From Arbacia lixula (taxonomy: Eukaryota > Echinodermata > Echinoidea > Arbacioida > Arbaciidae), in the NCBI GenBank assembly GCA_963669155.1, contig CAVLGW020000038.1, positions 21,124-85,123 on the forward strand: 64,000 bases of DNA, written 5' to 3'. Of this stretch, positions 1 to 64,000 are shown piece by piece. Position 1 is the first letter of the stretch. Every line of letters begins with the position of its first letter. The position numbers and the translations under genes are program-made. The notes beneath the pieces were generated by a model. The model was not told the origin of the DNA. It made no database searches and saw only the letters and a list, made by a program, of their open reading frames with translations.

Positions 1-76
1 GATACTACTGACGCCTTGCACATCCTCAGTAACTTCACCTTTTCCAGAAAACGCATCCCATCGCCTCCTCTTCACC

Positions 77-1453
77 ATGGATGTCTCTTCTTTGTACACC
101 AACATCCCCTTGGAAGATGGACTGAAGGCATTCAAACACTACCTTGAGCTGTATCCTACAGACGACAGGCCGAACACCGTCACCCTCATGAGACTTGCCG
201 AACTCGTCCTCACGTTATCATCTTTCAAGTTCGGTGACGACTTCTACATCCAACAGAAAGGAGTTTCCATGGGAACCAAGATGGGACCTTCTTATGCTTG
301 TCTCTTCATGGGTTTCATCGAAGAACAAATGATCAGCAAGTTCCCTGGACCTAAGCCTGTCCTCATGAAGCGGTACATCGATGATTTCATCGGCGCTTGC
401 ACGTGCTCCACTGAGCAACTCGAGACTTTCTTCAGTTACGCCAATAACTTTCACCCGTCCTTGAAGTACACACACAGTGTCTCTGATCATAGCGTCAACT
501 TCTTGGATATCACAGTCAACATCACTCCTGTTGGTATCAGCACCGACGTTTTCTACAAGCCCACAGACTCTCATTCATATCTGAATTTTAAGTCCTCACA
601 TCCTCCCTCTTGCAAGAAAGCTATCCCGTACTCACAGTTCCTGAGGCTCCGTCGGATTTGCAGTGACACGCCCACCTTCACTCGGAGAGCCACACAGATG
701 GAAAACTTTTTTTCCATCAGAGGATACCCTACTCACGTGACAAATAAGGCTCTCGAGAAAGCTGCCAAGACCAGCCGTTCCCAGGCTCTTCAACCCCGGG
801 AAAAGTCATCTAATCCTGGCATCCCTCTGGTTCTGACGTACAACCAGACTTCACTCCGCATCGCCAATATCGTCAAGGAGAACAACCACATCATTCAAGC
901 TGACGAGACTACACGCCGCGTGTTTGGCACCAACCCCATCATGCCGGCATTCCGGAGGGACAAGAACCTCCGTGATACTTTAGTGCGCTCGTCCCTTGCA
1001 ACGTCGAATCCTACACATCCTGGTACATCACCTTGCAGGAGGCCCCGTTGCAAGACCTGTGCTCACATCTCGTCTTCTACTCAGATCCAGGGACCTAAGG
1101 GCAGTTGGACAGTTCGTGGTAATTACACTTGTACCTCCACGCACGTCATCTACGTCATCCGCTGCGACAGATGCGACCAGCTTTACATCGGGGAGACAAA
1201 GCGCAGACTGGCCGATAGGATAACTGAGCATCTGCGTTCTATCAAACTGCGAACTCCCGGACTGCCTGTTGCTACCCATTTCAACCAGGGTGTCCATTCA
1301 ACTGATGACCTGAAGGTACAAGTAATGGCAGCATGTACTAGTGAAGGGCAGCGGAAGATACTGGAAGAACGACTGATTTTTCAGATGGGGACCCTTCAAC
1401 CGATTGGAATGAACGTCTCATTCAGGAGCTTTCCTGTATCTATTCCTCACTGA
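77..1453 (+). CDS. Penelope-like RT / GIY-YIG endonuclease, 5'-incomplete
   Basis: The reading frame is 458 codons long. RT motifs visible are MDVSSLYTNIP at residues 1-11, QKGVSMGTKMGPSYACLFMG at about 59-78, and the catalytic RYIDDF at about 98-103, which has a YIDD box in place of YADD. The C-terminus has a Cys-rich linker (CRRPRCKTC) and the GIY-YIG nuclease core YVIRCDRCDQLYIGETKRR at about 358-376, followed by ADRITEH. Known members of this family use the nuclease to nick target DNA and the RT to prime on it. The ATG at 77 is internal: family members extend further N-terminal, and the upstream part lies in another frame and outside the window. There is no sign of a host function. Confidence 0.85.
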   Translation: MDVSSLYTNIPLEDGLKAFKHYLELYPTDDRPNTVTLMRLAELVLTLSSFKFGDDFYIQQKGVSMGTKMGPSYACLFMGFIEEQMISKFPGPKPVLMKRYIDDFIGACTCSTEQLETFFSYANNFHPSLKYTHSVSDHSVNFLDITVNITPVGISTDVFYKPTDSHSYLNFKSSHPPSCKKAIPYSQFLRLRRICSDTPTFTRRATQMENFFSIRGYPTHVTNKALEKAAKTSRSQALQPREKSSNPGIPLVLTYNQTSLRIANIVKENNHIIQADETTRRVFGTNPIMPAFRRDKNLRDTLVRSSLATSNPTHPGTSPCRRPRCKTCAHISSSTQIQGPKGSWTVRGNYTCTSTHVIYVIRCDRCDQLYIGETKRRLADRITEHLRSIKLRTPGLPVATHFNQGVHSTDDLKVQVMAACTSEGQRKILEERLIFQMGTLQPIGMNVSFRSFPVSIPH

Positions 1454-1467
1454 TATATTGTTTCCGT

Positions 1468-1655
1468 CTCTCTCTCTCTCTCTCTCTCTCTCTCCTTCTT
1501 CTTCTCTCTGCGCTCCTCCACAGTTGTTCTTTTTTTTTCTTCTCTTCTTCTTTTTTTTTCTCTTTTTTGTTAATCCCTCTCTCACGTTTCTTTTCCCTTT
1601 CTGTCCTACCATCCCTTTCTTTCATCTTCTTCTCTTTCTTCTTCTTTTCATTCTC
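1468..1655 (+). repeat. pyrimidine-rich simple sequence (TC)n/(T)n
   Basis: This is a CT microsatellite followed by T-rich and TTC-rich sequence directly after the stop of the Penelope-like ORF. Open frames across it on either strand encode only Ser/Leu/Phe or Lys/Glu/Arg runs and are not genes. Confidence 0.8.
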
Positions 1656-2069
1656 CGACTCTGAATTGTGAACGTTTTTATATCTGATATATTCTTCTCT
1701 CTCTTTTGACTCTTTGTCTTATTATTGATTTTGAATTTTCTCTCATTTTTTTCTCTAGGAATTTTACCTAATGTCGGCCAGTGGATTTTGTTTACTCTAA
1801 TGTAGTATGTGCAACTTTACGTAACTACTTGTGATTGTTTTTTGCAGGATCCCTAATGAGTCTACCGCCTAATTTTGATTTACTATTTTCACTTTTTTGT
1901 GCAGGAACCTTACATCATGTCGATATGTGGATTTTACTCTATAATTTGGTTTACCTAGTTTTACGCCTATCTTGTACTACGTAACAATATGTAATAAGCG
2001 CCCCTAGTTTCAGTTTAAAATACGCTCGTTGTACGCAATCATGTTTTTGTGTAAATTGTTCAGTCATTC

Positions 2070-2110
2070 ATTCTTGATAAAGGTCTATGACCGAAAATTC
2101 GAATAATTTT
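2070..2110 (+). ncRNA. degenerate hammerhead-ribozyme-like motif of the Penelope element
   Basis: The string TTGATAAA-GGTC-TAT-GACC-GAAA resembles the hammerhead core CUGAUGA, stem II, GAAA. The GGTC/GACC pair would form a 4-bp stem II closed by a TAT loop. Penelope-like elements are known to carry such motifs in their terminal repeats. The first core box differs from consensus (TTGATAA for CTGATGA), so activity is doubtful. Confidence 0.4.
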
Positions 2111-2180
2111 TCTTCTCCGGCGTTTCATTTAATTTGTTTGTCTTCACCTAGTAATCAGCGCCATCGCATCCTCTATTCTT

Positions 2181-2183
<3 letters not shown>

Positions 2184-2219
<36 letters not shown>
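2184..2219. repeat. (AT)n microsatellite
   Basis: Uninterrupted TA dinucleotides run for about 36 bp in an intergenic or intronic setting. The following stretch, 2220-2690, is AT-rich and has no feature I can support. Confidence 0.85.
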
Positions 2220-2222
<3 letters not shown>

Positions 2223-2689
2223 TTTTGTTTCACCATTACTTCAATTGTTTGCCCAAACTACTCAATTCATAATTATAGAGAGAGTATGCTGTCACTTCAT
2301 CTAAGCTAAGCATTTTTTGTACGGTTCTCTAAAATTGATAAGAACTTTTCATTTACGGTAATTCTAAATTTTGGTATATTGACCTGCCCGTGTGTCATTT
2401 ACTTTATAAACTACTCTGGTCTTATTATGTATCGTAATATTATTTTAGTAACTCACAAATATGATAAAGGTCATATATAAATAATGCATCAAGAACTACA
2501 AATCCAATATGTTGTAACTCGAAATATTGGACTAACACCGTCCCTCTGGTTCATCAGCTTAAATTCTTACAGATTGTTAATGTCAAATACCTAGAAAAAG
2601 AAAAGTTTTTTTCACATTTTGCCCTATTTCGGACATTTTCCCCAATATTTACTACGATAATGCAGTGTAATCCACGACTTGATTTTTTT

Positions 2690-5600
2690 TTCCAAAACTC
2701 CATTATACGATCGAAGGAATGCACATATTTTGGGCGTTGTTTATATCCTCTTCATGACTTGGTATAACAACAATGTGACTTACAAACTTGTTTTCATGTT
2801 ATTGTTTGATAACATACATCAGTTGGTGTTATTCAAATGGATCCTTGCGAAGTCCTTGGATGGCAGCTCGTTTTTTTTTTTGACTTTTTACTTTCCTTTC
2901 CTTTCTTCAATTATCCGAAAGAATACAACCACATGGTGCTACCGAAAGTTTTACTATTTTCTAAATAGTATTTACTAGTAACAGTGTTATTGTTTGATAA
3001 CATACAGCAGTTGGTGTTATTCAAATGCTTTATCTATCTCCCTCTCTTCCTATCTGTATCATTCATTTATTGTCCTTCTCTCTCCAACTTTTTGCTATTA
3101 TAATGTAATTTCCATAAAGTTTTTTTTTTCATTTAATCAAGCTTCGTCTTATTTTGAAAAGCCTTCTCTTTATTTGTCTCTATTTTGAATGGTGTATAGT
3201 ATGATATCCTTAACCAAAATAAAGTTCAATTTCATCAAGCTTCGATGCGTTATGATAAGACTAGATTTAGTAATGTTTCATTAATGTTTATTCGTACTTT
3301 ATAATGATCGACATATGTATTCTCATTACATGTATTTGAAGTCAAGCATTTTGAAGTTAAATCACATCAATCGCGTCAGTGTCAAGTTGATACATTTCAC
3401 AGTTAAAAAATTGTTTCGCCTGCCCACAAAACCTTCTCATTATGCTAAACGCACTACAGCCCGCAACACTGTTCTTGGATGTCCTGCGTCAATCAATAAT
3501 CATACCAAACAAGGTGCAGTGAAATGTCAAACCGGTAAGTCATGCACTTTTTATCCTCCTTGAATCATGCACTTGGGTGGAATGAGAGGGTAGAAACAAG
3601 TGAAAATGGCAATGTTCTTTTTGAAGTGCGTAAATGATTACCATCTATTAAACAAATATTCTTTAATACCGTAATTACAATAGGATGGAACAGATTCCAC
3701 ACGTTACAGTCGGGTATGTCACAGTGCCGTGTGGTATCAGTTGTTTACAGGAGCAGGGATGAAATAAGAAACGAATTCGCATAAATTGTGCCCATATTAA
3801 AACATTGATATTGAAACAAGCTCCTGTTTAATGTTTTGGCTCGCATGAAATTTGTTACCCGCCTTTTCTAGATTTGTGTACATGCAAAAAACAATAATAG
3901 GAAGCTTCTATGGACAGAAAATCAAAGTCCTCTGAGTAGAACATCCCCTCCCAGCTACTTCTAAGGATTGTTAACGTAGAGGATTAATGATTATGCTGCT
4001 GGTTAAAGGGTTAGTAAATGAGAAAAATAAGTTCCCACTAATCTATGTAAATCTATCCACTTATAAAACGAATTTCACATTTGTTTGCCGCAATAAAGTC
4101 TCATTTTGATGAACATTTGAAAGAACGCACACCTCCAAGTGACGTTACAGGATTAAATGCCATAAAAGACTACGCTGTTAAACTTAGATTATATGGAAGT
4201 CAACAATAGACCATTTTCGTAATGTGTTCACAACTTTCCCCCAAACTGCGTAGTAACGCGTTATTGCATTCACCTGTATCTTGTCATTCAGATTCAATGG
4301 ATGGAATGCACTTAGAATCTATTAGTTGTTGCTACTTTGGGGCTTTGGGGTTCTCATTGGTAACGTATTGTTTGAACGGCGTGAATAAAATTTGAATACA
4401 TAACGAAAAAGGTCTATTAGAAAATATTGTTGACTTCCGTACAATCAAAGTTTAACAGTTTTTTATGGCATTTAACTCCTCTGACGTCGCTAGGAGGTGT
4501 GCGTTTTATCTCATTTTGACGAAAATATGATAAAACGCAAATTGAGACTTTTTTGCGGCAAACAAATGTGAAATTCGTTTTAAGTGGATAATTTTACATA
4601 AATTAGTGGGAACTTATTTTTATAATTTAGTAACCCTTTAAGTGGGATGAATTGTGCCCATTTGTATGAGTATATAGGATATCTTTGTTAGAATATATCT
4701 CAAATTCAGGACGATTTTGCAACTAATGTACGTGTATAAAAACGGGAATTGACCATAGTCATAAGGTATGACTTCATCAAGTATTAAACAGGATCAGCAA
4801 AATGTGGTATACAGACAATGATAACTCAACAACTTCCAGCTACAATCAGTGTGGTATTGCTAAGGAACCTTTTTAGGTCGTCTGTCGTACACCGACGGAT
4901 CACTTTCTAATTTCGTTAGAATTTTCTTTCTTTTTATTTAATGCCCCCACTTTTTTGTGTCATCTATATCTCAACAATGCATGTGTCATGTTTTATCAAA
5001 TGTTCACCCTGTAACCTGTTAATTCCTGGCTTTCAAGGATATTACATTATCGTGACGTCATGCACGAGCAATTTAATGAAAATCTATTACTTCATGTAGC
5101 TCTAAAACTGATCATATATATGTAATGAAAATTGACAGGCATAACATTAATAACATGGCAATTTATTTCAATGAATAAAAACGCGCGCGTACGCGTACGT
5201 TATTTCAATAACGCGCGCGCAAAAATTTTAAAATGCTCCAAATAAACTTAAAATTGTTTTGCATGTTTCAGGCAATTTCAGCATTTCAAAAATTTTCGCG
5301 CGTTTTTTCGTGCGTAACGCGAACAGAACGTCAAAATTCCGTTATTTTTCATGTTTCTGACACTACATACATTACATCCTGTAATTTTGAGCCATTTCCT
5401 TGCAATAACAAGGTCGTGCGGGTGCGTCAAAATTGAAAGTTTGCGCGTGCGTCAATAGGTTTTCGTGTGCAAATATTGCAAAAAACATCTCCAATCTGCC
5501 ATAGCTCTTCAGAATTGCTGGTGACCCCAAAATTTTTCTTTTAATATTCGGAAAGAATATGAGATGTAGATGTCATTTTATGTATCATTCCATTAAGTAC

Positions 5601-8600
5601 ATCGTGACGTTATTATATTGCCATATTAGAATAAAAAAATAATTTTCATTTATGACGTCATGAACTTGGTAATCCTTGATAATTTTTCTCCCAATTTTCA
5701 GTATGTGGTGTGTCTATGGTAAAACATGCCTTTATACACACTTTGATTCCGCCATTAGGGTATAAATTTTGATGAAAAGCATTATGTCAAATTTTCACCT
5801 ATTTACGTGTAATGTCAACAGGAGAGGCATTTATTTCAAATCATGAATTGACATGACGGTCGTTCAGCAGGTGTATCTCGCTTATGTTTGAATCTTTTAC
5901 TTTGAAATTTTAGTACATTGTACCCGAGTCTACAAGCTGTCGGAGACGTAGTCTCCATTTTCTAATCAGATGTCGGGATCTTGGCGAAATTTCAGCTTGA
6001 ACATTGATTTCTAAATCATATTAGCCTCTTTTTCTGCTTTACGTGTTAAGTGAATGGGTAGATTTGTGGCTTATCAATGGGCAAGGCGCTGTTTTAAGAA
6101 CGCGAGGCCCCCGGTTCGAATCCTGGTGTGGGTAGGGTCAGCTTTTCATTCCTCTTGCAATGTGATTTTTGCGACCTTCTTTTGTTCAATCCCTCACTTT
6201 GTCATTCTCTTTGAGATTTTCTTTCCAATTTTTTTTTTCTCCTCGCCGGCCCCTTTTCCTTAAATGACTATTAATTATATGTTGTTAGCACATACATGTC
6301 AGCATTTAGGCAAGTCTCTTTCGTGTGTGCTGCCTTTGATTGCTAATGAACAGATGATGTCACCACGTAAGGTCCATGGTGTCACCATGCATTTATCATC
6401 CAATGTGTGTGTAAAAATTTGTCATATAGACCACCTTATACTTGTCCACAGGTATGTCTCGTTGTACTTTTCTTTGTTCTTATTTTTTTTCTGTATTCTT
6501 CTCTAGTATTTGTTGTATCTTTTCAGAGGAGGAAGGGAAGGGGTTAGGCACATATTCTGTAGTTATCATTCACTTAGAGGCATTGCAGGATCATGGAAAT
6601 TGTGTTTTATGATATTACACACATCAAAGACAAGAAAAATATAAAGTAGAATTGAAAGAGTTATATCAACAACATTAATTGATGAAATAACGTTTTATTT
6701 CTTTGGCCTATAATTACACGTTTTCCAGATGGATACCTGGGGTGCTTCAGGGATTACCAGAACGCCCGCCCATTGGCTACTAGCCCGTGTCCTCCTGGCC
6801 CGAACTCTAATTATGCCTGCATAGATAGAGACAACATGACGACGGAGAGCTGCCTAGAGTACTGCAGGACGCTCAACGGACATGAGGTCACCTTTACGTT
6901 TGCCGGGGTCAGAGCGGGTAGCGAATGCACCTGTGGCGTTGACATAACAGAGCTGGGAGATTCACGCCATGCATACTGTGCATACTGGGGCAATTACTGT
7001 GACTCGCCTTGTAGTGGTGACCGAAATTACTCCAATTGTGGTAGTTCACAGTGTATAGCAGCATTCAATAGTAAGTGCTTTTCAGAATGTTGCTATACCT
7101 CCAGTATGTCACTGTAAAGGTAAACGGAAACCGTAAGAAATGTAGTGTTCTTCTGCCATAAAGATGGGTTCTGCTCTTGTTTGATTTTTGGATACCAGAA
7201 AGGAATCATCTCAAAATGTACAAGACTATTCAAATCAAACTGAACCCACGTTCGATGATAATGGGAGACTAGTTGCAATAATAACATGCCATTATAATTT
7301 TCAATACTTCCCCTTCAATACTTCCCTATGCTAGCTTAATTCAACTCCCATGACCATGATGGTTATGTTCTTTTGTATGGACGGTAAGCCTGTGTGATTG
7401 TGGATGTGACACTTCCACAATATGCAACTTGCAGAAAGATTTTCACACTGACAAGTACGATTTTTTGAAAAAAGGGGTTTTTTTTAGATCCAAAGAAAGA
7501 ATGATTCATTTGTTTGAATCTTAAAAGGTTCATCGTTATTAAACATCTCCTACCTTTTAACTTAAAGTCATTTCTTTCTTTTTTGTTGTTGATAAGGGAA
7601 GCCAAATTTAATTGGAAAACTGTTGGAGAAGCATTGTTTGATCGGGAGGTTAATTAAGTAATTAATTTCTTTATTTATTTTCCCCTGTTCGGATTAATGA
7701 CCCTGGTCAGCTAAAAGCTTTTTTTTTTACTCGGGCACAAATCATTAATAAAAAAAACATTCTCATATATTTATCAACATTCTTATGTTTGTCTTACAAT
7801 GATGAAGACTAAACAACATCACAGAACATAAACACTGAATATCGTAGTGTCCCCACATCTCCCATACGTCACCTTACAGGTAATGGGTCGTAATCATGTT
7901 GTCAAGACAACGGAACCCGTAAGAAATGTAGTGTTGTTCTGCCATAAACATAGGTTCTACTATTGTTTTTTTTTTTTTGGATACCAGGAAGGAGCCATCA
8001 CAAAATGTACAAGATTATTCAAATCAAACTGAACCCTGGTTCGAAAATAATGACAGACTAGTTGCAATAATAACATGCCATCGTAATTTCCCATACTTAC
8101 CCTTACCTGTAATATCTAAACTCAACTTCCATGATCATGATGATTACGTTTCTTTGTATAGACGAGAAGCCTGCGTGATTGTGTATCTCACATTTCCACA
8201 ATATGCAATTTGAAGAAAACTAAAAACTTGCACACTGTCTTACAGGTATCATTTTCAAAGCTAAATAAGAAGTTTAATAAACAATTTTTGAGAGCTAGGA
8301 GTGCTTTACTTTTTTGACTCTCAAAGGATTTATTTCTTTAACATGCTCTAGCTCGTAACATGAAGTCATTTCTTTTTTTGTTGGTAAGGGAAGCAAAATT
8401 GAATTGAAACGGTGTTGGAAAAGCGTAGTTTAATCGAAAGGTTAATTGAGTCATTTATCTATTCATTTATTCTCCCCTGTTGGGATAGATGACCGTGGTC
8501 AGCTAAAAGCTTTTCTTGACTCGGGTCTAAACCATTCATAGTGAAAACTTTGAGCCCGTTTTGGACAAAAGGTAAATACGCGCTCGCTGCCTGAGCGCGC

Positions 8601-11600
8601 ATCACCGGTCTCGGCTCCAATTGGGTAGGACTACTCCATTATGGCAAATAGGGGTGATTGCTTAATTTACGGATTATCCCTTCCACGGCTGCACAAGTAG
8701 GACACAGGTTCAAATGATTCCAAATGCAAACAGATAGTCGTTTCGCATGCATCCTCCACACGTTCTTCAGCTATTGACCGCAAGCACTTGTACGTGCTTC
8801 ATAACATAATTTTAGATATGGGGTTGGTTACAGGGGAAACGTAGCATTGCTCTAGAATCTTCCCTTCAACTGGCGGATCCAGCTAGAGCCTAGCCAGAGC
8901 TATCAAGCCCTCATTTCAAACTCAGAGTCAGACGAATGCAAATAAAGTCAAACCTTGTCAGTTTGAAACCATGAATTCCAACACAAGTAACAAGACTAGT
9001 AACAATTAAGGGGTCGACATGCTTTATTGAGTTACCATGTTTATTCCCACAAGTGTGTACGCTAGCTACCAAATTAATCATTTCGTAATAAAGCTGCTAC
9101 TAGTACTATAAAACCAACTTTTTTTTGCACGCGTGGGACCAAGTCTCAGTCACCGTTCACACAATATTCTTTCCGCTGCAGAGTGCAGACAACACCGAAA
9201 ATATGCGTTTATTTCATTATTTAGCGATGTGTATGGGAAATACGCTCCATACAGCATTAAACAATGGGTGAACTTTCAAATATCTCACCTGCATTGTTCT
9301 CAATATTCTGGACATTGTTAGAACTTCAAGTAAAGGAACACAAATGTCACAGGAATATGCAGTTCTCGTCGCTGAGTCGTGATCCGGCGCGTCTGCAGCG
9401 CGTACCTGTCGATTGCGCGCAACGCTCGCGACGCCCCCGCTCTATAATGGAATCGTCGCATTACGTCATTTGCCGCAGTTCTCGTTGCCTTCTTTTCTAT
9501 TATTGTCTCTCATTAGACAAAACTTTTTGGAACAAAAGTGCAACGAGATTTTACAGCCAATGAGAATAAGTCTTATATCAAGTTTTAGTGTGAAATCTCT
9601 TCTGTCAGAAACCGCTCGCCCCAGACTGACTGCTTGCTTCGTTTGTTTTCTGTAGGCCTACACGTGTGTGATGTACATGTTTGTTCGTCGAATTCGGAGG
9701 CATTTCCCATAGACTTTCACCTCAAAAGACGAATGCGTAACAGATTTCAAGCAAAAAGTGCAACGAGACCACTTGATATCCTCGAATTATTGTTAGTTAA
9801 TCATGTGTAGAAAAGTGTTGGCTTTCAGATGCTACTCGCCCCAAGCGAGGATATTTATGCTAACATGTAAAAAATTAGCGATTTATGACACAATGTCACG
9901 AAATCTAACATAAATTTACGTGTTATATCGACGCGCGGACATGCACACGCGCGCACGGTGAGTAAATGTCCACAATGTTTCACTATGATAAAAACAACAT
10001 TCTTATAGTTGATTTACAATAATGAAAACTTAACAACATGACTGAAAATTAACACTGATAGCAACAATTGAAAAGGGCAAGAACAAATATATAAAGCAGA
10101 AGATGCATAAATGAAAAAAAATCCAAAAGAAAAACATGTAAATGACCATCTCGCCACCACATTTTGTGTTCCCATGGTGACACCATCATTAGTTACCAGT
10201 GAGCCTGATGAGCATTGTGTACGCCCCTCTCCGGATCCAACGGACACCACCACTGAATCGTACACCACCATGACCACCAACCGAACCGACGTCGCCACTA
10301 AAGCGTACACCACCACCACGGCGGACGCCACCACCCGAACCGACGCCATTCCAGCGAAACCCGATGATGACTCGTGCTTCCGTAGATCTGACGGAAATGC
10401 TGGTTAGTATACGGGCTTGTGGGTGCTAGAAATACGTGTTATTTTTTGTACTTGAGTAATAGATATTCAGATTAGTATGCAGACTTGCAATGGGTGCTAG
10501 ATATGCAGATTAGTAAAGGGGGATTGGGTGTCAGATATGCGTGTTTGTATTGGGACTTGGGTGTCAGATATGCATGTTAGTATTGGGACTCGGGTGGTAG
10601 TTTTTCAGTCAGCTTAGGAACATTGATACATGTAGTAGGTATGTCCGTAGGTAGGGGGACTTGGGTTCGAGACATGCAGGTAAGTATATGCACTTTGGTG
10701 CTAGATATATACAGATTGGTGTAGGGGAAGTGGTTGTATATATCCAGAATAGTACAATATAGGGACAGGGATGATGCAGGGGAGTACAATAAAACTTCCC
10801 ATGAGGAATCTGTAACTACGAATTACCGTGCTGCTGAAGTTATATTTTCTCTCGGTAAACTTGGTTGATGCAATCGAACTGTTTGAAAAGTTTACTTTTA
10901 CTGATACCATTACGTAAGCAACATCATTAATAGAGCCAGTGACAGTGTGAACTGTCAAATCTGCGATGGTATCATCAATGTAGTTGAGAATGATTTGCCT
11001 GATTGACGAATTCCTGAATGATGTCGCCTCATTGTCCTACGTGTCAAATGAATGAACTCTCCATGTACATAACCTGGAACAGTTACGATTGATACATTAT
11101 AGCAACATGATTATGGCCAATATATTTGATAAAAGCTCATCATTTTCTTTAAGCCCACAACGCAGGAATAGGTGTCGGAGTCGGAGTCGGAGTAGTGTTA
11201 TTGGCAGTCCTAGCTATGGTCAACGTGTACGTCTGCGCACAGACACGCAAGTTAGTGTAAGCTGACATTGTGCGAAGTTTTACGCATAAGGGGCACCATG
11301 CAGATAGCACCAAAATAGTGTTAAGTCGGGACAGGGCTGTTTACTTTAAGGCTAGTTGTCTTGTTTACTCGCCAGGTGATGTTACACTGTGTATGAAACA
11401 ATCAGCCATAAATGATACGTAATTACAGACAGGGTAGCCCATTTGCAAAAGTTTTGAAACTCAGCTGGAATCAGCAGTCTACCCTAACGATAACTTGTAT
11501 GAAATCTCACAGTCATAGTTTATTGTATTCTTCTTTATGCGTCTTCTTCGACCTTTCTTTTGGCTTGTTCTTTGTTTTCCAATCTTCTTCTTTCCATTCT

Positions 11601-12831
11601 CTCTCCTGGCTGTTTTAATTCATCCGTTATTGTGTTGAATACATTGATCTAACTTGCTCGATTGCCGTCCACACCTAATGCGCATGCGCAAAGTCAATGG
11701 GTCAACCAATCAATCTCTTTAGAAATGAGTGTAACCTGACGCTTAAAGCCTAGAGTATCCGTACCATATCTAACGTGAAGTGACACATTCATTTGAATTT
11801 AAATCGATACATTGATTCATAAATTATTTAACGTGACGTATGCGCAACCAGTGTTTCACACCCTTAAGGACAGCCCGTCCCTTTTTCAGGTGATCACAAA
11901 ACCATCGGAACATTAGCAAAACATATAGAGAAGTGTTAGCAAGCTGTATATTTATAATCTGAAACTGATACGTAGAGTAAAATTCAAATAATGCATGTAA
12001 ACAATGTCTGATTAATAGTCTTTACCTCAGGCTCTTAGCAGTTTGTGTTGAAATATCTGCTTTATTGATCAATCTGTTTATTAAATTATAAAACGCATTA
12101 TGAAAAAAAATGTTCTATGGAAGGAATCATCTCCAAAGTTTGGTAATTACTCATAAAATTAGGATTTCACACATGCATAATAACCATATAGATACTGTAA
12201 CAAAGACTAATACTTTTTTCGTAGTACGAAAAAAGTCGGTTTGAAATTTAACGGCTGAAATTTTTACATATACAGAAAGCTTCAACATGCTATATTCTTA
12301 AAATGGTCTTGTATCACACTTTCTTCAAGTTACGATCGTGATAGACGATTTCAAATTTTAAGCTTGCAAAAGGGACGGACAATCTTTAAGCGTAGGAACG
12401 TAAGAAGGCCTACTGCTATGTGTAATTACTTGATTTAAAGATCATTGACCTTATTAGCATCACTTATATTACTACACAGGCAAGAAGCGAAGAATAAAAT
12501 GGTACCGATGGCGAAGCTGACGATGACGGCGACGGCTGACATATCGACGCCGAGTGACAAGCACGATGTCTACCAGCCCCTAACGACCCGGCCGACCAGC
12601 GACTGCTACACTGGGCTGGAGGTTCCAGCTCAAGATCAGGGCAACAGCTACGAAAACTCGATTACACCTGGCGGGGCGCACTCCGGGGTCTCGGTGGTGG
12701 CTATGGAGATGGAGCTGGTATACGAAGAAGCGCGTCCGACAGACAGCTCGGACTGTTTCTATGAGCCTGTTTGCACCCGAGAGGATAGGGCGGTCCATTG
12801 CGCGCGAGACCGCGCTATCACCGCGGTGTAA
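2690..12831 (+). CDS. Gene A: SRCR-WSC transmembrane receptor with ITAM-type tail (3' part; 5' end outside window)
   Basis: Five exons are supported: 3460-3534, 6729-7070, 10193-10402, 11166-11250 and 12480-12831. They total 1064 nt, which is 2 nt of carried-over codon plus 354 codons including the stop, so the frame is continuous. The predicted product is the C-terminal end of an SRCR domain, a complete WSC domain, a Thr-rich stalk, one transmembrane helix and a roughly 116-residue cytoplasmic tail with five tyrosine motifs. Sequence from about 2690 onward aligns with the gene B intron from about 34690 onward, which places the missing exons (signal peptide, first SRCR half) upstream of the window or deleted. 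An activating immune-type receptor is inferred from architecture, not shown. Confidence 0.72.
3460..3534 (+). CDS. Gene A exon: C-terminal part of SRCR domain
   Basis: The exon is 75 nt, phase 1 to phase 1, with acceptor CACTACAG and donor GTAAGT. It reads (A)RNTVLGCPASINNHTKQG followed by AVKCQT. The spacing of GCP and AVKC matches the end of SRCR domains (LxxCP...GVxC). It is nine residues shorter than the gene B counterpart at 36140-36241, so the loop between the two cysteines differs. It splices in frame onto the WSC exon. Confidence 0.65.
4003..4641. mobile_element. foldback MITE, TTAA-flanked, in gene A intron
   Basis: The two ends are inverted copies. Left AAAGGGTTAGTAAAT and AAGTTCCCACTAATCTATG mirror right-hand sequence ending ATTTAGTAACCCTTT, and similarity continues inward about 200 bp (for example GCGACGTC/GTGACGTT boxes). 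TTAA sits at both edges. The matching gene B intron at about 36620 lacks the element, giving an empty site. Confidence 0.7.
4990..6460 (+). repeat. dispersed repeat E, copy 1, with CG-alternating core
   Basis: This segment shares blocks with 33385-34270: ATCGTGACGTCATSMACGAG, AATTTAATGAAAATCTATTA, a CGCGCGTACGCGTACG core, and a distal GTCACCRTGCATTTRTC block. It is absent from the aligned position in the gene B intron, so it is an insertion in gene A. It has no coding capacity. The exact ends are not resolved. Confidence 0.6.
6056..6130 (+). ncRNA. tRNA-like sequence with Pol III B box
   Basis: There is an exact B box GGTTCGAATCC at about 6113-6123 and an A-box-like TGGCTTATCAATGGG about 45 bp upstream. 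The T-arm pairs with one mismatch, and the anticodon and acceptor stems pair poorly. It is more likely a tRNA-derived SINE head or tRNA pseudogene than a working tRNA. The second copy of the surrounding repeat near 34.1 kb lacks it. Confidence 0.35.
6729..7070 (+). CDS. Gene A exon: WSC domain
   Basis: The exon is 342 nt (114 codons), phase 1 to phase 1, with acceptor TTTTCCAG and donor GTAAGT. It reads (D)GYLGCFRDYQNARPL..., then MTTESCLEYC, FAGVRAGSECTCG and CDSPCSGDRNYSNCG. These are the hallmark positions of WSC: GCF near the start, M(T)..SC...C, AG...G.EC.CG, and C..PC.G....CGG. WSC is an extracellular, cysteine-rich putative carbohydrate-binding module. Potential N-glycosylation sites NMT and NYS are present. 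The paralogous exon in gene B is at 39374-39697. Confidence 0.82.
7121..7745 (+). repeat. intronic duplication, copy 1
   Basis: Sequence from AACCGTAAGAAATGTAGTGT through GGTCAGCTAAAAGCTTTT recurs at 7868-8536 in the same intron and once in gene B at 47934-48592. Gene B has a single copy, so gene A duplicated it. The 7780-7860 stretch after copy 1 resembles the sequence just upstream of the stalk exon (9990-10060), so the duplication included part of that region. Confidence 0.75.
7868..8536 (+). repeat. intronic duplication, copy 2
   Basis: This is the second copy of the segment at 7121-7745 and is closer to the gene B version at 47934-48592. It ends at ACTCGGGTCTAAACCATT, exactly where a 1.45-kb insertion begins. 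Confidence 0.75.
8537..9986. mobile_element. 1.45-kb TIR insertion in gene A intron, non-coding
   Basis: The gene B intron reads ...CTAAACCATT-GATAAAAAC... at 48583-48602. Gene A has the same two halves separated by about 1450 bp. The insert begins CATAGTGAAA and ends TTTCACTATG, a 10-bp terminal inverted repeat if the final G is shared with the flank. I see no clear target duplication and no transposase. It looks like a non-autonomous DNA transposon of unknown superfamily. Confidence 0.65.
10193..10402 (+). CDS. Gene A exon: Thr-rich extracellular stalk
   Basis: The exon is 210 nt (70 codons), phase 1 to phase 1, with acceptor CATCATTAG and donor GTTAGT. It reads (I)TSEPDEHCVRPSPDPTDTTT and continues with repeated TT/TTT clusters such as YTTMTT and AYTTTTADATTR, ending SDGNAG. 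It is a mucin-like, probably O-glycosylated spacer between the WSC domain and the membrane. The acceptor was chosen because it alone keeps the phase-1 rule and gives an uninterrupted product in both paralogues. Confidence 0.7.
10403..10760 (+). repeat. degenerate minisatellite, unit about 25-40 bp
   Basis: Imperfect copies of GGGTGCTAGATATGCAGATTAGTA follow the stalk-exon donor. A similar run occupies the same position in gene B (49037-49510), so the array predates the gene duplication. Confidence 0.6.
11166..11250 (+). CDS. Gene A exon: transmembrane helix
   Basis: The exon is 85 nt, entering in phase 1 and leaving in phase 2, with acceptor CAACGCAG and donor GTTAGT. It reads GIGVGVGVGVVLLAVLAMVN followed by VYVCAQTRK. 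That is a Gly/Val-rich helix of about 23 residues with an Asn near its inner end and a basic stop-transfer TRK. The glycine spacing allows GxxxG-type helix packing. Gene B has the same exon with two residues fewer (50486-50564). Confidence 0.75.
11868..12385. mobile_element. 518-bp TIR element in TTAA, gene A last intron
   Basis: Gene B reads CACGCCCTTAACCATAGG at 51636-51653. In gene A the TTAA is present on both sides of an extra 518 bp. The ends are inverted around CCGTCCCTTTT: left GCCCGTCCCTTTTTCAGG, right GCAAAAGGGACGGAC. The TTAA target duplication is typical of piggyBac or Kolobok types. It is non-coding. Confidence 0.65.
12480..12831 (+). CDS. Gene A last exon: cytoplasmic tail with ITAM-type motif
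   Basis: Acceptor ACTACACAG; the first base completes a Lys codon (AA|G). The tail of about 116 residues is GC-rich against an AT-rich background. It contains DVYQPLTTRPTSDCYTGL, which is YxxL, eight residues, YxxL, a match to the ITAM consensus (YxxL/I-x6-8-YxxL/I). Further on are SYENS (pYxN, a Grb2-SH2 type site), LVYEEARP and FYEPV. The block HSGVSVVAMEMELVYEEARP is conserved in the gene B tail and in the relic at 20.3 kb. The stop TAA lies at 12829-12831. Compared with gene B, the reading extends 24 codons past the point where B stops, through what is 3' UTR in B. Signalling through SH2-domain kinases is inferred from the motif only. Confidence 0.72.
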
Positions 12832-13560
12832 GCGGTACAGCATCGTTTCTGTCCGCCAAACAGCGGGTAACGGTAAACGAGAGATGGTGCACTAGACTGC
12901 GCTACCTCTTACGGTGTAAACGCGGAGCTACGACTGCGCGCTGGAAATTAACGTTCAATTCGCCTTTTTTATACTCATTCTCATATTGTGTGATCGTGAA
13001 AATCAAGAACTTAAAAAGTAATTCTGAATCTGACTTGACTCAACGATACTATATCGCTAGCTAGGACAGGATCATTACATGAGCTCGTAATAGCATGTGA
13101 AATATTTGATATAGAAGGTACAACTAAAAAAAAAAATACACCGTACCTTTAAATGAATTTGATAATTATTCAACTTTTTAATGTATTTGATTTAAAGTCC
13201 GTGGCGGTCTGTCATTCGGCCTGTTGTGAATCTTGTGGATAAAACTAAACAAGGAATCCTTATAAGGTCTGGCACCTAAATCTGTCTTTGGAATGATGTG
13301 TAAAACATTTTTCTTAAATGTGTTGTCATGGTAACGGCATATACCTACTATGAATCAGAGCGAATTATTGCAGATCAAACTATGTACTTTTTAATTTTGC
13401 ATTGCTTATTGTCAAATTTGTCAAATTTAATTCAAGCAAACTGGGATGGCGTTTATGTATTTGTTTCTTCCGCACAACACCGATTTTAGACAAAAAATGA
13501 TTCAAGTTATATTGCGTTTTATTACCAACTGATTTTATATTCAGATCGACCCCACATTGT
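12832..13560 (+). other. 3' flank of gene A, shared with gene B
   Basis: No gene is seen. The sequence aligns with 52008-52790 downstream of gene B (for example CATCGTTTCNGTCCGCCAAACA and AAACTGGGATGGC), showing that the duplicated unit includes the 3' flank. Confidence 0.6.
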
Positions 13561-13562
13561 TT

Positions 13563-15531
13563 TGCAAAGATATCGGAGTTACAACAGCTCTTAAAACTGC
13601 AAAACGTGCATATTGTAGTACTTTATTGAATGATAATAAACATAAGACAAGTAAGACATGGAAAATTTTACCAATGATATATTAAACGGGCAAAATACGA
13701 AAATCAAAGGTATCACTGTGGACAAACTTATCAAAAAGATTGATGGAAATGAAATATTGATGACCTCAGAAAAAGACATTGCAAATACATAGGGCCAAAT
13801 TAGCTGAAGCGGTGCCAAATTCTGATCATTCAGTAGATGACTATCTCGGTAATTACGTAGAGCAATCCTTATTCTGGAAACCTGGGACTAAATACAAAGT
13901 CTTAGATCTCATTCGTTCCCTAGATGTTAAAAAGGCCTGTGGTCATGATAATATTCCAGTGCGTCTGCTTAAATACGGAGCTCCCGTTTTATCGGAACTA
14001 CTGTCACATAATCATATTCAATTTGTTATTAGCCTGTGGTTAATTTCCTAAAGAGGTTTTTTTTTTATTAACCCCACTTTTTAGGAAAAGCAGTAAAGAT
14101 GATTGTTAATATTCGTCTTATAAGTCTTATATTGCAATAGCCTATACCGACATCATTATGGTTTTCGAAAGAAGTATAGCACAAAATTATTCATTGTCAA
14201 TCTCATTAATTCAGTGTTAAAAGGAATGGATGAAAGTCAGTTAACACTTGGAATATTTTTAGATTTCCACAGAGTGTTTGACACGATTGATCAAGGAATA
14301 CTATTTCGGAAGTTGTCAAAATATGTCAAAAAAAATACATGTTGTTAAGCAGCCGAAGGAAAAAGTTTATCCTTTAGTGAAAATTGGAATTATATGGGCA
14401 GGAAATAAAAAAAAGGAGATTTTGCTCCAATTGTCGGCATACACATTGATAAACATTTGGCATGGGATGCTCAGATCCGTGCTGTAAATGAGTCTATCAG
14501 AAGGAAGGTTGGTGTGTTATTTAAATTAAGATACTTTGTACCTAGGCATACTCTAATTATGTTATACAAAACCTTCATTCAACCGCAGATTGCCATTGAA
14601 GTTTGGGGTAGTACTTATAGATCAAATCTTAATTGTATTCTATACTCATAAAATGGCGGTACGTGCCATAACATTCAGCTTATATCGTGCCCATACTTAT
14701 CCTCTTTTTGAAGAACTAAAATTGTTGAACATATATCACCTGCACAAGTTATCTTTATATACATTCCTGTTTGATTTAGTTCATGATAAGTTTCCACATG
14801 TTGTTAAGGATTATTTCAGCATTATACAACATAATTATTTAATGCGACAAAAAGAAGACCAACAACTTCGTCTCCCCCTTTTCAAAAAAATGCAGGGGAA
14901 ATTCTCAATGTCCTTTGTAGGAAGTAGTTTTTGGAACGCAATCCCACAAACTTTGAGAGCAAAAACATCTCAAAGTGGTATTCGGAAAGCTATTTCAGAC
15001 ATGTTATTGAGCGAAATTGTTGTTTTGGATTCTCTATAATCAGATAATTCTGTTTCATTGCGATGAATTAACTTGTACATTTACTTTGATTAATAATTCA
15101 ATTATAAAAAAAACACGTAAATCCATTATATTTCATATTTTACTTTCCACTTGATTTCTTTCGTGTAAATCATATAAGATGCAACATCTTTTTGTAGGAA
15201 CCATTAATCAAATTGTAATCCAAACTGCTTTTGAATTTGATTGTAAAATGATTTTCATAAAAAGGGAATAATCTACATACAGTTAATGTATGAACCTATT
15301 TATCCTTATGTATTTTTATTCCAACAGAGTCAGGCTCGACTAGCACAAGTGCTATATCTCACTCCATAATACCATTAGTTAGGAATATTACTGTGACATT
15401 TTGTTAAGTATTTATGTCCCCATGTAATGAAATTATCAGGAAAAATGGGATATTAAGTAGTTTCATACATTCTTGTCAATGATGAAGATGATGGTAATAA
15501 AACAATCAATCAATAAATCAATAAATAAATT
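13563..15531 (+). mobile_element. CR1/Jockey-group LINE, decayed, in gene A 3' flank
   Basis: Discontinuous RT-region frames read LNDNKHKTSKTWKILP (about 13630), a palm entry SLDVKKACGHDNIPVRLLKYG (split here only by decay nearby), FLDFHRVFDTID (about 14255), then HIDKHLAWDAQIRAVNESIR, VGVLFKLRYFVPRHTL and KLLNIYHLHKLSLYTFLFDL up to a stop at 15039. The YADD region is deleted and frameshifts are present. The 3' end is a (TCAA)n-like run at 15500-15531. Gene B reads GACCCCACATTAATTTAACT at the matching place, an empty site, so this insertion is specific to the A copy. Confidence 0.75.
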
Positions 15532-16200
15532 AACTTTACTGACTGTATTATATAAATTCATTTTGATTTATAAAGTGGATTTTGCGAACAGCCTCATCGC
15601 ATATTTGTTCGTGCATCGTAATTGTTTATGATATACCAACCCCTATTTTAGACTCCATATTAAACATTTTAGTTACATGTGCGTACTATTTTGTATCAAA
15701 TAATCCAGTAATTAGTATTGCATGTATCACGTGCACGAAGAACAATTTTAAATTTGATGCCAATATATATACATATCTTTTAACGTATGAAAATGTATGG
15801 TAATGTATCAAACTATATGACATAATTATGTATATGTACTTTCAAATAACTTTTTTTTTCAAAAATGTGACATCCCTTGACCTTACGTTGTTTAAATTTC
15901 AGCTCGATTTAAGTTCTAAATGTTTGTTTTATATTGTTTTAAAAACGTTTTTGATACCAGATATTACTTGAGTATTTATAAGCATGATATCGTTACCTTC
16001 GCTTCGGTTGCGTTCAAATACAAGGAAGTGAAGGTTGTTTATAGACAAATAACACATAGCACAATGCGTACAAAACACCATGACGATACTGCGTCATGAT
16101 AGCTTCAACATTTTCCGGTTAAAAACTAAAATGATGTCCGTTTTGCGTGCCTATTTGTGGACAAACCTTCAACATTTCTTGTTCTATTTTTTTTTTTTTT
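15532..16200 (+). other. duplicated 3' flank, no gene
   Basis: AT-rich sequence matching parts of 52790-54200. The block ATGCGTACAAAACACCATGA with CATTTTCCGGTTAA recurs at both loci (16060-16120 and 54080-54140). Confidence 0.55.
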
Positions 16201-16204
16201 TTTG

Positions 16205-16798
16205 GTTAATGCCTATATGGTGGTATGTATTTAAAGGGAATAACATATTCGGAACAAGGGAGCTTTTCACTAAACGGATGAAAATCGGAATATAAGGAAG
16301 TGAAGGTGGCATATGTTAAAGATACAAAATGAATATTACAATGCATACAAAACATCCTGTTAATGCTTATATGGTAGGATGTATTTAAGGGGAATAATGT
16401 ATTTGGAAACAGAGAGCTTTTCACTAGACGGGTGAAAATCGGAATATAAGGAAGTAAAGGTATAAAAAAAAAAGATACAAAATGAATAGTACAATGCGTA
16501 CACAGCATTTTATTTATGCTTATATGGAAGGATGTACTTAAAGGGAATGATATATTCGAAAAAAGAGAGCTTTTCACTAGACGTATGAACCACGAAATAT
16601 AAGGAAGTGAAGCTTGGATATAAAAAAAGATACAAAATGAATAGTATAATGCGTACACAACATATTTCAATACTTATATGGAAGGATGTACTTAAAGGGA
16701 ATATTGTATTCGGAAAAAGAGAGCTTTTCACTAGACGTATGAAAATCGGAATATAAGGAAGTGAAGGTCGGATATAAAAAAAATACAAAGTAAATATA
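16205..16798 (+). repeat. tandem array, about 150-bp unit, four copies
   Basis: Each unit contains TTAATGCYTATATGGNAGGA, AAAGGGAATAATATATTCGG, GAGAGCTTTTCACTAGACG and ATATAAGGAAGTGAAGGT. Copies begin near 16205, 16361, 16509 and 16666. A fifth, diverged copy continues at 18130-18245 beyond a transposon. Single units lie at 21350-21420 and 54230-54310, that is, downstream of every receptor tail copy. Confidence 0.8.
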
Positions 16799-18125
16799 GG
16801 TTTTCCCGCCCAATTTCGTAAGCTCAGCAGCCGAATTAACTTTAGGTTCATTCAATTTAGAACGAAATTGAATGACGGTGTAGATCAGCATTCAAAAAGC
16901 AAAATTTGTCGTTCAATTTAATTTTAGGAGCATGCGATTTCATACTTTTGTCATACAAAAATGTAGACCGAGCTTTCAATTCCAAAAACGTGCAAGGAGC
17001 ATTCAAATTCGCGCCGGACAATGTGCAGTAAGAATTTGGTTGTTCAATTTAGTGAATAGGCATACATTTTTGACATTTGTGCAATGGTTTTCAACTTATG
17101 CTAATTTGTCAATTTGTGTATTTCTGTTAGAATAATTATCTGCACAGTTTCGCATGAAGAAAGATGATGTGATTCATTAGCTTGTAGCTCTCATTACACC
17201 GATAACAGTCGTCAGAGAAGGTGGGCTATTTCTGACTTTTCTTGTAAGTTCAACCGCAAGCTACATACAGGGCCTGCACCATCCTGAGAGAGGTTGCAGT
17301 GTAATATATCGACACCATAACCCCTGCAAAATGCACCCAGTGGTACAACCATTCTCAAACATATAATGCCTAGATGCCTGAATCGCCAGGAAATCGATGG
17401 ATGAAGCAGTGCACAACAATTATCATGATGAAAACAAGAGAGTATATGATTAATGATGAAAAAGATGAAAATGTAACAAAATAAATAAAAAAAAACAAGA
17501 CACCTATTCTTAAACATCAAAGGAAAACAATGATATCCATCATATAAGCCCCCGAAAATAATTATATAAAGCAAAGGATAGAAAATGAAATACAAAGAAT
17601 ATCAAAAGAAAAATATGAATGAACATGAAATAAAAACTATGAAATTAAAGATGAAACACATCTAAAGAAAAAGGAAAAGGAATAAAAATGATATTTAAGA
17701 GAAAAAAATAATAACATATGATATGAAATTAAAGAAAGGGATCGACGTCGCCCCCCCCCCCACCCCCCCCCCAAAAAAAAAAAAAATAGCCTCACAGGTC
17801 CAAAAAGTAAGGATGTGATTTTTTTTAATTGAATGACAAAAATGCGAAAGAGGTTGCCAAAAGGCGAAAATGAATACGCAATTTGGCGATAATGCCCCTT
17901 CTAGTAAAACTTGGTGAAATTGGATGTCAATTACGAATTTCGAAATTGAATGAAACTCGCTCTTATTTGAATGTAAAAACTAGAAAATTAAGTGAAACAA
18001 AATTAAATTGCATGAAAAGAGTTTGAAATTGAAGCGCCGGAGTGACAAGTGGGCCAAAATTTCCTGAACATGAATGCATGTTCAGGAAATTGATTGTTGT
18101 TTTGACGAATTTGGCCGGGAAAACC
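16799..18125. mobile_element. 1.33-kb TIR element inserted in the 150-bp array
   Basis: The left end GGTTTTCCCGCCCAATTTCG and the inverted right end GGTTTTCCCGGCCAAATTCG match at 17 of 20 positions. TATA flanks both sides (16795-16798 and 18126-18129). Removing it rejoins consecutive array units. The interior is non-coding: ATTCAATTT-rich segments, poly-C/poly-A near 17750, and a perfect hairpin near 18060-18089 (TTTCCTGAACATG with its inverse). Confidence 0.78.
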
Positions 18126-18129
18126 TATA

Positions 18130-18245
18130 GTACAATGCGTCCACAACATTTTGTTAATGTTAATATGGAACGATGTACTTAAAGGGAATAATATATCCGG
18201 AAAAAGCTTTTCACTAGACGATGAAAATCGGAAAAGGGAAATTAG
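18130..18245 (+). repeat. fifth unit of the 150-bp array
   Basis: The array resumes with ACAATGCGTCCACAACATTT, AACGATGTACTTAAAGGGAA and GCTTTTCACTAGACG directly after the inserted element. It leads into a TATAGCGACCACGTATAGAA block that is also found at 21450 and 54340. Confidence 0.7.
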
Positions 18246-18479
18246 AAGGATTACAGTGAAACCTGCTATAGCGACCACGTATAGAAGGACCACCTGTCTA
18301 TAGATAACACGTTTGTTAACTTTCAACAACGATTCTTATTGGAACTTGTATAGTTTTAAAATGTATGTTATTGTATTTTCGTAAAAGCATAACACGTCAG
18401 GATTATGGTAAGGTGGTATATTTATGCATGTAGAATAAAAGCCATTAAAAAGATCTCGGTGGTCTGCTGAGTAATGCTT

Positions 18480-18860
18480 CTGATATTTGAGTTTCGAAAC
18501 ACTTTGGGAGAGAGTGAGAGGGTGAGAGAGAGAAAGATAGAAAGAGAGAGAGGGAATGCGAGAGATGAACAGAGAGGTTGAGAGTGGAGACAATGAAACA
18601 TGTATGGACTTAGAGACAGGGAAAGAGAGTGGAAAGGGGAAGACAAGATATGTCAATTGAGGAGAGAGAGGGGGGGGGGCAAATTGGGAAATCAATTGAG
18701 AATGGAAAAGGGTGTAATAGGGAGAAAACAAAACAGACAGAAACTTGCACAGAGATGAAACTAAGAGAAAAGATAGATTACAGGAAATGAGAGAGAGAAA
18801 GAGAGAGGAGGATTCGGGAGATAAGGAGGCAGGCCATTCCAGCATGAACATTGAATCAGG
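18480..18860 (+). repeat. GA-rich low-complexity tract
   Basis: Long (GA)n/GGA sequence. The matching position after gene B (54520-54870) has a purer tract. The long minus-strand open frame across it is Ser/Leu low complexity, not a gene. Confidence 0.75.
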
Positions 18861-18959
18861 ATTGGGAAGAATAAAATGAATAAATGAGAGAAAAGACAAT
18901 GAAACGCAAAATGTGCATATTACCACGATAGGCAGATCTTCTCCCCCTAGCTCCATCCC

Positions 18960-20000
18960 TCCATCAAGTCATGATTGATTCATATCAACAAAATAGAATT
19001 TCTGATATCAAGAAGTATAACTCTTAATATCAGGAATTCGATTTCTTGATATCAAGAATTGTAAATGATTTGCAATCATCAATTTGGATATCGAGCACAA
19101 ACGAGCTCAAAAGTTGTGCAGAATTAAAATTCATAGTTGATTTCCATTCATTCATTTATTAATTAATTCTGATTTCGAACTCAAAACTTGTGCACGATTA
19201 TACTGTGATTCTATTTAAAACTGAAAAGTGGTCCTCGAAATCAAATTCACCCCCTACAGTGCATGCGTGAGCGCTACGGTGACAAATTGCCAGGAGATCA
19301 AGAAAGCATGTGCATGTGCACAAACGGATAATTTTATGCATGCACTAACGTGGTAGTCCATTCATTTGCTAAAGAGTTGTTGCTCTCCAGTACGGATTTT
19401 TATTAATGGCATTGTTTTAAAAAAAAAAAAACATAGATAAGGAGAATCTACAGTACGCAATCCCATTTAGCCCCGGTAGTCTCAAAAATGCAGACCTCTT
19501 TAGCTTGTTTCGACAAACCGGGATATGTGCATGGAAACTACCTACGCCACTATGGGCGCAAAAGTCTAAAAAAAAAAAAAAAAAAAAAAATTCCTCGCGG
19601 ACTTTCTCGCTACACTTCCCGCTCGATGTAGAAAGTTTATCGCTTCCAGTGAAACTTCTCGTAGTTTTTGTCAGGCTGGAGCTAAGGTAGGAGGGCAGTT
19701 TGTGTCATTTTTTAGCATGTACATGGGTTAACCTTCTCATAGTTTTGCATCGCTCTCATACCTTTAATATTTTACCGCAGCGTGGATTCTTGTTTCAAAG
19801 CAACACTCTTTAAAGTTTAGCAGTCTGGTCGCAGTGCGGGAAAAATTCGTGGTCAACAATAGCGAGGTATTTTCGTTATTCTTTTTTTCTTCTTCTTCTT
19901 TTCTGTCTTCTCCTTCTTCTTCTTTTTTCTTTTGTTTTTCGTTTTCTTTTCCTTTTCCTTTTCTTGCATTCCTTCCGGACCTTCTTCATTTAATTTCCTC
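18960..20000. other. intergenic, no gene seen
   Basis: AT-rich sequence with short direct repeats of TTGATATCAAGAA (about 19005-19060), A-tracts at 19419-19431 and 19569-19589, and a TTC-rich tract at 19880-19960. I find no exon-like open frame with splice sites. Confidence 0.5.
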
Positions 20001-20258
20001 TCCTCCCTGATTTTAATTCATCCGTTATTGTGTTGAATAGATGCGTCTAACTTGCTCGAATTCTGTCCACACCGGGTGCTCATGCGCTCTGTCAATGTGT
20101 CAACCAAACAATCTTTAAAAAAAAAATGATGTAACCTGGCGCATGAATCGTTTAGTATCCATACCGCATCCGATATGAACTGACGCATTTACTTCCATTG
20201 AGATCGATACATTGATTATTGCATTGACAATCGTGTTACCGCTTCTATCACTTTACAG

Positions 20259-20460
20259 GTAAGTAGCAACAGATAAAATGGTATCGTGGTGCCACATCGA
20301 TGACGAGTGACGAAAACGATATCTATCCGGGCTGGACGCACTCCGGGGTCTCGCTGGTGGCAATGGAGATGGAGGCGGTATATGAAGAAGCGCGTCCGGG
20401 TAGTGAGGAGGTAATGACGAAGACCAATGATAGCCCGGACTCCTTCTTTTATTATGTCAA
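20259..20460 (+). pseudogene. solitary decayed copy of the receptor cytoplasmic-tail exon
   Basis: Acceptor CTTTACAG is kept, but the phase-2 frame meets TAA at once, and a 1-nt shift separates it from the conserved part. In the shifted frame it reads MTSDENDIYPGWTHSGVSLV followed by AMEMEAVYEEARP, the same block as in gene A and gene B. About 240 bp upstream also matches the gene A last intron (ATTCATCCGTTATTGTGTTG). No transmembrane, stalk or WSC exon lies nearby, so this is a relic of a mostly deleted gene copy. In the open frame it continues past the homology with FYYVNFDYYER, of unknown meaning. Confidence 0.65.
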
Positions 20461-21499
20461 CTTTGATTACTACGAACGCATTGCATGGATTGATTTAATC
20501 ACACGAATGGTACACGAAGGGGCATTGTGTTTGAGCTCGACAATGTGTATGATACAGCGCCCACTTGCGTCAGCCTTTATTTTTGTTTTTATAAGTAAAA
20601 TAATATCGTATGGGTATCCAATGATCCAGTATTTGCAGCGCCCGAACGTAGTGCAGTGTTCACACTAACGGGACTTCCCTGCGCCAGTATTTGAATTCAT
20701 ATTATAACCCTTTTTGTGTATTGAAATGTATGTTAACTGGTTAAGCTATCACTGAAACCGATAATTTCATTCTTTTTACCATTTCTTTTTGTTTCTCTTC
20801 GTTGGTGAAATAGGCAAACAATGACAATAAAACCTGGCACATACATTTGTCTTCGTGATGATGATGTGCAAAACACATTTTTCGGATGTGTTTTAAACTG
20901 TGTTGCCATAATTATTAACGTCATTTATAGATCAGAAAAAAAATATTGCGAATCAAGGATGGCGTTTGTCATGTTTCCGTAAAACAAAGTGTCCAATCTT
21001 GAATTGTTTAGCTACCGTTCAAGATTATTAGTGTGCAATTCCACTGGAGAAACGTTGTTTGAAAAGGATATTGCAAAAAGTTATGTATCTGTCTCAGAAG
21101 AAAATAGTTATATTACACTACGCAGTGCATGATTTGGCGGCACCTTTTAGCTACAATATACAATTTCAAGTGGACACACAATGACAACGAGGGCGATCAA
21201 CCAGTTACGATTAATATTTACGTATTGTCCATTAATAGTGTGACACACACTATTCAAAAGTACAATGAGACTGGCACTTTTCTTGTACAAACTTTCATCA
21301 TGTTTTGTTGTTTTCTACATTCACTTCTTGTCCTTGCTTATAGAGTTTGTAGAGGAAATTATATATTCTGGGAAAGAGAGCTTTTCACGAGACGAAAGAA
21401 AAATTGGGAAAAGAAAGCAATACTGTGAAACATAATTAAGCGACCACGTATAGAAAGACCACCTGTCTGTAAAGAACGAACAAAGTTCTTTATTGGAAC

Positions 21500-21790
21500 G
21501 TGTGCCTGCCTTAAGCTGTCAACACCATCGCTGGGATGTGTGATGGCTTCTAATTAACGATGGCTTGCTACGCCTTCTAGTCTTCCGTCAGTCTTTTGGC
21601 TTTGGTCAGCGAGTCAATGTGTCTGTTCTTACAAATTGAATTGATGCAATCGATCCATTGTTTTGCTGGTCTTCCTCTTGGGCGTTTTTCATGGATATTA
21701 CCGTTGAGTAGGATGTAGGGGTAGAGTCTTCCATGTTTAGTGGTGGTAGAGCGCTGTCCGTATCCTTCTCCTTGAATAGCCATAGGTTTC
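21500..21790 (-). mobile_element. LINE 3'-terminal fragment
   Basis: The minus strand reads IHEKRPRGRPAKQWIDCINS and then LTKAKRLTED. KRPRGRPxxxW is the common C-terminal signature of many LINE endonuclease/RT polyproteins. Only about 70 codons remain. Confidence 0.55.
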
Positions 21791-22740
21791 GGATGACGCT
21801 CTTCTCGAAATACTACTATATTACGAACGAATGTGGACTTAACACTTTAAAATCAGGAAAAGGCCTCTTAAAAAGGAAACTAGGATGCCAATGTTTGCAC
21901 GCTTTAATGGAGATGCAATACATCATGTAGTGTGAGAATGAAAAAGAAATAAGATATGACTCGTACTGAGTGTCGAAAAAGCTATCGTTTGACCCAAATG
22001 TTTTTTCTCTTCCAGCAAGATTTGTGTTAAAAGGAATGCGTTAGTATCAAGAGATACTACCAGCTTCGCCACTTGCTTCGCGTTCACCCGGGATCTGGCA
22101 AATTCACCTTAAGTAGTCTCGTCTAAGTCGTTACGCGACATAGAATATCCAAAGACGCGAGGCATTGTCAAAAGACTAGTAATGTAAGGGTAAACGCATT
22201 GCCTGTAAACTAAGGCCTGTATCACTGGCCATCCTTTTCTGTCTCGGAACTTCGCTTTTGATCTATGCACCATTTTGCTGTTATTCTGCCTTATTGATTT
22301 TGTTTTCTAATCATGTTAAAATTGTTTGCATACATTGTGATCCTCGATGATTCTTCAATTAAAAACATAATTAAAAAAAAAAACCTCTATCATTGCCAAT
22401 GGCATGAAGATATGGTGTTAGCCATTTTTTTCCAAGGGCTGATATTGGATGGGTTAACTCTCTCACTGCTATTGTCTTGAAGACGTGTTGCAAGCGAAAG
22501 CGCTTTTAAGGCCCGGTAATGTGAGGGTTAAATCTCTCATTACCATTGGCATGAAGTAGCCAATGTGGTTTTCCAAGGACCGGTAATGTAAAGGTTAATC
22601 TAACCTAAGCAGACTCCGTCTCCGTCTCGCACGACGAAATTTAAATTCGAGATAAAAACAGACAAATGTTCTCATGCAGCTTTTGTGAAAGAGGGTGAGA
22701 GCAAATGTGTATGCGTGTGTTTAAGTGCATTTGCATGGAG

Positions 22741-22820
<80 letters not shown>

Positions 22821-22850
22821 CGTGTGTGTGTGTGTGTGTGTGTGTGTAGA
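22741..22850 (+). repeat. compound (TA)n(TG)n microsatellite
   Basis: TA repeats (22741-22780) run straight into TG repeats (22781-22847) with single interruptions. Open frames of Tyr/Ile or Thr/His runs across it are not genes. Confidence 0.9.
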
Positions 22851-23327
22851 TTGTAAACATGTGTACTGATGTACCACAATCATTTTAAGCAATGTACAAA
22901 CTAATGACGATTCCTATCTAAATGTTTCTTAGATGGCTATTCAAATACACGAAATGATGTGATAGTAAATCGCGACAATAGCACACAAGTGGACCGTTAC
23001 ATCATTTATGGTAGAAAACTTCCTCTATTTTGACATGACGGTCATGAGACAAGCTTGGCAGCCTGAGCTCCTTGAATCCTGAGCAATCATGATGAAAACA
23101 AGGAAGTAAAATACAAATTTATGTCATATTCACTCGATTCATACCAAACACTATTCATACAGCTCTCCTATTGTCTATCGTATTTTCATCAATGTCAGCA
23201 TAGCACTATAGCATTACGCTAACCTCAACACGACTTGCAAACAGGCAAATCTGCGATGAACAGGAGTCGCTCTCTAAATAAAACATCGTCTACCTAAATC
23301 CTAAGGGGTTATTCTTGGCTGCTAACC

Positions 23328-23412
23328 ATGAAGGTATCTGTTGTGGAAACAATTTTAGTATATCTGATGCTGGTTCGTTTGGCATCACTTGCTGCAGAGA
23401 AAATTGTCGCAG
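23328..23412 (+). CDS. Gene B exon 1: signal peptide
   Basis: The exon reads MKVSVVETILVYLMLVRLAS followed by LAAEKIVA, a short basic start, a hydrophobic core and a small-residue cleavage region. It ends in phase 1 at donor GTTAGT. Gene C has the matching exon at 55936. Joining directly to the SRCR exon gives AEKIVA-GISLVGGSGP without disturbing the domain start. I chose the only ATG that gives a signal peptide. Confidence 0.7.
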
Positions 23413-23616
23413 GTTAGTTTCTTATTTCTTAGTATTTCTTAGTAGTGTTAGCAGTACAAGTCGAAATAGTAGTAGAAGTAGTAGTAGTGGTAGTAGTAAT
23501 AGTAGTAGAAGTAGTAGTTGTAGTAGTGGTAGTAGTAGTAGTAGTAGTAGTAATAGTAATCCGTAGTAGTAGTAGTAGTAGCAGTAGTAGTAGTATTCGT
23601 AGTATTCGTAGTATTC

Positions 23617-23661
<45 letters not shown>

Positions 23662-26600
23662 CTAGTAATAGTAGTAGTAGAAGTAGTAGTAGTAGTAGAA
23701 GTAGTAGTCGTAATAGTACCGAATACAATATAAGTTAATTTGTATTTCACATTGTTGCTACCATACATAGATTACTGTTGTACCGCATGTGGAACTTGTT
23801 CAAAACAAACTTCATAAAACTGCAGAGACTACAAATATGCACGCCTAATATCAAACGCAGATAGATATTCATCTAAATGTTTTTTTGATGACTTCATTAT
23901 TTTCGCAATCTATATAAAAACAAATTGTATTAGATACCAGTAAAGAAGCTTGTATTATCCTACATAGAATCATTAATAAAATATTTTAATTTTTATTATA
24001 ATAATAGATACGCCACAAATAGCACCTTGCTTATTCCTAAGCCCAAAACAGTATATAAAAAACGCTCATTTTCTTCATGTTCTTATACTGGTAGTTATCT
24101 ATTTGATAAGCTCCCTATTATAGTCCAACACAGTTACTCACTCATAGCATTCATCCTTCGTTGATCCAATGCAGTTCGCGTACAGGTGTAAAAGAGGTGT
24201 CGATAATGCGGTACTGACATACCTGCAGGTAGTACAGGGGCACCGCAAGGTTGTGTTTTGAAACCGGTACTTTTCTCCATGTATGCTAGTGTACTAGCAG
24301 TGAGTGTAGCATCATTAAATATGCTGACGATACCGTAATTACCGGGTACATTTCCGACAGTGTTGATTCAATAGTCACGGCGATAGCAAATTTTGTGCAG
24401 TGGTTGGATGACCACTTTCTGGTATTAAATGTAACCAAAACAAAAGAGTTGATAATAGAGTTCCGCCGTCATTTCACCGAATATAAGGCAGTATCTGTTC
24501 ATGGAGAAGATGTAGAACAAGTAAATGAATACAAATACCTGGGAACGTCTATAAGTAATTCGCTGAAATGGTCAAGGAATGTGAAACAAAATCAAAAGAA
24601 AGTAAACAAGAGGGTGTACTTTGTCAGAATCATTAAGAATTGAGAGTAGATAACACGCTTATCGTACTCTTCGACAAGTCAATCATTCTATCCTACAACT
24701 TAGTGTGTTACTTGGCAAACGCTACAAAGGCTGATCTAAAGAGGCTCGAACAACCAAGAAAGGTTGCCCAACGGATAATAAGGGCAGACTTTCCCTCACT
24801 TGAGATTATCTACAAGAAAAGGTCGCTAGCAAAATAAAACTCATTATGTCTGACCCCACCCACCCACTCAACGATAATTTCAAGTTCAACAGATCAGGAA
24901 TACGTTTATGTGTCCCCCGTACTAGGACCACCCGTTTTAGACAATCTTTCGTCCCCAACTCGATTCACCTTTTTACCGCCCAGGCGCGAAGGTCAGCCTC
25001 CGAAATGTAATAATATTAATAATAATAACATATGAATTTACAGAACGCAGAAACTATTCTATCAATTTTATATTGTACTGCGCTTTATAGGGCTCCTAAA
25101 ATACTGGCTATTAATTAAATACATGTGCTTTTGAGCTTTGATTTAAAGTTGTTTTACGGATCGGTGTTTTCCTAACTTTCGGGGGTATATGTCCCAGAGC
25201 TTGGAGCTACACAAGCAAATGCTTGATCATTTAACGTTACTTTTGTTTTGAATAATGGAATCGGTAAAAGCAGAGGATCCATTGGACTGCCCAAATTGTG
25301 ACCATGATTACTGGTTTTATACCCCAATAATTCTGTAATGTATCCAGGAGCTTGACCAAGAAGTGTTTTGTATACAATTAGTAAGACCTTGAATGCTATT
25401 CTCTGCCGCATTGGTAACCAATGCAAGTTTCCTAATATTGATGTAATAAGTGTTTATTTCGTACAATCCAAGATAAGCCTTGCACTGGTGTTTTGCACAG
25501 TTTCAGTAATTGTAAAGCTAATATAAACATCATGTATCCTTTAGAATTTGTATAATTGTATATGTCTTTCTGTTTATATGTACCTTGTGTGATGTCACAT
25601 TCTTTATTTGTATCAATGTAAACCAGTGAAAATGAAATTTCCAATTGTACAATAAATTGCAATATCTATCGAATATCTATCTATCTTTAAAAAAGCATTT
25701 TCATTATTATCATTATCATTATTATTATTATTAGTAGTAGTAGTAGTAGTAGTATTACTTATTACTTATACTGCGCTTTTCTCAAAAGGCCCAAAGCGCT
25801 TACAATGAACTAAATAGAATTACATAATCTGAAACTACGTGCTACAAAAGAGATGAGTTTTTAATGCCTTTCTGAAACTTGATAGTGATGGAGACTGTCT
25901 AATTGTAAGTGGCAAATCATTCCAGTGTTTTAAAGCTGACACAGTGAAAGTTCTATCGCCGGCTAATGTACGAGTTTTTGGATATGTGAGGCGAAGAGTG
26001 TCACTGGCCGACCTAAGTGCTCTTGCTGGTGTATACAGAGTCAAGCAATTAGTTAAATACTCTGGAGCCTGTTCGTTCAGTATTTTGTAGACAAACAGCA
26101 GTAGTTTGAATGTAATTCGCTGTTTCAAGGGGAGCCAGTGGAGTGAATTATTCAGTTCAATTCTTTAACATGATGTCCAATTGTTATATTGTCAATTGCA
26201 TCCCTGCTAAATTATGTGTGCTATAGACAAATTGTTTTCGCAGAGGTTTATTTCAACAGCCTCTCACTTCATAGTTATGTTAGGCACCACGAAAAAAATT
26301 ATCTTAGGGAGATATGCTCGTCGCGACGATCTATCACAAAAGATCGTCGTTAATCGTCCCATTAATTACCTCTTCTCTCCTCATTAAATCAATGACCATT
26401 GTTCTGGAATGGCTGTTTTCGAACTATTAAACTACATAATAGGGCATCGTTGCTGCAAAGAGGTCTCGCTAACGAATTTCTCCGTGGTGCCTTATCTCAC
26501 TCTCTTTTTCTTCTTCCCCATTTTTTCCCCTCAGAACATTGTTTAATCGTGTAAAGCAAAGTACGTTTTTGTTGTTGTTCCTTGCTGTTAGTGTTGTATA

Positions 26601-29600
26601 TGTGCAGTTTATTCTGTTGTTATATATGTTGATTAAGTTTGTCTAATTAGGCTGTTTATGTATTGTACAACATGTAATTGTTTTGTATGTATATACAGGG
26701 TGCACCTGTAAAGCAGATTTTGAACTGACGTTGCCTACCCTGTATTTTTAAAGAAGACTTTTTTTTTTTTTTTTATTAAACATTTTTAGCCCTCCATAGG
26801 CTATTTTATTGAGTTAAACAAACATTTCACAACGTAAAGGAATGTATTTTACACTCAAATGAAATACAATAAATTACATTTCTCTCTTTCAGTTTTAAAC
26901 AAATAAAGATCTAAGTGACTGCCATTTAACAACAAATTTGCTATGTGTACCTGTAATATAATTAATATATTTCTCATCCTCATAATACTGAATAACTTTT
27001 TTCTTTATGGTATTAAAAATAGGCATCTTATTATTAAGCTTTTGTACGAACAATTGTTGTTTGATCAAAATCACAATGCAATTTAAGGCATCATTTCTCT
27101 TTTCTTCAAAACCAAAAATTACATTTCGTAAATTAAACTTTATCTGTACTAGAGAACCTCTATTTATCCATTTTTCTGTTTCTTTCCAAATGAACTTACT
27201 GATTTCACAGTCGTAAAAGAAATGTACAATGTCTTCTACCTCTTTTTTACAAAACGAACAGTATTCATCACTTACTATTTTCATCTTATACAGTTGCTTA
27301 TTCAAGAACAAAATCCTGTTTACTATCTTATACTGAAAATATCTTAAAGCAATATCTGGAGTAAATCAAAATATTATAATATGACATTTCTGCATAAATG
27401 AAGTAACAGGGTTGTAATCTAAATGTCGTTCCCATTTTGAACATATTGAGGGTATACAGTTTGTCTTTCCAAAAAGAGTTTTGTAGATGTATCGACATCC
27501 TTGTGAGTCACATACAAGTGTTTTGATATGTGACGGCATCAATGGACCTTCTAAACTTTTTTCACATTTTCCAATATAAATTCTATACCGACACTTTATA
27601 GCTTGAGTAATAGAATAGTAAGACAAATAATTAAGTTTCAAGCAAAACTTTTGTTCACATTCGTCATGAGTTAACAAAGTCCCCTTACTATCAATAAGGT
27701 CATTGATACATCTGATGCCTTTTTCGTACCAAGATTTAAAAAATACAGATTTTTTCCCAATTTGGATAGAACTATTCCTCCACAGTGGATATGTTAGCCA
27801 GTCATCTACCTCAACTTGACACAGCAAAGACAAAGCATAAAATACATCTTTCCAGAATGGATTGGCAAGTTCATGGGATAATGTTGAAAAATATTCATCA
27901 CCAAACCCTACTACAAATGGTTTTGTTAAAAATGACTGCATTAAATGGAAAACATCATTACATGTACCTAAAACAAATCTTCGAATCCATGTGAGCTTTA
28001 ATGACATACTAAAAAACTCTACATCTGGCATCTTAAGACCCCCTTCTTCATAAGTGCCCACAACTTGTTTCCTACTAATTTTATCAGGCTTATTCTTCCA
28101 TATGAAATTAAAGAACTTTACTTTTATTGCTTTCATTAACTTAATTGAAGGAGCAGGAATTGACATAAACAAATGATTAAACTGTGGTAGCAGTAATGAT
28201 TTAGCAACTGTAACTCTTCCAAGAACTGTAATGTCCCGTTTGATCCAAGAAATCATTTGACGTTTTACTTTGTCAAAAATTCGGTCATAATTATAATCAG
28301 GCATTTTATCGATATCAACATGAAAATCAGTACCAAGGTAACGAAAATAATCATTATGCACAAAATTCACTTGTCTTCCATCCAATCTTATATCTTCGCT
28401 ACCTTTTAAGGCACCAATCCAAATTGCATTTGTTTTCTGCATATTCATCTTAAGCCCGCTACAATTACCAAAAGAATCCAAAATATGAAGTACATTGCGG
28501 AAACTGGCAGCTGTGCCATCTAAAAACAATACTGTATCATCGGCATACTGAAGGACCTTAAATTCTTTTGACTGATAGAAATTCCTTTTACCAATTGTGA
28601 ATTTCGAATTAACACCCCAAGAATTTCCGCGCATAACAAAAACAAGTAGGGCGAAAGTGGGTCACCTTGCCTACAGCCCCTTTCTGTGCGAAATCTAGAT
28701 GTTAAAGAAGACTTGACTAATTAGTAGTAGAAGAAGTTGAAATAGTAGCAAAAGTAGTACAAGTTTGAATCGGAATGCAAGGATGACTTGTCATTTGACA
28801 CGCCTAATTTATGAACAAGTTCCCATAATTGTGGGAACATGATGAAATAATGGCAAATTTGATTAGAGACCAAATAATTGGTAACCGCCACATAAACTTC
28901 CGTGAAATTGTGATATTTGACGTCCTACGTGTGTGCAGATTTATTTGACTGGTCCTTGTTTCCAGCATGCCCATGTTTGTACATAATATTCATATATTTG
29001 TAAACTTTATTTAAAAAAAAGTACCAGCACCAGTGCATAATTTCATAAAAAATAATTAATGAAAAGACGAACATTTTGTGGATGGATGAAATGAATTTAA
29101 AAAAAATAATAATGGATATAGTTATCAAATGTACTTGCAAGTAAAGATGATATAAGGAAAATACATATTATTCGGTTATTTGATAATTTCAGAATGTGAA
29201 TGATTTAAATCTCCGTTGAATTAATTATCACTCTTTACCACATTTATAGGTATTTCTCTTGTTGGCGGATCTGGACCACATGAGGGCACTGTTCAGGTTG
29301 CTGGTGTATCAAATGATGGCAGTCAACTTTCATTGGTCACAATGCCTATGTTTCTCGTCCGTTACGCCGAGGCCATAGCTATTTGCAGGACTCTTGGATA
29401 CCCAGGAATGAACCGAGTGTTTCCCGTATCTCCATATTTGGCAAATGGTATCGAGTGGCTTCGCTTTGAAGTTCGCTGTCCCGGTAAGATACAGCACTGC
29501 ATTGTAGATCAATTACCCACGATTACATATATTTTTTTAACCAATATTGACCAATAAATTTCGGTCTTCTATATCCTGACATTTTAGACCATACTCCTGT

Positions 29601-32600
29601 TTTTTTTTACGTTTGATACGTTTTGACCTTGTTAAGATTAACAATTATAATGGACAAATTTCCCTATAAGATATTGCCAGATTTAATGAACTACTATTGA
29701 ATGATGAATGGAAAGATATTCTCCTATGTGATGATACTAAAACAGCGTACCAATTATCTGAGGTAAAAATATGGTGAGTCATATTAATCATCAGCAATCC
29801 GAAGACCAGGATAAAGGGAAACAAAATAAACCTTAAGAACTGGGTGAGAAGAATTGTGAATCATATTAATGAAAGGAATGAATTTAATAAAATATATCTT
29901 TAAAAGGCAGATATATACTGTACTGGGAAGGCAAAAAAGCCTTCAAAAGGTAATTGTTAGCAATCTTCTTGCCAATGGTCTTAAATTCATGTATTGCCTA
30001 TTTTAGAAGCTTGCTGAAAGTTATTTTCCCTCAAATGATCCACATATGGAGTAATTAATGATTAATGAGTAAATCCTCAAAATGTTCGGCCTGAACATTT
30101 TGAGGATTTGTGATTTAATCACTCATTACTCCAAATGTAGATCATTTGAGGGCAAATAACTTTCAGAAGGCTCCTAAAATAGACAATACATGAATTTAAG
30201 ACCATTGGCAAGAAGAATGCTAACAATTACATTTTGGAGGCTTTTTTTGCCTTCCCAGTACAGTATATGCCCTGAACATGGAGATCGTAACTATGTTTTT
30301 GTTTGTAATGATAAACCATCTCTAAATGAGATAATAACTGTCATAAAATCGTGAAAAAAATATACATTCTGAAAAGAAAGGTAATGCCCAAGACAATACT
30401 TCGGCAGCTCCGAAAAATATTAATGAAAAATGCAACTGAAGCTCCAAAATATTTTATAAACTGACATTCTATTAGATAATCCATCCAAAATGGTCAAACA
30501 CTTCAAATCAGTTTTCATTTGTTTTAAACAAACTAAACTTCAACAATTTTCATGAGCTTTGAGTTAAAGATATCACCTGAAAGGCGATGGCTTGTGAAAT
30601 GTGATAACATTAAACATAAGGTTCAATGTACATAAAAATTCAGTCAATCCTATTAATAAATGGAAGGAAGAAGAACCAATATTTATCATTTACACAGAAA
30701 TTAATAAATTTTAATACATAAGAGAAGAACCTATACAAACATAAGATACAAAAAAAATCACAGAACAAATGACTGACAGGTAGGAAAATATACAGAAGAA
30801 TTAACAATTTGCAATAGAAAATAGCAATACGTAGTGCACCTTTACTCTTCCATACGTCTTGTATCTAATTTAATGTTAGATGAATCCTGTAAATTATCTT
30901 TATACGCCGATGACACAGCTATCTTTTGGAAAGATAAAGAATACTCACGATGTTCAATTTAAACTCCAGTCGCAATTTGGTACCACCACTAAATGGCTTC
31001 AATGTAATTAAAGTCGGAAAAGACGAAAACTATGCTGTGTGGCTCAAACCAAAAATTAACATGTAAAAAGTTGTCAGTAATGTACAAAAATGATATCCTT
31101 GAACCAGGGATGTGCTAGGAAGGAGGGACAACTCAAGAATAACATATTCAAACATCTGTATGGATACTTAAGCGTGCTAATGAATGTCAAAATGTCAAAA
31201 TGAATGTCATTTTGCTGCCGTCAACTTGGAAAGCAATATCTTAAATTCCCTGTTCTGTTTCTCGAAGCTGTGTTTCTTATCACATTTTTTTTTTGTAATT
31301 TTCAAGAGAGTTAAGGGCAACACCAGAAAAGGTCCTGTATTCGTTTTTCTTTTACATAATTGTCGAATGATACACAGACGAAGATATAAGTTAATATTCT
31401 TACTTACATATTTAACAAATTTCTTCACTTTCCGGAGATTTCCGGAAATGTCGGATTGAATCACTATCGAAATTATATATTAAGCTGTTTATTTTCATTA
31501 ACAGAGTTTGCGTGAATTTGCGTGAAGCTAAGATATTTTTCCAAAAAAATCAATGTTTCTTTTTGTTCGCTGATATCTCTTTTCCTCACAAAAGTATTGA
31601 TGCAATCCAAGAGAAGTGGACAAGCGAAATAAGACTCTACATTTCTTTTGTTCTCTCTGAGAAACCGTTGCTAGGCAATCCTGTTCGTTATTGTTAAAAC
31701 ACTTGAAAAGCACATGCTAAGACCAGATAATTTTTTGGCGGTGCAACGCATGGGCTCAAAGAAAGAATGTTGTTTGATATCCTTCCATAACATATCCCTG
31801 CTTGAACATGTGAACGAACTTAGATAGCTTGGTGTTGTGCTGGGCGGTAGTCTTAATTTGACTAGTCATGTTGAAAACGTTGTAAAAAGATGTCACAAGC
31901 AATTGGCTGCATACGTAGAGTGAAGTGTTACCTCACAAAAGAGATAATGATAACACTGGTTTATTCTCTTATTTCACCATTCATTGATTTTATGTACAGC
32001 GTGGGGAAGGAACCAGTATCAACAAACGGTAGCTGTATGCAGAAATCTCCATGGGCAAACCTCCCCCTGCTTAAAGGTCCCCTGACAGTAAAATATATGT
32101 CGACTTATACTGGTGTATAATAGTTTGTATATTACAAAATTACTTACTGTGCAATGAAAATATATGTCATATATTAAAAAAAAAATACATTTTTTTTCTC
32201 TGCACGGCTAAGCTCCGCCTCCAGAAGTTTTCTCCAGCTCAAGATTCCCATCGTGACATCATCAAAGGTTGAAATAAGCAGTACAATAGGCATAATGTAT
32301 GCACATAACTAGCTGTTGCAATGGCTACCTCCACCTGCTCACAGTAGCATTACATGTATTCACACAATACCATCTAACAACCTTTCATATGGAAATAATA
32401 GTTTGCTATATCACTAATTTACCAGCTATGCCAAGGAAGAAGCAATAAGTTTGCATTGTATATCAAACACGTGATGCCATCATTGCAATGAATAGCTATG
32501 TGCATAACTTTGTCTATTGTTCAGTTTATTTCTACATTTGATGATGTCACGATGGGAATCTTGAGTTGGGGGGAAGTTTTGGAGGCGGGGCTTAGCAGTG

Positions 32601-33049
32601 CTGACAAAAAATGTAGAAAAATTGTTTTAGAATATATGACATATATTTTCATTGCACAGTAAGTTATTTTGTAATATACATACCCATCAAATGTTGTTTG
32701 GTAACAGAGAACATATCTATTTATGAATGATCAAGGCGATAGGGTTATCATTAAGGTGTTCCATAAGATGAAAAACAAAAAGAAATAAAAAAAATCTACA
32801 TTTAGTATTGCATACATTTGGGGCCTAACAACACATAATTTTGTTTTCTGTAGGAGTGAGCTCAACTAGTTGCAACATGATAGTAGCGTACGGAGGGAGG
32901 GGGGTGTTCAGGAGGTTTAACCCCCCCCCCTTTTCTTTTTTGGTTCAACCCCCCCCCCCCCCCCCCCCCCGGCTAAGAGCACTGTCAGAGACTGGACGGA
33001 ATGGAGAAATTTTTGGGAAAAAAACACCCCAAAAATCACCTCCCCAACC

Positions 33050-33080
<31 letters not shown>

Positions 33081-36000
33081 ACATACACATACACGCTCCC
33101 CCTACCGATAAGAGCACTTTCAGAGACTGGGCGGGAATAACAAAATAATGGACAAACAAAAACCTCCAAAAAAATCCACCGCCATCAACTTTTCGAAAAC
33201 GCGCCTCGGCACATTCAATATATATCTTATCATTCGGTGGTCTCTCGCAATCGACAGATCATCTTTTGATTTCACCCCCACTTTTCTGTTCCACACATAA
33301 CTCATGATTGCATCCATCATTTGTTTTAAACTTTCGTCACTTCTTTGTTTTGATGTAATATTATTGAAAAAGGCTTTTCAAAGTCATCACATGATCGTGA
33401 CGTCATCAACGAGCAATTTAATGAAAATCTATTACTACAGAATTCTTTAGAATGGATCATTGGATCATAATGAAATTTGACATGAATAAATTTAACAAGT
33501 AGCAAATTAAGTTCATAACAAAAACGCGCGCGTACGCGTACGTTCATGCATATTAAACGTGCGTGCAAAATCCAAAAATGCTCCCAATCTAATTGTTTTC
33601 ACTAGATTATTGTTTCTGACACTGCATAGATTACATCTTGCCCTTTTAGGCCATGTTTACGCAATAATAAGGTTGTGCGGGTTCGTCAAAACTCAAAGTC
33701 CCCGCGTGCTTCTATGCTTTTTTGTGTGCAAATATAGTAAAAAACATGACTACCTTCAATCGGCCATAGCTCCTAGGAATGGCTGGTGACCCCCATTTTT
33801 TTTTTTAAATTCCTAAAGAATGGGAAATGTAGATGTGATTTCATGTTCAAATTAGCCTTTAAATTTCTCTTGACGTCATCATATTGCTATATGAATCGAA
33901 AAAATTAATTTTCATGTATGACGCAATGAACTTTTTACCCGTTTTTGCGCATCTCATTAATCCTGTATCAATTTTTTCCCCAAATTTCAGTATGTGGTAG
34001 CTGAGACATTGTTCTATGGTAAATGTCGCCTTTGTTATTAATTTTGATGACGTCTTCATGGTCTAAATTTTATTATACGCGTTAATGTCAAAATCAGACG
34101 TATGTACGTGTTATGTCAATGGAAGGGGCATTGGTATTTTGTAAGTGCGCTATGAGCCCTTGATTTTTAGTGAATAGATAGTGTCACCGTGCATTTGTCA
34201 GCTATGTCTTTGCACGAATTTCCATTGACAGACCACCTCATCATACTAGTAGACAGGTATTTCTCGTTAACATTTGGGCTTTGAATCTTAAAGCCTTTAA
34301 ATATGTTGTATTGTTTACGATTATAAAAGTAACATTTTAACCATTGCATTAATTGATATACCCGGATTCCATACAGATCAAGTTTGCTCAGTAAGACGTC
34401 ATGGTCTAATCTATGAATGCATTCCTGTATAATCGTTAACCTTACATATTTCATTGAAATATTGTTCGAGCACTAAACGTTCAAACGAAGTTATTCCTAA
34501 AGTCACGATGAAATTATTACCTGCTAACTCCAGCAGGTTATTGGTAACATTCTGTCATCTATAGTTCATGATATTGATCTCTCCATCTCCTCTATTTTGA
34601 AACGCCTCTTAACTGTATCATTTTGCGCGGTTTGAAGAATATTTATCACCAAAAACAATTGGTCTCTTTTCTATCGACTCACTCAAACAGTTATATTCCA
34701 TTAGACTATCGAAGGAATGCACAATATAATAATAAGCATCCCATTCGTGACTTGGTACAACAATAGTGTGACCTACAAAATTGTTTTCATATCATTGTTT
34801 GAAAACATAAAGCAGTTGGTGTTATTCAATTTCTGTATCTATCTCCCTCTCTTTCTATCTGTGCCATTCCTGTTCGGTCCTTCTCCATCCCACTCTATGT
34901 TTTTATAATGTAATTTCCATAAAGGTTTTTCATTCCATCAAACTTCGGCTTGATTTGAAAGGCATTCTTTTTTTTGCCTCTAATTTGTATAATGTATCGC
35001 ATGATATCCTTAACCTTCATAACTTCAATTTTATCAAGCTCCGATGTGTTATGACTACCATTTTAGTAATGTTTCATTTATGTTAAGTCGTACTTTATAG
35101 TGACCGTCATAATTCTCATTGGATGTATTTGAAGAGCTTATTTGCAAAAGGGTTAGATCCATTTTTTTTTCTCAAATTTGATTTTCTTTGTCCCAATGTA
35201 TAGATTTGAAGCAGCTCGATAAGATGATACCAAAGAATAGTTAAAATTCCCATTAAAAAGTGAACAAAAATGGCAAAGAATAATCACTTTTAAAAAGGGG
35301 GGTGGGGGTGTTGATCCATTTCAGTTTGTTTTCAAAAGGGGTTAGATCCACAAAGGTAATTTTGGAGAAAAAAAATATTTAAAAATATGAAGACAGGTAG
35401 ACTTCTTTCATACCAAGTTTTATGTTCACATGGTAGGGTAGTATATCATGACAACTTAGTTTCGCATAAGAATATTGCAATATGTGAGAATAAGAAAATA
35501 GATTTTCATAATGGTCTAAAGTGGATCTAACCCCTCTTGCAAACAAAATATGAAGCTAGCCCTTTTTGCAAACAACATGAAGAGTTCATTTGCAAAATGA
35601 GTTTTTCATCATTTTTTTTTTGTCCCAATGTATACATTTGAAGTAGTTTTATGAGAAGACACCAAACAAAAGTTAAAATTCCCATTAAAAAGTGAACACA
35701 AATGGCAAATGGAAATCATTTCTTTTACAAAAAGGGGTTAGATCCATTTCAGTTGTTTTTCAAAAGGACCTACATCCACAAAGTTATTTTTTGGAAAAAA
35801 ACATTTTTAAAAACAGTATGAAGGCAGGTAGCTTTCTTATATACCCGATTTTATGTTAACATGGTAAGTTGATATAATAAAACTTACTTTCGCATAAGAA
35901 TACTGCAATATGGGAGAATAGAAAAAGTTCATTTTTCTCAGAATGGTCTAACGTGGATCTCACCCCTCTTGCAAACAAACTCTTCATTTGAAGTCAAGCA

Positions 36001-39000
36001 CAGAATCAATTATCGGATTAAATCAAATCAGTCGAGTCATTGTCAGGATTGTCAACATGGTCAAGTTGATATATTTCAAAGTTATTAAAAAAGTTTTCGC
36101 CTGCCCCAATCCCTCCTAATTATGCCAAACGTTTTACAGACCACAGTAACTCCACTGTTATTGGATGTCCTGGACACATACATCCTGTACATGACATACA
36201 CGCCCTTCCTGCCCGTCGAGGTGCAGTGAAATGTCAAACCGGTAAGTTATCCACTTTTGATCCTCTATGAATGATGTGGGTAGGTGAAATGAGACGGGAG
36301 AAACAAGTGAAACTGCCAATATTCTGACTAAAGAGCCTAAATGATCACCAACTATTCGAATGCAAAAGACTCCACCCGTTAGAACTCGCACACGTCACTG
36401 TGCCGTGTGGTATCAGTTACGTACAGCAGGGATGAAATAAACAACGAACTCGCAGAAATTTTGCTCCGAATAAAACATTGATATTAATGCAAGCTCCTTT
36501 TTAATATTTTCGATCGCATGCAAATTGTTAAAAGCCTTTTCTGTATTTGTTTACATGCAAACAAAAATAAGAAGACTTGTGTGGACTAAGAATCAAAGTC
36601 TTCGGAGTTAAACATGTTGCTTTGGATGGATTGTGCCCATTTTCATGAGTATACAGGGTATGTTTGTTCGAATATAAATCAAAATTCAGGACAATTTTGC
36701 AATTAATCTACATGTACAACAAAAAGAAAAGCCCATACTGATCAGGTATGACTCTATTAAGACGATATTAAATTTCAATTAATTTCAAGATGTATATAGA
36801 CAATGATAACTTTCTGTACTCTTTGCGAGTATTTTTTTGTTTTTATAGAGGGGGGGGGGGGAGGGAAAGGCACATATTCCGCAGTTATCATTCACTTGGA
36901 AGCATAGCACGACCATGGGATATGTGCGTTTTATAGTATTACCAGGGAGGTGTTAAGAAGGAGAAGAAACTCGAGCATAATACATTCAAACATCTGTCTG
37001 GGTTCTAACGCGTGTTCATAAATGTCAAAAGCATTACATAATCATGACAATACTTTGTTGTTCAATGTGCCGGACCGACATTTTGTTGTTGTCAACTTGA
37101 AAAGACATTTCTTTATTTGCCCATTTGTCTCTAGAAGCTTTGTTTTTGAGAAAAAAAAATGAAAAATATAATGAAGTTCAGGGCAGATTATGACAACTCC
37201 TTGACTCTGTTTTTTTCGGAGAGTACTGAGGAATCATTTTAAAAATCGGACATATAATATATTTGTATTACTTACAAAATTGACCAATTTCTTTTACGAG
37301 TTGAAAGAAGACTACTGAGCTGGGCCTATGTGTGCGATCACGAACGTGCATACAACACATAGCACATGCAGCTGTTTGATTGAGCTCGAGCGCTCAGAGA
37401 TTTGTACTATACTGTTCACTCGAATACAGTCGACACACATGGCTCTTATTTGGTCACACTGTTCACTTTTGCTTCGTTGCTAAGATATTCATGTCCACTT
37501 TGCAGACATTGCTTTAGATCTATTCTAAAAAAAATTGAGCTATCATTCAGAATAGGCCGATGTTAGAGTGTCGTGAATACTATAACGTTAGATTCTAACA
37601 TTTAATAGAACAGAATACATGTAACGTTTTTTATTATAGTCTATGTTGCTTTTATAAAAACGAGCAGTTAGAAAGCTAGCAGCCGATAGGTATGCCTCCA
37701 CAATGTTGTGACTTGACAGGATAACAATAGGCAACATACATTTTCTGCAAAGTGAGCAATGGTAAAGGTCAAGGGCTATGGCAAATTCCAGGCCCAGTTT
37801 TGACTTTTGAGTGTCTGTTGATTTGTTTTGGAGAGAAGTTTAGCAATAGAGAAAATGGGAAATATTTATACAAGTTCATGAGAGGTCAAAAGTCAAACAA
37901 AGGTTTATAAATGAGTAAATGGAAGCATTATATAGACATATTTCTTCATCAAAGTATCTTAACATAAGCCCATTTGGTTTTGATGGATTTCATGGCATTC
38001 AAGGTCAAATGTCACAAGTTACGCTACTTATGTCTGTGATAATTTTAATGAACTACACTGTCCTGGGTATTAAAGATAGAATATGGGATTTGCACGTCAG
38101 AAAACGGCAAAATGAATGAAATCAGCTACAATCGTTCACAATATGAAGATTAGTATAAACACCTGTCATAGAACCTTTGAGTAGAGTGTGCTGCTTTGTT
38201 GAGAATCTGAACATCTAGACTTGAAAATTGATAGAGACATTAACATGCACGGGCCGTTTCCGGCCGTTACCTGAAGGTCGCGCGGAGTTGCATATCCCAA
38301 ACTAAATCTTTAATTGCTAAGTCCAGAATTGATAGTATGTTGTATGGCAGAGACATTTAACAATTCACTTCACTCTTTGCATCAGTCAAACTGAATAAGC
38401 TGAACATGCATCTAATTCAGAAAAAAAAAGAACTAAAAAAAAAAATACCTACTTATTTCTTAATCCTTATGTCTGAAATATAATACCTAGCCCTAAATTG
38501 AATGCTAAATCTATAATTTACTTGATGGAGTTTATGGTACTTGTAATACTTTTGGTATGGTAATAGCAAGCCCCCATACCGAGCGAATTATGGAAGTTCG
38601 GTGTTAATTGTCTAGATGGTCGTGTTATATAACACTGGTAGTGGTTACAATATAAAAGACCGTACCTGGCTGGTAATGATGAAGTTAACATTGCTTTCAA
38701 ATCGAATAAACCACATCTTTTGCCTTTATTTATCAATTAAACCATCATTATCTCATAGAAAGAGTTAACAAAAAATATACAAACTGTACAATGTTTTCTT
38801 TCCGATGTTCGTATACACCCCATGTAGTACAAGGGGACACAAACACGTACCGTACGCGATGTGTAGTACACGTGTACGCGCTGCAGTGCTAGCGAAATTT
38901 GAAGTCCAGGCACATGCGTACTGCGTTTGCATGAACAATGGCCTCTTTCAAGTGGCTCTGCGGAATACAATTAGCCGATCTGACGCGTTAGCGGTACGGA

Positions 39001-42000
39001 AAAAAAAACCTGTTGATTTGTGTTTGCTGATACCTGTTATGCTCATGGAAGTACTAATGCCGTTAACAGAACGGGACAAGCGAAATGAGACTGGACATTT
39101 GTTTTGTTCTCTCTGCATGAAAAGCCGTTGCCACACAATCATTATCATAATTGTCCAAACACCTGTACAGCACCTGTTGAGAACACATAACTTTTCAGCG
39201 GCGTGACACATGGGTTCAAAGAAAGAAAGTTGCTTCATATCCTTCCATAACACATCCCTGGTATTGCACACATGAAAGACAAGACAATCTGAATAATAAT
39301 TGAAAGGGTTACAACAACATTCATTGATAAAATAACCTTTTATTCCTTTGGCCTATACTCACACGTTTTTCAGATGGATACCTGGGGTGCTTCATGGATG
39401 ACCGGGTTGCCCGCCCATTGGCTACTAGCCCGTGTCCTCCTGGCCCGAACTCTGATTATTCCTGCATAGATAGAGACAACATGACGACGGAGAGCTGCCT
39501 AGAGTACTGCAAGACGCTCAACGAGAGTGACGTCATCATTACGTACGCCGGGGTCAGAGCGGGTAGGGAATGCACCTGTGGCGTCAACACAACAAGCCTG
39601 GGACGTCGGTACGCTGATAATTACTGTAACTCGCCTTGCAGTGGTGATCACAATTACTCCAATTGTGGTGGTCCCAGCCGTATAGCAGTATTCAATAGTA
39701 AGTGCTTGCCAGAATGTTGCTATATCTCCAATATGTTACTTGAAAGGTCATGTTACATGAAAATGTATGTTGACTTTAATAATTTGATGCAGCTTAATAT
39801 TCATATAACCAAATCACTAACTGTTCTATGGAATTATATGTCTTATTTTCTAAAATATTTTTGTATGTTTTCTCAGCACTTATAAGCCCCCCCCCCCCCC
39901 CCCCTCCAGAATATCCTCGAACCATGTACTTATTATGGATGGACTGCGCTCGGATATACTTCCTTCGATCTTTGCTGACCGCCGCCTCATAAAAAAATTC
40001 AAGAATTCAGGTGTTTCAAACAATACGGTGTATTTCTAATTAAGCAGTGCCTTCCTCTGAATAACAAATGAAAACCTGGTTTGAGAAATACGTCAACCGT
40101 TCATAGCTGGGAGCTGGGAGTTCATTGCTGATCTTATTACAAACACTGGAATTATATTGGGGGTGAGCAAAGGGAAATGTTAATAATATTGCAGAAAGAA
40201 TTTGTTCCGTAACTTTTTTTCGGACGTCTCCGCACATGAAATCGAGGTTGTTTCCATGGAAGGTGAAACGATTTACAAGATATTTGAAAGGAAATATATT
40301 TGCCCAATGTGCGATATGGATGCATTTCTCTGACATGTTTTCGACAGTATTCTCGATTTATCGAAAAAACGAAGCAACAACATAATCTGAAATTCACAGA
40401 ATCGTATCAATATACGATGTTCTACTACTGCACATGCACTTCAGTACATGAAGTGGTTCTGAAATCTTCTGCGCATATACTGAATATACATTCTTCTAAA
40501 TGCATCCAAACTTTGTCTTGCGTATTTGCCGGCGGATCTCCCTCGATTAATGAGCTAAATAGTCCGGGAGCCCAGAAGATTTATTCATGTGAAAAGGGCC
40601 GGAACAACTGATCCCATAGGTCGAAAGGATATACCCTGGGCATCACAAAAATGTTTTGCTGGCAAGGTGTACCCGATGCTTTTCCCCCCAAATCACCATA
40701 AATGTGAGGTCACTACCGAAAAGCCTTTTTTTTTTCAAAAATGGTTGGAATATAATACATGGTACCATCATAACAAAGGTGTTCACACACATTTTTTTTA
40801 TGCACAATTATCAAAATTGATTGGTATAGTTTGGTTGCCTAGTAAATATGCAACATCATCATTGACTTGTTTTTGCAATGGCAGCTCTATGGGCGACGTC
40901 GATGACGACGATATGTCGCGACGACGACAGCAAAATGCAACACTTTTGTTCGTTTTTTGTGCTCTTTTTCGGTTAAAACTTTTTCAATTCTTGTTGTTCA
41001 CAAACCATTCCAAATATTTATTTCAAACTTAGTTTGCTGTGTTTGGCATTTCTCAAGCTTTTCAAAACATGTAAAAATGTGATATTTGGTCACGCTAATG
41101 GTCATCTCCTGACCAATAATAGAGCGTAACGTTTTGGTAGAATGCACGTAAAGTCGGACAAAATAATGCGTACGTCCTATATACGCGTATATTCTGGATA
41201 CGTGCTACTTTTTGGTTGAAACGTTTCAAATCTTTGTAATCCAAGAACCATACCCCACATTTCCTTTCAAGTTAGCCTGATGTTTTTGGCATTTCTTCCA
41301 CTTTTCAACACATATATGGATGTTACATATTGTCACACCTATGGTCATCTCTTGGCCAATAATATAACGGAGCATTTTGGAAGAATTGCGTGAAATCGGA
41401 CAAAATATTGCGTATTAACTGTTCATGTGTATATTCTGTAGGCGTGTTACTTATTGTTTGAAACTGTTTAGATCCTTGTACTTCAAGAACCATACAACAT
41501 ATTCATGATATTACTTTCCGACATGTTCTGGTGATTTTGGCATTCCTTCCACCTTTCAAAACATATAATGATGTCACATATTATCACGCTTATAGTCATC
41601 TACTGACCAATAGCATAATGTCACATTTTGGAAGAACGAACGTAAAATCCGACAAAATACTGCGTACGTTCCATAAACGCGTACAATTTTGGATAAGTAT
41701 TACTCTTCGGTTGAAACTTGTTAAAATCATTGTAATCCAAGAGCCGTACCATACATTTCCTTTCAATTTGCTCTGATGTTTTTGGCTTTTGTTCAGCTTT
41801 TCAAAACGTATATGGATCTTACACATTGTCACACCTATGGTCATTTCCTGACCAATATGTAACGGAGCGTTTTGGAAGAATTGAGTGAAATCGGACAAAA
41901 TATTGCGTATTAACTGCATACGTCTATATTCTGTATGCGTGTTACTTTTCAGTTGAAACTGTTTAGATTCTTGTACTTCAAGGACCATACAACATATTAC

Positions 42001-45000
42001 TTTTCGACATGTTCTGGTGATTTTGGCATTCCTTCCACCTTTCAAAACATGTTTTGATGTTACATATTATCACGCTTATAGTCATCTACTGACCAATAAC
42101 ATAATGTCACATTTTGGAAGAACGAATGTAAAATCCGACAAAATACTGCGTACGTTCTATAAACGCGTATAATTTTGGATACGTTTTACTCTTCGGTTGA
42201 AACCTGTTAAAATCATTTTAATCCAATAACCATACCACACATTTCCATTTAATTTGTTCTGATGTTTTTGTTTTTTGTTCCGCTTTTCAAAACATGTATG
42301 GATGTTACATATTGTCACATCTATGGTCATCCCCAGACCAATAATGTAACGGAGCATTTTGGAAGAATTGAGTGAAATCGGACAAAATTCAGGGTATTAA
42401 CTGCATATGTGTATATTCTGTACGCGTGTTACTGGATAGTTAAAACTTTTTAGATCCTTGTACTTCAAGAACCATACATCATATTACATTTCGACATGCT
42501 CTGATGTTTTAGACATCTCTTTCGCCTTTCAAAACATGGATGTTACATATTGTCACGCTTATAGTCATCTCCTGACTAATAGCATAAAGTAACGTTTCAG
42601 GAAAGTGAGCTTAAAATCGGACAAAATATTGTGGATACCCAGTGCGTTCGGTGTATGTGTTCTGGATGCCTGATACTTTTTGCTTGACACTATTCATATC
42701 CCTATTGCTGACAATCAATTAGAATATTTTTCTTTCAGACTTGCTCTGATCTTTTGGCATCTGTTCCGCATTTCAGTAAATATATGGATTTCACACGTTG
42801 TTACACTTATGGTCATCTAACATCACTAATGTTCAATAATATATAAAAACATTATGCAAGAATGCGCGTAATATCAGACAAAATAGTGTGTCGATTCTAC
42901 ATATAATTTATGCCCTTTTTTGGAACGAAACCTTTAAACTTATTGTTGTTCAAAAAGTATCCAACATATTTCTTCTAAACTTGTAGTAATGTTTTTGGCT
43001 TATTGTCTGCTTTTTAAGATATATGCCTATTGTCATATTTAGTAAGGATATAATCGTAAATAGGGTATTCACATCAAAACAGACAATAATGTTGATCTTG
43101 CTTTCCTTACACATGGGCAATATCAACATCATTTTTTTTTTCTGGCGATGGAAGCGCCCTGGGCTACGTCAAAGATGACGGCTTGTCGCGGTGCCGTCTG
43201 TGAAAGCGGCATTTTTTTTTTCATTTTCAAGTATTACTGGTTTTGATATAAAGTAAGTGAAAATGTTGCGTTCGGCAGATTGCTTTCCAAGTTGCTTTGA
43301 ACTTTTGGATTTTTCTTTTGGTGGGGGATGAAATCCACTATAAATTGCGAAATACCAATGTTGCTTACAATTCAAGAACGACGGCCGAATAACGCCGAAG
43401 TATGTTTGATTCTACTTTGTCGATGAGGTGCACTGTGTACATTAATGTATTGATACGTGGCAGATTGATAGCCATGACCTTCGACCCAGTGGTGACGGCA
43501 GAATGGTTCTACCATGATAACGGCATGATAACGGCATGATACTAACTCCAACTTTTAACTCAGTTGCCTGCATGTAATGGGCGCAATAGCTCATGTGTTT
43601 TCCGGCGACATCGACGACGAAGGCGTGCAGCGGCCATGTCTGTTTTGGTGTTGAAATTTTGCATGTACATGTATCATAATCCGTTTGACATGATCCGTTC
43701 ACACTATAACTAGGTATGGACCACATTGAGGGTGCCCTGTTAATCCTGATAGTGGTGATGATTACGGGGCCACATTACGGGACCGTGACTACATTCCAAA
43801 TCTTGTTAGATTTCACGACTGCTTTAAATTGTTTTGAAATTATGAAATAGTTAAGATCAAACCCGTTATAATGCAAAACGGTTCAGTCATGATTCGTTTG
43901 TAATTTCTTGATTAGCAAATATTAAGGTGCGGGGTGAGCCTTCTTCAATGGATGATTTTGAGTTTGTGATCAAGGAGGTTATAGGATTTATATCAAATCG
44001 ACGACCCGAAAGCCATGAATATGAATTATAACATAAAGCTGGGTTTTAAGTAAACAAATATTCGAACTGTTACACGTACGTGAACAAAATGCTTGATCGT
44101 TGGTGAATAATGATGTGTCTGTGTTTTACGATTATAGCATAAGCTGGAGCTGGAAAATAGTTTGGCCACCATACACATTGTCACACTCAAATAGATTTAC
44201 AGCACTTTTGAATAATGTAAAAGTGACTTTTCGAAAGATTTCCGGAATGTTACCAAACACTCTTGGTTTGCGTCATTTGGGCAATTATGCTCGTGAAAGC
44301 AAAATATCTACTAGAGGCTCACATCTAGCATGTCTAGTATGTCTAATGTGTTTGTGAAAGTAATCTGTCAAACGAATTCTTGCCAAATTTAACTATAAGC
44401 TCAAACGGATATTTTAAATATAATTACATTTCGCAGACGTCGCTATTTCATGTCTCCGTCGCCAATATCACCCTGGGCGTCGCCATTGCCAACTCACATG
44501 GGTAGTTGCGCCCATACACTAGGCGACCGACATGGCAGAGTTAAACCAAACTGAGTAATCTAACGAAATTGTACAATGTAACATATTGTATGATATTATT
44601 ATGTACATGTATCATTTTACTTTATTGCGCAAAATAAAAAAGTGATGTCCGTATAGTTGATTTTGGCGGGGAGGCCACGGTTGTATGCACGACCCGCCAT
44701 GCAGCAACTCATTTTTGTGAAACTCATCGACAAAATAGAATATACTTTGGAATTATTCAGCCGTCGGTCTCAAATCCTAACCAACTTAGGTTTTACCAAA
44801 GTAATATTTTGTTTCTAATTGCTACCAGCCAAAACTTCATAGAAGCTTCGAATGCTTTTAAGATGCAATATTTTAACTTAGTTTACACCAAAATCCCGTG
44901 AAAATGAGAATAAACTGCTTTTCGCCGAGGGTACGTCAACCGGCTGCCGTCGTCAACATCGCCAGGAAAAAACTAAATGTCGATATTGCCCATGAAAAGA

Positions 45001-48000
45001 CAAGCGAGGTGAACAAAATTGAATATTGTAACTTGTAAATACATGTATATGTTTTAATTTTAGTACCTTACTTAATATGATATTGCTATTTCATAGATCC
45101 TCCACCGGTCTTTCCAGTAGTGATGCCACAAATACAAATTCGATCATTTTGGAGGGTAATCTACGAGATGTCCGCTATAAATTAATGTAATTTCCTTATG
45201 GACGTACATGTATTGGCTGACATACTACAACCCAACCCAAACCGTCAGGGCTGTCGATGTAAAACTCTAGAAAATTGATTCATTAAGCTAGATTTTGTAT
45301 AATGAGCAACATACTGCAGTGTAGTTTGTTTTATTTGTTCACATTATTTTGCATACATTGATACGATAACCCGAAAGTGAACACAAGCTTGATCACAAAT
45401 GTCGTTATACGCTCATAGCGACGACGACAACTTAAGTTTTAAACAAAGTATCCTTAAGTTTATAATACAGAGAATGATATCTCAAGCGAAGGACTCTCAA
45501 TGTAGGCAAGGATTATAAAATAAACGCCATATCTTATACGATTTTACGCGGATTCTTCCAAAATGTTGCGTTTCATTATTGGTCAGGAGATCACCATAAG
45601 GCTAGCGTTTCAATATGCAACATCCTTAAACATTAGAACAAGTCCGAAAGATATATTGTGGAATGTTCTTTTTTTAACTATAGGGATATGTAAAAAAAAA
45701 AATCAACCAAAAAGTAACGCGCATCCAGCATAATTTTGTCCAGAATGGACACGTATAAAACGTATACGAAGTGATTTGTCCGATTTTACTTCAAAAAACC
45801 ATACGTTATGTTATTGGTCAGTGGATGACAATTAGCGTGAAAATATATAACATCCATATACGTTTTGAAAGGTGGAAGGGATGCCGAAGTCACCAGAACA
45901 TGTCGGAAAGTAATATGTTGTATGGTTCTTGAAGTACAAGGATCTAGAAAGTTCCAATCCAAAAGTAACACGCATACAGAGTATACACGTATGCATTTGA
46001 TACGCAAAATTGTGTCAGATTTTACGCAATTCTTCCAAAATGCTCCGTTACATAATTGGACAAGAAATTAACATAGTTATGACATTATGTAACACCCATA
46101 TATGTTTTGAAAATGGCAACAAATGCAAAAAACATCAGAACAAATTAAAAAGAAATGTGTGGCACGGTTCTTGGATTACAATGATTTTAACAAGTTTCAA
46201 CCGAAGAGTAATGCACGTATCCAAAATATACGCGTTTATAGAACGTACTCGGTATTTTGTCGGATTTTACGCTCGTTCTTTCAAAATGTGACATTATGTT
46301 ATTGGTCAGTAGATGACTATAAGCGTGATAATATGTGACATCATTATATGTTTTGAAAGGTGGAAGGAATGCCAAAATCACCAGACCATGTCGGAAAGTA
46401 ATATGTTGTATGGTTCTTGAAGTACGAGGATCTAAACAGTTTTAAACAATAAGTAACACGCCTACAGAATATACACATGAGCAGTTAATATGCAATATTT
46501 TGTCCGATTTCACGCAATTCTTCCAAAATGCTCCGTTATATTATTGGCCAGGAGATGACCATAGGTGTGACAATATGTAACATCCGTATATGTGTTGAAA
46601 AGCGGAAGAAATGCCAAAAACATCAGGCTAACTTTAAAGGAAATGTGGGGTATGGTTCTTTGATCACAAAGATTTGAAACGTTTCAACCCAAAAGTAGCA
46701 CATATCCAGAATATACGCGTATATAGGACGTACGCATTATTTTGTCCGACTTTACGTGCATTCTACCAAAACGTTACGCTCTATTATTGGTCAGGAGATG
46801 GCCATTAGCGTGACCAAATATCACATTTTTATATGTTTTGAAAAGCTTGAGAAATGCCAAACACAGCAAACTAAGTTTAAAATAAATATTTGGAATGGTT
46901 TGTGAACCACAAGAATTGAAAAAGTTTGAACAGAAAAGGAACACAAAAAACGAACAAAAGTGTTGCATTTTGCTGACGTCGTCGCGACATGTCGTCGTCA
47001 TTGACGTCGGCCAAAGAGCTGCCATTGCAAAAACAAGTCAATAATAATGTTGCACATTTACTAGGCAACCAAACTATACCAATCAAGTTTGATAATTGTG
47101 CATAAAAATTGTGCATAAAAATAACACCTTTGTTATGATGGTACCATATATTATATTCCAACCATTTTTGAAAAAAGGGGCTTTTCGGTAGTGACGGCAC
47201 ATTTATGGTGATTTGGGAGGAAAAGCATCGGGTACACTTTGCCAGCAAAACATTTTTGTGATGCCCAGGGTATATCCTTTTGACCTATGGGGTCAGTTGT
47301 TCCGGCCCTTTTCACATGAATAAATCTTCTGGGCTCCCGGACTAAAACGCGTAAAATATTTTATTGTGATATCAATGCACGCGACTGCTGTAGGAATGAA
47401 TTACACTTCGTGCCGACTCCATTTCTTACACCTCTCTGCTCCAACTCAAGATTACCCTTGTGACATCATCAAAGGTAGAAATTAGCAGGATAATAGACAG
47501 AATTTACGCACAAACTAAACATTGTAATGACTACCTACCTGCAAGTGCTTAGAATAGCATCACGTTTAAACAATGCATTTTTTTTTCTTGGCATAGCTAG
47601 TACATTTCTGACAAAAGGAAAGAATTATTCCCACATAAAAAGTTGTCAGATGGTATTGTGTGAAGACATGTGATGCTCTTGTGGGCAGGTGGAGGTAGTC
47701 ATTTCAATGTTCAGTTTGTGCATACATTCTGTTAATTTCTACCTTTGATGATGTCCCAGGGGGAATATTGAGTTGGAGGATATTCTGGAGGCGGGGCTTA
47801 TCAGTGCTAAGAAGAAATAAAGACAAATTATTTTAAAATATAGAACCTAGATACCATTGAACAGTTAGGGATTTTGTTACATACATATTAATTTGCATCA
47901 AATTAAGTCAACATGCCAAATGACTTTTAAAGGTGATGGGTAGTAGTTATGTTGCCAAGACAACGGAACCCGTAAGAAATGTAGTGTTGTTCTGCCATAA

Positions 48001-51000
48001 ACATGTGTTCTGCTCTTGTTTGTTTTTTTGGATACCAGGAAGGAACCACCTTAAAATGTACAAGATTATTCAAATCAAACTGAACCCACGTTTGATGATA
48101 ATGGCAGACTAGACTAGCAATAATAACATGCCATCATAATTTCCCATACTTCCCCTTACCTGTAATATCTAAACTTAACTCCCATGATCATGATAATTAG
48201 GTTTCTTTGTATAGACGAAAAGCCTGTGTGATTGTGCATATGACACTTCCACAATATGCAATTTGAAGAAAACTAAAAACTTGCACACTTACAGGTATGA
48301 TTTTTAAAGCTAATTAAGGTGTTTAATAAACAATTTTGAAGGCCAAGAGTGCTTTACTTTGTTGACTCCCAAAGGATTTATTTCTTTAAGATGTTCTACC
48401 TCGTAACATAAAGTCATTTCTTTTTTTTTTCTTTTTTTGTTGGTAAGGGAAGCAAAATTGAAGTGAAACGGTGTTGGAGAAACGTAGTTTAATCAAAAGG
48501 TTAATTAAGTCATTCATCTATTCATTTATTTTCCCCTGTTGGGATAGATGACCGTGGTCAGCTAAAAGCTTTTCTTGACTCGGGTCTAAACCATTGATAA
48601 AAACAACATTCTTATAGTTGATTTACAATAGTGAAAACTTAACAACATGACAGAAAATTAACACTGATAGCTACAATTCAAAAGGACAAGAACAAATGTA
48701 TAAAGCAGAAGATGCATAGATGAAAAAAAAATCCAAAAGAAAAACATGTAAATGACCATCTCGCCACCACATTTTGTGTTCCCATGGTGACACCATCATT
48801 AGTTACCATGGTTACCAGTGAGCCTGATGAGCCAGAAGCCCCCACGCATTGTGTACGCCCCTCTCCGGATCCAACGGACACCACCACTGAATCGTACACC
48901 ACCATGACCACCAAACGAACCGACGTCGCCACTAAAGCGTACACCACCACCCCGGCGGACGCCACCACCCGAACCGACGCCATTCCAGCGAAAACCGATC
49001 GTGACTGGTGCCTCCGTAGATCTGACGGAAATGCTGGTTAGTATATTGGCATGGGTGCTAGATATACGTGTTAGATTTTGTACTTGAGTACTAGATATTC
49101 AGATTAGGATGAAGACTTGCAATGGGTGCTGATATGCAGGTTATTATGGGGGCTTTGTTGTCAGCTGTGCCAAATATATTCATTTAGTACAGTGGCATAC
49201 ATTCATGCTACAATTATGCCTGTTATCATAGGGATTGGGGTGCTAAGTATTAGCACGTAGTATAAAGACCGGGTTAGTACTTGGGTGCTAGATATACATA
49301 TTAGTGTCCGGATTTGCGTGCTATGCAGGCTAGTATAATACTTATTTATTTCCAAGACTTAAAACAGGGTGGTCCATTAACATAAGTGGTCTTCCATGAG
49401 GTCATATATCTGTATATAGGGGCATGGGTACTAAATATGCAGTCTAGTTTCGGGGCAGGGGTGATTGATATGCAGGTTAGTACTATTATAGAGGCAGTGA
49501 TAATAAGTGTACGTTATATTAAGCTACGACTATCATGCGGCTGATGTTATAGTTTGTCTCCGTTGACCCCTATTCTGACTCGGAATTCGAAATTCACTCC
49601 TGACGCGCAACCGCTAAATATCGCGACATGCCTTATCATGACTTGTTCTTTTAAAGTGTCTTGCAACTTTTGACACCACATGTAAAAAAATCGGCCAAAC
49701 TGTTCAGAGCTTATGCAAAATTATGTAATCGCATTATGTAATCGCCTAAAAATCTGACAAAATATTAGATTTTGCATAAGTTCGTGTACAAAATACTGTT
49801 ATTCCTAAACTGTTCTTCATTACCGTCAATTGTGCCTTCTAGGCATTTTGCTTGATCACATAAGTCTTGAAATGTATCAAAATGAATAATTATCTGAAGC
49901 AAAAGAAAAATGATTTAAATGAAGAAAAACAGTAGAATACATACGAAATTTAATTTTAATTTCAAAGTATTTTGATATGGAGTTGTCGATTATGCTACTC
50001 GGCATATGAAGAGAAAGTTTGACTTTCATATCATCTTTTTTTCGATGAAATATACAGAGATTTGTCAAATATGCATCTAATTTTCATAAATCACAATTTA
50101 GCAAAACAATTTTTTTTTCCTAGAACGAGTCAAAACCTGCCCTCAAAAAGCCCGGTCAGAATAGGATTAACTTGGTTGTTGCAACCGAACTGTTTGAAAA
50201 GATTACTTTAACTGATACCATTATGTAAGTAACATCATTAATGGACCCACTGAAATTGTGACCTGTCAAATTTGCGGTGGTAGTTTCAATGTAGTTGATG
50301 ATTAATTGCCATCGACGGATACCGAAATAACGTCGCCTGCTTGTTGAAGTGCCAAGTGGATGAAACATTGCAGGTACATAACCTGAAACAAAGAACAATT
50401 AATACATTGTAGATATGTTTAGGTTTTATGCTCAATAAAGGTCCATTTTCTTATTTTCTTTTTTTTTTGGAAGCCCGCAACGCAGGAATAGGTGTCGGAG
50501 TCGGAATAGTGTTGTTAGCAGTCATGACTGTGGTCAACGTGTACGTCTATGCACAGACACGCAAGTAAGAATTGTTAGCTGATCTCGTGTTAAGTTTTAC
50601 GTAAAGGCTATCTGGTGTATAAAGCACCTGAATGGTGTTAGATCGGGACAGTATTGTTCACTGTCGAGCTAGTTGTCTTATGTGCTCTCTCATGTGACGT
50701 CACATTGTGTACGTTGCAATCAGCCATACTAACCTCACGATAATTTGTATGAAATCTTACAGTCATAGCTTCACCCACTTTTTAGGAAAAGTGATTAACT
50801 ATCTTTGTTTGTTTACACGGAACGAATGGCACCATTGTCTATATTTATAATCGCATTGCCTCTGTCAGTGTGCAATGTGTTGGTCCATGGGCATTGCTCG
50901 CATTGATCGTATGCACCATTGCGCAAACCTGAGCGGACAACGGTCTCCGGTCTCTAGGCTGTAAGAATCGTAATGTTAATGGCGACCCTTTCAAAACCTC

Positions 51001-52007
51001 CGCGAAATCTAGCGATCGCTATAATTTCGCTTGAAATCAGCGTCTAGTTTCATTATTGGGATAGAAGTTCTTATCAGTAGTAGTTTCTTCCTTTTCCCGT
51101 GTTTGTAACATTTTATTTGGTTGACATGCGTGCAAAAAGCCTACCCTGTCTTTAAACGAATGTGCCGCTGTGTAGTATAATGAAGAATTACTGCATTATT
51201 CGACATACATGTGGAATGTAAGACTTTAGAGATATGAACATCCAGTTTGTGAAAATAATTCAAATTTTAACTGGCCGTTTTCCCCGCATTTTTATTCTCC
51301 GTGAGCTTCTTCTTTTTGCGTTTTTTTTCACCTTTTATTTTTCCCTTTTCTTCTCTTTTCCTATCTTCTTCTTTCTATTTCTTCTCTTTGCTGTTTAATT
51401 CATCCGTTATTGTGTTGAATAAATGCCTCTGACGTGCTCCAATGTAGTCCACACCGAATGCGCATGCGCCAAGTCAATGAGTTAACCTATCAATCTCTTT
51501 AGAAATAAGTGTAACCTGACGCATAAAGCCTGCAGTATCCGTACCGCATATAACATAAAGTGACGCATTCATCTTAATTCAAATCGATGCATTGACTCAT
51601 TAATTATTTAACGTGACGCATGCGCAACCAGTGTTTCACGCCCTTAACCATAGGAACGTAGAAGGCCTACTGTAATGTGTAATTACTTGATATAAAAGTC
51701 ATTGACGGCATGAGCATCACTTCTATTACTACACAGGCAAGTAGCGAAGAATGAAATGGTACCGATGGCGAAGCTGACGACGAAGGCGACGGCTGACACA
51801 TCGACGCTGAGTGACAAACACGATGTCTGCCAGCCCATGCCGACCCCGCCGACCAGCGACTACTACACTGGGCAGGACGTCCCAGCGCAAGATCAGGACA
51901 TAAGCTACGAAAACTCGATTGCACCTGGCGGGGCGCACTCCGGGGTCTCGGTGATGGCTATGGAGATAGAGCCGGTATATGAAGAAGCGCGTCCGGAAGA
52001 CAGCTAA
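23328..52007 (+). CDS. Gene B: complete SRCR-WSC type I transmembrane receptor
   Basis: Model: join 23328-23412, 29250-29483, 36140-36241, 39374-39697, 48803-49036, 50486-50564, 51737-52007. The lengths 85+234+102+324+234+79+271 total 1329 nt, 442 residues plus stop, with no internal stop. Domains in order: signal peptide (about 1-22), SRCR (about 29-140), WSC (about 141-248), Thr-rich stalk (about 249-326), transmembrane helix (about 327-349), cytoplasmic tail (about 353-442). Ectodomain exons are all symmetric phase 1-1, the usual layout for shuffled extracellular modules. Introns are large because of inserted elements. A surface recognition receptor of the SRCR superfamily is inferred; the ligand is unknown. 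No transcript evidence is available, so the joins rest on splice signals, phase and conservation with genes A and C. Confidence 0.75.
23440..23720 (+). repeat. (TAG)n trinucleotide microsatellite in intron 1
   Basis: About 280 bp of imperfect AGT/TAG repeats start about 30 bp inside the first intron of gene B. It is open in several frames (Ser, Val, Leu or Tyr runs), but these are artefacts of the repeat. Confidence 0.9.
24185..25028 (+). mobile_element. non-LTR retrotransposon RT fragment (Rex/L2-like)
   Basis: The + strand reads GAPQGCVLKPVLFSMYAS (about 24238), then IIKYADDTVITGYISDSVDS (about 24309) with the catalytic YADD, NVTKTKELIIEFRR, VNEYKYLGTSISNSLKWS, and after a stop CYLANATKADLKRLEQPRK. 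It closes with a (TAA)n-type tail at 25007-25028. Frameshifts and stops make it inactive. Confidence 0.75.
25030..25430 (-). mobile_element. LINE C-terminal fragment
   Basis: The minus strand reads HWLPMRQRIAFKVLLIVYKT, then LLGQAPGYITELLG and NDQAFACVAPSSG, the common C-terminal segment of CR1/L2-type ORF2. Its 3' side has the GCGCAGTACAATAT-like motif and TTA repeats seen at LINE tails. About 85 codons remain. Confidence 0.65.
25700..26160 (-). mobile_element. second LINE C-terminal fragment with TNN-repeat tail
   Basis: The minus strand reads KQRITFKLLLFVYKILNEQA, PEYLTNCL, then LRLTYPKTRTLAGDRTFTVS and ALKHWNDLP. It continues into AAGCGCTTTGGGCC and ends in ATT/ACT trinucleotides at 25700-25756. 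It is a distinct copy from the one at 25030-25430. Confidence 0.7.
26283..26491. mobile_element. 209-bp MITE, PIF/Harbinger-like
   Basis: The ends are GGCACCACGAAAAAAATT and the inverse AATTTCTCCGTGGTGCC, flanked by TTA on both sides (26280-26282 and 26492-26494). A 3-bp TWA target duplication is typical of PIF/Harbinger. No coding content. Confidence 0.7.
26895..27311 (-). CDS. LINE ORF2 C-terminal Cys-rich domain
   Basis: The frame reads LNKQLYKMKIVSDEYCSFCK, then VEDIVHFFYDCEISKFIW, the zinc-knuckle-like C-terminus found in L1/Tx1-group ORF2 (CxxC...HxxxxC). It is separated from the RT frame by one frameshift near 27340. Confidence 0.75.
   Translation of the reverse strand: MFLNKQLYKMKIVSDEYCSFCKKEVEDIVHFFYDCEISKFIWKETEKWINRGSLVQIKFNLRNVIFGFEEKRNDALNCIVILIKQQLFVQKLNNKMPIFNTIKKKVIQYYEDEKYINYITGTHSKFVVKWQSLRSLFV
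27366..28634 (-). CDS. LINE ORF2 RT fragment
   Basis: The 422-codon frame starts inside the RT domain. The catalytic box is QYADDTVLFLDG at about residues 29-40, followed by LKMNMQKTNAIWIG, the thumb DYFRYLGTDF, and WIKRDITVLGRVTVAKSLLL. Upstream RT motifs lie in a different frame, so a frameshift falls near 28585. The frame ends at 27366, and the ORF resumes in another frame as DIALRYFQYKIVNRILFLNK. Confidence 0.78.
   Translation of the reverse strand: MRGNSWGVNSKFTIGKRNFYQSKEFKVLQYADDTVLFLDGTAASFRNVLHILDSFGNCSGLKMNMQKTNAIWIGALKGSEDIRLDGRQVNFVHNDYFRYLGTDFHVDIDKMPDYNYDRIFDKVKRQMISWIKRDITVLGRVTVAKSLLLPQFNHLFMSIPAPSIKLMKAIKVKFFNFIWKNKPDKISRKQVVGTYEEGGLKMPDVEFFSMSLKLTWIRRFVLGTCNDVFHLMQSFLTKPFVVGFGDEYFSTLSHELANPFWKDVFYALSLLCQVEVDDWLTYPLWRNSSIQIGKKSVFFKSWYEKGIRCINDLIDSKGTLLTHDECEQKFCLKLNYLSYYSITQAIKCRYRIYIGKCEKSLEGPLMPSHIKTLVCDSQGCRYIYKTLFGKTNCIPSICSKWERHLDYNPVTSFMQKCHIIIF
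28775..28950 (+). pseudogene. relic of an extra exon-like block (cf. 57650-57840)
   Basis: This block aligns with 57650-57840 in gene C: GATTAGAGACCAAATAATTG, AACCGCCAC and GTGTGCAGATTTATTTGAC. The last part stays open (DQIIGNRHINFREIVIFDVL, RVCRFI, stop), but upstream stops and frameshifts break it. It is not needed in the gene B model. Confidence 0.4.
29250..29483 (+). CDS. Gene B exon 2: N-terminal two-thirds of SRCR domain
   Basis: The exon is 234 nt (78 codons), phase 1-1, with acceptor TTTATAG and donor GTAAGA. It reads GISLVGGSGPHEGTVQV, then AEAIAICRTLGYPGMNRV and EWLRFEVRCP. LVGGSGPHEG opens most SRCR domains, and CRTLGYPG and the WL..VRC segment are the central conserved positions. 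The usual WGTVCDDGWD segment is replaced by a cysteine-free stretch (SNDGSQLSLVTMPMF), so the first SRCR disulfide partner is missing. The domain ends in the next exon. Confidence 0.8.
29913..30268. mobile_element. 356-bp near-perfect palindrome (foldback MITE)
   Basis: The left half, from ATATACTGTACTGGGAAGGC to AATCCTCAAAATGTTC, is mirrored by the right half from GAACATTTTGAGGATT to GCCTTCCCAGTACAGTATAT, centred near 30088-30092. Few mismatches separate the arms over about 170 bp. It has no ORF and would form a long hairpin if transcribed within the gene B pre-mRNA. Confidence 0.85.
30835..32030 (+). mobile_element. LINE RT relic, split by a DNA transposon
   Basis: Left part: LSLYADDTAIFWKDKEYS (about 30896) and, after a frameshift, FKLQSQFGTTTKWLQCN. 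Right part: EHVNELR, stop, LGVVLGGSLNLTSHVENVVK, RCHKQLAA, then IRRVKCYLTKEIMITLVYSL. Removing the insert at 31104-31800 plus one CTTGAA gives an unbroken YKNDILEHVNELR. Confidence 0.75.
31104..31800. mobile_element. 697-bp TIR element (CCAGGGATGTG family), copy 1
   Basis: The ends are CCAGGGATGTGCTAGGAAGG and the inverse of CCTTCCATAACATATCCCTG. CTTGAA is duplicated at 31098-31103 and 31801-31806. It shares its body with the 2.3-kb element at 36942-39261 (for example CAAGCGAAATRAGACTNNACATTT and GTTCAAAGAAAGAA-type blocks). Confidence 0.8.
32127..32679. mobile_element. inverted-repeat MITE family M, copy 1
   Basis: Left GTATATTACAAAATTACTTA, TGTGCAATGAAAATATATG and CTCAAGATTCCCATCGTGAC are mirrored on the right by GTCACGATGGGAATCTTGAG and CATTGCACAGTAAGTTATTT. 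The arms are about 170 bp around a unique centre. A second copy lies at 47433-47885. Confidence 0.78.
32920..33140 (+). repeat. poly-C tracts within a twofold tandem repeat
   Basis: Two C-runs (about 25 and 19 nt) sit beside two copies of AAGAGCACTNTCAGAGACTG about 140 bp apart, with (CA)n between. It is G-quadruplex-prone on the minus strand. No gene. Confidence 0.7.
33385..34270 (+). repeat. dispersed repeat E, copy 2
   Basis: This is the second copy of the element at 4990-6460, including the ACGCGCGCGTACGCGTACG core at 33524-33542 and the GACGTCAT boxes. It lacks the tRNA-like segment. It occupies a different position relative to the receptor exons, so it moved independently. Confidence 0.6.
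34270..34454 (-). mobile_element. LINE RT fragment
   Basis: The minus strand reads HDVLLSKLDLYGIRVYQLMQ, then WLKCYFYNRKQYNIFKGF, the finger/palm segment between RT motifs of CR1/Jockey-type LINEs. Only about 60 codons are present. Confidence 0.7.
35135..35985. mobile_element. 851-bp hAT-like non-autonomous element with 8-bp target duplication
   Basis: ATTTGAAG flanks both ends (35127-35134 and 35986-35993). The empty site in gene A, GTATTTGAAGTCAAGC at about 3336-3351, has it once. The ends are inverted around TTTGCAAAAGGGTTAGATCC and GGATCTCACCCCTCTTGCAA. The interior is itself a doubled unit: the end-like CCCCTCTTGCAAACAAA recurs at about 35540 and GTTCATTTGCAAAATGAG at about 35584. Confidence 0.82.
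36140..36241 (+). CDS. Gene B exon 3: C-terminal end of SRCR domain
   Basis: The exon is 102 nt (34 codons), phase 1-1, with acceptor CGTTTTACAG and donor GTAAGT. Joined to exon 2 it gives EVRCPDHSNSTVIGCPGHIH, PVHDIHALPARRGAVKC. This fits the SRCR end (VxCxG.E..LLDCP....H.C.H..DAGVxC) except that the cysteine in the HxC segment is absent. NST is a potential glycosylation site. Confidence 0.68.
36942..39261. mobile_element. 2.3-kb TIR element (CCAGGGATGTG family), copy 2
   Basis: The ends are CCAGGGAGGTGTTAAGAAGG and the inverse of CCTTCCATAACACATCCCTGG. TATTA/TATTG flanks it. Gene A has the empty site GATATTACACACATC at about 6611-6625. The element ends only 112 bp before the WSC exon. The part from about 37310 to 38980 is absent from copy 1 and may be the fuller element or a nested insert. 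No transposase ORF is recognised. Confidence 0.75.
39374..39697 (+). CDS. Gene B exon 4: WSC domain
   Basis: The exon is 324 nt (108 codons), phase 1-1, with acceptor GTTTTTCAG and donor GTAAGT. It reads (D)GYLGCFMDDRVARPLATS, then MTTESCLEYCKTL, YAGVRAGRECTCG and CNSPCSGDHNYSNCGG. All hallmark WSC cysteines are kept. The first 12 residues and the segment after TLNE/TLNG differ most from gene A, and six codons are missing between LG and DNYC/GNYC. The open frame beyond the donor is intronic read-through. Confidence 0.82.
39880..39905 (+). repeat. poly-C run
   Basis: About 20 consecutive C residues in the intron after the WSC exon, followed by the start of dispersed repeat D. Confidence 0.85.
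39930..40559 (-). repeat. dispersed repeat D, left part (interrupted)
   Basis: The reverse complement matches 61485-62065. The remaining part of the repeat continues at 47345-47430, beyond the foldback element. The minus strand is partly open (CNKISNELPAPSYERLTYFS), matching CNKISYELPAKAERLTYFSK in the other copy, but each frame is broken by indels. Possibly a retrocopy or the body of an unrecognised element. Confidence 0.65.
40560..47344. mobile_element. 6.8-kb giant foldback element with repeat-built arms
   Basis: The ends are perfect inverted copies, TAGTCCGGGAGCCCAGAAGA on the left and its inverse on the right. The arms, about 40560-43000 and 45550-47344, stay complementary through outer unique parts (GGCCGGAACAACTGA, TGGTTGGAATATA, TGCAATGGCAGCTCT). 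Inside these, about 245-bp units containing GGTCATCTCCTGACCAATAA and CGGAGCATTTTGGAAGAATT recur about eight times on the left and about six on the right, alternating between two types. The centre (about 43000-45500) is unique and non-coding, with scattered GACGTCGCGAC-like boxes. AAA flanks both sides, and the uninterrupted copy of repeat D at 61375-62065 shows the empty site. No transposase. Foldback elements with long repeat-built arms are known from sea urchins (TU type) and flies (FB type). Confidence 0.85.
47345..47430 (-). repeat. dispersed repeat D, right part
   Basis: AAACGCGTAAAATATTTTAT and GCACGCGACTGCTGTAGGAA match the reverse complement of 61375-61470. This completes the repeat that was split by the foldback element. 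Confidence 0.65.
47433..47885. mobile_element. inverted-repeat MITE family M, copy 2
   Basis: CCAACTCAAGATTACCCTTG, GTGACATCATCAAAGGTAGA and the inverse pair TCTACCTTTGATGATGTCCC, GGAGGCGGGGCTTATCAGTG match copy 1 at 32127-32679 on both arms. The arms are shorter and more diverged. Confidence 0.7.
47934..48592 (+). repeat. gene B single copy of the intronic segment duplicated in gene A
   Basis: Matches 7121-7745 and 7868-8536. It ends at GGGTCTAAACCATT and runs directly into GATAAAAACAACATTC, the uninterrupted arrangement. Confidence 0.72.
48803..49036 (+). CDS. Gene B exon 5: Thr-rich extracellular stalk
   Basis: The exon is 234 nt (78 codons), phase 1-1, with the same acceptor CATCATTAG as gene A and donor GTTAGT. 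It reads (I)TMVTSEPDEPEAPTHCVR, PSPDPTDTTTESYTTMTT, then AYTTTPADATTR and WCLRRSDGNAG. Eight codons longer than gene A near the start (EPEAPT insertion). Two cysteines flank the Thr-rich part in both copies and could pair with each other or cross-link receptors. Confidence 0.7.
49037..49510 (+). repeat. degenerate minisatellite, gene B copy
   Basis: Imperfect GGGTGCTAGATATNCAGGTT units, longer than the matching array in gene A (10403-10760). Confidence 0.55.
49569..50165. mobile_element. 597-bp TIR insertion in gene B intron
   Basis: The ends are CCTATTCTGACTCGG and the inverse of CCGGTCAGAATAGG. The aligned gene A intron (TTATATTTTCTCTCGGTAAACTTGG, about 10842-10866) has no insert. Non-coding; target duplication unclear. 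Confidence 0.62.
50486..50564 (+). CDS. Gene B exon 6: transmembrane helix
   Basis: The exon is 79 nt, phase 1 to phase 2, with acceptor CAACGCAG and donor GTAAGA. It reads GIGVGVGIVLLAVMTVVNVY, VYAQTRK. It lacks one GV pair compared with gene A, consistent with slippage in the GTCGGA repeat that encodes it. Asn and the TRK stop-transfer are kept. Confidence 0.75.
51737..52007 (+). CDS. Gene B exon 7: cytoplasmic tail, ITAM lost
   Basis: Acceptor ACTACACAG; the first base completes Lys. About 89 residues: DVCQPMPTPPTSDYYTGQ replaces the ITAM of gene A, with Tyr to Cys and both Leu positions changed (M and Q). SYENS and PVYEEARP are retained, within the conserved block HSGVSVMAMEIEPVYEEARP. 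TAA at 52005-52007 lies where gene A has TCG, so the tail is 24 codons shorter and lacks the YEPV motif. The homology continues into the non-coding sequence after the stop. Confidence 0.74.
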
Positions 52008-53060
52008 GACAGAGTGACACTGGAGGGGATAGGGCGGTCCATTGCGCGCGTGACCGCGATATCTCCGCGGTGTAAACGGTACAGCATCGTTTCGGTCCGC
52101 CAAACAGCGAGCCAAAGTGAACGAGAGATAGCGCGCGATCGATCGCGCAAGCTCTTACGGTGTACATGGTGTAAACGCAGAGCTACGACATCGCGCCGGA
52201 AATTAACGTTTAATTCGCCGGTTTTTTTTTTGTTTTTTTTTTACTCATTCTCTTATGTTGTGATCGTGAACATCAAGATGCTGGATCTGACTTGACTCAA
52301 GGAAACTATATCGCTTGCTCGGACAGGACCATTATATGAGTTCGCCATAGCATGCGAAATATTTGACATAGAGGGTACAATTTAAACAGAAATTACCGTA
52401 CACTCAGAAGATTTGTTAAATGTTCAACCTTTTAATGTATATAATTTAAAGTCCACGGCGGGAGATCATCTTGCGGATCAAACTAGGCGAGGAATACTAA
52501 TCAATATTGCACACACATTTGTCTTTTGGAAAATGATGTGTAAAACATATTTTGTGTTGCAATGTTCTGCAATGGTAACGGCATATAATTTATATTAATT
52601 AGAGCAAACTATTGTGGATGAAATGATGTACTTCCGTATTTGTTATTGCTTATTGTTATTACTGTTTATTATAAACAAACTGGGATGGCATTTACATATT
52701 TGTTTTTTTTAGCATACCACTCAGTTTAGGCAAACAATATGATGCGTTTTACTACTAACTGATTTTTCTGCACATCGACCCCACATTAATTTAACTCACT
52801 TTATTATGTAAATCGATTTTGATTTAAGATTTGGACTTATGTGCGCATATGTTTGTGCATCATACTTGTTCATGATATGGGAACTATTATTTTTGTTTCC
52901 ATAGGAAACATATTGACATATGCATACTATTTATATCTAATAATCTAAAAATTAGTAAGTAGCACCTGGACGAAGAACATTTTTCACTCTGATTCTAATG
53001 TGAAGACATTTAATTTCAATGTATAGTAATGTATGGTAATGTATGTAAATGTATGTGTTT
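52008..53060 (+). other. 3' flank of gene B, no gene
   Basis: Aligns with 12832-13560 and 15532-15800 after gene A. No further exon or clear polyadenylation site could be assigned. Confidence 0.5.
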
Positions 53061-53146
53061 CCGCACCGCAATGTTTAAAGATATGGCGCCTACTTAGCAA
53101 AGCCATCAAGATCTTGAAATACTGTACTCTACCATCTACATGATCT

Positions 53147-53671
53147 ATGAATCATCTATTCGGAGATAGAGAGGAAGTGTTTCAGCAAGACAATGCTCTC
53201 TGTCACACTGCCAGGGCTGTGAAGATGTGGGCAGCAGAAAACCATCTCGACATTCTCCCTTGGCCTGGCAACAGTCCTGACATGAAACCAATCGAACATG
53301 TGTGTGTGACTTCATTGGGAGGAAAATTGTACCAAAGAGATTAAGGAATGCTGCAGAACTACGGGAAAGAATCGAACAAGAGTGGAAAGCCATCCCAGCT
53401 GAATATTTGAAGAAACTGGTGGACAGTATGCCAAAACGCGCTGTTGCCTTAATCAAGGCACAAGGTTGACAAACCAAATACTGACTCATTTTCCCATTAC
53501 ATTGCGATTTGTTTATTGTTTCATAGAGAAAAAAAAAGTAGTTTCATACATTTGAGTTTAGAAACTATGATTTATTTGTCAGCACACAAAGTTTTCTTAC
53601 TGCGTTTCTAAAGAATACACTTGAAGAACCATTTTACAGGAGTTGGCTACTTAATTTTGGCCAGTAGTGTA
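53147..53671 (+). mobile_element. Tc1/mariner transposon 3' fragment
   Basis: The frame reads EVFQQDNALCHTARAVKMWA, then DILPWPGNSPDMKPIEHV, the DDE/D second and third acidic blocks of Tc1-type transposases (QQDNA.CH; WP..SPD..PIE). After a frameshift near 53310 it continues LRNAAELRERIEQEWKAIPA, LVDSMPKRAVALIKAQG, stop. The right end TACTTAATTTTGGCCAGTAG followed by TGTATA is the terminal inverted repeat. The left end and first catalytic Asp region are absent. Not present after gene A. Confidence 0.82.
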
Positions 53672-53822
53672 TATTAACATGCATTAACATAGTCTTATAT
53701 AACCTTGATCTATAACAATTGACGTCCCTTGACAGTATGTTGTTTAGATATTACCTGAATTTATTTGAGTTCTAAAGTTTCACGTTATTTTGTTTCAAAA
53801 GTGTCAATGTTTTAATGCCTAG

Positions 53823-53963
53823 CAAGGGCGGAAATCGCTCCCCGAAGGTGGGGGGACATGTTTTTCATCAAGAAGTTGCTGATATTTTAGGGATACAGGA
53901 CCGAAAATAGTGGCTGGACATTTAATACTGTGCCCCCCCCCCCCCCCGGGATTTCCGCCCATG
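53823..53963. mobile_element. 141-bp hAT-like MITE with 8-bp target duplication
   Basis: ATGCCTAG occurs at 53815-53822 and 53964-53971. The ends are CAAGGGCGGAAATC and the inverse of GATTTCCGCCCATG. A C-run lies inside. Gene A flank lacks it. Confidence 0.82.
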
Positions 53964-54079
53964 ATGCCTAGTACGCTAATAGTAATTAGCATGATATCGT
54001 GACATTCCCTTCGATAACACACGAAGACAAGGAAGTGAATGTTTTATATATATTATATATATAAGTTACAAATAGTATA

Positions 54080-54480
54080 ATGCGTACAAAACACCATGAC
54101 GATATTGCGTCATGATAGACTTGACATTTTCCGGTTAATAACTAAAATGACATCCTTATTACGTCGTTATATTTGCACAAACTTTCATGAAAAAAAAAGT
54201 GTTAAAAAGAATAATGTTTTATTTCTGTTAATGATTACACAGAAGGTAATGAGGGAATACTATATTCGGAAAAGAGAGCTTTTCACTAGACGGAAAAAAT
54301 CGGGAAAAGAAATGAAAAGAAATACAGTAAAAGCTGCTTTAGTGACCACGTATAAAAAGACCACCTTTCTATGGGAAGTACATCATAAATATCATAACGC
54401 GTCAAGAAATGGTGTAGTGATAGACATATGCATGTAAAATAAAAGCAATTTAAAAAATTTCGGTTGATCTTATCAGTGGT
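54080..54480 (+). repeat. single unit of the 150-bp repeat in gene B flank
   Basis: AATGCGTACAAAACACCATG, TATTCGGAAAAGAGAGCTTT and TTAGTGACCACGTATAAAAA correspond to the array and its downstream block after gene A. Only one unit is here, so the array expanded (or collapsed) after duplication. Confidence 0.65.
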
Positions 54481-54519
54481 GCTGATTAATGTTGCTGATC
54501 GTACGGGAGAGTTGGGAAG

Positions 54520-54603
54520 AGGATGAGAGGATGCGAGAGAGAGGATGGAGATAGGGGAAAAGATAAACAGTGAGGGGTAGAGGGAGGGAGGGAGAGAGAG
54601 AGG

Positions 54604-54694
<91 letters not shown>

Positions 54695-54828
54695 AGGGAG
54701 AGGGAGAAAGAAGGAGGGAGCGATGTAGAGTGAGAGAGAGGGGGAGAGAGGGAGAGATGGTGAGAGAAAGAGAGAGAGATGGTGTGTGTTTGTGTGAGAG
54801 AGAGAGAAGGAGAGAGAGACAGAGATGG

Positions 54829-54862
<34 letters not shown>

Positions 54863-54870
54863 TATAACAC
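54520..54870 (+). repeat. (GA)n microsatellite
   Basis: A purine tract of about 350 bp with nearly pure (GA)n. Long minus-strand open frames of Ser/Leu are artefacts. The following 54870-55930 has no supported feature. Confidence 0.9.
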
Positions 54871-55935
54871 GTCACACTCCCTTACACAAAGTCGCAACAG
54901 AGCTCGACAGGCTGCTTGGAGAGGATGTCATGCAGGAAAATAAAACATTTTCGTCATGTTTGCAAATTGTATTTACGTCGTATGCAAACATTCATTCAAA
55001 ATGACGGTCACCTGCTATTCAAATTTTACAGAAGTGCATGTTGTACAAAATGTACATACTCAAAAGATTAGGTCAAATTGCTCAAAGGTATGTTGGTTCT
55101 TGGATTTTATTTCGATATCCAGGCTAATCTAGTTGTATACCTTTACTGTAGGTTCTATATTTACATATTGCTTAACAATGCAGGAAAATCCATTTCATAG
55201 AAGGGAGAAAAGTTATCTTTGCTAAAAGCGTGTTGCTTTGTTAGGCAAGCAGATAACAAAACAATATGCGCCATTTTCATGATTTTGCCTCTTTTGATAC
55301 AATCTTGTTTTATGTATACATTTCTTTTTTTTATTAAGTCTTTTTTATCAGGGAAGCCCCATCAGTGAGCTTGGCAGTGTTTTTCATGGAGGCTCTATGT
55401 ACAAATAACACCATTATACAGAGTAACACAATCATAGAGTACACAAACAAATGCTGTATAAACAGAAATATATTATGTTATGTTATAATTTGTTATGGTC
55501 GAAAGATATTATGAAATAAATATGATTTGATAAAGAAAAAAAATGCAACACAGATCAACTGATGTGAAACATTGGAAAAGAACAAGGTGGACCGATGCTT
55601 CCACATGTATCACATAAGCGAAACCTCATAAACTGGCTACTAAAATCATGTGATTGATACTAAATATTTATGCTTCGATCTTGAATCGAGTTGGTTAGTC
55701 TCTGTGAATAAATAAAGAGCAGCTGCTATGAACCATACAATATTATATTGCCATCTCCGACGGAATAGAGCCACCTTGGATTCCAGAAATAAATTATTCC
55801 TGGATAGCTGTGTTCATCATGGGCCATAGTGAATGCTACAGTTACCATCGTGTTTGTGGCGGATAAGATAGGACGACCGTCGATACCAAAGATTTGCTCT
55901 CTCAGAGACATTCTTTTTTTACCTACTAGCAAAGC

Positions 55936-56023
55936 ATGGATGCATCCGTGGGGGAAAAGGTTGTGGTATTTCTGATGATGCTTCGTTTGGCGTCTCCAAC
56001 TCTAATGTTCGGGAATGTCACAG
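55936..56023 (+). CDS. Gene C exon 1: signal peptide
   Basis: The exon is 88 nt ending in phase 1 at donor GTAGAG. It reads MDASVGEKVVVFLMMLRLAS, PTLMFGNVT. It shares the LVLRLAS-type core with gene B exon 1 (LMLVRLAS) and joins in phase to the SRCR exon as NVTGVSLVGG. Confidence 0.62.
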
Positions 56024-56544
56024 GTAGAGTACATGAGTATATTCCCGGACATTAAAATGAATAATCGTCAGTATTCTCACGCTTCCTGCCATGATCTTGG
56101 TATGTGTTTGTGGCAAAAGAGTGGACATATTGAATCTCTAATTTGGTAGATATTCATGACTTTTTGTGGTCGTAGAGACGGTGATTCTGACTGTGTTCAC
56201 TCGCTGCATGTGTATCCTTTCATTCGATGCCCAACTCCAATCACCCAGTCCAACTACGTGCACGGAACCTGTATAAATCTGACCAACAGATGGCGCGATA
56301 ACACAATTCAATTCGGCACAAATTGAGTCTCTCAAATGCGGATATCGAATTGAAGAAGGGTGAAACGCAGTTTGGTAACCTTGTAGAAAAGCTAGTCGCA
56401 TTCCATGACTTTGTACAAGCATTCAAAGGAAATTCAAAGATTTTACTTCCAGCAATTGGTTTGCCTCATGTCTTGTGTTTGCTTATGTGTTTTTTGTCTT
56501 GATGCGATTTCTACGTCCGATAAATAGATAAAGTCTCTCCCCCC

Positions 56545-56549
56545 CCCCA

Positions 56550-56616
<67 letters not shown>

Positions 56617-57084
56617 TCTCTGTCTCTCTTCACTCTCTCACCGTCTTTCCCTCTTTTTCTTTTCTTTCTCACGTCAGTCTCCCTCACTCTGTACCTCCCC
56701 CATACCTTTTCTCTCTTCTATCTCCCTCTCTCTCCCTCTCTCTCTCGCTATCGCTCTCTCCCTGGCCACCTCAGTCTAATTCATTGTTTGAATATATATT
56801 TACCAATCAAAATTCATGACTGTACTTTAGTAACTAGCACTTGTTCAGGTATGTGTCATATTTTCACCTGTCCATGTGTAAATCTGCCGTTCCTCCGCCC
56901 CCTCCCCTTCTCTCTCTCTCTCTCTTTCTCTTTATCTCCATGTCTATATCTCTCTATATTTTAATGTCTCTATCTATCAATTGATTTTATGACCTTTATA
57001 CATTTCTGACACGTAATTGTTAAAGTATTCATTATCATGTCGTAACGTGTAATTATGTTTATTCATTCCCGATCTCCTTCTCTT

Positions 57085-57115
<31 letters not shown>
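56545..57115 (+). repeat. interrupted (TC)n tracts in gene C intron 1
   Basis: Four separate CT-rich blocks (56545-56640, 56700-56765, 56908-56930, 57086-57117). The AT-rich spacers have no gene. Confidence 0.8.
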
Positions 57116-57119
<4 letters not shown>

Positions 57120-57321
57120 ATTTTTTTCTCTTAGTTTTCGACTGTCTCCTTTTACATCAATAACACAACACTCTTTGAATGTAAAGAAAGAAAATATTTC
57201 ACCGATTTATGTTCATTATACCTATTTTGTGTTTACTCCTCTTTATCTGTTTATAATAGTAGTAGTAGTAGTGGCAGCATCTTCTTGGAATACCACAATC
57301 AACCACGTGGCATGGTCATCT

Positions 57322-57460
57322 GGGGGGCATTTCATCAAAGGAATTGTCGGATATTTTATCCGACAAGTTTGCTCTCGGCCAATAAGATGAAAGTATTTCA
57401 GTAGCTTATAACAGTTTGTCGGATAAAACGTCCGACAAGTCCTTTGATGAAATGCCCCCC
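57322..57460. mobile_element. 139-bp foldback MITE
   Basis: Left GGGGGGCATTTCATCAAAGG and the inverse of CCTTTGATGAAATGCCCCCC are perfect. Each arm also contains its own inner hairpin (TTGTCGGATA...TATCCGACAA). Flanks are CATCT and TGGTG; no clear target duplication. Confidence 0.85.
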
Positions 57461-57649
57461 TGGTGATCGGGTCATCATAAAGGCAGCTAGGACATTACAG
57501 AACTGATTCAAGTGAACGAAACCTGAGTGATCCATTTTCAGCAAACATTTTATACATACTGTACGACTGACTTAAAATACAGAAAATCTATTTCCAAAAT
57601 GCGATAAATCCACATCTATAGTCATTAACTTTATTCAACTTTTTCGCAG

Positions 57650-57840
57650 CGTTCGGGAGGCAAGGGTTGTGTTATGACATGCAGTTTGACAGTCCTACGT
57701 TACGAACAGCTGGCATAATGACAGGGATATATGAGATTAGGCACATAATGATTACAGACCAAATAATTGATGACCGCCACCCAGACTTACTCGAAATGGT
57801 TGAATATGAAGTTGCGCGTGTTTGCAGATTTCATTGACTG
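57650..57840 (+). other. candidate extra exon between signal peptide and SRCR in gene C
   Basis: Acceptor TTTTTCGCAG. In phase 1 it stays open for 61 codons: FGRQGLCYDMQFDSPTLRTA, GIMTGIYEIRHIMITDQIID, then EVARVCRFH and a stop just before a GTTAGT. Gene B has a decayed match at 28775-28950. The stop argues against splicing at GTTAGT. A weaker donor GTGTTT at 57816 would keep phase 1. It could be a short alternative terminal exon (truncated secreted form) or a relic. Not recognised as any domain. Confidence 0.35.
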
Positions 57841-58185
57841 GTTAGTCTCCTACGTGTGTATGTCGGCTCACATATATCTATATATATATATTTTTTTTTT
57901 AGAAAAGTACAAGGATTAACGCCTGATTTCGTAATTTGGTTAAAGTATGAATGAACCAATGAATAAATGAATGAATGAATGAATGAATGAATGAATGAAT
58001 GAATGAACCGCACGAATAGATGAACGAAATGAAGAAGAAAAAACAATCGCATTAATTATTAAAAGTATTCACAAGTAAAAAGAATATAGAGGATTTCGTT
58101 AAAATGGGTTACTTAGTAATGCATTACTTTAGAATAAGAATATTTAGAAGCTGAGTTCAATCAATTATCACTCTTTAAAACACAG

Positions 58186-58417
58186 GTGTGTCTCTTGTTG
58201 GCGGATCTGGACCACATGAGGGCACTATTCAGGTTGTTGTATGATGATGGCACTCAATTTTCACCGGGCACAGGGCATATGGCTCACTTCAGTAGCTACT
58301 ATGTGTTCAGAGCTATTTGCAGGACTCTTGGATACTTCGGAGTAAACCGATATTTCCACCACTCTCCATATCCGGCAGATGTTATCGAGGAGCCTTACTT
58401 TTTCATCATATGTCCCG
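58186..58417 (+). CDS. Gene C exon: N-terminal SRCR part, frame broken
   Basis: Acceptor AACACAG and donor GTAAAG match gene B. It begins GVSLVGGSGPHEGTIQV, then a shift leads to LYDDGTQFSPGTGHMAHFSS, FRAICRTLGYFGVNRYFHHS and FIICP. The 5-nt gap after CAGGTTG, together with compensating differences, leaves the exon 2 nt short of a multiple of three. Confidence 0.62.
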
Positions 58418-58924
58418 GTAAAGATGCAGCACTTTCAATCGCAGTCATTCCTCTCGTCACGATTAAATTAGTATCCGCGTAGTCCAGGATATTATTGGTA
58501 GCATTATTTGGTTTAAAGGTGGTATTCTGTCACTTATGCTAAGCACAATACAATGTATTCACTTTACAAATGTTATAACATTTCTGCAAAAATGTGATAT
58601 TCTATTTTAAATGATGATAATTCTCAAAATGTTTATCACCTAAAAAAAACTCAAAAATGTTGAAACAACCCAATATATCATATAACTATATATAACTACA
58701 GTGTATATCATTTTGGAATATCATTTGGGCAACTCAACACACAGTGACACAGGTCATTGCTGAATGACTCATGAGAGAAAACAATTCCAGTATAGGCAGT
58801 GTGTCCCTTTTGCAGGTCCAAAAATACAATTGTATAAATACCACGGAAAATGGAAAAAGATCCTATATAAGAACTTCCCTTCCAATAATAAAGCTGGAAA
58901 CTGACTTTAAGCGAAATTATGGTA

Positions 58925-59490
58925 ATCGCTAGAGTTTGAGGACTTTGGGCTGGTCGTCGAAACACCTGGTGGTCGACACACGGATATTGATAGCTTCCTT
59001 AACCCTACGTGTGTACCAGTGCAGTGGGAGATGCACTGAACCCCATCCCAGTCTGGTTGGTGCTGGTTATCCCAGGCATGTTCAGCTACTGCTGAGCTGT
59101 CAGACCGGCGGAGCCTGACAGCCCTCTTATGCTCAGAAATTCTTTCAGAAATCGGTCGGGCAGTTTCACCGATGTACGAACGGTCACACCCTTTGCAAGG
59201 GATGTCAATGGATGTTGTGATTCCGTCCCGTCTGTTTTGAGGGATAGGATCTTTGGGGCGTGTTAGTTGTTGTCGGAGGGTGGTATCAGATCGGAAAACC
59301 GTGCGGATGCCATGGCTTTCCAGGCGGCGCCTGAGTTGTGGGGACACTCCATCAACGTAAGGCAAGACTACGAACGACTTGTATTCCTTCTGATCCTTTT
59401 GTTCTAGGGCTTTCTTCTTGGTGTTTTGTATGAAACGGCGTCGGTAACCGTTGAGACCCAGGGCATTGCGGACAGCGTTATTCTCGTGTT
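58925..59490 (-). mobile_element. second Penelope-like element fragment (GIY-YIG end)
   Basis: The minus strand is open from about 59490: NAVRNALGLNGYRRRFIQNT, EYKSFVVLPYVDGVSPQLRR, then PCKGCDRSYIGETARPISER, ISEHKRAVRLRR to a stop at 58907. The RT is missing. The linker VVLPYVxGVS and the GIY-YIG core are typical. Sequence differs clearly from the element at 1-2120, so it belongs to another subfamily. Confidence 0.8.
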
Positions 59491-59754
59491 ATATATGTAC
59501 AATGAAAGCAATAAAACATCTTGGTTGCCCTTTTCAAAGTAGTATTGCTGATTCATGTTGCTGATTATTACGGATCCAATTGGTTGGGGCAAGGCAGGAA
59601 AAGATGAGCGAGGGAAAATGAAGAAAAATGAAAGAGAGAGAGAGGGGGGAGGGAGCAAGAGAGGGAGAAAAAAGAGAAAGAGAGAGAGATGAGGGAGGGA
59701 GAGAGATGGGGAAAGGAGAGAGGAAGGAAGATAATGAGATGGAGAAGTGGTGAT

Positions 59755-59762
59755 GATAGTAA

Positions 59763-59812
<50 letters not shown>

Positions 59813-59857
59813 ATAGTAGTAGTAGTAGTAGTAGTAGAAGTAGTAGTAGTACAAGTA

Positions 59858-59902
<45 letters not shown>

Positions 59903-59903
59903 A

Positions 59904-59956
<53 letters not shown>

Positions 59957-60102
59957 ATGTAGTTGTAGTAGTAGAAGTTATAGTAGTATAAGTAGTACAG
60001 TGTAGTAGTAGTAGTTGTAGTAGTAGAAGTTATAGTAGTATAAGTAGTACAGTGTAGTAGTAGTAGTAGTAGTAGAAGTTATAGTAGTATAAGAAGTACA
60101 CT

Positions 60103-60178
<76 letters not shown>

Positions 60179-60190
60179 AAGTAGTAAGCA
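59755..60190 (+). repeat. (TAG)n microsatellite, about 430 bp
   Basis: A nearly pure GTA/TAG tract with internal higher-order repeats of AGTAGAAGTTATAGTAGTAT (three copies at about 59970-60090). Open frames across it are artefacts. Confidence 0.9.
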
Positions 60191-60439
60191 TCATGCATTA
60201 GTAGTAAAAGTACTTGTAGAAGTAGAGGTATTGACAACATCATTTTGCTAGGCCACAATCACCTACGCGGCATGATCATGTGATGGGCGGGTCATCGCGA
60301 AGGCAGCTAGGATAATACAAAACGGATTAAGGTGAACAAACTCCGAGTGGTTATCTTTAAAATATTGAAGAAAGACTGTTTCCAAAATGCAATAAATAGT
60401 CCACAATTAAAGTCGTTAGTCTTAGGCGCCTTCTCCAAA

Positions 60440-61170
60440 TGCAAGGCGTTTCCTTTGTTCTAAAAACCGAATTATCGGCTTTTGAATAGAACCCCGAAAT
60501 TTGAGCACAGGAACTACAGAACCGCGTCATTGTTAATAAACTGCTGATTATTTCATCGATTACTAATTCGCGACCCGGCCTTAAAATAAGCTACCGGTCG
60601 TAATTATTATTACAGCCAGGTCCGTCTTTTGTAGCCGGCATCAATAAAACAAGGCCCGCCTTAAAGCGCATTAGGTGTGTCGTAAGTACGTTGTATTGGC
60701 ACCAGTTTTTAAAGACTGTGCATTTATCTTAACACTTATCATTATAATAAAGCACGACCAATCCTCTTACACTTTCAGTCCCATAGGCAATAACTGTGTT
60801 GTAATTGATAAGGGGTTATCAGTGCTTGGTACTGACAGGGTTAAAAAAATCAGACCTGCCGATTTATCGTAACTACGATAATTCCTGACCTGTCCGTGAA
60901 ATAAACAATCGTTTTATCCTCATCATAAAGCTATGTTCGTCTTTTAAGACCAGCAACCAATCATAGCTTAAAAAGCCAGGTCTGTCCTTTAAATGAATTA
61001 TCGGTTTATCGTAACCATGGTAACTATCAGCGAAGCCCGTCTTACATTTAAAAAGCTGCCGATTTATCGTAACTAGCAATAATTCTCGACCCTCCCTTGA
61101 AAACAGCTAGCAGTTTTATCGTCACCAGTGGCAACCGATCCATCATATGTCCGTCCTTTAAACAAAACTA
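60440..61170 (+). repeat. degenerate tandem repeat, unit about 70-110 bp
   Basis: Diverged units share CCGATTTATCGTAACTANNG, TAATTC..GACC and TCYTTTAAA-type blocks, repeated about six times. No coding content. Confidence 0.5.
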
Positions 61171-61374
61171 GTAATGCACAAAATGGCAATCAAACAACAG
61201 CATGCCCTACACAAGTTGCATTGTGCAGAGTACCAAAACACAGGCTATACTTTTTTTTCTCTTTCCCCTGTCCATGATTCAACAAAAAGGATGGCAAAAA
61301 AGTGAGTTGACACAAGCTGCTCAGCAATGTGCGTGACGTCACATTTGGGGCTCTTAGCTGTGCCACATACCAGG

Positions 61375-62065
61375 AAGGTGTTAGAACTGGAGTCGGCACG
61401 AAGAGTAATTTATTCCTACACCAGTCGCGTTCATTGATAGCACAATAGAATATTTGACGCGTTTGGTTCTTTGATCCAGTGACGACCGCCGCCAAATATG
61501 CAAGACAAATTTTTGATGTATTTAGAGGAATATATATTCTGTATGCACAGAAAATTTCAGAACCACTTCATGCACTGAAGTGCATGTGCAGTAGTAGAAC
61601 ATCGTATAATGATACGATTCTGTGAATTTCAGATTATATTGTTGCTTCGTTTTTGTGATAAATCGAGAAATGCCTCTATATCGCACATTGGGCAATCATA
61701 TTTCCTTACAAATATCTTGTAAATCGTTTTTGAGTGTTTCACCTTCCATGGAAACAACCTCAATTTCATGTCCGGAGATGTCCGAAAAACGGACCAAATT
61801 CTTTCTACAATTTTATCAAAACTTCCTTCCGCTCACCCCAATCTAATTCCCAGTGTGTGTAATAAGATCAGCTATGAACTCCCAGCGAAAGCCGAACGGT
61901 TGACATATTTCTCAAAATGTTATTCAGAGCAGGGAGGAAGACACTGCCTCATTAGATATACAGCGTATTCATATTTGAAACACCTGAATGTCTTGAATTT
62001 TTATGAGGCGGCGGTCATCAAAGATCAAAGGAAGTCTATCCGAGCGCAGTCCATCCATGATAGGT
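61375..62065 (+). repeat. dispersed repeat D, uninterrupted copy
   Basis: Inverse of 39930-40559 plus 47345-47430. It keeps the foldback empty site as GAACCAAACGCG near 61455-61466 (inverse strand). It is partly open on +, reading CNKISYELPAKAERLTYFSK. Origin unknown. Confidence 0.65.
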
Positions 62066-62619
62066 CCATGCACATACAATGCGCTTTCTGTTCAGTAGGA
62101 AGGGAACTTTTTTTAAGAGAGGTCACTACGCTATTGCATCTTACCCGATAGACAATGGCCACGATGTCGAAGCGGGGAGTGTGCGTTAACTCTTTTGTGC
62201 ATATTGAATAATCGCCAATAAATGTGCAGCGTTTCTATCCGTGGATTTGCCTATTATTATAATAAACGCCATGAATTATAAAATTGGGAGTAAAATACGG
62301 CAATTATGCAAGGGGCCAATTAAGTTTTCGGCGTGACTGAAAATCAAATAGGGAACGCGCAGACACCGGCAACCGTGCGTGGTTGGTACAAACAAGAATG
62401 GAGAAATAGATAATAAATAAGTCTGATTTGAATTCATGATAGTAATTTTTTTATTCATGAGATCGTAACAAAAGCCAAAGCCTTGACCTTTCAAATCTTT
62501 TCAACATATAACTTGATAGTACTTATGATATCAACACCAGAAAGTGAAAAATTGCACATACATACAAGTTGTAGAATACATTGTGGGATTTTCCTCACAT
62601 GATTACTCATCATCAGGCG

Positions 62620-62850
62620 CGGATCCAGTATTTTGGGTAAGGGGGGGGGGGGGGGCACATTTAGAAAAATATTTTTGGATCGGTGAAAAACGTGTGATGA
62701 CTAAAACACAAAACAAGATCCTCATCTCCAAAGGAGAGAGGGGAGGGGGGCAGCACACTGACATATAATAAGCTGAAAATGACTCATTTTTTAACATTTT
62801 GGTTTCAAAGGGGGGGGGGGGGGGGCGCCCCCACCCCCGAGCGCGCCACT
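62620..62850 (+). repeat. poly-G-flanked short dispersed element
   Basis: GCGCGGATCCAGTATTTTGG with a 15-nt G run at one end, and a 17-nt G run with GCGCCCCCACCCCCGAGCGC and GCCACTG at the other. Looks like a short MITE with GC-rich ends. The sequence from 62850 to 64000 has no gene I can support. Confidence 0.5.
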
Positions 62851-63746
62851 GCTCATTGTGTGGTCAGCAGGAAGAGTAATTTATCCCTACAGATGTCGTG
62901 TCCATTTATAACGATACGATTGTGATACCATAAGTAACGCATTGTTTGAACGACAAGCATACACTCTAATACAACACGAAAATGATCTCTCTCTCTCTAT
63001 GATTTCTTATCATAATCAGAACGTTCCAGTTCCATTAAAGTGCCCATAATTGTGACAAATCGGGTTAATTTTAGCAGATGTTGTTGTTATGTTATAATGT
63101 ATTAATAATTGCAATAGAATTGCTATAAGCATCAAGTAAATTGATACAGGTACATTTGCGATTGCAGAAAAGAAACTGACTCAGTAAATTCATCTTAAAT
63201 ACACTTTTACAATTTCAAACGCAAAGTGAAAAGGCAAAAAGAGAGCAGAGGCACCGGAACACTCCGATCATACTGTGAGCCGAGGAGGGTGCATTTTTGC
63301 ACACAAGGCGTACAACCCTCACCCTAGTTGCGTAGCTTTCATCCTATTTCAAGTTTAGCATGGAAATGCACGAGTCCTTTTTCAGGATGTTCGTTTACAA
63401 GCACATGCAAGTCAGTCTACGATATTTTGTCAGATTTTAGATTCGCTGAAACTAATTGCCTGGAATTGTGTGTGCCGGATATTTGCATTGTTGCAAGCTG
63501 TCTTGCTTGTGGTAACCACCAAGTCATTCATGCGTACACAGATGCGTCACAGAAATAGAAAGACGTTTTTCTTTTTCTGTGGGTCGGGCCCATGCCGAGC
63601 CGGTCTGTTATTGAGGCAGAATCCGGGATTGAAGTAGCCTTTGGTCGAGTCCTCGCTCGCCGAACAACGGTTTGAAAAAAGACTTAAAGCGGTGTGCGTT
63701 TACGGTAGTGATCGCGCGAGCGAGCTGCCTTGGCAGCGAGACGCGC

Positions 63747-63814
63747 CTCGCATGATAGTCTTATGTATACAGACTCGTTCCTCGCATGATAGTCTTATGT
63801 ATGCAGACTCGTTC
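63747..63814 (+). repeat. 34-bp direct duplication
   Basis: CTCGCATGATAGTCTTATGT and the next 14 bases are repeated back to back with one difference (TATAC/TATGC). Confidence 0.85.
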
Positions 63815-64000
63815 GGCACATTTTGGGATATAAAATCGCCGAATGCCTTGGCTAAAGGCTAGGATTGAAGCTATATTTAATATAATGGAGATTTCTATAA
63901 GCTTAGCTGGCGAAGACGCGCGTGATATAGGGCCTTTTTCATCTGTAGAAAACTGTAAATATAAAAGTGCCTTCACTACAGATTTAGGGGAAAGTTGAGA

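What the first reader, a model, noticed from the sequence alone, without database searches (positions are those of the whole stretch)
2690..58417. Tandem cluster of SRCR-WSC transmembrane receptors
At least four copies of one receptor gene lie head to tail: A (3' part), a tail relic, B (complete) and C (5' part). The domain order signal peptide, SRCR, WSC, Thr stalk, TM, tyrosine-rich tail is a combination I do not know as a described family. The gene B exons sum to exactly 1329 nt with consistent phases. Seen: exon matches, splice sites, phases. Known: SRCR genes are greatly expanded in echinoderms and amphioxus. Inferred: an immune-type receptor cluster.
Basis: partly seen in the sequence, partly recalled or inferred. 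Interest (0 to 1): 0.9.

Follow-up and report, generated by a model that had tools for sequence, protein, structure and literature searches.

The report
Array of variable half-SRCR–WSC receptors
The window holds one complete receptor gene and parts of others from a very large animal gene array whose outside domains differ strongly from copy to copy, as one would expect of a family that recognises microbes or non-self, although its function has not been tested.

Summary
The receptor cluster is real. Gene B is complete: six exons, 1239 nt (not 1329), 412 aa: signal peptide, N-terminal half of an SRCR domain, WSC domain, Thr-rich stalk, TM, tyrosine tail. Gene A is complete too; its first two exons lie upstream of the window on the same scaffold. 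C has an open exon 1 and a frameshifted SRCR exon; the scaffold ends there. The "tail relic" matches the last exon of a recurrent tail-less subtype (9 such exons found genome-wide).

The window's subfamily has 25 near-full half-SRCR exons, 21 of them on C11. A sister subfamily lies on C11 too: 69 of 78 half-SRCR exons have a WSC exon within 6 kb downstream. Ninety-nine WSC exons that I listed lie in the last 3.7 Mb of C11.

The window-type half-SRCR shows excess amino-acid change (dN/dS 1.34; closest pairs 1.52, p=6e-4), greatest where SRCR domains normally have WGTVCDD. The WSC framework is conserved, with one loop variable in length. The sister half-SRCR is conserved (0.61).

An immune-type recognition role is inferred. 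SRCR with WSC is already counted in sea urchin; I found no account of the half-SRCR, the supercluster or tail-less members.

The parts
6729..7070 (+). Gene A, WSC exon (phase 1-1)
   Evidence: Pfam WSC E 7.1e-10; 70% identical to B's; splice sites
10193..10402 (+). Gene A, Thr-rich stalk exon
   Evidence: 83% identical to B's stalk; open in the joined model of A
11154..11250 (+). Gene A, TM exon
   Evidence: 76% identical to B's; hydropathy peak 2.57 over 19 residues
12480..12831 (+). Gene A, cytoplasmic tail exon with three tyrosine motifs and stop
20259..20420 (+). Isolated short-type tail exon; begins GTAAG, so a stop follows the junction codon; the 'tail relic'
   Evidence: One of 9 such exons in the genome; no TM exon found in 13.0-20.3 kb
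23328..23412 (+). Gene B, exon 1: start codon and signal peptide (MKVSVVETILVYLMLVRLASLAAEKIVA)
   Evidence: Aligned with exon 1 of A and K; 13 such exons genome-wide
29250..29483 (+). Gene B, half-SRCR exon (phase 1-1)
   Evidence: Pfam SRCR E 0.034, below cut-off; MSR1 E 2.1e-6; 25 near-full copies genome-wide
39374..39697 (+). Gene B, WSC exon (phase 1-1)
   Evidence: Pfam WSC E 4.1e-12 for the exon
48803..49036 (+). Gene B, Thr-rich stalk exon
50474..50564 (+). Gene B, TM exon
   Evidence: hydropathy peak 2.31 at residues 297-315
51737..52007 (+). Gene B, cytoplasmic tail exon and stop; shorter than A's tail
55936..56023 (+). Gene C, exon 1 with start and signal peptide, open
58186..58417 (+). 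Gene C, half-SRCR exon, frameshifted against B, A and K

Best explanation
Each intact gene encodes a single-pass type I receptor: signal peptide, half-SRCR, WSC domain, Thr-rich stalk, TM helix, tyrosine tail. The half-SRCR segment that stands where WGTVCDD is in SRCR domains, and the variable WSC loop, form a contact surface for microbial or self/non-self ligands, held by a conserved framework. Binding leads to phosphorylation of tail tyrosines and recruitment of SH2 proteins. Tail-less paralogues with the same kind of outside part dampen or sharpen the response. The array makes diversity by tandem duplication plus selection for amino-acid change. Shown: gene models, family size, splice and frame conservation, where variation sits, two tail classes. 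Inferred: immune role, ligands, phosphorylation, role of tail-less members.
For: Complete stop-free models of B and A. Coding-frame control. Family of 25 near-full half-SRCR exons beside a sister family in which 69 of 78 half-SRCR exons have a WSC exon 3' within 6 kb, against 2 of 78 on the 5' side. Excess amino-acid change in the window-type half-SRCR (dN/dS 1.34, bootstrap 1.01-1.75; 12 disjoint closest pairs 1.52, p=6e-4), while the WSC framework (0.49) and the sister half-SRCR (0.61) are conserved. Variable-length WSC loop. Tyrosine motifs in most of 25 long tails. Nine tail exons with the same early stop.
Against: No transcript, cell type, ligand or structure was examined. The variable segment alone (1.54, 0.96-2.35) and the WSC loop alone (1.63, 0.60-4.06) do not exceed 1 significantly. 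Gene conversion was not modelled and sites were treated as independent. Half-SRCR exons of the window type do not reach the Pfam cut-off in any of 4 scanned (B, K, L056 at E 0.025-0.094; L050 no match). Only 3 of 25 tails have an ITAM-like pair. Half of the six WSC exons grouped with the tail-less class carry a stop.
Confidence: 0.6

Rival explanations
1. The family serves gamete recognition or allorecognition rather than defence: rapid change reflects sexual conflict or self-labelling, with the same receptor anatomy.
For: WSC occurs in sea urchin sperm-receptor relatives SpREJ6, 7 and 10 (PMC1934368, passages); reproductive proteins also show excess amino-acid change (general knowledge).
Against: SpREJ proteins are large PKD1-type proteins without this layout. 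A tyrosine tail plus a hundred-copy array fits sensing of many ligands better (inference). No expression data either way.
Confidence: 0.15
2. The genes are ordinary SRCR-WSC receptors whose second SRCR exon was missed, so there is no half-SRCR.
For: SRCR type A domains are encoded by several exons (PMC4491621, passages); the B intron is 9.9 kb long; my search used one typed consensus.
Against: No second half found in the B intron, in the 1.2 kb intron of gene K or in the 1.0 kb intron of sister gene U. The half-SRCR exon ends at the same place and phase in both subfamilies.
Confidence: 0.08
3. A chemosensory, adhesion or glycan-scavenging receptor family with no defence role.
For: WSC is called a putative carbohydrate-binding domain (PMC8211107, passage); large tandem arrays are also typical of chemoreceptors (general knowledge).
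Against: Single TM helix and tyrosine tail rather than a multi-pass receptor; excess change in the outer half-SRCR only.
Confidence: 0.12
4. The window's copies are mainly decaying relics.
For: C's half-SRCR exon is frameshifted, the tail exon at 20259 is isolated, and B spans 28.7 kb with reverse-transcriptase debris between its exons.
Against: A and B are open throughout with canonical splice sites and matching phases; WSC is under purifying selection across the family.
Confidence: 0.05

Closest known systems
Sea urchin SRCR genes that also carry WSC domains (PMC10855680; section 6 and passages seen)
   Same: SRCR and WSC in one gene product; massive tandem expansion in an echinoderm.
   Different: Whole SRCR domains are counted there; order, stalk, tail, half-SRCR and tail-less forms are not described in what I saw; its supplements could not be read.
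Class A scavenger receptors MSR1/SR-A, MARCO, SCARA5 (PMC4491621, passages; PDB match)
   Same: Closest solved relative of the half-SRCR; positive selection reported beside WGTVCDD in MARCO.
   Different: They carry a whole six-cysteine SRCR and no WSC; their collagen-like stalk and type II topology are recalled.
Kremen (kringle-WSC-CUB type I membrane protein; PMC3927609, passages)
   Same: Signal peptide, WSC and one TM segment.
   Different: Kringle and CUB instead of half-SRCR; no kringle or CUB match in A or B.
Amphioxus BbLcLRR, an LRR receptor with a WSC domain and tyrosine-dependent inhibitory signalling (PMC8211107, abstract start and passages)
   Same: WSC in a single-pass receptor whose signalling depends on tail tyrosine phosphorylation.
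   Different: LRR outside part; not reported there as an array in what I saw.
Sp185/333 and He185/333 (PMC4204807, search listing only)
   Same: Highly variable echinoderm immune gene family.
   Different: Different proteins with no SRCR, WSC or tyrosine tail (recalled).

Membership tests
SRCR superfamily | Domain of 90-110 residues with 6-8 cysteines (PMC4491621) | tested here: not met
   B's exon encodes 78 residues with two cysteines and matches profile 1-53 of 100; the sister exon has three cysteines in 16 of 17 copies and matches 1-55
SRCR superfamily | Profile or sequence match | tested here: inconclusive
   Window type below cut-off in 4 of 4 scanned; sister type passes (E 1.8e-6); MSR1 E 2.1e-6
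WSC domain proteins | Pfam WSC match over the whole profile | tested here: met
   B 6.6e-11 over 1-82 of 82, A 2.1e-8 over 1-81
Type I single-pass receptor | N-terminal signal peptide and one TM helix | tested here: met
   Hydropathy only: stretches above 1.6 at residues 1-28 and 292-321; no dedicated predictor was run
Class A scavenger receptors | Whole C-terminal SRCR domain | tested here: not met
   Half-SRCR is N-terminal and WSC follows
Kremen | Kringle, WSC and CUB | tested here: not met
   Only WSC passes a cut-off in A and B
ITAM receptors | YxxL/I-x(6-12)-YxxL/I in the tail (recalled) | tested here: not met
   YTRL-x10-YETL in 3 of 25 tails (L085, L086, L088), not in A or B
Diversified immune receptor family | Many tandem copies with excess amino-acid change in the outside part | tested here: met
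   contrast with the sister half-SRCR
Diversified immune receptor family | Expression in immune cells or response to challenge | not testable with these tools
   No transcript data held

The most novel reading that the evidence does not exclude
One animal chromosome end carries about a hundred half-SRCR–WSC receptors, part of which form a paired system: tyrosine-tailed signalling members and tail-less members share a variable outside part. The half-SRCR would be a new minimal recognition module, most variable where SRCR domains normally carry the WGTVCDD segment.
Probability: 0.3. Interest if true: 0.85.

Novelty: new variant of a known kind. Interest (0 to 1): 0.62.

Why it matters
Animals without antibodies need another source of receptor diversity. 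This array offers about a hundred co-linear receptors with a clear framework, variable segments, a signalling tail and a tail-less counterpart. Whether half an SRCR domain can be a binding unit, and whether paired signalling and tail-less receptors arose outside vertebrates, become directly testable with named exons.

Tried and rejected
Block 28783-28953 / 57674-57842 as an extra SRCR exon: rejected. It is similar in A, B, C and K but carries stops or frame shifts in A, B and K, and C's open version has no Pfam match. A second SRCR half-exon between half-SRCR and WSC: not found. Scaffold C60 as the other haplotype of a C11 stretch: not supported, since in the listed matches no other copy is closer to B than 79% (WSC), 80% (tail) or 71% (half-SRCR) in amino acids; very divergent haplotypes are not excluded. 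Intron divergence beside the half-SRCR exon as a neutral yardstick: alignments too poor (mean p-distance 0.48-0.49). Structure prediction: unavailable. NCBIfam scan of B gave one meaningless weak match. A weak SIT-adaptor match of gene A (E 0.2) was not used.
Full report
What is there. On the plus strand it carries head-to-tail copies of one receptor gene. Gene B is complete: exon 1 23328-23412, half-SRCR 29250-29483, WSC 39374-39697, stalk 48803-49036, TM 50474-50564, tail 51737-52007. Together they make 1239 nt and 412 aa, read without a stop. The five introns have phases 1, 1, 1, 1 and 2 and AG/GT borders.

Genes A and C. A's WSC, stalk, TM and tail exons are in the window at 6729-7070, 10193-10402, 11154-11250 and 12480-12831. 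Its exon 1 (C60:4656-4752) and half-SRCR exon (C60:5735-5968) lie 15 to 16.5 kb before the window. The joined model is 443 aa, stop-free. C has an open exon 1 (55936-56023) but a half-SRCR exon with a frame shift against B, A and K. The rest of C would lie beyond the scaffold end.

Not chance. A search with B's half-SRCR gives 34 matches. Of these, 25 cover at least 75 of 79 residues: two on C60, 21 on C11, one each on C159 and C8. The other nine rows are three frame-broken exons (five rows, C among them), one partial exon and three weak matches on C8. In the 25 near-full exons the coding frame is stop-free in 25, against 1 and 0 in the other two forward frames. In 27 WSC exons read (from loci L009-L038) it is stop-free in 24, against 0 and 0. 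All 27 keep a GTAAGT donor in the same phase. A query with A's exon 1 finds 13 places. Comparing coordinates, each lies 5' of a near-full half-SRCR exon on the same strand, 1 to about 8 kb away.

What the domains are. WSC is sure: B 6.6e-11 over profile 1-82 of 82, A 2.1e-8 over 1-81. The SRCR is not whole. B's exon scores 14.9 bits against a cut-off of 26.1 and covers profile 1-53 of 100. No SRCR is listed for whole A or B at E up to 1. Of three further window-type exons scanned, two give E 0.025 and 0.094 and one gives nothing. It is nevertheless related to SRCR: phmmer finds MSR1 at 2.1e-6. The equivalent exon of a sister gene (U, C11:22469501-22479300), with the same phases and the same place before WSC, passes the cut-off at E 1.8e-6 and again covers only profile 1-55 of 100. 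The second half was sought with one typed consensus in the B intron, in the 1.2 kb intron of compact gene K and in the 1.0 kb intron of U; nothing convincing was found. Both subfamilies therefore appear to use an N-terminal half-SRCR. Type A SRCR domains are encoded by several exons (PMC4491621, passages), so loss of a second exon is a simple origin (inference).

Size. B's joined exons 2-6 give 110 matches genome-wide, most on C11 between 20.2 and 22.3 Mb, others on C60, C159, C142, C8 and C2. The sister half-SRCR gives 78 exons on C11 that I copied from a capped list (150 scored of 572 candidates; E down to about 5e-15). Of the 78, 69 have a WSC exon on the 3' side, same strand, within 6 kb (median 1304 bp between starts); the 5'-side control gives 2. 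For the window type on C11, 19 of 21 half-SRCR exons have a WSC exon within 15 kb downstream. Ninety-nine WSC exons copied lie between 20.1 Mb and the end of C11 at 23.79 Mb. Among the 150 best classical SRCR exons listed, of 924 candidates, none is on C11.

Where it varies. Pooled Nei-Gojobori dN/dS for 25 window-type half-SRCR exons is 1.34 (codon bootstrap 1.01-1.75). Twelve disjoint closest pairs show 320 changes in 2112 non-synonymous and 69 in 690 synonymous sites, ratio 1.52, Fisher p 6e-4. The most variable stretch (alignment columns 33-50) lies just before AICRTLGY, where SRCR domains have WGTVCDD; its own interval includes 1 (0.96-2.35). For 27 WSC exons the ratio is 0.61 and the framework 0.49 (0.35-0.68). 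A loop between TELG and C-x-SPCSGD varies in length and sequence (1.63, 0.60-4.06, not significant alone). The sister half-SRCR gives 0.61 (0.39-0.97) from 17 copies; four of the 21 in hand were dropped because my donor pattern missed them. Excess change is thus a property of the window's subfamily. Sites were treated as independent and gene conversion was not modelled.

Tails. Twenty-five long tails were read (22 fetched plus A, B, K). L095 is frame-shifted and L090 holds two tail units in one frame. By pattern, 22 of 25 have YT[GRL][LM], 19 Y[ED][NT][SP], 21 [VL]YE[ENV] and 14 all three; B itself has YTGQ and so misses the first. Three (L085, L086, L088) show YTRL-x10-YETL, close to an ITAM. 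A second class has nine tail exons, the one at window 20259 among them. In all nine the exon begins GTAAG, so a stop follows the junction codon. In four genes of that class a TM exon was found: in three it ends in TAA just after the membrane segment, in the fourth it is open up to the stop in the tail exon. In two further fetched stretches (L124, L126) no TM exon was found. Of 26 window-type WSC exons on C11, 15 have a long tail and 5 a short tail within 8 kb. Six WSC exons were grouped as tail-less; five by a short tail nearby and L015 by sequence. Three of these six carry a stop (L010, L015, L020), and they do not form one clade on the WSC tree. Their half-SRCR exons (five) still show more amino-acid than silent change (pN 0.076, pS 0.029), but the numbers are small. 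In the window no TM exon was found between 13.0 and 20.3 kb, so the exon at 20259 is either a remnant or an alternative last exon of gene A.

How it probably works. A surface receptor whose half-SRCR and WSC loop contact varied ligands and whose tail tyrosines recruit SH2 proteins, with tail-less relatives as modulators. Anatomy and selection pattern are shown here; ligand, cell type and signalling are inferred. WSC is called a putative carbohydrate-binding domain in PMC8211107 (passage). Positive selection beside WGTVCDD is reported for MARCO in PMC4491621 (passages).

Known or new. SRCR plus WSC is not a new combination: PMC10855680 (section 6 read) lists 36 WSC domains in sea urchin SRCR genes. 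I saw no account of a half-SRCR exon, of this supercluster or of tail-less members in my searches. Those cover open-licence PMC papers only, and supplements could not be read. I file it as a new variant of the expanded SRCR receptor families. Confidence in the immune reading is 0.6; in the gene structure itself it is well above 0.9.

Noticed in passing
29250-29295 and the same place in the other 24 near-full half-SRCR exons: The first 15 codons hardly vary even at synonymous sites (pS about 0.05 against 0.2-0.4 further on); the sister exons also dip there. Unexplained: gene conversion or a DNA/RNA-level constraint.
   Followed up: partly
20327-20399: About 70 nt of the short-type tail exon stay about 90% identical to coding long tails although they lie behind a stop. 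Unexplained.
   Followed up: no
40560-42161 and 45754-47344: 1.6 kb inverted repeat, 90.8% identical, holding about 243-bp tandem units, inside B's intron between the WSC and stalk exons.
   Followed up: no
26898-28661 (-) and 24290-24640 (+): Fragments of non-LTR-type reverse transcriptase: zf-RVT over cut-off, RVT_1 below cut-off.
   Followed up: partly
L090 (C11:367950-368700): Two family tails in one open frame of 272 codons, 20 Mb from the main array.
   Followed up: no
L031 and L037: A second, partial WSC exon (C-terminal part only) just downstream of the full one.
   Followed up: no
L102, reverse complement, about 1057-1356: Tail-like open frame of a neighbouring sister gene with YTDLDI, PLYQDLLP, GCYVN and DYEDFV-stop; a different tyrosine set from the window's family.
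   Followed up: no
G000 C22:6624826 and C22:6626080: A sister-type half-SRCR exon with a WSC exon 1.3 kb downstream, outside C11.
   Followed up: no
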